Of a stretch of 64,000 bases of DNA, positions 1 through 64,000 are shown in pieces. This stretch comes from Utricularia gibba (lineage: Eukaryota; Streptophyta; Magnoliopsida; Lamiales; Lentibulariaceae), in contig NEEC01000002.1 of the NCBI GenBank assembly GCA_002189035.1, forward strand, positions 1,178,001-1,242,000, written 5' to 3'. Within the stretch, counting starts at the first letter, position 1. The number at the start of each line of letters is the position of its first letter. The translations under genes and the position numbers were made by a program. The notes under the pieces are model-generated. The model saw nothing but the letters and a program-made list of their open reading frames with translations. It searched no databases and was not told the DNA's origin.

Positions 1-492
1 ATAAGATGTTTTAAAATTTTTATTCTTTTTTAAAGTAAATAGCATATATTTGGAAGATAACAATTATTCTTGAAATATGAATTTTTTTACAAAAATTGTC
101 TATTTTATCAATCCACTTTTTTAAAAAAGTATTTAAATTAATGAACTTAATCAAATAAAAAAAGTTATAAAAATATTATTAAAGTGCATTTATGCAAGTA
201 TTTTAAAAAGGAAGGTGCCGTGCAGCTCCGTACTCCGTAGACTAGTCCCTAGTAGCTCCATAGCCGTGTGAAGGGTTAAGTAGGCTACGGCCCCGGAACG
301 ATAGCACAACGGTTTTTCAACGGCGGTGATACTCATTGGGTATTGCATGGACGCATGTATTTCTTCTGTCGCTCACGCCGGTGGACCGGAGATACTGAAA
401 CCGCCGTGCCGGCGAGCTCATGGGCTTGACCAAAGAAACGAAGATGATGTAAATGAATCAAATCGTGTATTCATCCTACATACAAACTAATC
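1..492. other. A/T-rich left flank
   Basis: The first 210 bases are strongly A/T-rich with no coding signal. The remainder is the downstream side of the minus-strand zinc-finger gene and probably holds its 3' UTR and polyadenylation region. I see no gene or repeat here. Confidence 0.5.
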
Positions 493-936
493 TCAGTCAA
501 CAACAACCTTTCCAAAGTTCAGGAACATGTTTTCGGAAGGAGTCAAGTTCAAATCTATACAGAACGCTTTCTTCACCATCGGCGCCGCCTCCGTCGCCAC
601 CGTCAGAGCCAGCGGCAGCTGTATAGATTTCCCATCAACAATACTTTCCCTATGCCGCCGCATATGCCCACCTAAGGCTTGCCCCAAAGCGAACTCCAAC
701 CCACAAACCGAACACTCGTGAGTCTTCGGCTTCGGCGGCGACGGTGGCTGCTCCGCCGTCATTCTCGCCTTCTTGTGACTAGCCCGGTGACCCCCGAGCG
801 CCTGGAAAGATGAAAACTCCCGGTTACACGTCTTGCAGGTGAAGACACGGCCAGGGTCACCCCCCTGACGTGATAACAACATCAAGTAACCAGCCATCAG
901 AGCAGCATCATCGTCCGCACTCCTCTTGGCCGCCAT
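493..936 (-). CDS. C2H2 zinc-finger repressor, ZAT11/ZAT12 type (C1-2i)
   Basis: An intronless 147-residue protein with two plant-type C2H2 fingers. Finger 1 uses C34, C37, H50 and H54; finger 2 uses C75, C78, H91 and H95. Each carries the plant hallmark QALGGH in its recognition helix. An EAR repression motif, DLNL, lies at residues 128-131, and an L-box-like leucine segment sits at 13-22. This order (L-box, two fingers, C-terminal EAR) and the short length match the C1-2i subfamily (ZAT10/11/12), nuclear repressors usually induced by stress. The start is the first ATG of the frame and has a TATA box about 110 bp upstream. Which ZAT is the ortholog cannot be settled by eye. Confidence 0.93.
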
Positions 937-1045
937 GAAAATGAATCAGAGAATGAAACAAACAAACGAGGTGTGGCTGCAGAGAGAGAAGGAGATCTAG
1001 AGATACAAACATGTACAGATACATCAACATATATTGTACTTGGTG

Positions 1046-1051
1046 TATATA
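1046..1051 (-). promoter_or_regulatory. TATA box of the ZAT gene
   Basis: TATATA lies 110 bp upstream of the zinc-finger start codon on the minus strand. A start site about 30 bp downstream would leave an 80-base leader. Position and sequence are typical; transcription is inferred. Confidence 0.55.
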
Positions 1052-1059
1052 GGGAGAGG

Positions 1060-2821
1060 AGGTCAGAACGTAGCTGCACAATTTTTATTGCGAGCTGGAG
1101 AGATTGACTGGATACAAGTCCACCGAATTTGGCGATCGGAATGAAGAATCAATTCAATTCAACATAAACATGCTTTCCCTTTTTACACATGGGATCTAGC
1201 TCGGGCTACAACTAACAAACGAACCACCAATGATGCCGATGACTCGGCTTCTCTGGTCACCACAAACTCAAAAGTCAAACCTTACTTCCATTCTAATCCA
1301 ATGTATACATGAATAATAGTAAAGGCGCCACCTTTTTAAGTCAAACATTAAAATAGAAGCTGATACTTAGCAACAGTGATGCAAGTGATGAGGGGAGCAT
1401 GACGAAAGTGCTTACCAAATTGGGGAGGTAAAGATTCTCTCTTTATTACCCCAGTAAAAACATGTGCCTTCATCACATTTTACTAAGGTTTCAAGTCAAA
1501 CTAGAAAGCGTGTGGGGTGTCTTACTCGGTGAGTAGAAGGAATAAACAAAGAGTTCTTCTGGAACCCCAGAACCCGAAGCGGCATTCGGAGTTCACACGG
1601 CCATGGTGGTTGAACTGGTTAAAGGGACTTTTATCCATTACTCTTCAAGATCCATCAAGACTAAGAAAAGTAAGTTGCATGGGGACAAACGGTATGAATG
1701 CTGAGTGGAAGAAAAGAACACACAGCAAGGTTTGCATTATTGAATTGAATAATCGGATTACTGACTTGCGCGTTCATCGGGAAGTGGTTTCAGAATCTCC
1801 GCTTGAACGACTCTTATTTCTGCATCCAGGCCATACGTCCCTGCGAATCAGAATGGAACACTACCTGAAACTACATAGAAAATTACCCCGAAAAGAAGGC
1901 AGGGATGAACTTGGAGTTCTTCTCCCCAGACGATTAGGAACGAAGCGAACTACAATCCTTCATCCTCGAGAAGACAGGGATGCCTAGTTTTCCGGTTCGC
2001 ATTTGCCGGCGACGGAACGGCGCCAATGGAATGCACGAAAACTCCGTCCTCCCACGCCTCTCAGCAATCTCCAGGCCGCAGTGGGCCTTCTCTCGGACTT
2101 CCTATTAGCGATCTGTTACAAGGCCCAATCAATACCAACACGAGCCTTTGAACATGCGGTGCTTCTAGAAACAAAGCCCATTTGACCAGATCAGGGTTCC
2201 CATGGTGGGCCCCACACCGCGTCTTCATTCGGCCCACACGCTTTTTGGGCATCTTTACAACTAATGCACATCATGCACATCCCGTAACACTCCACATGAG
2301 GCATGCATATGATTCATGGTCCCCCATCCCACATCGTAATTTAAAATTTTATAATATATAACTTATAAATTCTCGATCGGTTACTGGATTGCCAATCGCC
2401 TCCATGCACAATAACTTCCCACATTTGGAAGCCTCCATTACAGAATCAGGACGCCCCACTTGCACACCATTGCCTATCGGGTCGACGTGGCTGTGGGTGC
2501 CCCGGCACAACACGACGCCACGTGTGCAGACATGCCACTGACGCACGAGCACGCATCATCCCTACCTGGCAAGCTCCTTTCTGGAGTGTCCAATTTAATA
2601 TAATTATTTAAAATACTGAATAATCAAATAGTTATATTTTCAGATCATCAATTTTGTATTTTTATGTTAGTATTCAAGTTATTTTGGTAGTATATTAATT
2701 TCATCCATTTCATGTGATAAAATTTATAACGGAAGTAGCTTTTGTGCAAGTGCAAGACCATAAAATATGGAGTGGGACTGCAGAAAAAGAGAAAGTGAAA
2801 TAACATGGTTGAAGGCACGCT
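1060..2821. other. Intergenic region with an unidentified 156-codon open frame
   Basis: This spacer holds the ZAT promoter side and then mixed sequence. A plus-strand open frame at 1517-1987 encodes a basic, Arg/Leu-rich 156-residue product with no motif I recognise. Its base composition is more balanced than the flanks, so it could be a relic such as an organelle-derived insert or a retroelement fragment. I cannot assign it. From about 2,580 to 2,750 the DNA is A/T-rich. No RNA gene was seen. Confidence 0.35.
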
Positions 2822-3460
2822 TTAATGAGCTACGGCGGACGGAGGCGCGTGAGGTATGCTTCTCTGTTTCGGGACGGCGAGCATCGCCGTGTGGTCGATG
2901 AAATCCTTGAGGTCCACCACCGTCTGCAGAATCGTCTTCAGATCATCGACGCAGCCGAATCGGCAATTTCCGACTCGTCTCACGGCGTAGACGTAGAACG
3001 TGATGCATCCTTTTCTGAACTTGAATCGCGCCATTTCGGTTCCTACCAGGCCTCTGATCAGCTTCTTGTTCACTTCCCCCAACGCGATCTCCATCGGCCA
3101 CTGGCGCTCCGCGGAGGCCTTCATCGCCTCCGATTCGAACACGAATACCACAATTTTGGAGGTTTTCGTGCCCAAACCTAGCGTGAGTGTGTGCCAGGCT
3201 TTGTGAGCCAGGATTGTGAAATTCGTAGGGATGAAGGCGGAGGTAGATGAGAAGGATGACTGGGCGTGTGGCAGCGAAATAAGGCGGAGCAATTCGGGGG
3301 TACGTGCTCGCCGGACTGTGAATGATTTGACAATGAATTGTCCGCCGAATCGGAGGCCTTTCACATCGGAGGAAGGCTTGAATGAGAAATCGGCGGCCGG
3401 CTTTGACGGTTTTCCATTAGATTTACTCTTGTTTTTCTTCTTTTTGCTGTTCTCCTCCAT
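2822..3460 (-). CDS. Conserved plant protein of unknown function (At3g50340/At5g67020 type)
   Basis: A single-exon gene for about 212 residues. The open frame extends 28 codons further upstream, but the ATG at 3460 is preferred: it opens the family-typical MEENSKKKK start, a basic Lys-rich tail. The body carries the family blocks DVKGLRFGGQFIVKSF, LAHKAWHTLTLGLGTK, MARFKFRKGCITFYVYAVRR and VDLKDFIDHTAML, ending shortly afterwards. I recognise these from an uncharacterised Arabidopsis pair; the biochemical function is not known. There is no signal peptide or membrane segment. It is divergently arranged with the plus-strand gene starting at 4232. Confidence 0.8.
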   Translation of the reverse strand: MEENSKKKKNKSKSNGKPSKPAADFSFKPSSDVKGLRFGGQFIVKSFTVRRARTPELLRLISLPHAQSSFSSTSAFIPTNFTILAHKAWHTLTLGLGTKTSKIVVFVFESEAMKASAERQWPMEIALGEVNKKLIRGLVGTEMARFKFRKGCITFYVYAVRRVGNCRFGCVDDLKTILQTVVDLKDFIDHTAMLAVPKQRSIPHAPPSAVAH

Positions 3461-4231
3461 GTCGACGACGGTGGCGAGTGACGAGTATAACAGATTTGGC
3501 GATGGATGACAATGGAGGTGGTGGGGTGAGAGGAGACACCTCAAATGTAGATGACGAAGTGAGCTGTCTCTGTCTCAGGGACTTTATTGTATTTAATGAT
3601 TTATTATTATTTTCCCTTAAATGCTCCACTCTAACGTTTGATTTTCTCGAATTATTAATAATTAATTATCATTAACTAGATTTATAATCACTATTAATTA
3701 CGAAAAGATTAATTCATCAAAAATTGAATTCATTTTATTAAAAAATATATTTGAATAATTAATATGTAACTGCAACTGCAACTGCGAAGAACCATTGGAA
3801 ACTGCACAACCAGGATCTTGTCATCGATGAAAATGGTCGCCGGTTTTTGTACGGATGGAACTGGCTCATCGCTTAAGCTCTATCTTCACGGTGGCCGGTA
3901 TCGTGAATCATCTTTTGTAGCTCATGTGTTTTTTTTTTCATCAGGAGATGTCAGTTGTCTTGTTTGGGATTATTTAATTTTTTGAGAATTCAACGATGGG
4001 GTGACTGACATTTGACCCGCCGGCAGGGTGTGGTGGCATTCCTCGGTCATTCTGCATCACAAAAAAAAAAAGGCCGAATTGAGTTTTATTGGTACTGGTT
4101 CTCCTTCGCTGGATTCTCGGTTTATCTGGATCCGCTCGTCTCTGGCTATAGAGGTGGTGTAGAGAGATCCAGATTTTCATACCATATTTTCTGATACTGG
4201 GTTTCTTCTATTGTCGACGCTTTGTTGAGGG
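3461..4231. other. Divergent promoter region
   Basis: This is the shared upstream region of two head-to-head genes. It is A/T-rich at about 3,590-3,770. The last few hundred bases look like the leader of the plus-strand gene. A short open frame at 4012-4194 has no coding features. Confidence 0.45.
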
Positions 4232-5992
4232 ATGGCGCAAATATTCCCTCCTGGATTGGGGACTCTCCTCCATCTCCAACAGGGTTGCATCAATAGGCCG
4301 CCGCTGCCCAAGGTTCAGTCACTTGCTGATGTGATTTCCTTTTCTCCGAGTGGCTCCATCCAATCCCGTATACCTATTTCTTGATCGAGTTGGGTTGCTT
4401 TTGTTTGATATGAACTTGGCGTGTTGATTTATGCTTTTTCTTGATTTCATGGATTGGTGTTTCAGGACTTGAACCATTTTCTCCTTCATCAGAGTCCTTA
4501 TCTGGATTTGGCGAATCCACATACTATTGATCTAGGTCTACAGAGGCAAGAAGAGTATTTGTTGACTAGTAGCAGGTTATTGGAGTGTAATAAATTGATG
4601 ATGATGGATTCAAGCACCAGAAGTTCACCGCTTGCTGATGTTCAAGGTTTGCTTCTTCCCCACAGCACCCAAGTTGTGTTTTTCGTGATGCTGAAATGAT
4701 GAGATCCCGTTTTTGTTGCCCTTGTCTGCTTTGTGATGTTAGCTGTAGAAGTTTGCTTATGTGAATTCATGTCGATAAGATCATGAAGAGTGTCGTGATG
4801 GGAGTTGTTTTGAAGGCAGGCACCCAACTGGAAATACTTCTATTTAGCCTTCAAGTTGCGAAACAGTGCAGCAGACAGGAGAGCATATTGAATTTGCTGG
4901 CATCTGGGTCCAAGGATAGAAAAAGCATGCGAGATCTTCTCTTCGATTTGGGCTCTCGAAAACCGTCCCTACATCTTTCGTTGCCATCTTCTGATTCAAA
5001 CCCGAGTCATTGGTCTTTTACAGATGCTGAATCTGAATGGATGTCACTTGCATACCCTACCAGGGAGCTCTACTTTAATGACCATTCTCTGGAAACATGT
5101 AACTGTATGGAAAGCTTTTTTCTTCACCCCGATGGCCGACATATGCGTAATTACTCTGAGAGTGAAGGGCATAATCTTCATGCCCTGCTTTCTGCATTCT
5201 CCGAGCTTCAGGTGCCCAAAGCCACAGTGAACAAGTCCAGTAATCTGACGATGTTGGTTCCCTACTTTGAGAGGTGTCATCCCTTAATCCTTATTCACGC
5301 ACATTTCAGTTGATCATGCCATTCAAAACGTGTCTGCTTCTGCTTGTCAGTCGGAGAAGTTCAAGGTCCAAGAAGGATGTTACATCAAGCATCAAGTCTG
5401 CAAAAACAAAAAAGGCCAAGAGGGAAGCAAGAATGTGAGTGCTTAAAATGAACGTTTATCCTCCATGTGCTGCTTCAAACATCTTATCATGTATTTGCTG
5501 CGTGTCTGTCACAGCATGGAGAAGAAGCCTGCAAGTGCTAGAACCAGTAAAGGTAGTGAGGCCTACCCCGAAACCTATCTCCACGCGTGCGACTGCCTTC
5601 TTTCTCTAATCGTTCATCAAAAGCAGCCGGACAAAAGTGCAATACACTCACTGAAGAAATCTGGCTCTCAGATGCTGATAGATTTTACAGCCGCCATTGC
5701 CGGTGCCGGCATTGCTGTTCTTCTCACAGTTTTCTATGCAGTAATGGGTAGAGGCCTGCCACTCTGCTACCCCAGAATTCTGAGCGCTGGATTCGGATTG
5801 GGACTTGTTTGGCTCTCTTCCGCCCTTAACAAGCTGAGAGGTACTCTAATGTCCATCTGCAAATCTTCTGGTGACGCGGGTGGTGGTCTAGAGAAGTCGA
5901 TAAGGGTCCATTTGGACAGGAATGTGAAGGATATATGCTCCCGAGCAGCAGCTCTCATGGCCATTGCCTTCCTCGCAATCTGTCTGATTTGA
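4232..5992 (+). CDS. Unknown plant protein with C-terminal membrane segments
   Basis: I rebuilt five exons: 4232-4312, 4466-4646, 4856-5273, 5351-5434 and 5515-5992. All junctions are GT-AG and the frame closes, giving 413 residues. The N-terminal two thirds is hydrophilic and Ser-rich. Exon 4 encodes a very basic patch rich in Lys and Arg, a possible nuclear-localisation or lipid-facing segment. The C-terminus has a hydrophobic stretch starting IDFTAAIAGAGIAVLLTVFY and ends with a second one (AALMAIAFLAICLI) that finishes at the stop codon, like a tail anchor. I do not recognise a named family. The start is the ATG just upstream of the first in-frame splice donor. Confidence 0.7.
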
Positions 5993-6191
5993 CTCGTTTT
6001 GTTTACTTTTTTTGCATGATTCACAGACTTGTGGTATATCTGAGCTTGTGTATAATCTTCAGCAACCTTAGATATGAGAATTTACAGGTTTTGTAATCTA
6101 AAATCTTGTAACAAGTTGCTTCTGCTGTACCACAAGACATGCATTACAACAAGGAAAGTCTGTCTTGCAGCGAGTCCAGAATCTGAAAAGG

Positions 6192-7379
<1,188 letters not shown>

Positions 7380-8170
7380 TTTCTAACAAATTCAAAAGCT
7401 CCGCATCGCATCCAATGGACCAATTCCGCCCCCGAAGTCACCTCACCCGAATCTTCGATTGTTTTCTTCCCTGAAAAAAGAAAAAAAAAAAAAAACCAAA
7501 ACAAAGTGATTGGGAGGCTTGGGCCCGTGGATCTTTTCCTTTTAGCAATCGGGCCTGTCGATAAAAGAATTTATTGAATAATTAATAAATTGAATCACTC
7601 TTTGAAAATAATAAATTGAATTCGAATTTATTATTTATTATATCGAATTGAACAACTTTATAAAAAAATTTTGAAAATTTAAAAATCCTTGACGAGAATT
7701 TAAAAATAATTTTTCAAGATTCAAATTTTTAAAATGAATTTAAATAAAAAATACTTAAATTCAATTCAATATTTTATAAAAAGAATTTCATTAAAACTAA
7801 TAACTTGAGATTGAATTCGTTTCAAAACAGGGCTGTTAAAAATTGATGGATCGGGTATTCGGGTCGGTAGATTATGCGGATGGAATCGGAGTGAACGCAT
7901 TATTTATGTATTTATTTATTTTTAATATAGAATGTCGAACGTGGAATTACGGAGGTAGGGAGTAGGAACCCGAAAAAGTGTGCCGGAGGCCCATGAGGGA
8001 ACGGGCCCCGTCCGAGCCTAGTCACCATCCGCCACGTAGGCTCGGAAGACCGTTGAAACCCCATCTGCTCCTGCTTCTTCTTCTCACTGCGCAGATCACA
8101 TAAATTATGAAGAGAAAACACGAAATCATGACGCCCTTTGTGTTGTAGTTTCCCCGTTGGCGCTCTGTCT
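7380..8170. other. Divergent promoter between ABP1 and the LRR gene
   Basis: The first part holds the ABP1 leader; a polyA tract lies near 7,480-7,495. From 7,570 to 7,850 the sequence is strongly A/T-rich with many TTTAAAA-like words. No gene was seen. Confidence 0.5.
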
Positions 8171-8180
8171 GTATATATAC
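8171..8180 (+). promoter_or_regulatory. TATA box of the LRR gene
   Basis: TATATATA sits about 115 bp upstream of the chosen start at 8292. An in-frame ATG-like start further up (8157) lies upstream of this box, so it cannot be in the main transcript. The box therefore helps decide the start codon. Confidence 0.6.
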
Positions 8181-8291
8181 AATAAGAGGTCCTTCTGGGC
8201 TGTTCTGATTTCCCAACGGTTGCCTACAAATCTTCCTTTGCTCTTTTCCTCCATTGCTGATACTCCCTTTGGATTCTTGTTTCTGTACGCA

Positions 8292-9509
8292 ATGAAAATG
8301 GCGAGAGCAAGGATCAGAGCTCTTTACAGGCTTCTAGTTTTCTCCCATTTCATCTTCTTGTTTCAACGCTGCGCTGGTATACTGAACCCCATGGACTTTC
8401 TGGCACTCCAGGCCATCAAAAAGAGCTTGCACGATTTACCGGGATCTCTGTTTTTCGCTTCATGGGACTTCATTTCCGAGCCCTGTGACTTCTCCGGGGT
8501 GTACTGCGATGGCGATAGGGTTATCGCGCTTAATCTCGGTGATTCTCGGGCTGGGTCTCCTGGTTTGACAGGCCGAATTGATCCAGCAATCGGGAGGTTA
8601 ACAGCTCTATCGGAACTCACCATCGTCCCTGGCCGGATTTTCGGGGCGTTACCGGAGAGTTTTTCGGAGTTGAGATCGCTTAGATTTTTAGTCATCAAGG
8701 GGAATCTCATCTCCGGGAAAATTCCGGCGGGTTTGGGAGAGCTTCAGCTGCTGGAAACTCTTGATTTGAGCTCCAATCGCTTGTCTGGGATCATCCCATC
8801 CTCCATCGGAATCCTACCGGCGTTATCCAATCTCATCGTTTCTCACAACAATCTGAGCGGCTCAGTTCCCCGGTTCATCTCCGAGTCACTAACCCGTCTT
8901 GATTTGTCGCACAACAATCTCACAGGTTCACTTCCGCCGTATGGTCTTCCTGCGTCCCTCCGGTACTTATCCTTGTCCTGGAACCGTCTCTACGGTCCCG
9001 TCGACCGAGTCTTATCCTCTTTAAACCAGCTAAACTACGCGGACCTCAGTTCGAACCGGTTCTCCGGTCGAATCCCTGCTGCTCTGTTCAGCTTCCCCTT
9101 ACAGAGCCTCCAGCTTCAAAGAAACCAGCTGTATGGGCAAGTCGCCCCAGCCGATCTGGTGACGATTCCGACGGTGGACCTGAGCTTCAACCGGTTCTAC
9201 GGCGAAATTTCGCCCATGTTCTCGACGGTTCAGAATCTGTATCTCAACAACAACCGTTTCAGCGGCCAGGTCCCAAGCTGCTTGGTGCAGAAATTGCTGG
9301 ATTCCAATCTACAGACGCTCTACCTACAGCACAATTTCTTAACCGGGATCCAGATTAATCCGGCGGTGGAGATTCCCCAGAGCTCCTCCTTGTGCTTGTA
9401 CTACAACTGCTTGGTGCTTCCGCTGGACACCCCTTGCCCCTGGAAAGCTGGCCGTGATAGGGCAAGGCCGCTCTCACAGTGCACCTCAGTGGAAAGGGTA
9501 AAACCGTAA
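8292..9509 (+). CDS. Secreted leucine-rich-repeat protein (At4g03010/At1g03440 type)
   Basis: An intronless 405-residue protein. Residues 1-28 form a signal peptide ending in a hydrophobic run and QRCAG. An LRR N-terminal cap follows (AIKKSLHDLPGS, then the PCDFSGVYC cysteine pair). About ten plant-type LRRs with LxLSxNxLSGxIP spacing occupy roughly residues 90-350, and a C-terminal cysteine cap contains CLYYNC and PCP. There is no transmembrane helix and no kinase domain, so it is probably apoplastic or wall-associated. I recall close similarity to Arabidopsis LRR proteins annotated as receptor-like protein 29 relatives; the ligand is unknown. The start at 8292 is preferred because the upstream in-frame region lies across the TATA box. 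Confidence 0.88.
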   Translation: MKMARARIRALYRLLVFSHFIFLFQRCAGILNPMDFLALQAIKKSLHDLPGSLFFASWDFISEPCDFSGVYCDGDRVIALNLGDSRAGSPGLTGRIDPAIGRLTALSELTIVPGRIFGALPESFSELRSLRFLVIKGNLISGKIPAGLGELQLLETLDLSSNRLSGIIPSSIGILPALSNLIVSHNNLSGSVPRFISESLTRLDLSHNNLTGSLPPYGLPASLRYLSLSWNRLYGPVDRVLSSLNQLNYADLSSNRFSGRIPAALFSFPLQSLQLQRNQLYGQVAPADLVTIPTVDLSFNRFYGEISPMFSTVQNLYLNNNRFSGQVPSCLVQKLLDSNLQTLYLQHNFLTGIQINPAVEIPQSSSLCLYYNCLVLPLDTPCPWKAGRDRARPLSQCTSVERVKP

Positions 9510-9647
9510 AGTGTCACGCAGGGACTAATCTCTTGTACGTTTCTTCTATTCTTTATTTATTTTTGTAATTAAACGTTTTTACAGGGACCTGAAATTAATA
9601 AAATATAAGATTAAAATAAATGATTCCCATTTTCTCCAAAATCAAAA

Positions 9648-9969
9648 TCAACCTCCCGTCGGCGACCTCTGATTTCGCAAGGATTCATGGCCTGCGTAGC
9701 AAGAGTAGGAAGAGGTAGCCGCGAGCTTGCGCTTCACAGGATCTGGTAATGGAGGCAACCGGAGTAGATCTCCTTCCGTTTCGATGGGGTCCGATCTCAG
9801 AATCTGCACAGAAACGCCGCCGCGAAAAATAAAAGTAAAGCAATGAAGCTATTGGTAGAGGAAGACATGTGCGATGGATGCTTACGGGATCTTGGAGCAG
9901 CGGCTTGGAGTCGTCCTTCGCGGGCCTGAATTCTGGTTTCCGTTTTCCGCCGTCACTCTGCTGCTTCAT
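9648..9969 (-). CDS. Small two-exon protein, 79 residues, unidentified
   Basis: Exon 1 (9886-9969) encodes MKQQSDGGKRKPEFRPAKDD and eight more residues; exon 2 (9648-9803) continues in frame with ILRSDPIETEGDLLRLPPLP. The donor is GTAAG and the acceptor TGCAG. The product is hydrophilic and basic at the N-terminus, has an acidic/proline segment in the middle and no membrane helix. The ILRSDPIETE block looks conserved to me, but I cannot name the family. The gene converges on the LRR gene with only 138 bp between stop codons. An RNA-seq read across the intron would confirm it. Confidence 0.6.
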
Positions 9970-11044
9970 CTTCAAAATTTCCGGCACAAGACGTCGGCGT
10001 TCACCTAAATTTTGGACGCTGCAAATCTGATTAATGGGCTTTTCAGGTAGGTGTATTGGAGTGATGCTGGACTTTGTTTTAACGAGCCCATTTAATAATT
10101 TGAACCCGGCCCATGACCCAAACCGTGAAGAAGAAGAGTATATAAATGATGGAAAGTGCAGGGGGCAGGAGACTTCGCTCGTTTTCTGGTGTTGAATCGC
10201 GTAGGATTGTAGCTGCTCGGAGATACTTGATTCGTACAGTTTTTTCTCCGATCGCCGCCGCTGTTGGTTCAGTTCGTGGTGTGGTGGTTTCGTGGAGCGT
10301 ATTGTATAGATCATTTCGTTTTTCCTAGTTTTCGCCTCTTGATCTTTTGAGTCCATCGGACATTGTTTTTCTTCTTAAGTGCTTGGAAAGTTCAGCGATG
10401 ATAACATCGAGGAGGCAACATGCGAAACTTGATTTTTCTCAGGTTAAGGTGAGAATTGAGTGAAGAGTTCTTCAAAGCAATTTTACCAGATACAGTATAT
10501 TGATCCCGATTCCCAAGTAGGTAGAACCTACGACTGTGGACGTCTTTGTGAAATACTGGTCGCATTTTGCTCCCGCTGGCTACTACTTCATCCCGGTGTA
10601 TGAGTAGTAGCCGTTAGTAGCATTTTCTGAAAGGGAGATACTGTTTCTTGAGCTTCAACCACATCAACTGGAAGTTACTCATTTTTAAGCATCATGTCAG
10701 GCTTTACTGCTTCTGCATTTGCTCTCCCCTTCCTGTTTCTTTGTATCCTTCATCTTCTACCAGTGCTGGCTGACCTATTTCTGGTGTGACCGATAGAGAT
10801 AATTGTATGCCGTCCGTTCTTGTATTGCTTCATCATGATATCCTTTCTGTGACAGATTCAGTTCCTTGTATCATCGAGTTCATCAATGAACTTGCCATGA
10901 TCTGGTTTGTCGATACGACTCATTTCAGTGAAGCGAACGCAAGCAGTTTCGTATGGAGTACGCTAATGAGTAGGGGGTTAGAGGAAACAAGATTCCCTGG
11001 AGATTGAGTTAACAACGGGGTACAAGTAGAATGAGAAATGGATG
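9970..11044. other. About 1 kb with only short unsupported frames
   Basis: A 60-codon basic frame lies at 10146-10328. A short in-frame segment at about 10,398-10,449 ends in a good GTGAG donor, so a spliced plus-strand transcript, perhaps non-coding, is possible. A strong hairpin lies at 10578-10612 and a smaller perfect one (GTAGGT-AGA-ACCTAC) near 10,517-10,531. I found no protein family, tRNA or classical snoRNA boxes. Confidence 0.35.
10578..10612. repeat. Inverted repeat / hairpin
   Basis: The arms GGCTACTACTTCAT and ATGAGTAGTAGCC pair over 13 bp with a single bulged T around an 8-base loop. It lies in an otherwise gene-free kilobase. Its function is unknown; it could be part of a structured non-coding RNA. 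Confidence 0.6.
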
Positions 11045-11670
11045 TCATTTGGGTAGAGGCGGATGAACTATCAAGCCGATTATCCACAGCAGGATGGACC
11101 CAACGATCCAACAGATTGCCGCAAAGACGATCAGACCAGCGAGAATGGTGAGAAATGGCGGACTCGAAGACGAATCGTCTCTGGTATTTGTTTCATTCTG
11201 ATCATCTGTGTTTGATGCAGATGCAGAAGGCTTATTCCGCTCCAAAACCACTACTACGCCCGTCATAATCCTGGAAAACCAATCAGCAGCGCAGGTCACC
11301 ACATCCACAAGTGAATCAGGCATTACATTTGAAATTTGGCACCGTGGAAGATGTACATTCTCTTTCAAGAAGCTAACAAGCTCGAACTCTAGCCAACCGT
11401 ATGTTATTTTTTTAATTCAATCAAAAACATTGAATTACGCTTGGAAAAGATGGGTAAACGCAACTGGGGTGAAAAACTGAAGATTTTAAGCACGGATTAC
11501 CCTGAATTGAGATCTCGTACAACATAACGGCGCCCAAAGGAGAGGTATCCAGGGTGCATTCCGGCATAGGGGCGTCGGCGGGCGCTGCTGGACGAATAAG
11601 TGTGGAGAGACGCCGATGAAGTTCCCCGGAGGAAATCAAGCTTGCACAGAGCTGATGCCGCCGCCATCAT
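11045..11670 (-). CDS. Small probable plastid membrane protein
   Basis: Two exons (11501-11670 and 11045-11270) join in frame to 131 residues. The first 55 residues are rich in Ser, Ala and Arg and poor in acidic residues, as in a chloroplast transit peptide. A hydrophilic Asn/Asp/Ser linker follows. A long hydrophobic segment near the C-terminus (FLTILAGLIVFAAICWIVG, then SILLWIIGLIV) suggests one or two membrane passes ending in HPPLPK. I do not recognise the family. The splice sites are GT-AG and the acceptor is preceded by a good pyrimidine tract. The start codon lies 79 bp from the divergent tRNA gene. Confidence 0.7.
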
Positions 11671-11748
11671 ATCTGAACCGTGTTGCTAGGAGTGAGATTT
11701 GAAGGGAAGAAGGATAAATATTTACGGGAAAGTTCGGCTTCAACAAGC

Positions 11749-11830
11749 GTCGCTTTGGCCGAGTGGTTAAGGCGTGTGCCTGCTAAGTACATGGGGTTTC
11801 CCCGCGAGAGTTCGAATCTCTCAGGCGACG
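11749..11830 (+). tRNA. tRNA-Ser (GCU anticodon)
   Basis: An 82-base class II tRNA. The acceptor arm GTCGCTT pairs with AGGCGAC, leaving discriminator G at 11830. The D arm is GGCCGAGTGGTTAAGGC (A box). The anticodon loop CTGCTAA places GCT at 11782-11784. A long variable arm and the T arm GAGAGTTCGAATCTCTC (B box) complete it. No intron and no encoded CCA, as expected for a nuclear gene. A CAA motif just upstream (TTCAACAAGC) and a T run downstream fit plant Pol III genes. Confidence 0.95.
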
Positions 11831-11836
11831 ATTTCA

Positions 11837-11842
11837 TTTTTT
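11837..11842 (+). terminator. Pol III terminator of tRNA-Ser
   Basis: A run of six T begins seven bases after the tRNA 3' end, the usual RNA polymerase III stop signal. Confidence 0.75.
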
Positions 11843-12287
11843 CCTTCTCTTTTCTGCTGGGCTGGTTTACCTTAGGCTTGCCACGTGAGCCATGAATGAA
11901 AGCCCAGGAGGCCTTAGTTTGTCATTAGACTGGGTTGTTATTCAGAGTCGTCAGTGGGATGTGTTAATTGGCCCAGTGCTTTTGTCATGGTATGTGGGTC
12001 AATATTCAGAGTTCATTAATCCCCGGATTCTGGTTGCAACGGCAGACAGGAAAAAATCCCATCAGCGGACCCGAATGATGAATTGCATGAACTCAACTAC
12101 TTCATTTGAGCCCCCGACCCCCATATGCTTCAGGAGTAAACATGCAAGCACACGATTGTTTAGATCATATATAATCTATCTTACTTTCTCAATCACCAGT
12201 GCATAATAAAATACAAAGTGAAGCTAAGGTACCCGCTGCTACGAGGAGGATTAACAAAAGGCAACACAGGATGAGAGGCTATGACCA
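11843..12287. other. Spacer downstream of NAD-ME1
   Basis: This holds the tRNA downstream side and the 3' UTR side of the malic-enzyme gene. The plus-strand frame at 11892-12206 has no coding features. Confidence 0.5.
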
Positions 12288-16349
<4,062 letters not shown>

Positions 16350-16946
16350 CGCTCGCGTCTCGCAAAAGCCTGGATCAGGCTCCGGAGGAAACGTCCTTGC
16401 GCACTGTATTCATCCGCGCAGAAATTTTGCTATTTCCACACCAGTAGACGCATCATCAGCTTGTACCTTGTTCACCAGATAGTGTACCTAGACTGGTTTT
16501 AGAAACAAAAGATGCGCGTGAAAGTGATTCGCCAACTGGCGTGTGTGGGCTGTAATGGGCTTGGGCTTCATGACCCGAAGCCCGATAACCCGATCCGGTT
16601 CAGAACTAATCGACGACAAGTGTTGTTATAATGTCGCTGAATCTTAATTTTGCCATAAATACCCATTTTAAAAAATAATAATAATTGAGGAATCATGCTA
16701 TAATCGTATTATTCTGTAGTTAAATAACAGCTTTTTTTCATTTTTTTAATCGGAATTAAGTTCTCATTATTACATTATGATCCCTGTACTTCCTGTCGCG
16801 TACTTGTAGACCCCTGAACCTTTCCCTGGTTCATATTTTACTTGAGCACTGCAGTTGTAAAAATTAAAAACACAGCACCCTACGCTACACTACACTACAC
16901 CACACTGCCGAGTGCAAGTTCTCCGGTTTCGCCGGCCGTCGCCTCC
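16350..16946. other. Divergent promoter between NAD-ME1 and FLZ
   Basis: About 600 bp shared by two head-to-head genes. It includes an A/T-rich core at about 16,630-16,790 and a short CTACA repeat just before the FLZ start. No gene is present. Confidence 0.5.
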
Positions 16947-17301
16947 ATGAAACCGCCGTCCGTCAGCTGCTTCCCAGCCCACCCAGAGGGTTATTTTCTG
17001 AATTCGTGCTTCCGGTGCCACAGAAAGCTCAGCCCAAAGAGTGATATCTACATGTACATGTGAGATTCCCCTCCCTTTCTCGGCAACGAGATCTGGCTTT
17101 GGATTCTGAAACAAAACACGCGATCTCATGATCTGCAGGGGGGACACGCCGTTCTGCAGCCAGGAGTGCAGGCAAGAGCAGATTGAAATGGATGAACACG
17201 CAGCCAACAGAAAGAAGAAGAAGCTACCTTCGTCGTCCTCGCCTGCCTCCGCTATCGACAAGAAGGACCCCGATCCCAAGAAATCAGTTGCGGTAGCCTG
17301 A
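16947..17301 (+). CDS. FCS-like zinc-finger (FLZ, DUF581) protein
   Basis: Two exons (16947-17059, 17139-17301) encode 91 residues. The FLZ domain spans residues 16-60: FLNSCFRC with C21 and C24, then DIYMYMGDTPFCSQECR with C44 and C48, followed by QEQIEMDE. The FCS signature is intact. FLZ proteins bind SnRK1 kinase subunits and act as small adaptors in energy and stress signalling. The intron splits the domain right after the DIYMYM block. The C-terminus is Lys/Ser/Asp-rich and probably disordered. The start is the ATG nearest the domain; the upstream open frame lacks an ATG. Confidence 0.92.
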
Positions 17302-17886
17302 TGCCCAGATCTGGGCGGCCTCGGCCTGTGTTATTATTGTATTCTATGGTGCAGGATCGAGATGGTCCGGCCGTACGTCTGGTGCGGGGCTTCCGAGGAG
17401 ACGAGGCAAACAAGTGAGTGAAGTGAAGACACCCCTTTCGCTTTTCCCACCTTTGCGCTTTTTTTGGAGCAATAAAACAAAGAAGCTTCTTTTAGTAAAA
17501 CAAAAGAGAAAATCATTAGAATTAATATCTAAAAAAAGATATTGACTATTTTTTTTATTTTTTAGAATTTACGGAATTACCGTTCGATGACATCAAACTG
17601 AATCCAGAAATATCTTAGAGGAGGAATCTTGATTATGATATTATGTTGGGAAGTAAACTCCATTTACCTATCCATCCCCAGTGGCATACACGTGGCTCGT
17701 GGTGGTTTGGAGGACTTTATGTCTTTCTTTTACTCCACTGCAGACATCGACAAGAGGTAATGAATGAGGCGAAAATGAACCGAGACATCTTTGTTTTGCA
17801 AACAAGTCCCCCGAGTATGATCTATCCCCCAAAACGCCCTTCCATTTGCAGAGTACAGACTAAGAACACCATGAATAAATTGATAC
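17302..17886. other. 3' region of FLZ and spacer
   Basis: A possible acceptor near 17,350 suggests an intron in the FLZ 3' UTR. The rest is spacer before the end of the minus-strand gene. No supported gene. Confidence 0.4.
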
Positions 17887-19024
17887 CTGCTGGTTGAGAA
17901 GTCGTTGGAACCTGAGTGGTATTCAGCTCACGGATGGTTTCATCGCCTAAGATAAAGTCAAATATTCCAACCTGGGATTTTGTCTGTTCATTCGAGTTAG
18001 GGGGGGGGGGGGTGGGGCAGAGTTTTTTCGTGCTGGGATCTGCCAAGACATTTTTTTTTTTTACTATAGAGTGCTAGGGAATCCGAGTGCAAGGATAAGA
18101 GATAGCACATGGCACCTCGTGAAGCTTGAGAATACCTGGAATCCATTCATAATAGCAGGGTATATGGATCCAAACTGCGAAGGTAATGGCCTGGATGCAT
18201 CTTCTGGAGGGGTGGAATTAAAAGAGTACATGGATATCAGTTAAAAAAAGGAACCAATCGCCACATAACATTGGTAAGACAAACAAAAAGTATTTCTAAC
18301 CTTTTATGGGAGATGCGAGAGGGGGAACCTGCAGTACCGCTCGCGAGGAATTTTTGATTATCTTTCCACACAGCGTTGCCAGAACTATTGCTAGGGAGCA
18401 GCAAAGCAGATTCTCCTGCGGGGATTTAAGAAGATGAAAAAGGGTAAACAGTTCGTTCAAGTAAACCATTAAAACTCAAGCCAAAGGCTTCAACAGTTTC
18501 CAGGATTATGAGATGATTTTCCTCTTCTTCGAAATTCAAGTGATACTACTTAAACAGATAACAAAAATACCCAAAATAAACAGCATTTCAGATTCATCCA
18601 CCCATGCTGAGTACAGCTTGAGCCTCAGCTTCAGACTCGATATTTGTGCACTTGGTTGCCATGCCCGCCTTGTGCAATGCCACCATACTTCTTAGAACTG
18701 ATGTCAAAGAGAAGAGATTGGAAAAGAGCGTAACCCAGGGAGAGAAGAGAACCAATCATCTCTCAGAGTACGGAAGAAAACAGCAGAAAGCATCCCTGTT
18801 CATCGCACCACAGGCACACATTTTGACAATACGAACTTGTAATCATTTCGAATGAGAAGTGCAAGAAACGGAAATCGAATATAAGTTACTAGCACAGCGT
18901 AGCCAATATTGCCAGAATTGGATATAGCGTATGAGGCACCGTCGCCGGCGCACTTGGCTGGTGGATTGCCTTTATCGTACGCTGATGATTCGAACCGCCA
19001 GATGGCCCGGATCGCATCTTTTTC
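17887..19024 (-). CDS. Unidentified gene, four exons traced, broken at a C tract
   Basis: Four phase-compatible GT-AG exons can be traced: 18890-19024, 18301-18415, 18136-18203 and 17887-18039. They encode segments such as AIRAIWRFESSAYDKGNPP, SYAISNSGNIGYAVL, RPLPSQFGSIYPAIMNGFQ and IPARKNSAPP. In the last exon a run of 13 C lies between IPARKNSAPP and NSNEQTKSQ, which sit in different frames; 11 or 14 C would join them. The 5' end was not found and the gene may continue upstream of 19,024 or past 17,887. A hydrophobic open frame upstream (near 19,060-19,160) has a stop just before it and may be intron. I do not recognise the family. Confidence 0.42.
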
Positions 19025-21134
19025 CTGTACTGTGGCTCCTCTGACTCCTCAATTGAGTATGGTGCATAGATCCTTAAGGCCCGACGACTAGGGCAATTTC
19101 CAAAAATTACGAGCAGTATAACCACCAGCAGAAATCCACCGATCACAACAGAAAGCAACAATTATCCCGCATTCCACTACTGAAATTTCACAACGAAATA
19201 AAATTCCCAATCTCAATCTCTACGTATGCAGCAAATGTACGATCCCGAATCGATCACCTATCGTCCGCAGTGGACGTTAGTGAGGATAGGGTTCCCATTG
19301 GCAGCAAACGGAAGCCATCCCAATACAGCCACCGTTCGGGAGGAAGAGGAAAATCGGACGTCTGTGCTACTAGCCGTGTAGGCATGTAGAGGAAGCTAAT
19401 TCCCTACAAAGATACCTTTTTTTTTGTTTTTTTTGTTTATAAACAAATAATGTTTATGGTTCTAGACAGCAGGCGTGTAGTGTAGCATCTACTGGGCCGG
19501 CGTCTGTTTCAGGCCCATAAACTACTTGAAACTTGAATGCAACAGCACAAATGGGCCAAGCCTCGACAAATTTATCAGGCCTCTTACATCGATTTGCCCA
19601 ACTTAGCTATCGGAACGGTCCGGTCCGATCCGATCCGATCCGTCCCTGAACCGAAACATACGAAAAATCTTCCCTTTCAATTTTGACCCCAAAAACGAAT
19701 TAGAGCAGCTGTGCAGAGTCTATTGTGGAAACATTGGATCATATCTTTTTCGATTTTGAATACAATGGAAAATAGTAAATAAAATTATATTCTTGGTGGA
19801 AAATCACTTCATTTATGTCAATGAGATACGGTATGTTAATGATAAATCTTTCATAAAATAGCAATACGTTGCTAGCGAAACAAATGCTGTTTTTTTCTTA
19901 AAAATATTACCAGGGGAGGATCGGTACGTTTGAAACAAATCAAGATTGACAGCTATCACATGATTATTACCGAAAGAAAAGAAATTAAATAAGTGGCTGG
20001 GTGTGGGTTATTGCATTCCGACCATGGGTCATCAAGATCGGTTCTTTTTGTCGTAAAATTCCTTGGCTCATCATTGTATGCTGTACTGGGATCTGAGCCT
20101 CGGATCTCCTTTGAATATAAATCACCCAAAAAAGCTCAAAAGGCATGGTTAAGATACTGATAAAAAGAACAATATCCTGAATCATTAGCCCAACATGGGG
20201 TGGATACTGGGCATCCTTGTTCCCGGAGTTAGTCAAAGGTTGTATCTTTATATGGTAGGATGGATGGTTGCTTTCCTCTCCCTTTCTCTTTATCAATTCT
20301 TGACCTGACCCACAGACCTACTTTGTTGAACTTGAGTAGTACTGTGTAAGAAATTGTTTGTATTTGAGGTTGATGGGGATGGGGGTGTGTGTTGGTACGC
20401 TGTAACTTCATTCAAAAGGAGCTTAAATTCAAAGACTGGGGGACCAAATGTGATCTGCAAATCGAGTGTGGGAGGGATGATTAAAGAGGGAAAGGAGAAA
20501 TGTTTAGTTAATTTAAAGTAAAAGCTGCTGAATCTTCATTGCCCATGAGATCTTGGGGCTGGGGAATGATGGACTACTCCCTCTGAAAAAGATAAAAGTG
20601 AGCCCAAAATCAGGCGACACTCCCTGTGTAGCATTCGTTCTTCGTCAAAGAGGACATCAGGCTGTCGGCTCTGTTGCTGTCATTGCTGGATATCTGGGTC
20701 GCCCAAGTTTCGTCCTCTCTCATTCTCATTTTTTTGTGTGTTCCATCTGAAGAGATTATAAGAAGAGGTGATGCGAGTTAGTGTATTTTCCAGTGCTAGT
20801 TTTTCTGGGGTTCTTGTCGCGTTTTCTTAGTCTCGTGAATGTGGGTTTCGCTGGTTACTTTCGTGAGTGATTGGATCATTCTACGCCATTTCCACAATCA
20901 GGTGTTCGCTTTTACGCTTTGCTGGAGTTCTTGCCCATGATTAGGTTCTTTGAACTGCATTTTTTACAGTCAAGTTCATTGGAAATCTGGTATCAATCAA
21001 CCAATTTTAGCTGGGGTGCTGTGCTTATTACAAATGAGTAGTTATCTTGGTGTTTCTTTTTCGTTTGGTTTTCGCAGCCGACATTTTTTCTGTGTTGCAG
21101 GGAAAGCTGATAAGGGTTTGCGGTTGATTTTTGA
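19025..21134. other. Spacer and leader of the kinase gene
   Basis: A possible 5' part of the minus-strand gene lies up to about 19,310. Near 19,617-19,645 there is a short CCGAT tandem run. A/T-rich sequence follows at 19,680-19,990. From about 20,450 onward the plus strand looks like a long, probably intron-containing 5' UTR of the D6PK-like gene. The minus-strand frames at 19,985-20,411 have no family features. Confidence 0.4.
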
Positions 21135-23245
21135 ATGGAAAGGATCCCAGAATTGCGTTTGGTTGCCCACGAATCCTCGATTGCGGCGACATCGAGAAGG
21201 GCTTGCCTGAAAGCCTTTGAAATCGGGAAACCAGCAAATTCTCAACCACTGGAGCCCTTCGGGAATCCACATTCTTGGAAAGGGAAGAAGCTTTTACAGG
21301 AGGACGAAGAATGTGCTCCGAATGTTCTTTCTTATAAATTCAGTGATGATTCGTTTGAGGAATGTGGGTCTTCTTCTTTCCATGGTGTGACTCACCCCCC
21401 GAACCAGAAGACAGAGACACCATGAAACCAGTTCATGTACCCCTTGGGCATAGCAAAGGCGCAGGAAAATGTATGGCCACCCCCCGTTCCCTGAAGATTC
21501 TTCAATCCACTTGCCAGGGCCTAGAAAAATGGTTTCCCCCGTTGAAGATCCAGAACAGCTATCCACAATTTCCTCCCCCATGAAGGAATGCATATGGGAT
21601 TCTTCATTACCTCCTAGTGGCAATGTTAGCCCTTACAGCAGCATTGGCAGTAGCTGCGTTGCTAGATCCATGAGCATCGCCAATAGCAGCTGTGCTAGCA
21701 CGAGTCAAAGCGATGTGATAATGAGTGATGGCCTGCTGATGATTGACAAGAACTTCGAGTGTCGAAAAGGCAGCAGCACACTTGGGGATTCTCTTGAGAG
21801 CACAAAGACGAGCATCAGCCAAGGAAGTAACAGCAGTGCTGGTGTGAGTGATGATAGCAACTGGAGTAGCATTACAGGCGGCACAAATAAGCCCCATAAA
21901 GGAAATGATCCAAGATGGAAAGCTATACTTGTTGTTCATGCGCGTGATGGCATTTTAGGAATGAGCCATTTCAAGTTGTTGAGAAGGCTTGGGTGTGGTG
22001 ATATTGGAAGCGTGTATCTGTCTGAGCTTAGTGGGACTAAGTGTTTCTTTGCAATGAAAGTTATGGATAAAGCTTCCCTTTCTAGCAGGAACAAATTAAA
22101 CAGATCTCAGACAGAGAGAGAAATCCTACAGCTGCTGGATCATCCATTCTTGCCCACTTTGTACACTGATTTCGAAACGGACCGTTTTTCATGCTTAGTT
22201 ATGGAGTATTGTCCCGGTGGAGACCTCCACACACTCCGGCAACGACAACCGGGAAAACATTTCTCTGAGTATGCTGCAAAGTATGTGCATTGCCCTCTTT
22301 CTTTATCTTGAACTTGGATGGCTTACCAGAATAGGGAAGCGCGACTACTTCTCGTTTCACTGCTGCAGGTTTTATGCTGCTGAAGTTCTTCTGGCACTAG
22401 AATACCTTCATATGCTGGGTGTGATTTACAGAGACCTCAAACCTGAGAATGTTCTGGTTCGTGACGATGGACACATTATGCTCTCGGACTTCGATCTCTC
22501 TTTGAGATGCGCTGTTTCACCCACACTGATCCAAACTTCTGCTTCAAATCCACAAGGGGTTGCTGCATTCTGTGTAAAGCCAGCGTGCGTCGAACCAGCA
22601 TCCGTGTGCCTGCAGCCAACATGCTTCCTTCCTCGGATTCTCCCTACCAGAACCGAGAACAAGTCAAGGAAGTTCAAAGCACAGAGCAAGTTTTCTTCAG
22701 GGATCCTCCTCCCTGAGCTTGTTGCTGAACCAACTGCAGCACGTTCCATGTCATTCGTTGGGACACACGAATACTTGGCACCCGAAATCATCAAAGGAGA
22801 AGGGCATGGCAGCGCAGTGGACTGGTGGACATTTGGGATCTTCTTGCATGAGTTACTCTACGGCAAGACACCGTTCAAGGGCTCTGGGAATCGAGCAACG
22901 CTGTTCAACGTAGTCGGACAGCCGCTGAAGTTCCCAGAATCCCCGGCTACAAGCTACGCAAGTCGGGACCTGATCAGTGCACTTCTAGTGAAGGAGCCAC
23001 AGAACCGTCTCGGGGTGAAGCGCGGGGCAACTGAAATCAAACAGCACTCCTTCTTTGAGGGTGTTAACTGGGCTCTAATACGATGCAGCACCCCACCGGA
23101 GGTGCCGCCGAGGCCCGTTGAAGCCGATCTTTCGATCAAATTCCGGCCAGTAGACCTCCCCGGAACCGGGAGCCAAAGAGCAGCAGCACCCGTGGGATCT
23201 CAGCCACAGCCAGGAGGCAAGTTCCTGGACTTCGAGTTCTTTTAG
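21135..23245 (+). CDS. D6PKL: AGC-VIII protein kinase, D6PK-like
   Basis: The coding region runs from 21135, with one intron (22281-22368), to 23245, about 674 residues if two apparent single-base losses are allowed. These lie in six-C runs at 21395-21400 and 21480-21485. Across them the three frames read like one family N-terminus ([27 protein letters not shown], then [13 protein letters not shown]). The kinase domain starts near residue 279 with [13 protein letters not shown]. It has catalytic [13 protein letters not shown], the AGC-VIII hallmark DFD (LSDFDLS) instead of DFG, a long insertion before [16 protein letters not shown], and a C-terminal PIF motif DFEFF. D6PK kinases phosphorylate PIN auxin exporters at the plasma membrane. 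A 67-base intron could also bridge the first break, but the homopolymer reading matches the family better. Confidence 0.9.
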
Positions 23246-24573
23246 AATATGTTATCCAAGTATGATTCAATTCAACACACTCAAGTTCAGTTCAGAGCCA
23301 TCTGTATCTCTCATCCCTTGTATTTGCACTACATCTGAAGTGTGATTCAGGACACTCAGGTTCAGTTCAGAGCCATCTGTATCACATCCCATGTGTTTGT
23401 ACTAGCAACAGCCTGTCGGATTCTTACCATTTTTTTTTTTCCAAAGTCTGTTCGGGCAGGGCAGGAGAACCACCACAAGGTATTAATTATTTACTAATTT
23501 ATTTAAATTAATTAATAAATAAGACAATTGTCACGTCGTTGGGGGCCCACAACGTTTTCAACGCAAATGGGTAAAATAAAATGGAGACCCGACCCGTGAA
23601 ACTGTTTGAACCAACCGCCAACTGTCAAATATTTTGAGGTAATTTTAATTAATTGGAAAAAAATGAATTATGGACGGGATTTCATTTTTTGGTGATTTTA
23701 ACTGAAAATAGTATAGTATTAAAATAGTAATTAAAGTTAATTCATTTTATTTATAGAATTTTATTATTATAGAATTTAAAATACAATTCAATTCTGGGGT
23801 TCCGTGCCATTTAAAAAGACTGGAGTATGGCAGCAGGTCCGGCCCGGGAGTAATCTTGCGTGTAATATCTCAAGGATCCGAGAGGACGTACCACTGGCAG
23901 AGCCGGCGACTCGGACGGACGTGTCGGGAAGGTTCAGCCACCGTTTCAGGGCTTGGAGCATGCAAAGATCGACGCTTGAGGAAGTATTGGGGCTAATTCT
24001 GTTGTAATTGTTCCCGCTCGGTATTGATATGGGCTTTGTTGGAGGTGGGATCCATTTGACCAGTTAATTGTTGGAAATGCGTTAGGGTTTAAGATTTGAG
24101 CTTCCTTTATCTCGTTTTCCCGTCGGTTTTCTGCGTATACGTGTTTCTGGGATGGCATCTGTGTCTGCATTTCCCCTTTGACGCGTTTTTATCAAGGCCC
24201 GTTTTGGCTCGTTTAGTTCCCCCCGCCTCTTTGATTTATGATTCGTTTCGAAGCGGCGGGTATCAAGATTTATAGACAGGGAATTAGAGAAAGTGCCTTT
24301 AAGGATGCTATTTGGGTTGACTTTTATGATTACTTGGAGTCTGATCTGTTCCTGAGATACTCTCTGTTCTTTGCTTGCATTCACAAAACTTGAATCAGAA
24401 CGCTGCCAGTATATCCACCTATCATGCACTTTATTTTATGATTTATCTTTAATTATGTTTTTTCTTTATAACTTGGCACTGACTTGTGGTTTATCCATTT
24501 TGTGATCAGCAGATAGAGTGACTTTTGGTTTGGTGATGCTTTAACAAAGTTATCGTTTTGGTAAATACTCAGA
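23246..24573. other. Kinase 3' UTR, A/T-rich spacer and VIL leader
   Basis: The first 160 bases contain a tandem duplication (listed separately). An A/T-rich spacer follows at 23,470-23,780. Sequence from about 23,850 to 24,573 resembles a 5' UTR with an intron for the PHD gene. No other gene. Confidence 0.45.
23260..23403 (+). repeat. Tandem direct repeat in kinase 3' UTR
   Basis: Two diverged copies of about 65-70 bp, at 23260-23330 and 23340-23403, share blocks such as GTTCAGTTCAGAGCCATCTG. They lie just after the D6PK-like stop codon, so the mature transcript likely carries both. Confidence 0.8.
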
Positions 24574-26895
24574 ATGGCTGGACAACTTTCAAAGCCGCTT
24601 AAGAAATCTTCAAAGATGCATGTATTTGAGAAATCTTCATCGAGTCCTAAAGATCAGCATGCCCAGCCGAGGAAACAACTGAGGAAAAATGATAACCCTG
24701 TTCGGATCCCTCACATTGGAGAAACTTCTGTTGAATCAAAGAATTATAAATCATGGATTTGTCAAAATTCTGCATGTAGGGCTTCTTTATCAGCTGATGA
24801 TATGTTTTGCAAGAGGTGCTCTTGTTGTATTTGTCATTCATTTGATGACAATAAGGACCCTAGTCTTTGGTTGGAATGCGTCTCAGAATCAGGTGTAGGT
24901 GATGCCTGTGGGTCGTCTTGCCACATTGAGTGTGCCCTCCAACGTCATAAGGTTGGAGTTGTTGACTTGGGACTATTAATGCAGTTGGATGGAAGTTATT
25001 GCTGTGCTTCTTGTGGAAAAGTAACAGGAGTACTAGAGTAAGCTTCATCCCATGATAATAGTTAGTATCGGCTGCCTCCTTTTTCATTACAGATGCTTAT
25101 GTTGTTTGCTGATATCCTTGATGTCATTTTAAAGTCTTCCAAGCATTTAAACTGGAAGCCGGTGGGAGAATCGAGCACGTATAAAAAAATGATTTGAGTG
25201 ACATTCTGACCACTAAAATAATTTAATGAAATTATCTCTTGTTAACTTAGTATTATGGATTATGTTTCTTAATTTTGTGCTTGTACTGTATCAGGTCTTG
25301 GAAAAAGCAGCTAGTTATTGGCAAGGATGCTCGCCGAGTTGATACGCTATGCTACAGGGTTTTCCTGAGTTACAGGCTCCTTGATGGGACTTCAAAGTTT
25401 AGTGAGCTACACGAACTTGTTAGAGAGGCTAAAGCGAAGCTGGAGACTGATGTTGGTCCAATTGATGGAGTTTCAGCCAAGATGGCCAGGGGCATAGTTA
25501 GTAGACTCACTGTGGCAGCTGATGTACAGAGGCTGTGCTCTCTTGCAGTGGAAAAAGCTGATGAACTGATGGCCTCAAATTCTATCACTCCAATGGTTTT
25601 GAATGGTAACGTATTACACTTTTTTCTTAGTTTCATGATACATCTGCTACTTTAAATTGACGTGATTGTTTAAATGATGGACAGAGAGCTCACTTCCTGC
25701 AGCCTGCAGATTTGTTTTTGAGGAAGTTACACCTTCTTCGATTGTTGTCCTATTAATTGAATTATCAACTTCTTCATGTGTTGATATTAAGGGGTACAAA
25801 ATATGGTATTGTAAGGCCAAGGAAGAGGCATACCCCAAGGAGCCTGCTTGTGTCTTTCCCAGAGATCACAGGAGAATTTGGTTGTCCAATCTACGGCCTT
25901 GTACAGAGTATTCCGTACGTGTAGTTTCTTATACTGACAGTGGCGACCTGGGACACTCTGAAGCCAAGTGCTTCACGAAGAGTGTAGAAGTACTGTGCAA
26001 AAATTTCGACTCTTTGGCAGAAAGCCCAGAAGTTGACAATTCATCAAGTGGAGGAGCCTCTGGTGCAAAGCAGCTATCAAGGACCTCTGTTGATATAGAA
26101 TCTGATTCAGGATTCAGAGTGCGTGACCTTGGCAGGATCCTGAGTCTTGCCTTATCTCAAGATCGAGGCTGTTTTGAGTCGTTTTGCAGTGGCTCAAACA
26201 GGAAATGCATCTGTGTAGCCGATACTGTAAAGCAAGAAAAAAATGAACAAAGGCGCCTTCCTGTTTCGCGTCAGCTTGACTTGAATGTAGCTTCCGTGCC
26301 CGATCTAAATGAAGAGTTCACCCCACCAGTTGAGTATGGTAATGGGTGCACTTTCGGAGATGCAGATGATGATGGTTTTTCTCATGAAGTTCAGAGGGAT
26401 CACAAATTGGTTTCTTGCCTGAAGAGGAAATGCTGCACCAGTGGAGACAAGCAGGACTCCGACAGCACCCTGACTAATGGATCCCCCCTTCAACTTCATA
26501 CCGAACCAGGATGCTTAGATGAGAACTTCGAGTACTGCATAAAAATTATTCGTTGGATGGAATGCGAGGGCTACATACAGAAGGATTTTAGAATGAAACT
26601 GCTCACATGGTTCAGCCTTAGATCCACAGTGCAGGAGCGTAGAGTTGTCAACACATTCATTCAAACGTTAATCGATGATCCAAGTTGTTTGGCAGGGCAG
26701 CTACTAGACTCATTTTCTGACATCGTTTCCAACAAGAGGCAACGAAACGGTATCAGCATTTACATATAAACACGCATTCTAAAAACACACACTTGAGAAA
26801 TGCACCTTGCCATATTCCTTTTCTTGATCATGATCTTGATTCTCTGTGCAGGAGCCTTCCCCCAAGTTCCCACATGCGATTCATTTGACAGATGA
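24574..26895 (+). CDS. VIN3-like PHD protein (VRN5/VIL1 type)
   Basis: Four exons (24574-25037, 25295-25605, 25685-26749, 26852-26895) give 627 residues in one closed frame. A Cys-rich plant PHD finger lies at about residues 58-150 (WICQNSACRASL, MFCKRCSCCICHSFDD, CHIECAL). A helical block with SWKKQLVIGKDARRVD follows. A fibronectin type III domain starts near residue 260 (CRFVFEEVTPSSIVVLL, NLRPCTEYSVRV), and the C-terminal VID domain is at about 540-605 (IIRWMECEGYIQKDFRMKLL). VEL proteins join PRC2 through the VID oligomer and help silence targets such as FLC. Length and domain order fit VRN5/VIL1; a VIL2/VEL1 identity cannot be excluded by eye. Confidence 0.92.
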
Positions 26896-28173
26896 CAAAG
26901 CAGCTAGCAGATCCTAAACCCCCCTTGGTGAAAATAGCTTCTGATTTGACTTATATCTCATTAGGCCAACCTTATTGTTTGATCTGAGATCTCTCACGCA
27001 TTGTGAAGATCTACTTAACTATTCTAGTTTAACTGATGATCCCCTTTTGATTAGCAATCGAATTCTGCAACCCGGATGGATAAATCTTTTTTTCACCCTC
27101 ATTGTATCCCCCTCCCGACTGCATGTTTTGCCTCTCCCACAGGAAGCATTGGGAGCCAGGATGTGAAAATGGTGTACAATAGTTTCATGAAAATGGTGTT
27201 CGGATGGAGAGATTTGTTGTGAGATGGAGGGGTGGGGTGCTGTAGTAAATGAAAGGCAGGTAGGGGATCTGGTGTCACTGAATGCTAGAGATACGAAGGT
27301 CATTCACTCCTCTGAAAAAAGAAGTAGACGAAGAAGAAGATGCCTTTTTCACCAGTTTTGTTTAATTGGTGGCATTCAAGATTTTCAATACAAAAATATT
27401 GAGTAGTCGGCCAGCTCCCTCACATTAACTGCAATGCGACACCTACCTCTGCCTCAGTCCCACCACATACTCATCTGCAGAACTGTACATCACTCACTCG
27501 CATGCCCTCCCTCCAGAAAAACACACACACATGCATATAGCCGATGCACCCCAGTGGCCCAACCAGCCACACCATCTCTCTCATTCTAGCCCTTATCCGA
27601 TCACCATCCACCATTCTTCTTAATCAAGTTCTGATCTTTATGAGAAACCCATCAGGAAAGGAAGCCTTTACCATTGATCCAAGGCCGCCATTAATAGAAA
27701 CAGAGCTCCAGCACCTTCACCGATTGTATACCGCCATTGTTTACACCAGAATAAGCCCAACAGAGCTGAAATGAGGATCTCACATGGGTAACAGGTGTTA
27801 CATGTAAAGGATCCGTTTCATGGCTACTGCAGTTGAGAAACCGTGGAGTTTGAATTGATCGAGGTTATTATGGCACAGTTCTGTTCACATAACCAGTTCG
27901 GGATCTCCTATTTCAGCAGAGGCATCCAAAAAGCGCGACAAGGGTGTAAATGATGAAGAAGAAGTAGGTATTCATTCCTATGGAAGAGGATGCGAGCATA
28001 TGGGGAAGATAGCAAGACTAGAATTAGTAGCAATACAAAGCAGCATTCGCGAACACGACAACAGACAGACAGATATAGATATTCAGGCAGATTAGAAACC
28101 CTAATTTCAATGCAGCATCGACAGAAGGAGATTCAACAGTTCTGCATCCACAAAGCCCTAGCTCCTACAACTC
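26896..28173. other. Spacer between VIL and YABBY 3' ends
   Basis: This contains the 3' UTRs of two convergent genes and a short CA repeat near 27,520. No supported gene. Confidence 0.45.
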
Positions 28174-30081
28174 TCAGTAGGGCGAAACGCCGACGTTTGC
28201 CGCAGCCGCCGGACCAAGAAACCCTTCTTTCATAAGCACATCATCTCCCTCCTTCAAAATTTAGGGTTTTTGCCATCAAGAGTCAGTCAAACGGAATTCA
28301 GAATTTAGGGTTTTCAAACATCATTATTACATACACGCACCTGCTGGCACACATTCGTCTTCTTCACCGGCTGGTCGGGCATGAGACCGAAGTGGATATG
28401 CGGAAAGTGGGCCCACTGAAAACCAAAAAAACAGTATTATTAAAAAAACAGCAGTCGTTAAGAGAACATGGCGACAACCGACAAACACGACGCGACAAGA
28501 AAAACCTATACACACCACATCCATCGTCTCCCTACATAGAAACTATTCAAACCCAGATTAAAAAAACGCCATTGTCGAGAGCTTGCTGTCTGTGTAAACT
28601 TTGTTAGAATTAGCAGAGAAGAGGAATCACATCAGACCCCTCTCTCAGATTTGGAATCAACTGGTGAAGAACAGTCTTTATTTCTTACGTTTTTGGCAGC
28701 AGCGCTGAAGGCCTCCCTGTGACTAATATCAGGGTTTCCAGCTTTGATACGTTGGATCTCGTCCCTGCAATCGACAACGCCAACTAATTTCAATAGTTTT
28801 ATAATATAAAATTCTTCCATGCTACGGTAAGCAGTAGGCAACAGTCATCTTTTTGTTCCCATTAAAACTCGTGCGCTGTAAAAGAGCCCCGCCTCCATGA
28901 ATAAAGCTGCAGCAGCACAAAACCCTTGCAGCTTTCTGGCTAGCGGTGAGGGGGGCAGTGCCCTAGACTAGGGTTATACGTATAATAAACCTTGCATCTA
29001 TCTTTCAAGCTACCATCGTATCTTGTCCTAGATTCTGGAATGGAATGGAATGGAAAACTCACTTGATGAAGCGGTTGTAGGCGGAGGGGACTCGCTGTCT
29101 TTTCTCCGGCGCTGAAATGGGAAAACAACGCAAAAGAAGAAGTCAAAATATATTTCTGCAACTCATCACTTCTCCATCATTCTGCAATGATTTTTTAAAA
29201 GCTCGGATCCCGGGGAACTCACAATCCTCTAGTCATTTAATACGACCCAGGGAAAAAAATGATCAAGAAAGTTACCCAAGTGAAACACAAGAACTAGGGT
29301 TTCAGAACTTGATGAGATGCACATGGGTAACAGCAAGAAGCATTCAATGGGGTTTGATTAACGGTTAGTAGTGATCTAATGCAGGATTAAGATTTAAGAG
29401 AAAAGGTAATCTGACGTCGATTAGCAGCAGGTGGCTTGGGGAGCTCATCCATGCTGCCGCTGCGGACAGGGTTGGGGTTGGGCTGGTTGATGAACACATT
29501 TGCTGGAGAATTCCTGATCTCCTCCTGTACGCAATTCGCCAAGTTAGTACAAGAATCTATTGGAAAAGGATCCAGATCCTTCACTACTGAAAGAAACGAA
29601 AAAACAAGGGTTATGCTTGTTTGTTTACCAAGAGGTTCTGAGGGGAGAAGAAGGGGTGGCCCTGAAGAAGTTGGTGGGCGCCGGCGGGATGAAGCGGCGT
29701 CCTCATATACACAGAGAGGAGAGTGGTGCAGTGGCCGCATCTCACAGTCACCGTCTTGAACAAGCTTGTGCAGGGAACACTCACCTGATTGATCAACACA
29801 CAATCAAAAAGAAGCCCTGAAAAACAACCTCAAGTTGCAAAAAGGGACATGGGAAGAGTCTTCGCTACAAAAAAGGCCTTTTCATACTCCACAAAGAAGA
29901 AAGTGAGTGTCAATATCAAAACACAGTCATGTCAAAAGATTGGATCCTGTACCGCGAGAACGGTGTCACAGACTTGGCAATGAACATAGCAGAGCTGCTC
30001 CGCCGCGGCGTGGTGGTGGTGATGGTGGAGGTGGTGGCTCTCCGGCGCTGCAAATGGGAAGGAAGAAGAAGAAGAGGACAT
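28174..30081 (-). CDS. YABBY transcription factor, FIL/YAB3 type
   Basis: Seven exons (29953-30081, 29629-29784, 29416-29524, 29063-29111, 28689-28764, 28341-28415, 28174-28251) join to 223 residues. After a Ser run (2-7) and a His run (19-24), the C2C2 zinc finger uses C35/C38 and C59/C62 ([35 protein letters not shown]). The HMG-like YABBY domain is [37 protein letters not shown] and [11 protein letters not shown]. The C-terminus [20 protein letters not shown] is typical of the FIL/YAB3 clade, which sets abaxial leaf identity. The exon pattern matches known YABBY genes. A TATA box lies about 125 bp upstream. Confidence 0.95.
28252..28340. promoter_or_regulatory. Telo-box motifs in last YABBY intron
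   Basis: TTAGGGTTT occurs at 28261-28269 and 28305-28313 inside the final intron, and AAACCCTAA at 28096-28104 just downstream of the stop codon. Telo-boxes are bound by TRB proteins and can attract PRC2 in Arabidopsis. A role here is inference only. Confidence 0.4.
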
Positions 30082-32551
30082 TCTTCCTTTCTTGAGAAGG
30101 AGGGTTGAGTTTTTATTCAGAAAGGAAGCTTCTGGTTTAACCCTGTCTTTTCTTTTTTCTTCTAAGTTTTGGTGGTTGATTTGATTGATGATTCGTTCTC
30201 CTGGTATATATATATCTCTGCATCCTCATCCTCCCTCCCCGAACTCTCCTCCTTACAGGAATAGGAATAGGACTAGCAGTAGCAGTAGCAGCAGTAGGGG
30301 GCCGCGCCTCGGGCAGGCCACACCAATAACCAACCCTAAAATCATCCCATTTTCTACATTTTCTTTTTTTAAAAAAAAACATTCCATGTAAAATTAATTT
30401 TAACTTTTATTTAGAAATATCTATCACCATACTCACATTGATTGACCCTATTCATAATCGATGTGGGTTTCATTCTCTTCAAAATCAACTATTAAACGAA
30501 TCGATAAAAATGCAAGATCGACAAACGAATCAATCATCGTAATCTTGGAAAATATCGATAAGACGAACACATATATTACATGATCATAGAGCTAATACGT
30601 GCAATATCCCCAAATTATATATTTATTATATAAAAGATCGAAACGATGCCGTTTCATTGACTCATATGATAATTTGGTTAAGTTAATGAGTATCTAATAT
30701 CACTATTGAAATTAAAATTGATTCATAATAATAATGTAGTAAATAATATTCAAAATAATTATTAAATTGAGCAGATATTGAGGATAAATACGCCACCGAC
30801 CATTCCTAATTCTTAAATTAAGTTTTTTTTAAAAAGGTGTCCGAATAAAAAAATATTTAAAAAAGAAATAAATATCTGAGCTGTCCATAAAATAAAAGCC
30901 ATAAATGACGGGCTGCTACCCCGTGGCATATCATTATCTCTTTTCTGTACGTCCTTCAGCCTTTGCTCCATTTTCTTCACACAAAAATAAATAAAAAATA
31001 TTATTAAATAAATAAATATAAATTAATTCGAAAAAACAAAAGAAACGTGTCAGTCACCCATCGTTTACCATGTGATATTATCATTATTAAATATTTAGTT
31101 TACATAAATATAATTTGAAATCGGACGTCACATAAAAAAAGGATTTTTAAAATTGTTAAAAATTCACAAATTTCTTTTATTTTAATCTATATTTTAATTA
31201 GCAGTATCAGACGTGTCCCAAGTTTTTTTAAGAGTAAAAAAATAATAATTTTGAATTTTGTGATGTAATGGGTTTTAAGTTACACGTGGCATTGGGGTGT
31301 ACGCTGCAAACCGCAACAATGGCCACTAATGTATCGATCAACTCGGGGCTGAATATCTGTTTAGGGATTGTTTATTAAATTGGATATATAAAATTATTAG
31401 ATTATATTTAATGGGTTTGATATAGAAATTTTTCTATATTTAGTATATGAGAGGTATAAATGAGTAAAAAAAGGATAACTAATGTTTTTTTCTTCAAATT
31501 TGTCAATTTGGTGGGTTTTAAAAAATTAAAGATTTATATTTTAAAAAATTTAGGATTGAATGGCCCGTGTGATTGTATGTGAAACTTATGTACATAAAAA
31601 ACGAATTTTGTATTTAAAAAAATTAAATTTAATCGATTACTTATAGTTTATCATGTATTTGAGTATTTAAATTTAATTTCCCGTGTGGTACTATTTATTA
31701 TTATATATATCAAGATCGAAAAAATAAAAGAAAATGATTTGATTAATTATTCAATTAAAAAGGGATAAAAATGTGGAGGAAAGGTGAAAGGGTGGGGGTG
31801 TAAAATGGTAATTTGCAGTTTGCGTGAAATTCATTTGTTGTGATACGACGTGTCGTTGGGCTTTGCTTCTCTCTCCGCGTCACTGTAGCGCGCGGACACA
31901 GGGATACGTTGTTGTCAGTGAAAATTTAGGTAACGACGCATGTCTTTCTTACCAGCGTACGGCGCCCCTTCCCCCGCCACCCTCTGCTGCTGCTGCTGCT
32001 GCTGCTTCTTCTTCTTTTTTAATTAGGTTAACCGAATTGATTACCATTTGGCACCAGGGCGCGGATAGTCCAACCTACTCAAGATTTGGGGCTTTATTGT
32101 TTTTTTCCTGAATCAGGGTTTGAGACTGCTTTCGTTAATTTTCGGTGGTTGACGTTAAATGGATTGGGCAGGGGGATGGTTGGCACTGAGAAGACGCTTT
32201 TGGAATGCGGGGGGGGGCCCCTGTTCAAAGACAGGGTAGAGAGGGCTTGTCTTTTCCATGTATGAACACGGCCATCTCCAAAAGCCACGAACGAACGGTG
32301 GGCTGTTCACATGGCGCAAAGGGTGCCATCAGACTGCGCACGCATTTGGGGTGAAATTGTTACTCTTTTGTGTTGCTGGGGAGCAGTAGTAACACAGCAG
32401 TTTTGAGTTTTTACATTTTCAGAGTGTTGTGTTGTTTGTCTAACAGCACAGTATTAAAGACAGATCCCCCATTTGTGACCTACTGAACTGATGTGATATT
32501 TTATGGGAAGAAGCCATGGCATACAAATGAAAGGAAGAAACAGGGGTGGGC
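30082..32551. other. YABBY upstream region and long A/T-rich spacer
   Basis: The YABBY TATA box is at 30205-30216. From 30,390 to 31,780 the DNA is very A/T-rich with no coding potential or recognisable transposon ends. A CTG/CTT trinucleotide run lies at about 31,980-32,015. The remainder is the 3' side of the GIL1-like gene. Confidence 0.5.
30205..30216 (-). promoter_or_regulatory. TATA box of the YABBY gene
   Basis: A 12-base TATATA alternation lies about 125 bp upstream of the YABBY start on the minus strand. The spacing is normal for a plant core promoter. Confidence 0.55.
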
Positions 32552-33816
32552 TCAGTCAGTTACTTGGACAGCAGTAGGATAAACTTTGGATGGAATGACC
32601 CTGCCACCAATCCAGAACCCAGGCATCACCATTAGGCCGACTTTTGGTTTCTGATCCTCATCTTTTGTGGTGAAGTTCTTCACCACACTTTCCATGTAAA
32701 TCTCTGAGTATTCCTCATCTTGTTTTACCTGAAATACCTTCGCAGGGGGTCAAAAGAATGTGCCAATCTATGGAGAAGCCAGATGGATTTGGCCAACTTC
32801 AAAAACGCCTGGTAAAATGCCGTTCTTGGATGTCCACCCCTGGTTATGAAGTTCCTGTGGTCCAAGTTCCCAAAGAATGATCCTTCCATTTTCTCGTGGA
32901 CTACTAGGATGTACTTGGACTGGCAAAATTTTCCGAATGATGCATCCACGCTTGAGCATGCAGCATCAAGAGGGTCAGCATCCCTTAAGGCCAGATACTG
33001 CTGAAAGAAGCTTTCTTTGTCCGGTGGATTCTCTAACACTAGCGAGAAGCCTTCGTCTTGAAATCCAATGAACATTTTCTGGCAAATATGCGACTCAAAG
33101 GCATATTTTTTGTGAGCCCTCTTAGCATAAGTGACACCTGGTTCGATGGCATTTGCTGCAGCATCCAGATCCCAATCAGCAGCTTTCAACATGTTCATCA
33201 ATGGCTTGGAGAAATCATGGACCGCCCTAGAAGCATCCTCTAATGCTAACTTAAAAAGATCAAAATTCAGCTCCACTGACGCAGGCCGTTGCTCACTTCC
33301 ACTCCCCTCAGATTCTTTTGTTGACAAGCCCCTGAGTTTCAGGTTCTTTTCAAGCTTCAGTTTTTTCTGATGCGCATCTTGAATTTGCTGCTCCAGCTGA
33401 AGAATCTCGGAGTCTTTATTCTGGATTTCAGATTGAAATTTCTTAACCATCACTTCATACGTCTTCAATAAGCTCTGCTGCTCCTGAATCTCGGCTGCTA
33501 ATCGTGAGTCTTGGGGAGAGATGCAAACAGGCTTGGGGTTGTTCTCTCTGTAAAAATGCTTTAGCTCGGACAAATTCTTTAGCTCAGCTACCACAAGCTT
33601 ATCAGCAGCTTGGATCTTTTCAGGATCATAGGGAGTGTGAGCAGCCTGAAGTTGTATGTACGCCGTCTTCAACGACGAGATGTTGGAGAATATCCTCGAT
33701 ATCAAGGATTCCATGGCTTCAGGAGTCTGATAATTGGCTTCCTCCATTGGTTGTGGGTGAACCTTTTGGTTGCTGGTATCACGAAGTTGGTTGTCTCTGA
33801 CTCCACTGTGTTGCAT
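32552..33816 (-). CDS. GIL1-like DUF641 protein with one apparent frameshift
   Basis: A single-exon gene for about 421 residues if one base is restored. The N-terminal DUF641 block is MESLISRIFSNISSLKTAYI, then AAHTPYDPEKIQAADK, followed by a coiled-coil at about 100-170. The C-terminal GIL1 region contains FESHICQKMF and GFWIGG near the end. At 32745-32749 a five-base G run (C on the coding strand) interrupts the frame. Adding one C converts a premature stop into PPAKVFQVKQDEEYSEIYME, which is what the family has, and the frame then stays open to the stop at 32552. GIL1 proteins control randomised hypocotyl growth downstream of phytochrome. The break may be a consensus error or a genuine truncation of the last 60 residues. 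Confidence 0.85.
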
Positions 33817-35216
33817 ATCTACAGGTAGACAGAAGATTCACCTCTGCGAACAGGGCTGCAAGAAGAAACATAACAAAATGGATGAAGCAACAGAAATGCA
33901 AACCACATCATGGAATCCAGAACGAATTGAACTATCCGCCTGTTGAAATCTGTCAAGTGTCACCCATCTCATGACAACATATCTTCCGAATCACCAGCGC
34001 CGCAAGTGCATAATTCACCGTTTTTAAGAATGCAAAAGAAGGAAATGAAACCTTGATGAACAGATACTACCCAAAAGTGACCACATTTTCTCGAACAAAG
34101 GGAAATGGAAAGTCTTGCTTGCCCTCCAATTCATCCCAACGCCACCAAAATCCTACAAAACCCTCCTCCAAAATTGGGCATATTTCCTATCCCAAGCTAA
34201 CCGAGTAGCCCACCCAGAAATCAAAGCAAATGAATACCTCGAAAAAAAAAAAACAAAACAACAACCCCGAGAGTTCGAAAAAACTGCCACTACCATAAAT
34301 GATCCCTAATTCGGAAGCGTAGAAGCACCCAGATCAAGTAAACGAAACCTTAGCATCAAGTGGCAGAAACGAAGGTCTGGAACTGATCCTGATAAAGAAG
34401 AGAAAGAGATGTTGCGTTGCGGTGGCTGTTCCCGACGAAGAGCACGCGCTTCAACTTTCAGAATTCCTTTTTCTTTTTGCTGATTATTAGGCTTTCATTT
34501 CAGGATACAGCGACCGTGGTGGGCCCAGACGCCAACATTTGGGCCCGGCCCATCTCACCTTTAACCAGCTTTGGGCTTCCGTACATCCTCTAATTATTTA
34601 TTCTTTTATAAAATGAATAATAAATAAAAAATACGTAGATTTTAGGGTTAATTATTATCCTAAATATTTATTACCCAATAAATACAGATTTGTTTTATTC
34701 TGAGTTCCAAATATGCGGAATGGGAAGAAACCATGAATGATTGAGAAGGAATCCGGAGAAGAGCCAATGGAAACCCTAGGGCTAAAAGTAAATCCAGTTC
34801 AAGTTTACTAAATCTAGGTTATTTCTCGTAGTCCAACTTGAATTCTTCTTCACTCGTTTTTTTCTCAACTTTTTTCTCCACCATTCAACACCAGAATCAC
34901 CAGGAAGAAGACAAGGCAGGGAAAAGGTGAAACTTTTATCACCTACGGGATATCTGTCAATCGTCTCTCTCTGGTTATTGGGTCCCCTCCCCCATTCTGG
35001 AAAAAAGAAGCCAAGCATTCTTTGACAACACCCCATTTGTGCAGTGAGCGTGTTTCATTGGGTGGTGAGAAAAAGCAAGAATCTTTATGGCATTTTGTTG
35101 CGTTCTTTGCATCTTATTCTGAGGCTCTGATTGGACAAATGCATTCTTGGAAGGGAATATTGATCTGGGTGTCTTGAATTCCGTAATAATTTTTGTGGTG
35201 TAATTGCCTTTTACAG
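33817..35216. other. Divergent promoter and 5' UTR region
   Basis: Leaders of the GIL1-like gene (left) and the epimerase (right) meet here. An acceptor TTTTACAG ends exactly before the epimerase ATG, so that gene has a 5' UTR intron. The middle (34,590-34,700) is A/T-rich. No gene. Confidence 0.5.
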
Positions 35217-36510
35217 ATGAATTACATTGACGACGCGCCGTCGTCTCCCGGGAAGTTCAAGATGGAGAAATCTTCACACAAAAGGCTGCATTCTTCTCTT
35301 GCGAAGCTTACATTTTGGTCTCTTGTTTTTCTGGGTTTCACTTTCATCTACCTTTATCGCTTCAACGCTTCTTCTTCGTCCCACTATCAATCAGATTCGT
35401 CGAGGAGATCTCTAAGGACCACTTTCTATGGAGGCCCTGTATTCGAAAGGAAGGTTCAAGCATCGGCTAAAATGAGGCCGGGTCGAAGAATGTCTGTTTT
35501 GGTAACTGGGGCTGCAGGTTTTGTAGGCTCTCATGTCTCATTAGCTCTTAAGCGTAGAGGTGATGGCATTTTAGGGCTTGACAACTTCAATAATTACTAC
35601 GATCCTTCCTTGAAAAGGGCAAGGCAAGCCCTTTTGGAACGCAGTGGGTGTTTATTGTGGAGGGTGATATAAATGATGTTGAGTTATTGAAGAAGCTCTT
35701 CGACATTGTGCCTTTCACTCACGTTATGCATTTAGCAGCACAAGCTGGTGTGCGTTATGCCATGGAGAATCCAAGCTCTTATGTTCATAGCAACATTGCT
35801 GGGCTTGTTAGCCTTCTTGAGGTCTGTAAGAGTGCTAATCCTCAGCCTGCTATCGTGTGGGCATCCAGTAGCTCTGTTTATGGGTTGAATACAAAGGTTC
35901 CGTTTTCTGAGAAGGATAGAACTGATCAGCCAGCAAGTTTATATGCTGCTACTAAGAAGGCCGGGGAAGAGATTGCACACACATACAACCATATTTACGG
36001 GCTTTCCCTAACCGGTTTGAGGTTCTTTACCGTTTATGGACCATGGGGTAGGCCGGACATGGCATACTTCTTCTTCACTAGGAATATTTTGAAGGGTAAA
36101 GGCATTCCTATATTTGAGGCACCGAATCATGGGACAGTTGCTCGGGATTTCACCTTCATTGAGGATATAGTGAAGGGTTGTCTGGCTGCTTTGGATACGG
36201 CTGAGGAAAGCACCGGAAGTGGAGGGAAGAAGAAGGGCCGGCTCAGCTGCGAGTATACAACCTGGGGAACACATCTCCTGTCCCTGTAGCTGACCTTGTA
36301 AGCATTTTGGAGAAGTTGCTAAAGGTGAAGGCCAATAGATTGGTTACCAAATTGCCAAGAAACGGTGATGTACAGTTTACACATGCCAACATAAGTTTGG
36401 CTCAGAGAGAACTTGGCTACAAGCCCACTACTGATCTACACGCAGGGCTGAAGAAGTTTGTCCACTGGTACGTGAATTACTATGCTGATGGCAAGAGAAG
36501 TGCTCACTGA
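35217..36510 (+). CDS. GAE: UDP-glucuronate 4-epimerase with two apparent frameshifts
   Basis: An intronless coding region of about 431 residues if two single-base losses are restored. It converts UDP-glucuronate to UDP-galacturonate for pectin, as a type II Golgi membrane protein. A cytosolic tail of about 30 residues precedes a membrane anchor at about 31-48. The NAD-binding motif GAAGFVGS is at 98-105, with SSSSVYG and the catalytic YxxxK (SLYAATKKAG, near 241). Frame breaks occur at a GGG run at 35646-35648 (joining ALLERSG to VFIVEGDIND) and at GGG 36235-36237 (joining KKKG to PAQLRVYNLGNTSPVPVADL). Each needs one extra G. All active-site blocks are intact on either side. The ATG directly follows a 5' UTR splice acceptor. 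Confidence 0.9.
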
Positions 36511-37499
36511 GACTCTATTTTTGTCTCCAAGGGTGCTGTTTGTGATATCATTCTTTGGTATTCTTGTGATTGTTTCTTCATAACATGGCTACCTCCGTTT
36601 TCTTTTGCCATTGATTCTCAATCCCACGGGAGTTTCTTTCTATAGTTGGCAGACATTGGTCGGATGACAATCTTTGTCAGTTCACGCATTTAATTTCTTT
36701 GACTGTTTTCTTTAGGTCTGGATTCTTGCCTCATAGAGAAAGAGCATTTCATTGATTCAATCATTTGTAGATTCTTTGCAATCTTTTCGAGTGATATGGT
36801 GCAAATTCCAGAAATCAATACATTTAACAGATTCAGATACTTAACATTGGTTCTTCTGCTCATATTTTTCTTGATTCTGTTGGATTAAACTTCATGATCA
36901 CCAAGAGATTAGATACGTTCACAGCAAAAGAGAATTTTGAAAGGAGTGTAGATCGATGACCATCTTCAAAATCAAGAAGTTCATGTGTTGTCTGTTGATG
37001 CACCAAACAATTCATCTTTAGGACATGGAGGAAAGCCCACCAATTTCGATGGCAGATGCCGCCATTTGCCAAGGAGATTCAAAATCCAGGGCAGGGGCAC
37101 AGTGAAAATGTTGCAATGCGTTTACAATTCATTTGTTGTTGATATAAGCACAAACAGAATCGGAAAACTAGGTCTCAACCATATGAACGCTGTTGAAGAA
37201 GATGTCAACTTACAGTGGTGGCTTCAAGGAAGACGACCAGGGGAACTTGGATCCGCCATGATGGGCTGGTCTTAGTAAAGATTCGCAAGTAACGTTTTTC
37301 ACTGCTAGTTGTACGATTCACACCCCCAACTGTACGTATGATTCATGCGTGAGTTGCCTGCATTCATTGTTTTCTGTGACTTTGATCCCGCAGTCGTAGT
37401 ATTTTTCCACTGATATTTTTGCACGGACTCCACGGGGCCAACCAGCGGCTGCTGGAAATGGCGGCTTTCGATCCGCCCGGAAAGTTTTACGCACATTGA
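36511..37499. other. Epimerase 3' region
   Basis: The first 300-400 bases are likely the epimerase 3' UTR. A 96-codon plus-strand frame at 36985-37275 has no family features. Nothing else is supported. Confidence 0.4.
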
Positions 37500-38261
37500 G
37501 CGCATTCTCGTGGCCGGTTTCTTGCCCTCACTTCGAGTGTCGCCCCCGAGGCGTCACGTTGATCAGAGCCGGTGCGATCATTTTCAATGACGTCGCGGAT
37601 CTCGCCGTCGGGCTCCTAGTGAACGTCCTGCGGAAAATCAGCCCTGGAATTCGCTACTTAGGAGCGGATTGTGGATCTTAGATGGTGATTCTCACTTGGC
37701 TTCAAGGTACGCGCAAAATTAACGACCCCCAGATATCAAACAAAGAATCTATCTTTTGTTTGATGATCGTAGTTGGGTGGCAAGAAATGTGGAATTTTTG
37801 GCCTGGGAAGCATCGGGATAGCAGTAGCAAAGAATGCCCAATCCCTTGGATGTCAGATACTATACAATTCAAGGAACAAGAAGCACTCAGTCCCATACAA
37901 ATTCTGTAGACATCCAAGAACCAGGCTTGGATTCGGATTCCTGATCCTCTACTGTGCTTTGAACAACGTAACTTGGAATATAATCAACGGTGTGATCTCC
38001 TGATTGTGGACATTCTCGTGGGTCAGTGATTGATGAGAAGGCACTGGTGCAGTTCTTGAAGTGCGGGGAAATTGTGGGTGCTGGTTTGGTCGTCTTTGAG
38101 ACAGAGCCCCTGTCTTCAAGATAGCTACGTGGTGTTGTCCCAGCATGGTGCTGTGTTCACACAGGAGTCTTTCAAAGCACTGGTCGTGTTTCTCTGTGGG
38201 AATTCGGACAACTTCTTCAAGAACAAGCCTTTCCGTAATTTCCTTCCTCTTGAGGAGTAGA
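37500..38261 (+). pseudogene. Degenerate hydroxypyruvate-reductase-like (HPR3 type) pseudogene
   Basis: Fragments of a D-isomer 2-hydroxyacid dehydrogenase appear in order but in changing frames. They are FNDVADLAVGLLVNVLRKIS near 37,590; the NAD-binding fold GGKKCGIFGLGSIGIAVAKN at about 37,774-37,833; LYCALNNVTWNIIN; SVIDEKALVQFLK and GAGLVVFETEP near 38,020-38,110; and VVLSQHGAVFTQESFKAL to a stop at 38,261. The substrate and catalytic segments between them are missing or stop-ridden, and the N-terminal third is not recognisable. Breaks are many and not confined to homopolymers, unlike the neighbouring genes, so this is decay rather than sequencing error. A functional paralog presumably exists elsewhere. 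Confidence 0.82.
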
Positions 38262-39238
38262 TTTCACAGAAAAGTCTATTAAGAACGCAGATTTGTCGAT
38301 TGTTTGAAATAAAAAAATGTAGTAGATGGCCACCAGAGAAGTGTCTTCTTCTAACGTTCAGCTGACTCAGCTCCACATCTCTCGCACCGACGAGGGATTT
38401 TCTGTGCTTCTGTTCTTAGCTAGCTCATCGTACACACACAGCATGGGAGCTGTTCACACTGCCTGAAGTGAATTCTAACTTGTCAATACAAGGGACATGA
38501 TTAAGGTTAGGAAATGGTCTAGGCTGCCCTGTTAGATCTTCCCTCCGTTGACCGTACTTGTTACAGTCAAGTGTGCTTTGCTGAAATGTCCGGTGTGAAT
38601 GAATGGCTATGGTGAGTACGGTCACTTTGTGGTCGCCGCCCCCAACTGCGGACAAAATCAAACCTCGCGTGCGATCTCAATGCCTGGAACATGGCGGGCC
38701 ATTTATGGCTTGCGCCAAAAACTGCAATAAATTGTTTGGAGACGTACGGACGTTTTACAGGCACAAGCTGCGGTAACAAGACAAGAGCCTGTAACTTCAC
38801 GGCCTGGTTTCTGTAGTCTGTATTCAGGACAGCAACAAGCATATTTTTTTATTAATTATACGTCGTACCTGCAGTTACTGCGTTCTAAAGAAAAAAACAT
38901 TTCCAATTTCCTTCTGCTCGTTGAGAGGACCTGATCGGGACGGGGGATCGGACAAGTCTTCCTTCTCTCGGATATGGGGAAGTTGCGGTACATGGGAGCT
39001 CTGCTTGGTACTTAGTATTTCATCGCCTTTTTTTGTTTTTCTGATAACGGGGGCGTAATTTAGTATGCTGGTCGCTTCTTTTTTCTGCTGGGTACTGTTT
39101 ATGGGAATTGATTCATGGGGCTCTACTTGGGTTTTCTGGTCTGTGCCGGGTATCATGTTTTGGGTTTGTGATGGTGTTGCAGAGATTTGGGTTAGGGTTT
39201 TGAAGGTGAACTGAAATCTGCGGGAATTCATCTCTGAG
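38262..39238. other. Spacer before SPPL
   Basis: No coding features apart from short random frames. The last 200 bases are probably the protease 5' UTR. Confidence 0.45.
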
Positions 39239-42200
39239 ATGTGCGCTTTTCGTGCATCTTCTGTTCTTGTGTTATTTTTTTTTTTTTTTGATTCTGGTCA
39301 ATTTTTTCGTAGGATGTTTTGTTCTTCTCCTACTTGAAAGCTGTGTGGTGTTTGCCAGCGACATAGTTCACCCGGATGAGAATGGCCCGAAGAGGCCTGG
39401 GTGTGATAACAACTTCGTACTGGTAAGGGAAGTTATGATGTTCGTACACCATTTTCTGTAGCCTATCGTTGAAAGTAATTTTCTTTCAGCTGAGTTTGAT
39501 AAGCAGTAGTTATCTGACATGATTGTGGTTCTATGAAGGGAAATCACACTCAGAAACTGTGGTTCCACTTATTGTATTGCCTCGTTTGTTTTGATAAGTA
39601 GTTTTATGAAATCCCTGCTAATTGGAAATGACTGTTTCTTGATAGGTAAAAGTGCCAATCTGGATCGATGGGAAAGAGGAAATGGAGTTTGTTGGAGTTG
39701 GAGCTAGATTTGGTCCCACTTTGGAATCAAAGGAAAGGCGAGCAAACCAAACAACTGTTGCGTTTGCTGAACCACTTGATTGCTGCAGTAAGCCAAGGAA
39801 TAAGGTTTGTGGTCTATGTAACCTTTAGGAAACCATCGCCTTTTTTAGTGAAGTAAAGACATTCTTCTCACCTTGGGGTTGTTTTCGCTGCCTCAGTTGA
39901 CAGGTGAGGCTATCTTGGTGTACCGAGGAAACTGCAGTTTTGTTACAAAAGCAAATGTTGCAGAAGATGCTGGTGCTTCAGCTCTAATCATTATAAACAA
40001 CCAGACAGGTTTCTTTTTTCATTGTTAGTGTTGCGAAGAAAAAAAAGTGTAATTATACTAAAGATCCCTTTTCTGTTTTTATGTCATTTTTTTAACCGGG
40101 CACCTTCAGAACTCTTGAAGATGGTTTGTGATGAAAATGAGACTGATTTGACGATTGGTATACCTGTTGTCATGCTTCCACAAGATGCTGGCCAGAGCTT
40201 GAATCAGAGCATGTCTACAAACTCACATGGTAAGTTCTCCTTTACAGCATCAGAAGAAAAAAATATCATCTTTGCCTGTTATATCCATTCAGAGTTTATA
40301 TGGTGTTCTGCAGTACAGATTTACATGACTCGTATGCCACATAATCTTGCTTTTATTCTCAGTATCCATCCAAATTTACTCCCCAAAGCGCCCATTGGTT
40401 GACGTTGCTGAAGTTTTTCTTTGGCTAATGGCTGTTTCTACCGTCTTATGTGCTTCTTATTGGTCTGCATGGAGCGCCAGAGAAGCAGCCACTGAGCTAG
40501 AGAAGCTCCTGAAGGTATTAAAATATTCAATATCTTTCAATCAGCTTCCAAAAGTGCAGCTGCATTGTGATTGGTGATCCATGTAAACATGCAGGATGAT
40601 ACTGATGGGTACTCTACAAGAGTGGAACGTCATTCAAGTGCTGTTATAGACATCAGTACAACCTCCACAATTGCTTTTGTGGTGATCGCATCATGTTTCT
40701 TGGTTATGCTCTACAAGCTGATGTCCCATGTCTTCATTGAGATACTCGTTGTTGTATTCTGCCTTGGTGGCTTTGAGGTACACAAGAATTTTTCAGATGG
40801 AAAGTCACCTCTATATTTTTTACTCCCTGCCTTTAGAAACATCTGATTTGCTGGTGTAAACTGCGCAGGGTTTGCTAACTTGTCTAGTGGCTTTGCTATC
40901 ACGGTATGTGACTTGTTTCCGAATTGTTCCATGTGTTCTGATAGCTTCATTATTAGAGTTCAATGTCAATTTTTTGGTACAAATCTCCATTGAATGAGAA
41001 AACATATAGCTTTTGAGGAAGAGGAGCCTTATGTGTGTTGAATTTTTTTTCATTACAGTTTCCGATTGTTCGAACGTCTTGCCGAATCTTATGTCGAAGT
41101 ACCATTGCTTGGGCCTGTATCTTATCTTACAGTAGCCACTGCCCCATTTTGTGCCATAGCAGCAGGTTTATGGGGAGTGTTCCATACATTTCCTTACGCA
41201 TGGATCGGCCAGGACATACTTGTAAGAATGAAATTCAGATGCTTAAATATCCATTTGATCATCCGGAGTGAACTGTTTCTGAGTAAAAAAATCCCATGCT
41301 TCACCTTTGAAACAGGGGATTGCATTGATAACCACCGTGCTCCAGATCGTGCGAGTCCCAAACCTTAAGGTTTAGTTTTCATGGGTCACTTTGCAAACAA
41401 GTGATATCTCTGAAATCCTTGCATTCTGACTCGAAGTTTCCAATGGTTGCTCAGGTGGGAACACTCCTGCTCTCCTGTGCATTGTTGTATGACATATTCT
41501 GGGTGTTCGTATCGAAATGGTGGTTCCACAGGAGTGTGATGATAGTGGTAAGTCTCCATTCCCAGACCATGGATTGGGAGCTCATTGATCCTCGCTTCCA
41601 CCCCTTCATTTCCCTTGTCCCGCAGGTGGCTCGTGGCGACGGAAGCGGGGAAGACGGCATCCCGATGCTCCTCAAGATCCCCGGTTGTTCGACCCCTGGG
41701 GTGGCTACAGCATCATTGGATTTGGCGATATCATCTTGCCTGGACTGGTAGTTGCATTTTCACTGAGGTATCATCATCTCCTTCATACCAGTTCCTTCAC
41801 ACACATCAAGAACACTCCCTGTGATCGGAAAAGAATGACTTGATGCTGCATTCTAGGCACGATTTTCTTTCTCGTAGAGGTTTGAAATCTGGGTACTTCC
41901 TCTGGGCGATGCTCGCCTACGGTTTCGGTATGATCCTTCTGCCGTCTCGTTATCGAATACGAGCCGTCGATCACTTTGTGGGCTTCTTGGCGCAGGTCTT
42001 CTGGTTACATACGTGGCCCTGAATCTGATGGACGGCCATGGCCAGCCGGCGTTGCTGTACATCGTTCCGTTCACTCTAGGTATTTCACCCAGCCACCTGG
42101 ATTTTCCATATCGTTTCGTAATGCTGTCCGCTGTTCAGGCACGCTGATCACGTTGGCGAACAAGAGAGGGGAGCTGAGTCATCTATGGAGCATGCGAGGA

Positions 42201-42284
42201 GCCGGCGGGGGTGTCGCCGCCGGTGGCCGGTGCCCACACGTCCGGCTTCAGCAGGAGGAAGAAGGCAGCAAAGTGAAGTCCTAG
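39239..42284 (+). CDS. SPPL: Signal-peptide-peptidase-like intramembrane protease
   Basis: Fourteen exons, including a 35-base exon at 40869-40903, give about 565 residues. A lumenal protease-associated (PA) domain comes first ([46 protein letters not shown]). Nine hydrophobic segments follow. The aspartyl protease motifs are YD (LLYDIFWVF), GxGD ([11 protein letters not shown]) and PAL ([11 protein letters not shown]). This is the PA-containing SPPL2-5 class, cleaving type II membrane proteins in endosomes or vacuole. Two homopolymers disturb the frame. The 15-T run at 39275-39289 lies in the signal peptide; 14 or 17 T would connect the ATG at 39239. The four-C run at 41679-41682 needs one more C to give [13 protein letters not shown]. 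Confidence 0.9.
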
Positions 42285-43541
42285 ATTCAGGTGAATCTAT
42301 TTCCTCTGTTAAACACAAGTCACATAAAATAGATATGTAGTTTTCCACTTTTTTTTGACAAAAAAAAACCTATTTTTATTTTAATATTTTCATTCCTAAT
42401 GAGTTTAATTATTTTGCATTTTTATTTTTGATTGTAAAGTATTGGTTGATAGAATATTTTAATTCATTTGGGATGATGAGATATCAATTGAGATTAATTT
42501 TGTAATTGAATTTTTATGATAAATTTTTAAATACTTTTTGAATACAAATAATGTGAGTGAAATAATTTTTTAAGAAAAAATAATTTTTTTATTAAATTCA
42601 TAATAAATATATATTTTTTAAAATGAATAATACTTAATATTCTGTATGTCTTAATTTATTATAGATATAATAATTATTATAATTAATAATATATTTTATT
42701 TAGATAAACATGTATTATATAATTAAAATTAAAATTTGTTTGATACATAATTTTTTAACATACATGTGCTAGAATAATATGATATTTGGATATATAGGTT
42801 GAAAACAAATACTTTATAAATTGAATTACTTAGTAAAACTCACATAAAAGTTGATTTTTAAAATATATAGTTCGGATTTTTGTACAATAAGAAAACAATG
42901 ATATATTGTTAAACTAGTATATCAAAAATATATTGTTATCAATATATGAATGTTTAAAAACTAGAAACAATTTATTAAATACAATATTATATTAAGTTGC
43001 TATCAATGGAATAAAAGTGATTTATTTCAATGGAAAAAAAGAATCAATTCTGTTGAATGCAGCTTTTACATGGATTCTTTGAATTGAAGGATCTAAAGAT
43101 TTCGGTTTCCAGCAACTGTTAAAAGTGAAAATAATAATAAAAAAGGGAATTATGGTGAAACTTAAAAGGTGTTTGTTTGATCTAATTTACCTTTTGCCTT
43201 TTTTTTTTGAAAGGAAGAAAATAAAAGGAGTGAAACATCAAAGCGAGCGGTGGGAGACAGTGAATTCACACTCGGACATCCATTTGCAGTACTCCCCCCA
43301 TTTATTCCTCCACCGGTAACTCGTCGGAGCAATTTTACGCGGCATTCAAGTTTAGTCACGCTCAGATCTACAAACTACGCCTCCGGTGCACGTCGGAGCG
43401 CTGCTGTTGAGGCGATTTGTGTCTCTGTTCCGTTCTTTCCTGTACGGCAACCGTTTGCGTTGAGCTCGTCCGCCGTGTATTTTTGCAGATCAGAATTTCT
43501 GTGATTTCCGTTTGCATGGTGGTTTTTTTTTACGGTTTACG
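42285..43541. other. A/T-rich spacer and kinase promoter
   Basis: From 42,340 to 43,140 the sequence is over three quarters A/T with no open frame or repeat ends that I can see. The final 300 bases are the leader of the receptor-like kinase. Confidence 0.5.
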
Positions 43542-45708
43542 ATGTCGGTGTTTGATATGTTTTTTGCCGACACTCAGCTGTCGAGGCAGACGCCGATCTT
43601 CGGCCTTCGATTATGGATGGTGATCGGAATAGTCGTTGGTGCTGTTATTGTGCTATTTATTTTCCTCATCTCTCTCTGCGTCACTGCCGCGCGCCTCCGT
43701 AGAAGTAGCAAGCGTCGGATCCATGGGCCGGAGAAGTTACCTGCAGCCAGCGATGCCACTCCCGTCGTCTCCAAGGAAATCAAGGAAATTGGGTACGAGG
43801 CCCCTACCGTCGATCAACGTCCAATGGTGCATCGTGTAAATAAACGCTCTATCTTTGATTTGAAATTTCAGTTTGGATTCCCCCTAATTGTGTCTGGATT
43901 TAATGTATTGAGATTCTTCATATTTATCAGTATCCGCCTTACCTTTTTTGAGTTTCATCTTTTCATGGTAGTACTTCCTTTTGAGTTTCATTATTTCTGT
44001 GTCGAACCTTTTCAGGCAGCAGTGCCCGAGATACAGATAGATATGGGCAAGGTGGGTCATAGAGTGGTATTTCCTGACAGGGGGGCTTCAAATGGTGAAA
44101 GTTCAGCTACGAGTGCAACTGATAATGCATCCTGTGGAGGTAGCGGATCGTTGCCTGAGGTATCCCATTTGGGCTGGGGGTGGTATACACTGAGAGAGCT
44201 AGAAGCAGCTTCTAATGGATTCACTGATGAGAATGTGATCGGTGAAGGTGGATACGGCATTGTTTATTACGGCGTATTGACTGATAATACACCGGTTGCT
44301 ATAAAAAATTTGCTGAATAATAGGTATATGAGTTGCTTATATTCGTGTAGGATCTTAGTCAAATCCGCTGAATGAAGTTGATTGTGAACTTAGTTCTACT
44401 ATCTTTTTCTGCACCTTCTATTGCTGTTGAGTAAAATATTTTCTTGAATGAATACTTTAACTTATGGTTCTGATTACTTCAAGGGGCCAAGCAGAGAAAG
44501 AGTTCAAGGTTGAGGTGGAAGCAATTGGTCGAGTTCGGCATAAGAACCTTGTGAGGCTGCTAGGCTACTGCGTTGAAGGTGCTCACAGGTTGTGCAATGG
44601 TTATTTCAATATACTGATCAGCAAAGTGGGTTTGTACCTTGCTCTCACTTTGTTATACTTACATAGAGTGCTTGTCTACGAATATGTGGATAATGGAAAC
44701 CTGGACCAGTGGCTCCATGGAGATGTAGGAGAAGTTAGCCCTTTGACATGGGAGATACGTATGAATATTATCATTGGAACTGCGAAGGGGTAAGTTGAAC
44801 CAAGTACTCCATACAGAAAAACTCTTTTGTTATTTGTCTTGTGTTCTTCCTCAGACTCGCATATCTGCACGAGGGTCTTGAGCCAAAGGTTGTTCACCGT
44901 GACATCAAATCTAGCAACATACTGCTTGATCGCCATTGGCATCCCAAATTGTCTGATTTTGGCCTGGCTAAACTCCTCAACTCGGACAACTCCCATGTGA
45001 CTACTAGAGTGATGGGGACCTTTGGGTTGGTTGAAGTTTGTAGTGAACAGTCTAAACAACTTGGTATTGTTTTTACAGGAGCCCTCATACTTTCATCTTC
45101 CTTTTAGATACGTTGCCCCGGAATATGCATCGACGGGTTTGCTCACAGAGAAGAGCGATATCTATAGCTTTGGAATACTGATTATGGAGGTGATCACCGG
45201 AAGATCCCCTGTTGATTATAATCGTACCAAAGAAGAGGTCAGCATTCACCCATCTACATCACAAGAGCTGTTTTTGTTTGGCCATATTCGTTTTCAAGTG
45301 ACCATGTTAACTATCTGCAGGTGAATTTGATTGACTGGCTGAAGACAATGGTTGGAAACAGAAAATCTGAGGAAGTTTTGGATCCAAAAATACCCGAACC
45401 CCCGGCGTCGAAAGCGCTGAAACGCATCATCTTGGTAGCCCTCAAATGTGTTGATCCTGATGCTCAAAAGAGGCCAAAGATGAGCCATGTAATACACATG
45501 CTGGAGAGTGAAGACTTGCTATGGCGCGATGTAAGCATCACTCCATTCTTTCCATAAACTCAGTGCATCCCTCTCTTTGCCTTCTACCCCTTGCTGAGCT
45601 TTACACATGCAGGAACGCCGAATTCTCCGAGAAGCCGCCGGTAGCTCTTCCGGAGACGACCGGCTGATCGGCGAAGGTAACTCCAATGATAGCAGATGGA
45701 GGAGATAG
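43542..45708 (+). CDS. Membrane receptor-like kinase without ectodomain (At1g01540/At3g17420 type)
   Basis: Eight exons (43542-43835, 44016-44323, 44484-44588, 44667-44789, 44855-45025, 45108-45237, 45321-45530, 45613-45708) give 478 residues. Only about 24 residues precede a membrane helix at 25-48. A Ser-rich juxtamembrane region leads to the kinase. Its motifs are the P-loop [11 protein letters not shown], catalytic-Lys [27 protein letters not shown], catalytic [15 protein letters not shown] and APEYASTG. All catalytic residues are present. The family is known from Arabidopsis (GPK1 and relatives) with little assigned function. Introns fall at the same places as in other members. An in-frame ATG 10 codons upstream is possible, but the chosen one matches the family start. 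Confidence 0.92.
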
Positions 45709-46672
45709 CTTAACGTTTATTATTTGTGGAATTTAGTCTACAAACCGTTGATCACCAAATGAACCAGTTGGTTGGTGTTTGTGTTGTACGGATGGTAACG
45801 GTAAATGGATAAGGGGAGAAGCATCCGCTTGACTGCGACTGGTGCAGTGGGCCACCAATCAAATGTGGCGCCGATAATGTGTGGGCCCGCCTCTACGATC
45901 CAATACCTTAAAAACGCAATCCAGTGATAATGGTCTTTGAATAATTGAAAGTGCCGTGGAAGCGTCTTTAGCAAATGGCGTGCTCGCGCCCCTACGGAAA
46001 TAATGTACACCCTCATCATTTTTAAGTGTTTTATAATTTAAATTAAATTGAGTTTCATGTGCGAAAACCGAGGTCGGATTTCCTATGCGCGGCGTCATTG
46101 TAACTTCTGCATACCCCTATGGTGTTCAACAAGATCCCGACACGTGTCGCCTCACCTATCCTTTCAGCTTTAAGTTCAGCTGAGCGCGGTGCAGCCCTAG
46201 GAGCTTTTCGCGGATTCCGAGCCCTCGGTGTGTTGATCATGGAATACTGTATTCGGAAATGCTCCAGGTGCAATTTTTCCTCCTCTCTTGTTGAGTTCTC
46301 AAGTGCTCTTATGTGATTGTCTCACTTCCGGCTAGTATTTGGGCCTCAGAATTTCAGTCTGAGTTAGGGTATCGGTCGAATTCTAGGTTCTTATCATTTT
46401 TTTTTCATTTATACGGTATGACTTGGTTATAATTTTCACGATCGGTGTCGACTGAAGCAGAATTGGACTGTGTGCTGATCGATGGACGTCTGATCTTGAT
46501 TGGTCGCCTTTTTTTGATGTTTTAGCTTTTTTTTGTATGGTTTGGTCCGTGTTCGCTAAAGATATGATCTTTGTTTGATTTTTCCAACATAGCTTCTGTT
46601 TTGTGCTTCTTTTAACGAACTTTTAAACTGTAGGAGTTTTGTCGAACTCTAAAATTGCGTTCATTTGCTCAA
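45709..46672. other. Spacer and NINJA leader
   Basis: No gene is supported. An acceptor just before the NINJA ATG (CTGTAG near 46,633) suggests a 5' UTR intron beginning around 46,300. Confidence 0.45.
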
Positions 46673-48203
46673 ATGGAAGACGAGAAGGGTCTTGATTTGA
46701 GTCTCGGACTGCCGTGTGGTGCGAATAGCTCATCGCATGACATAAGGTCAACTGAAGATGATAGAGACCTAAAAGTAATTAATAAGTTCAGAAACTTTTT
46801 GTATGGTGGAAATGAGCATTCCTTGAAATTCAGTGAAAGTTATTGTGGCGAGTATGCTGCTAAGGCTTCTCTTCACATGGAAACCTCCAAGAGCTTGAAC
46901 AATGATGGAGGAAATTGGTTGGCAAATGAAAGTAGGTCCACTGATTTTGAGGATGAAGGGAGGTCAGTTTGTGAGAAACGTAAGAACATGTTTACCAAGG
47001 TAGACCCGAAAAAGAAACACGCAGCTGAAGTTAATCATGGTGATTTTGCGGAAAATGCCAAGGCATCGCATATATCGATAGGAGATGAAGGATCAACTGG
47101 TGAAAATGAGGATGTAGCTGATTCTGAAACGGATGGTTCATCTTCAAGACAAGTGCCATCTAAGGATTATGTCTCCGAGCAATTTGCTCCAAGTAGTAGC
47201 ATGTACTTGGGTTCAAAAAATGGATTTGGTGACTCTGAGAACACAGAAATCATGGGACAGATAAGGCATCCGGTTTCATTCCCTGCTCAACCAGCAGCCA
47301 TGAGTGTACCCTTTTCACAAGCTGTCAAGGACCTAAAGGCTTCTGGGACACTCTGTCTTCCTAATTACCCGTTGCCAGGCATAGTGCACGATGAGAGACC
47401 AAGCGTTCAGCTTTTCAGCCAAAATAACTTCTCTTTAACATTTGGTTACTCTTCTGCACAGCTTCCAACGTTAGACCGGGATAATTCCAGAGGAATTGTC
47501 TTTAATCAACAACAGGTTCACCCTGTGTTCCCTGGGAGGAATCAAGTGAACCACAATACTCAAGGTTTTTCTTTTGTTTATACGTTTCAGTCTAGTCTGC
47601 CATATGCAACATTTAATTTTTGTCTTATTTTGTGTACCACAAAATGCCGTTTCATTCCCTTAGCTAGTAGCCATGCAAAATGCTGTTTCGATTTTGTGAG
47701 TTTCTTTACTCTCTGTTGATTATTTCCATGTTGAGGAAGCTAATGCCCCGGTTGGTTCAAATAAATTCCCAGACCCAACTCAATACGATGGTAGGATTTT
47801 GGAACCTGGGAATCTACAAATTGGTGGGCAAGAAGACTCATCTTCACACACGAAAAATGATTCAAGAGATCGACCCGGCCAGCATCAAGAAGCAATGCCT
47901 TCTGAGTTTGAAGCTATACGACCTGGTATGGCAGCAGACCTCAAGTTTGGAGGTTCTGGTTCATACCCTAACCTTCCATGGGTTTCGACCACCAGCCCGA
48001 ACCCAAATGGCCGAACAATATCAGGCGTGACATACAGATTCAGCCCCACACAAATAAAGATTGTATGTGCCTGTCATGGTTCTCATATGTCTCCTGAAGA
48101 ATTCGTTCGCCATGCTTCCGAAGATGCCAGTCCCCCTCCAGGTTCTGCTTCTGCTTTAGCATCATTACCAAGTAGCAATCCTGCATCTTCTGGTAGAAGC
48201 TGA
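46673..48203 (+). CDS. NINJA: NINJA, jasmonate co-repressor adaptor
   Basis: Three exons (46673-47564, a 32-base exon 47664-47695, and 47736-48203) join in frame to 463 residues. The EAR motif LDLSLGL at 7-13 recruits TOPLESS. The C-terminal domain (PNLPWVSTTSPNPNGRTISG, VCACHGSHMSPEEFVRHASE) binds JAZ TIFY domains. The middle is Ser/Asp-rich and disordered, as in the AFP/NINJA family. NINJA represses jasmonate responses in the nucleus by linking JAZ to TOPLESS. The small exon is needed to connect the phases and yields VNHNTQASSHAK before EANAPVGSNKFPDPTQYDGR; it should be checked with RNA. The upstream in-frame TTG codons are not used. Confidence 0.92.
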
Positions 48204-49548
48204 TTAACATGTATCCCATGATCTTGGCTTCTCTAAGTAACATAACTATTGTTCTGGCTAGTGCCAATTCAATTCCACTGGTGTGCCCTCACTTTCCTTG
48301 AACTATTTCTTGTAAATTTTTATGGTTCAGTACTGCAGCATTTGTCGAGTTTTCCCCACTCTCAAGCACCTTCAAACCTCTCCCTATTTGCCCCAGAGAT
48401 AGGGAAAGGAATGAAATGCCGGGTCGAAAAACTTGTGCTCGGAAGGTGATGTTTTAGGGACTTTCAGTGGGAAATTCACCTCATCAACTAGTTTTGCAGG
48501 CGTAGAGCTTGAAAATGAGTATAGCAACTACAAAACCTGGAAGCAAGAGGGAAAGGGTAATCCAGGGTGTGCTCGATGCAATTCGAAAAAATAATTTTTA
48601 AAAAAATGATTTTATATTTAGAAATTAATTTAGTTTTTATTGAAGTAGGGATTTTTCAGCCTTTTAAAAAATTGAAATATTTCGTTGTTTTAGTTACATC
48701 TGAAACAAAAGTAATATTGGATAGTAATATACACAAGTACAAGGGAGTGGTACATAAATGATATTTTCTTTTATTTTTTTTGTTGTCTTAAAAAGGTAAT
48801 AGATATCATCACAATGTCGTTTGGGGAATCGCACGATCCAATAGCGGGAGAGCCCAAGTTCGAGCGTGGGCGCACTCTCGGATGCTGCGGTTGAAATTTA
48901 GTTTTGTGTTGGCCTTGGAGCTTCGATAATGGCGATTGGCGTTGGGCCTCCGTATTTCTCCATCATGGTGTTACAAGTTTCATTCCCGTTTCCTTCGCCT
49001 GCGAGTCTGCGTTGTGGTGTTGTATCTCGGTGGATTGAGGTTCTGTAGGCTTCGTGCTTCTGAGCCTTTGACCGGTGGTTTATGGAACGTTTTGCTTCTT
49101 CTCCTTTGAGACCCACTTGCGTAGTATAGAAGAAATGTTTCCGGGGGGATGGAACCCTAATTGTTTGCCGATATCTTCTTCTTTTTCGATTTCGATTTCA
49201 GGAGGAATAGATCCGCTGTAGCTTGTTTTCAAGAGTTACGGGGTTGTAGTGCTGTTAATTAGGGTTGGTGGTGGCCATTTCGATTTTGGTTTGGTGAGTT
49301 TCGATAGGGATCCTGGGTCTTAACTTTTTCCCGCGCTGCTTCCGAAGAGCATGTTTGGAAAGTTTCTGCGTTTTCAGCTCAGGTGATGTTGTGGTAGAAT
49401 CGAACTTGATGATGGGGGAGGTTCAGTTTCTATGAGATCTATTGGCTTGTTCGCGTTGCTTTGATGTTCATTTGGGTACTTGAAAATTACAGAGTTATGT
49501 GAGTTTGAAGTTTCATTTGTTAGCTGGTGTAAGGCCATTTGTTGCGGT
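48204..49548. other. Spacer and CBE1 leader
   Basis: The first 300 bases are NINJA 3' UTR. From 48,590 to 48,790 the DNA is A/T-rich. From about 49,120 the plus strand resembles an intron-containing 5' UTR of the next gene. Confidence 0.45.
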
Positions 49549-52500
49549 ATGAGCTTAGAAACTGAAGCGTTGAGGCCTTCTGGCATTGGTGCTGAGAAGC
49601 TTGATGAAGCCTTAAAGTAATTAAATTTTTAAGCAACCCATGTGGTGTTTACTATTTTCATAGCTTTTCTCACTGGGTTGAAGGTAAATGGGTTTCTTTG
49701 GTGACCTAGGAAACCGAGACGGTCGTATACTCGGGAATTCCTCTTGTCACTGAGTGATTTGGACGTGTGCAAGAAGTTACCAAGTGGTTTTGATGAATCT
49801 CTTCTCAGGTAATCTCTTCTTTAATTTCTGTGCTTATTTAAAAGCTATCTCCATCCGCTAGGTTATATGTTACAGTGAATTCGGGGATGGTGCGCAAAGT
49901 TTGCATGATCGATTACGAGTTCCAGGGAGCCACCATTTTCAAGGCCTAAGAAGGAATGATCATGGATCATCACCCCCAATCGGTGGGATTCTTCTAATTT
50001 CACTGCAGGCAGTTTTGGGAAATCGGGAAGTCATTCTTTCGTTCAGAGTGATCGAGATAGTGACTCTCAGTCAGACCGTGATTCAGGTTGTTTGTGGAAT
50101 TATTTTAAGTCTACATTCTCTGTTTAGGACCTTATTTGTTCTTCATATTGGTGGCAAAACATCTGTTCGCGTTCGGTTCACCCTGTCTACTAACTGTAAT
50201 CTCTGGTTGATATTAAATCTCTGAAGTTGGTTACTCTATTCTTGTGTAGAATCTGGAAGACACAGATGGCAATCTAGACGATCTTGGCAAGCCACTGAGC
50301 ATGATGGTCTTCTAGGCAGTGGCTCTTCTTCTAGACTTACTGGATATTCACCTGGTACATCTGCTCCAAAGATAAAAGCAAATGACAACTTCCCACTTAA
50401 GAAAAGCAGTGAGCCATATCAGCCTCCAAGACCGTACAAGGTTGCTTGAACCTTTCCAAGTACCCAAAACGTTTAGCTCCCCTTGTTGGATTAACATGTG
50501 CTTTTATCATGAGGTGATGATATTTATGACACTGCCTGTATCCACATTTTTCATTCAGGCGGTGCCATATTCAAAAAGAGATGCAGAGTCTAACGATGAA
50601 ACTTTTGGTTCATCTGACTGCATTAGCGAGGATAGGGCAGAAGAGGAGAGGAGGAGGAGAGGTATTATTAGTATGTTTTCTTCTGACACAACTGTGCCAT
50701 TAACTTAATACATCTCGTGCTTCCTGTTTCAATTGCAGCATCTTTTGAGCAGATTAGGAAGGAGCAGCTAAAGGCTCTCCAAGAGAAGCAGACACCAAAA
50801 ATTGAGCATAATGTGGATGGTGTGTTTGACATTTTTGTACAGCATGATAATAAAAAGGGGGATGTAGGATCATCCATCAATAAGGATGGAGTTGTAGCTG
50901 TGGACCAGACATGGAAGAATCTATCCGGAAAATGTTCTGCAGTCTTGTCTTCTCCTGGATATAGGCCACTTGTTCCACCTGGTTTTAAGAACAGTATTCT
51001 GGAGAGGACTCCGGGATCGAAATCCAACCATGTTTTGTTAGAGGTATACTCCGATTTTGTGCAACTCCTTTTAGCAGCAACCTTTTCCTAGGCCAACATC
51101 TTTTTCCAGTTCATTGGTTTATATATCCTTGCTTCCTTTTTTCTATTTTAGTGTCCTTACATTCGTGCTCAGTCCATGGGTTGTGAATAATGGAATTAGA
51201 GCTTTAACAGAGAATGACATCTGACTATTCCTTTTTGTGTTACGTTGAAATTAGTTTTTTCACATGTATAACTAATTCAAATGCTAATATCTTACAATGA
51301 CTTCATCTGTTCGTTGTCCATTACTTTTTTTTTTGTTCGTGGTCTGGTGATTCTGTTACAAATATCATTTTCATATGTTGAACATGTCATCAAATTTTCA
51401 GTAGTTACTTTGACCCCTCAGAACTTATTATGTTTTGAAGGAAGGGATTTCGACCGAAGAAGACGCTCTGGATAGTGAGTCCAGTTTTCAGTATGGCACC
51501 ACTGGTTTGGTACGATCAGCAAATAAAAAATCAGAGGCACAAGGTCACTTGACTCATGCTTCAAGTGATGGACCCTTGGAAGACCCTGGAATCCTTAAAC
51601 TCAGTCCTCATATACTGAATGAAAAGGCAGCTTTCAACAGCGATAGTCGGCCTTCAAGTTCACTTTTGGAAACACTGTTTTGGGGCCCAGCAGCCACTGA
51701 TAGCCATGAAGTTCGTAGTATATCTGAGGTTTCTACTTCTTTGGTCCCTTCTCGTCATATTTCTTGTTTTGATAAAAAAAAAATTCATCATTTTAAGGCT
51801 TCCTTCCACTGTCTTCATGTCTAGAATGAAGGCTGTAAGCCTCATGACGCAAGGAGTGCAGGTTCTGTGCAGTCATCAAGGTTCTCCCAGGGCCTTTTGG
51901 AGGCAGGTATGGTAATCTTCTCCTGTATGTTTGAACTGTATGATTTTTCTGTCCTCTTCCAGAAAAAGAAAGAAAAAAAAATAATACTCTGTAGTTTTAG
52001 TAACCCCTGAGTGTTGGCGTTCTTGCAGAAGCTAAATCTGCTGATGAGCTATCCTCTGGGAGGCCTGATGATATATTGTCTTTAATAGTAAGTGGTGGTA
52101 AGAGCAGATACCAGGTTTCGGGTGCCGAAACAACTGAGCACTCCGATGCGGTCTTTCTAAACTTTGAACAGCCGAGGAAGCTTTTGTCCACTTCGTCTCC
52201 AGCAGATCGTGTGTTCAATGAGCAGGCATCTGTACATAGTAAAGAAAAAAGCCTCCCAACCGTGCTTACGTGCGAAGACCTTGAAAACTCAATTTTGACG
52301 GAATACAGCGCACAATCAACTAGCAGCCTGCCACCTCCAAATTCTTGGAGTGCTTACCAGAATGTGGAGGTGTCAAAGGAACATGTGGACGATAATGCTT
52401 CTCTACACCTGCTATCTCTGTTGCAGAGGAACTCTGATCAGACTAAGGATGAGGAAATTTCAGTTGCAAATGCCAATTTATCCGAAACTCCAGATGCCCG

Positions 52501-53678
52501 GAGTACTATTTCAGTGGCCACTGAGTCTAAAGAGAATGATACAAGCGTCGTGAGTTCAGCAAACTCACTCACCCTTGAAGCGTTATTTGGTTCTGCTTTT
52601 ATGAAGGAGCTTCAGTCAGCTGAAGCACCCGTTTCTATCCAGGGGGGCTTGGCCAGGTCTGCAGAAGTCCAAGCACCGCAGCCCCATGGAATTCCTTTTC
52701 CTATGGATGCTAGGATTTCATCAGCAGTTAATCCTGCCAACCTTCAAAGTCCCGGCAATGGCCAGGTGTTGCATCCTTTCAATCACCTGAATTCTGCTGA
52801 GAATTTACCTGGTTATGTTGATTCGAAGCTTGAGTGGACTTCGGTTCATCCTCATGCCAAGGATGCCCCAGAGTATGGGAGAGCTGATGGCAGTACTGAA
52901 TTCCAGGTGCCTGTTGACAGCATAATGCCCTCTAATGGCCCCCATGGGTATCAGATGATGGCACGAATGTCAGCTAATTCCCTAAACCATGAACGCTTCT
53001 CTGCAAATGCACTCGGCCATGTGGGCAACATGCTAGGGCCAGAGACAATGGCTCCTAAACATGGCAACTTGGAGCCAGAACTTCATTACCGCATGCAGCA
53101 TTTGAATATGGCCCAGGGTAGGCCATTACACGAGTTTCCCATGGAGTCCTCGCGTGCAAGCAGGGCGTCGCAGGTGGAAGTATTGGGTCCTGAGACGTTT
53201 TATAATCATGGTTCCTTAGCCGCTAATAGGCATTTTCCTAGCAACGTGCATCCATTCCATGATCCGAACATCAGGATTCCTAGGTCTGATGTTGCATCTC
53301 ATCATCCTATCCTGCATCAGATGCGGATTCCAGGAAATTATAGCTCACAGATGATGGCTGACCCACCCAGAGCCGGCAGCGGTTTCCATCAGGAAAGCGC
53401 CTCCAGCCTTCCTTTCTCGCCACAACAGCGAGTTCTTGGTCATCTTCTTCCCAGTACACCAGGTAACAAAACCTCTACATGATGTGCTGAGATGCTAGTT
53501 TTGGAATATCTGCGGTAGAATACTGAATTGCTTCCTCCGTACCGTCCCACTCACCTTTCCAGGGCCAGGCGTCATTCACCGGAATCGCAATCCGGAGATT
53601 GAAGTGGAGAAAAGTGCGCACTTTAAGCAGGCTCATCACTTCCCTCCCGGTCACAACCAAGGGATCCCATGGGCGTGA
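49549..53678 (+). CDS. eIF4E-binding protein, CBE1 (4E-T-like) type
   Basis: Eleven exons, from ATG 49549 to stop 53678, close in frame at 956 residues (the Arabidopsis relative At4g01290 is of similar size). The canonical cap-binding motif YTREFLL (Y-x4-L-L) is at residues 29-35, followed by SLSDLDVCKKLPSGFDESLL. The rest is low-complexity and Ser/Pro/Gly-rich; FEQIRKEQLKALQEKQ is a short helix, and ALFGSAFMKELQSAEAPVS and HPFHDPNIRIPRSDVASHH appear later. The last exon adds PGVIHRNRNPEIEVEKSAHF and ends in PWA. CBE1 binds eIF4E/eIFiso4E at 5' caps and affects mRNA stability. Assignment rests on the 4E motif plus overall layout, not on a database search. Confidence 0.85.
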
Positions 53679-54099
53679 GGTACAATGTTACATGGGGTCT
53701 GAGGAGTAGGTAGCTCGTCACTGCTACATAGGCATCACCGGCCCTTGATTCTTGTTGGTAGTAGTCACACCCTAACAGCACAGTACAGCATGCCTGAAAG
53801 TCCTTTTTGTTCACCACTCTTGTTGGTGGCTGTAAAGGATTAATGGTGTTTCGGAGTTCACTTTCCCTTCAGCGAACTGCCTCTTCTGTGAATGTGATTT
53901 GCACTGTTACTTCTCCCTCACCTTCTTATCAGCGGACTCTCCTTGATCTTGTGTTGTTTTTTTATAGATAGGAAGGGAACTGGAACAAGGCAGTTAACTA
54001 ACAAGTAGAAATTAACATACATGGTCTGCGACTGCAACATGTTTATTCCCGAGAGATGAAAGTGATGTTAACAGAACATGCTTTTGTTGCCATCTCCTG
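53679..54099. other. Spacer between convergent genes
   Basis: 3' UTRs of CBE1 (left) and the endosulfine gene (right). Nothing else is supported. Confidence 0.5.
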
Positions 54100-54989
54100 C
54101 TACTTCGCAGTGCCATCCTCGGACGCACCGGGGGAACCATCTGCGGAGATGAGGTATGGTTAGTTAACTTTTATACTACAGAAGATGTAAAAAAGCTTCA
54201 CCATCACCTTCTCCTTCTGATGGGGCATACTGAGACTTGCGATACCGCGTCTGCTGCTGCGTTGGCTAGTAAGCAAGCATAGATGCATTACGGGAAGACG
54301 AACAGAATGAGGAAATATGTGGAATGCGCAGGCACCAAAGAGCCAGTATTTCTCCTACCTGTAACTTGGGCCTCAGAGCTTCAAGAGGTCCTTTGGGTTT
54401 CTCTACACCTTGCTGTGTCAGAGTGTGAAGAAAGTTAGATCCCAGGCCAGGGCTCAAATCAATACTACATAAACGACATGAAGTTAAAAGGCATCCAACA
54501 CTAGATCCGCATCGGCCTTCTTAGTTTTTCTTCTCCTTTTAGGAAGTCAACATTAATGATCACACGAAATCTGACACCCGGTCTCTCAGGTGTATGCTGG
54601 GGAGATTCATATGGAGTGAATGAACGGATTAGTGGAGGTACCTTTCCCAATGCCCAGTCAGCAGAGTCGAAATACGCGCGTTCATGATCCTGAAATGAAA
54701 CAATGAATGTGTGGAAACGTGACTAAACAAATCTCGAGTAAAGCGAAGCACATTGGTTTCGAAAGGACCTTCGATATCAATGGCGGTTTCTTGGGCATTA
54801 TTCCACCGTACTTCTTCTTAATTGCATCCTCCTAGAAAAAAAAAAAGCAGTTAACATTTGTGTGAGGCAAATAGTATGAATCGAAAAGGAGTAGACACGG
54901 ACTTCCTGCTTGGTAACTGTCACTGCTTTTTGAGCATCCTCCATAACAACTTCATTCTCTTCTCTTGCATCCTCACCATGGCTCGACAT
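54100..54989 (-). CDS. Endosulfine (ENSA/ARPP19-type PP2A inhibitor)
   Basis: Six exons (54903-54989, 54769-54831, 54642-54689, 54359-54412, 54202-54265, 54100-54140) give 118 residues. The invariant endosulfine core FDSADW is intact, flanked by KKKYGGIMPKKPPLISKDHE and QGVEKPKGPLEALRPKLQ. In animals and yeast the serine in this core is phosphorylated by Greatwall kinase and the protein then inhibits PP2A-B55; the plant role is presumed similar. The C-terminus TRYRKSQYAPSEGEGD plus a 13-codon last exon is acidic. All introns are GT-AG. If the last intron were retained, the protein would end a few residues later in FLHLL. Confidence 0.9.
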
Positions 54990-56418
54990 ATTGATGCCAC
55001 CGTAATACGAAGCAACAGCTTCTAATTTCTAGAACGTGACACACGAATCAAGAAGAACATGGAATCAACAATCTCACAGCATTGCAGAATAGCTCGTATC
55101 GAGTAACAGTGAATTGAGTGGGAAATGAATGAATGTATGAGCGAGCAACTGAAATCCAATCCGGAAACTCCAGATTCCGTAACAAGTAGCACTAAATTTT
55201 TTAATTCCAGAACCAATGAAACAAATCCATGGCGTCAAACCTAGATTCGAAATCAACAACCGTGGTACAGCATAAGATTCACCAAACAGATCCCGAAGTT
55301 ACCGCCACTCATTACGCAAACAATCTCTACCTATTCAACGATCCTAATTCGGCGAATCAACGCAACGACAGCAGGCCCCTAGCACAAACGTCTCAGCGAT
55401 TTTGATGCAGAAAACAGTGACATTAAACCAAGATACCGTAACAGAAATCCGAAAATCAACAAGGTTTCGATCGGTCGAAGAGATTACCAGGAAAACCAAT
55501 TCACGAATCCGTCCAAGAGAGGAGAGAGCAGCAACGTCAAGGCTCTCCAATGCACAACTGGAAAATTGAAATATTTACATCGCTCAAATCACTCCCTGGA
55601 ATCTGCATAGTGGACGGACGGTGAAGGCAACGAATGTAAATGACATCCATGCCCTTGAACGCCTCACCCAAAATAAAATAAATTAAAAAGGAAAAAAGAT
55701 CATTGGTTTTTAATAAATTCCTTTCCGAATCAAGCCCTATTGGATTATGGGATTCTGGTTCTCATTCAGATCGTATTTTTAAACAAAAACAAATAAAAAA
55801 TTATTCTAATGCGAAATTAAAAAAATGGAAAAATAAATAAACTGACCAGTGACCGGTGGCCGTCGTTTCAAGGAAATTACTATTTGGCCCACAAGTCGCA
55901 TCAGACCAATCAACGTTCGCTGTAGAGGCGGCTTGGTGTGATATTAACAATTTTTAAATAAAATAATCGTTGGCGGGCTTCTTCATTCGGGTGATATGGA
56001 TGATGACCCGGTCAATCAAATGCACTCTGCTGACGTCATTTACATTCTAGAAGAAGAATGGGTGACGTAAGGTATTATAACTAAACTAACCAGCTGTCAA
56101 GGATGTTGTTAATTAACTGACCGTTATGCAACGGGGGGTGGAGTGGAGGACCCGCTAATTACCATTTCAAAGCATCTGCTTTCTCAATCACAGATGCCCC
56201 TCTTTGAAAATATCTTGGTAGTTGTTCACTTGTTTGAAAGGTCCTGCGGGTCTACCGATGAAGAAAGAAGCTGTGAAAAGTCACGAGGCGGCGGGCCATG
56301 GATTGTATGCAGCGTTGTTGGATTGACCAGAACTGTTGGAATCTCGCACTACATAACCACCGATGCCATGAAGCAGGACGCTCATCGGAGTACAGAGTGA
56401 AGCAGAGGAGGAGAGAAG
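54990..56418. other. Divergent promoter, endosulfine and NHL genes
   Basis: The endosulfine leader and likely 5' UTR intron occupy up to about 55,600; an A/T-rich core follows. Between 56,031 and 56,070 there are two TGACG motifs. No gene is seen. Confidence 0.45.
56031..56070. promoter_or_regulatory. Paired TGACG elements upstream of the NHL gene
   Basis: TGACGTCA at 56031-56038 and TGACGTAA at 56063-56070 lie 32 bp apart, about 350-390 bp upstream of the LEA_2/NHL start. TGACG pairs are as-1-like sites for TGA bZIP factors. Between them a TTCTAGAA palindrome is also present. Function is inferred. Confidence 0.4.
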
Positions 56419-57059
56419 ATGGAGACATCGGAGCAGGCTCGCACAGTCGGTCCCCACGCCAACGGGATCTCCGATCCGGCGAAACTCCGACGCAAAAAGT
56501 GGCTTAAGTACCTCGGTTACCTCGCCATACTCCTCACTGTGGAAGCCATCGTTGTGGTCATCCTGTTCCTCACGATTTTGCGAGTATATACTCCAACCGT
56601 CACCCTGGACGCCGTCCGGATCGAGAATTTCCCAGCGATCAATGGCACCGACTTTCCGCCGCCTGGCACAAACATCACTCTCGTCTCTGATTTCACGGTG
56701 AGGAACCGTAACTTCGGGGCGTTCAATTTCCCGGCGAGAAATACCACCATCTACTACTACAACACCCAGATCGCGCAGTCCCTGGGTCCTCGGGGAGCGC
56801 GAGGTCACGCAACTCGCGATCGATCAGCACGACGGTGGATATCCCGTTGGATCAACTGGCGGCGCAGAGGCAGAATCTGGTGTCGGATCTCGGGTCGGGT
56901 CGAATCGTTTTCGGTAGCTCCACGAGATTCAGGGGGAGAGTGAGGATTTTTATCATCATCAACAGGCGCGTGACCGCCTCCACGAACTGCCTCATCACCG
57001 TCGATGTTGCGTCGCGGGCGGTTGTTAATCACGACTGCAATCCGACGATAAGGTTTTGA
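56419..57059 (+). CDS. LEA_2 / NDR1-HIN1-like (NHL) protein with one apparent frameshift
   Basis: An intronless gene, about 213 residues if one base is restored. A basic cytosolic N-terminus (LRRKKWLKYLGYL) is followed by a membrane helix at about 37-58 and the LEA_2 beta domain (VTLDAVRIENFPAINGTDF, NFGAFNFPARNTTIYYY, STTVDIPLDQLAAQRQNLV, ending DCNPTIRF). NHL proteins sit at the plasma membrane and act in defence or stress. Near 56,776-56,800 the frame shifts: the IYYYNTQIAQ part and the GSARSRNSRSISTTVDIP part are one family domain but in different frames. One extra G at the CAG before TCCCTGGG would join them. Confidence 0.85.
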
Positions 57060-57283
57060 TTAACCAGCCCCCGGGTCCGGGTCGGTTCTTAACTCGGGTT
57101 AAGAATTATCTCTTTGCGTGTTGCAGCGTACACTTTTGGTATGCATAGTTATATATACACTTCTATTTGTATCACATTTTCGGTGTTGTATTTCAAGCAA
57201 ATGAAGCTTCGATTGAGTGCGTTTCTTGATTTCATTGGGCGTTATGGATGTCAGAGTGATCTGAAAAAGAAAGAAGCGGTTAA

Positions 57284-57988
57284 ATGGAATCGAGAATTCT
57301 GGAGATCAATCTGATCTCTGCCCAAGGAATCAAGTCGCCGCCGCACAACGTCCGTCGCCTCCAGACATACGCCGTCACATGGGTGAATCCTGCGGCGAAG
57401 CTCCGGACCCGATTGGATTCCACCGGGGGCGAGAATCCTACATGGAACGACAAGTTCCTCTTCCGCGTGTCCGACGAGTTCCTCACCCGGGACACCTCCG
57501 CCGTCTCTGTCGAGATCTTCGCCGTCGGCTGCATCAAGGATGTGCCAATCGGTACCGTTCGTTTTCTGCTGAGTAGTTGTTTAAAGGGAGTGTGCAGGGG
57601 AGAAGCGATCGGGACTCCGGCCTTCACCGCGGTCCAGATCCAGCGCCCCTCCGGTCGATTCCAAGGAGTTCTCAACATCGCCGCGGCGGTTCATAACTCG
57701 TGGGATTTTCCTATTCTTGAGAAAGCGACGGCAGTGAGTTTTCGCGAATTGATGGGTAAGAAATCGCGGAGGCTGAGTATGGGAGGAGGTTCTTCGCGAT
57801 ACTCCTCCGGAGGCGAGTCGGACGCGGACTCGACGACGTCATCTTCGTCGACGGCTTCCTCGACGGTTTTGAAGGAATGGAACTGCATCCGTCGGATTAA
57901 ATCCGACGGCGGAGGAATGCTGTGCGGGTTGATGATGAAAGGAGCTCCCTCCGATGAGAATGTCGACAACCTTTCCAAACATGATTGA
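57284..57988 (+). CDS. C2-domain protein (SRC2-like)
   Basis: Intronless, 234 residues. An N-terminal C2 domain covers about 1-135: SRILEINLISAQGI, YAVTWVN, NPTWNDKFLFRVSDEF, PIGTVRFLLSSCL and PSGRFQGVLNIAAAVH. Calcium-binding aspartates are sparse, so lipid binding may be calcium-independent. The tail (GGGSSRYSSGGESDADSTTS and onward) is Ser/Asp-rich and disordered. SRC2-like proteins are membrane-associated and cold- or defence-related. It follows the NHL gene on the same strand by only 224 bp, which is tight but not an operon; each has its own start and frame. Confidence 0.88.
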   Translation: MESRILEINLISAQGIKSPPHNVRRLQTYAVTWVNPAAKLRTRLDSTGGENPTWNDKFLFRVSDEFLTRDTSAVSVEIFAVGCIKDVPIGTVRFLLSSCLKGVCRGEAIGTPAFTAVQIQRPSGRFQGVLNIAAAVHNSWDFPILEKATAVSFRELMGKKSRRLSMGGGSSRYSSGGESDADSTTSSSSTASSTVLKEWNCIRRIKSDGGGMLCGLMMKGAPSDENVDNLSKHD

Positions 57989-58113
57989 GAAATTTGCATC
58001 AGAATGTGGTTTCACATTTTATAGGTTACATCTAATAAAAAATATTCATTTGGAAAATACCTTTAATTTCAGTTATAAAAAGTGTTGCCGTCTGATTGGG
58101 TCAAGTGTTGACA

Positions 58114-60768
58114 ATGGAGTATCGCAAGGAGCCTTTTATAAGGACGCCAGGCGTGGATCTATCTGATCTGAGAACTTCCTTCATGGATTCTGACTGCGAT
58201 TCGTTGCCGGTGAGCAACAGTACTGACACAAACTTCGGCTTCGCTTTCAACGAACGCAGTTTTTCCGACCGGGTGCTACGCCTTGAAATATTGGCGAATA
58301 AGGAGACTCGAGTATCGGAATGCAGGTCGGCCGCATCCCTACCTGGATCGGGTTCGATGAGACGGAAGCTGGACTCTGGGTGTTACGCGAGAACTGATCA
58401 TGGTTAGCTGATCTTTTTAGGGCTGGTATCATTGAATGACCATGATGGCTAAGCGGGATGTTGTTTTCTCCGCTAACCGCGTTTGATGTTATGTTTTTTC
58501 TGGTTAATTTTTACCCTTGAAGGTGAATCTTTACATCGTGTTAGTCGACAAATGCTCCTTTTCCTAATTGACCATGGGCATGAATATGCTAGGTTTGATT
58601 TTTCTTTTCGTTGGTGGGAATTTTTATTTTTTTTGCTAGGCGTAATGAGAGCTTTGTTTTTTCGAATTACTTGTCCTTTAAAGTGTTAAACTCTACCTAT
58701 CACATATTAAGTTTGTAGTGTTTCTTTTTCTGATTCCTTTCTACTCATGCTTATCAGCCATGTCCCACTCGTTTTCAGCCTTGAAGATCGACAATCAACC
58801 TGTAGGACATATTTTGGATCTCAAATCTGGTTTTGGTTGTGGAGTGGATAGTGATAATCATGCAGATTTTCCGCTAATAGAGGATTCTCCACTAGGTACA
58901 TATATTGAAATGGAAATTCTAGGTTTTTTTAACTATATTGTCCTCATGATTGCCAAATCTTTAGGAATCGTTAATGTCACACTTATGGAAAAACATGGGA
59001 ATCCGAGTTTTTAGGGCTATATCTGTTGAGTATTTCAGCATATGCGTTTGATATGGAATTATATAGGCTTCCTAGTGTATAATAATGGAATGAACTTTAT
59101 TCAATCTGTTCTTTTATAGTTTTCGTTGTCTATATGTTGTGATGTTTAATCCCTTCAGGAGATGAAAATCTTGATAGTGATGATTCAGACTGTTCAGAAG
59201 ATGGTCCATACGTTCTGAGAGTTGAAACGTTGCACATCAGCTCTATCATTTTAGCTTCCAAAAGTCCTTTTTTCTACAAGGTTTCGGTTTTGATTTCTTA
59301 CAATTTCTCCATCTTTCTGAGATATCATTAGCAGCAGTTTGTGCATTTTTTTTTCTGCAGATGCTTTCAAATGGTAGTGATCAAAGCGAAGTAACACTAA
59401 GAGTTACCGAATCTGGTATTCTACTTTTGCTTTTAGTGTTTGAATTATATGGAGTATTATGTGAAACGCCAAGGCTTTAGTGTTAAACTTCCACATTAAA
59501 TATGTTACAGAGGCAGAAGCTGTCAGGGAAATCGTTAGTTTTGTGTATACTAACACGCTGAGCTCCGATAGTTCTTTTGCTTTGTTGAGTGTGCTTATTG
59601 CTGCTGACAACTTTGAAGTAGCATCATGCGTGAGACATTGCTGTCGGTTACTGAAAAATCTTCCTATGACACCCATGCTGGCTCTCTTGTATCTTGATCT
59701 ACCTTCTCACATCCTGATGCCTGATTCTGTTAAACTCCTGACGGATGCAGCAAAGCAGTTCCTAATCTCCAGTTACAAAGACATGTTAAAGTAAGCTGTC
59801 TAATTCACTACCCTCAAAAGGTATAGAATGGAGAATGATCTGTTATTCTTGTTGCTATCGATATGTACACTACGATTTCTTCTCATGATCCAAGTATTGT
59901 GATTCCAGTACAACATGCAAAGAATTGAAGCTCTTTTATATTCAGGCACCATGATGAGCTTATGACTCTGTCTCTTGCTGGAGTTGAAGCCATACTATCT
60001 AGTAGTGAACTTCAAGTTGCCTCCGAGGATGCAGTTTTTGACTTCGTTCTTAAGTGGGCAAGGAATCATTATCCTGATGCGGAGCAACGACGCAACATCC
60101 TCTCTTCTTCCTGTCTCGGGCGCCACATCCGATTCCAGTGCATGTCACCAGGGAAACTGAGGAAGGTTCTTTCCTGCACCGACTTTGACCATGATTTCAT
60201 ATCAAAAGCTGTGCTCGATGCCCTGTTTTTCAAGGTGGAAGCTCGACATCAACGAGCACAACCTTCAGAAGAAGCATCCTCCACAGTGTCTCACTACATG
60301 GAACGCGACTACAAGTACCGTCCCATCAAGGTAGTTGGGTTCAAGCATCCACGGCCACAGTGCGTGGTTTACCTGTCTCTAAAAAGAGAAGAATGCTCAA
60401 AGTTGTTCCCATCCGGTCATGTATACTCCCAGGCCTTCCACCTGGAAGGACAAGGCTTCTTTCTATCTGCTCATTGCAACATGGATCAACAGAGGTCTCT
60501 CAATTCCTTTGGCCTCTTCCTGGGGAAGGAAGGAAACTCCTGTGCATCCCTGTCTGTTGACTATGAATTCTCTGCCAGGATGAACCCCACGGAAGAGTTC
60601 TTCAGCAAATACAAAGGTAACCATACCTTCACCGGCGGTAAGGCTGTCGGATACCGCAATCTATTTAGCATTCCCTGGACCAGTTTCATTGCTGAAGACA
60701 GTAGCTATTTCATCAATGGCGTGCTCTACCTCAGGGCAGTGCTCACCATCAGAAGGGAGAATAGCTGA
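58114..60768 (+). CDS. BTB/POZ-BACK protein, LRB/POB1 type
   Basis: Six exons (58114-58402, 58758-58895, 59159-59280, 59361-59415, 59511-59790, 59946-60768) give 568 residues, near the 561 of Arabidopsis LRB1. After a variable N-terminus with [20 protein letters not shown], the BTB domain begins at [20 protein letters not shown] and continues through [24 protein letters not shown] domain ([28 protein letters not shown]) and a C-terminal MATH/TRAF-like region follow ([40 protein letters not shown]). LRB proteins are CUL3 adaptors that target phytochrome B and PIF3. No frame breaks were found. Confidence 0.92.
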
Positions 60769-61146
60769 AGCTAACCGGTGATGAATAATATCCCTCTTTG
60801 TGTTCCTGGTGTTCTCTTGCAAGGTGGCTTTATCAGGAAATAAAAAGGAAAAAGAAAATTACGAAAATGTCCATAGGCTTTGTGTAAATGGTGTTGGGCT
60901 TCGTTAAGGCCTGCGCTTACGGTGGGCCCCGATGTCTGGTGAGCCCACCCTCTGTTTGTTTGCCTTGGCGCCTACTCCAAGGCCACGAGTCAAAATGTGG
61001 TGCCAACTAGGGAAGGAATATTAATTCATCATATCTTGTAGAATTTCTACCTCGTCTGAACTTTTTCGTGTTTTCGGGAAGAAAGTTCGAATCTTTTCTT
61101 TCAAGGGCGGGCTCACCCCTGAGTAGGATTGGATTGTTGGAAAGGA
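60769..61146. other. Spacer before the carrier gene
   Basis: BTB gene 3' UTR and the carrier promoter and leader. Nothing else is supported. Confidence 0.5.
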
Positions 61147-63360
61147 ATGGCGGTTTCGGTGAATAAGAAAACGGTGATGGCGTCCTCCAGTTCGAATGTC
61201 TCTGATGTTAATTTGAGTTATGGGGAGAGAGCTATCTCCGCCGCTGGCGCCGCCTTCATCTCTGCTATTATCATGAACCCGCTTGATGTTGCCAAGGTGC
61301 CCTTCTGCCCTATTAGTCCCATGTTTCGTGAAATCATGATCTTAGTCTTATTTGGATCAACTGAATTTGATGGTAGTAAGTTGTAAAAAGGCATATTAGG
61401 CCCCTGTCGTGCGTACCTGTCACAGAAAATGAGGGGCACATGGTTCAAATCTAGAAAGAGTCATGCGTGTTGAGGAAATAGGAAGGCATTCCTAAGATGA
61501 TATGAATTTTGTTTTTATACAACAGCGATGCGTAGATTTATGATGATAGTCATTGTTTGTGAATCGTTTATGATTTTATATTTTCCGTGCAACATGCTAG
61601 GAGTACCTTTGGAATGCGGATAACTTGTCTGAGATTTGACTTTTTATGTATAGACAAGATTGCAGGCTCAGGCTGCTGGAGTTCCCTATAATGGTGTGTG
61701 CCTTGCTGCCTGCTCCGGATCCAGGGTACTTGAGGCTGCTCTCTCTCTCTCTTTTTTTTTTTTTTTTTTTCTGGTTCAAACATTCCCTTTGCTAAGGCTC
61801 TGTTAAGTTGCGTTGTCTAATCATTGGTGATTGGTAACTATCTCATCCTAACGACGTGGTTTACGGTGTTGTATGGCTAGGACTATATGCCAACATCTTT
61901 TCATAGTGCATCGACAGTGCCTCCGGATTCTACGAGATACAAGGGAACATTTGATGTACTGTACAGAGTAGTCAGGCAGGTTGGTGATTAGTGTGCTATT
62001 TCTAAGGAAATTCACCTTCAACTTACTTGCTGTGCTGTATTTACTGGTTTTCCGATAGTTTTTACCTTAAGGACTGAAACTCACAGGAAGGGTTGTCAAG
62101 GTTGTGGCGGGGGACTAATGCTAGCTTAGCATTGGCAATACCCTCAGTAAGTATCTGTCTAGCTTAATTGAACACCGCTGTTTTTCCATACTAGCTTTTC
62201 ATAACATGCGGTGAACTCCTTACAGGTGGGAGTCTATATGCCATTGTATGATGTTTTCCGGAATCACATGGAAGACATTACCTTGCACAATGCTCCATCT
62301 CTGACCCCATATGTCCCCTTAGTTGCTGGATCCTTGGCTAGATCATTGGCCTGTGTAACCTTCTATCCTGTTGAACTTGCCAGAACTCGAATGCAGGTAG
62401 TCAATCCTTCCAGCTCAATGATACGAGAAGCCCTTTCCCCCATCATATCAAGTGTATACTTACACACGGATGTTTCGACTAAAACTCTGTAGGCATTCCA
62501 ACACAACCAACCTGGAGTAAAGCCTCCGGGTGTACTGAAAACTTTGATCGATGTGATCACCCCTCATAAGTCGGCCAGCAGTCAAGCTCGTGAGCTCTAA
62601 TTTCTGAACTATTTCACTTGAAAGTATCTGTAGTTCATCTACATTGCCCAGTGATATGAATTCTTTGTTCTAGTACACAGCTACCGGATGCTGTGGACCG
62701 GCCTAGGAGCCCAACTAGCTCGTGATGTTCCTTTTTCTGCTGTTTGCTGGTCAACACTGGAACCGGTAACTTGTTAACTGAAATAGGCTTGTTGTTTTTG
62801 ATTGGCGAAGTGTTGTTTTGTATGCCTTAGACTCTCTGCTCTTCCCGTGAAGCTTCGTCGAAAAATCCTGAGCACCATAGGCGATGATGTGGGTGCACCC
62901 GGTGTCATAGCCGCAAACTTCTCTGCTGGTTTCGTTGCAGGAAGCCTCGCAGCAGCCAGTACATGCCCTCTGGACGTGGCTAGAACCAGGCGCCAGATAG
63001 AGGTTTTCCTTGTTTTCTCATGGTCCGTAGCTCGTTCCTCTTTTCTCTTGCAACTGAAAGTAACAAAATTCCTTCTTGTCCATTCAGAAGAATATTACAA
63101 GAGCAAAGAAGATGACAACATGGCAAACTTTATCCGAGATATATAGGTAACTTGAATCCCCAACACCTTTCTTACAAGTTCCCTCCTCTCTCGGTTTGAT
63201 GCCTCAGGGTGTTCATTGGTGCCTCAGGGATGGAGGTATCAGAGGGCTATTTGCGGGCGCTGGCCCTCGAATCACCCGAGCAGGTCCTTCGGTCGGAATC
63301 GTTGTTTCCTTCTATGAGGTAGTCAAGTACACTCTACTCTATCTGCATCAAAATGAGTAG
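61147..63360 (+). CDS. Mitochondrial carrier of the MTM1 type
   Basis: Ten exons, closing at 360 residues. Three repeats of about 100 residues carry the carrier signature Px[DE]xx[KR]: NPLDVAKTR in the first, YPVELARTRMQ in the second and CPLDVARTRRQIE in the third. Other blocks are YKGTFDVLYRVVRQEGL, RLWRGTNASLALAIPSVGVY, RMLWTGLGAQLARDVPFSAV and GGIRGLFAGAGPRITRAGP. This is the SLC25A39/40 and yeast Mtm1 group, linked to manganese/iron handling and glutathione import in mitochondria; Arabidopsis At2g46320 is closely similar. The start is the ATG after a short open upstream frame. A hairpin spans the stop codon. Confidence 0.9.
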
Positions 63361-63376
63361 ATGCAGTGTAGAGTAG
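63334..63376. repeat. Hairpin spanning the MTM1-type stop codon
   Basis: The arms CTACTCTATCTGCATC (63334-63349) and GATGCAGTGTAGAGTAG (63360-63376) are nearly complementary, with one mismatch and one bulge, around a 10-base loop. The TAG stop (63358-63360) lies at the base of the 3' arm. Confidence 0.65.
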
Positions 63377-63620
63377 CTGGGCAGCATTTCATGCTTTCAG
63401 GACAACAGTGAGACACCATGGCTTCCAAGCACCATACGAGCTCAGAGTTAGCTCTCTGGGCAAGCCGTAAGGAATTTATGTTAGACTTCAGTGCTTGTCA
63501 TCGCTACTGAACCACACTTGAAGGCTGTCCGTTCGATTTTGAGAGTGCCATCACAGTTTTACAACATAGACCCTTGTCTGAGCCTCCCTAATATAGTTTC
63601 AAATTGAGTCTTTTGCAGTT

Positions 63621-64000
63621 TTAAGCTATATCCTTCGGCTTGTTTCCCCTCCAGAGGATGATCTGCTCATCCTTGAACAACAGAGGAACGCAGGGTACCA
63701 AATCTCGTAATTTGACCCCAATTTTCTTGCAATCGTTGACGCCAACATGAGCACAGTCCAGTCTGACTACTTGTTCAGTCTCAAAAGCTGATCTGACCTT
63801 CTCCACAACATTCACATACACCCCATTCCGTGTAAGTTTCATCAATGGCGGAGAGGTCAGTCCCCTGTTTCGCATTTCCCTTGTTTCTTCAAAGCTCAGA
63901 CCATCAGCAATGTTGTTCACCAACTTGGGATAGATTGGTGCGAGTGGTTTCCATAGCATCAGGGGTATCTGTGGTCGATTCCGGGGGTCGTAGTTTCGAC
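63621..64000 (-). CDS. CRS2-associated factor (CRM-domain protein), 3' end only
   Basis: The frame is open to the right edge, so only the last 126 codons are inside the window; the start and first exons are outside it. The visible part is a CRM RNA-binding domain: RNYDPRNRPQIPLMLWKPLA, then LSFEETREMRNRGLTSPPLM, VRSAFETEQVVRLDCAH, KIGVKLRDLVPCVPLLF and QIILWRGNKP. The IPLMLWKP block and the KLRDLVPC core are typical of CAF1/CAF2 and the mitochondrial CAF. These proteins act with CRS2 in group II intron splicing in chloroplasts or mitochondria. Which organelle cannot be told without the N-terminus. Confidence 0.88.
   Translation of the reverse strand, partial: RNYDPRNRPQIPLMLWKPLAPIYPKLVNNIADGLSFEETREMRNRGLTSPPLMKLTRNGVYVNVVEKVRSAFETEQVVRLDCAHVGVNDCKKIGVKLRDLVPCVPLLFKDEQIILWRGNKPKDIA

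Follow-up and report, generated by a model that had tools for sequence, protein, structure and literature searches.

One-base frame breaks at short G/C runs in five Utricularia gibba genes are very probably consensus errors of the assembly

Results

Seven frame breaks in five genes

Five genes of Utricularia gibba are interrupted by seven frame breaks in a 64,000-nucleotide stretch (hereafter the window; G000:C451:1178001-1242000, in an assembly of 100.09 Mb and 516 contigs). These breaks are very probably consensus errors of the assembly, in which G/C runs, mostly of 3-6 bases, were recorded one base too short, with the genes intact in the plant. Each break was located exactly in the sequence and compared with an ohnologous block or with paralogs. 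At all seven sites we found a one-base length change at or beside a homopolymer, and the earlier note was accurate in placing the breaks within short G/C runs or next to them. Its observation of clean protein similarity on both sides is also borne out: selection is intact before and after the breaks, with dN/dS values of 0.04-0.36 on both sides (codon comparison with the duplicates, very short pieces left out). In addition, Pfam domains match the pieces flanking the breaks, each in its proper frame, namely DUF641 and GIL1_IRKI_C in GIL1, Epimerase in GAE and Peptidase_A22B in SPPL.

The ohnologous reference was C2:5578-5652 kb of the same genome. Much of the 20-60 kb portion of the window is collinear with it at ~70-84% DNA identity, and the block is apparently the product of an old duplication. 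In window coordinates, the ohnologous stretch spans 20941-60753, much of it duplicated. When the assembly was searched for another copy of the region covered by the window, only the 70-84% ohnologous block on C2 and the paralogs were recovered.

DNA alignments to the C2 block and to the GAE paralogs showed that the window copy is one base short at six of the seven sites. The exception is GIL1, the duplicate of which has the same short run; there, the conserved downstream frame reveals the break. The seven lesions are all one-base losses in G/C. This is not a chance outcome, since the coding set examined contains more A/T runs of at least 3 bases (697) than G/C runs of at least 3 bases (513). 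The five genes contain one-base losses only; neither insertions nor nonsense substitutions occur in them.

The D6PK/PK5-like AGC kinase gene (21135-23245, + strand; exons about 21135-22281 and 22370-23245) matches Pkinase (PF00069, E 1.4e-14) and has its ohnolog at C2:5578.6-5580.7 kb, with 84% DNA identity. Its frame is one base short at two C6 runs. At the first, 21395-21400, the ohnolog is one base longer; at the second, 21480-21485, the frame is conserved on either side. The piece between the two runs has the same reading as the ohnolog, i.e. a frame shared by both copies. For the outer pieces, dN/dS is 0.31 before the breaks and 0.11 after them, the latter over the 266 codons beyond 21480-21485. 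A further break of the open reading frame near 22282 was rejected as a lesion, as it corresponds to a GT..AG intron (~22282-22369).

The GIL1/IRKI-like gene (DUF641; 32552-33816, - strand; ohnolog 88%) has one break, at a G5 run (C5 on the gene strand; 32745-32749) that is equally short in the ohnolog. PF04859 matches before the break (E 2.3e-46) and PF24994 (GIL1_IRKI_C) after it (E 8.3e-17). Both duplicates keep the conserved C-terminal frame past the C5 run (PPAKVFQVKQDEEYSE.. versus PPVKVFQVKRDAEYSE..), with 82.8% identity over the 64 codons downstream of the break. Over these codons, the tail shows 12 non-synonymous versus 11 synonymous changes; dN/dS is 0.10 before the break and 0.26 after it. 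The shared short run implies either that the error arose at this sequence on two occasions or that both copies inherited the break from their ancestor. The latter is disfavoured because the tail is conserved (dN/dS 0.26).

The UDP-glucuronate 4-epimerase (GAE)-like gene (35217-36510, + strand, single exon) is broken twice, at G3 runs. At 35646-35648, three of its four paralogs (L013-L016) have one additional base and the fourth is resolved within ~10 bases; at 36235-36237, paralog L013 has G4. Overall, the four paralogs are one base longer at, or a few bases from, both break sites. Across the three pieces, dN/dS is 0.15, 0.04 and 0.07. The Epimerase domain (PF01370) is found in the middle piece with an E value of 8e-42, and the last piece matches only weakly. 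The closest copy lies elsewhere on C451, at 1344842-1346154.

The multi-exon signal peptide peptidase-like (SPPL) gene (38974-42285, ends approximate, + strand) was assigned from PF04258 (Peptidase_A22B), which is found on either side of the break (E 4.2e-11 and 7e-9), and from its ohnolog. The break lies at a C4 run (41679-41682) that is C5 in the ohnolog. Conserved flanks surround it, with zero amino-acid changes relative to the duplicate over 48 codons. An apparent stop in exon 1 was rejected as a disabling change; it sits past a GT splice donor.

The last gene (56419-57059, + strand; ohnolog 82% DNA identity) would belong to the NHL/LEA-2-like family, a name suggested by resemblance and by its duplicate; neither half gave a significant Pfam match. 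Its frame is one base short at a G4 run (56792-56795), and the ohnolog has one extra base after G4. The 86 codons past the break are conserved, with a dN/dS of 0.36, compared to 0.17 before it.

Exon-intron boundaries misread as frame breaks would be another source of such interruptions, and the nearby frame changes at D6PK (~22282-22369) and in SPPL exon 1 are indeed introns. At all seven sites, however, conserved sequence runs on both sides and leaves no space for an intron. Introns are therefore excluded as the explanation of the seven breaks.

A true pseudogene in the window

The earlier note had also stated that no other disabling changes occur. This holds for the five named genes, where the apparent SPPL stop and the D6PK frame break are due to splicing, but not for the whole window, which contains a true pseudogene. 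This hydroxypyruvate/glyoxylate reductase-like sequence (37534-38257, + strand) serves as an internal contrast. Compared with the exon that remains open in its duplicate, the ohnolog at C2:5607.7-5608.5 kb, it carries 14 indels, each 1-15 bases long, over a length of 724 bases, has 71% identity and contains many stops. This gene has decayed for real and is not an assembly artefact. Elsewhere in the window, a tRNA gene is located at 11749-11830 on the + strand (Rfam RF00005, 57.8 bits).

The seven breaks could likewise be real, very recent loss-of-function deletions, in incipient pseudogenes or heterozygous null alleles. The breaks do stand in the assembled sequence, the window does contain a pseudogene, and real one-base deletions favour homopolymers. 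Nevertheless, we consider such recent loss very unlikely. Every clear lesion is a one-base loss, and the five genes lack insertions and nonsense substitutions; the true pseudogene at 37534-38257 shows a mixture of lesions. What the seven sites share with plant pseudogenes is an interrupted reading frame. They differ by their single lesion type and by selection, as the relaxation past a lesion that is a hallmark of pseudogenes is not seen at the window breaks (dN/dS 0.04-0.36 on both sides). They differ too in that, at other loci, an intact copy stands on a second contig.

Loci assembled twice disagree mainly in run length

Small contigs that overlap large ones offer a direct test, at loci other than the window sites themselves. 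We compared five contig pairs: C377/C321, C81/C451, C251/C244, C316/C412 and C422/C414. C377 and C321, compared over 7.6 kb, show 0 substitutions; they differ by one base at five places, each of them a homopolymer. That the same locus, assembled twice, differs in run length only argues further against recent real loss. The pairs C81/C451, C251/C244 and C316/C412 show 2, 4 and 4 substitutions versus 12, 8 and 13 indels, respectively; most of the differences are one-base changes in run length. Some longer indels, which may represent real allelic variation, also occur in an AT-rich part of C316/C412. The C422/C414 pair is noisier, as C414 ends there.

Disagreement climbs with run length, and the rise comes later for A/T than for G/C. 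In the five pairs pooled, G/C runs of 2, 3, 4 and 5 bases are discordant in 0.46, 1.2, 5.1 and 24.3% of cases (9/37 at length 5), and A/T runs of 3, 4 and 5 bases in 0.55, 1.2 and 2.0%, reaching 16% at length 7; some of the short-run entries stem from substitutions or longer indels. When a run difference falls inside a gene, the longer run corresponds to the intact frame in the three cases looked at. A GRAS gene is open over 615 codons in the C412 copy and over 412 codons in the C316 copy, which has one G less. The C321 kinase starts MGCSNLRYCFWVLLLLDLACC..IDCGSS, and the C377 copy, with one G less, reaches a stop after 5 codons. Finally, the frame of a GRAS gene runs uninterrupted across the entire domain on C422 and is broken in the copy on C414.

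That twice-assembled loci disagree in run length would also be expected if G/C runs truly contracted at a raised rate, for example through weak mismatch repair, and varied among haplotypes or cells. Loss of mismatch repair, though, is expected to strike long A/T runs most, in both directions. Here, G/C runs fare worse than A/T runs of equal length, even at 3-5 bases, and selection would not have stayed intact with that many genes broken. The genome contains several MutS-type genes, and it is short G/C runs that are preferentially affected; a defect of repair is therefore unlikely, and we give real contraction even less credit than recent loss. It appears just as improbable that an unusual bias of mutation or repair has truly contracted short G/C runs widely in the coding sequence of the species, which would then tolerate or correct the shifted frames. 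Under-called homopolymers, which the earlier note had preferred over real decay, are thus favoured by the run-length differences between twice-assembled loci, by the genome-wide recurrence of the lesion described below and by the intact selection.

The small contigs C377, C81, C251, C316 and C422 (L001-L010) are near-exact duplicates of parts of large contigs; such redundant copies therefore inflate gene counts in the assembly. At the right end of C414 (L008), the last few kb are far more indel-rich than the matching C422 sequence, probably reflecting low coverage at the contig end. C414 also carries two ~690-base insertions with ATACATC-like repeats at their ends, and the C422 copy is without them (L007/L008).

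The same lesion recurs across the genome

A check of conserved families across the genome recovered the same lesion type in GRAS, KCS, BAHD and UGT genes and in the duplicates. Breaks were assigned to runs by eye, from translations. Outside the window, we counted 30 further clear breaks, spread over many contigs and not confined to one region; all are one-base losses, nearly all clearly at G/C, and no insertions were found among the frame breaks counted.

Many of the ~44 GRAS genes, which are mostly single-exon, show at least two matches in different frames. Frame-tolerant alignment to intact relatives gave 18 clear breaks in 12 of these genes, all one-base losses at G/C, with an adjacent A run equally possible in one or two of them. 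The G/C-rich codons of the GGPP motif are hit repeatedly, in several GRAS genes. The KCS, BAHD and UGT genes contributed nine breaks, all one-base losses at G/C, and the ohnologous block three (D6PK C6, GIL1 C5 and NHL C3), all one-base losses. Loci L025, L028, L030, L033, L037, L038, L050, L053 and L056 were not counted, as they represent introns, damage at contig ends, probably real decay or unresolved cases.

The artefact is therefore assembly-wide, with about a quarter of the GRAS genes carrying a clear break in the domain alone. Were the losses real and recent, this quarter would have to be newly broken, and by one lesion type.

Discussion

A known kind of consensus error

Our data support a kind of consensus error already known from early long-read assemblies as the cause, and not biology. 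What we observed directly is the kind of lesion, how it varies with base and run length, its occurrence in one of two assemblies of a given locus (at other loci) and intact selection on both sides of the breaks. Regarding technology and polishing, we infer that the source is probably a long-read assembly of the PacBio CLR type, incompletely polished with accurate short reads. G/C runs, mostly 3-6 bases long, would thus have entered the consensus one base short, and the genes themselves would be intact in the plant.

When a PacBio and Quiver assembly of azuki bean was compared with short reads, conflicts were found at 38,889 deletions, 8,611 insertions and 1,631 substitutions, with indels mostly at homopolymers (PMC4663752). 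All 91 Sanger-checked indel sites sided with the short reads, and more than 1,000 genes would have been disrupted (PMC4663752). The U. gibba errors share with these their one-base size, the dominance of deletions, the location in homopolymers, the large excess over substitutions and the breaking of frames. In contrast to azuki bean, where errors include insertions, all clear coding breaks here are losses, and at equal length G/C runs are clearly more error-prone than A/T runs. In nanopore bacterial assemblies, the gene-fragmenting errors described with Kastor are also deletions tied to runs of 2-8 bases, most often 4-5; there, A/T runs gave most errors, whereas here G/C runs do (PMC12007338). 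The present work adds a direct test on twice-assembled loci, discordance rates tabulated by run length, recurrence of the lesion across the genome, a short run shared by both GIL1 duplicates, the contrast with a true pseudogene and the DCL3 check.

Gene losses and the case of DCL3

Since the lesion recurs throughout the genome, apparent gene losses need checking, and, should this be the U. gibba long-read assembly, counts of genes, pseudogenes and losses drawn from it call for a frame-tolerant check. A truncation of DCL3 has been published for this species (PMC8333044). In the DCL3-like gene on C213 (L068, C213:2753001-2763000), both RNase III domains are present and the helicase part is absent; no Dicer-dimer match was found in it. 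We rejected the same artefact as an explanation of the published truncation. By eye, no helicase open reading frame was seen upstream, and that region is filled by an SR-protein-like gene on the opposite strand. On both grounds, the DCL3 truncation looks real and not like a run-length error.
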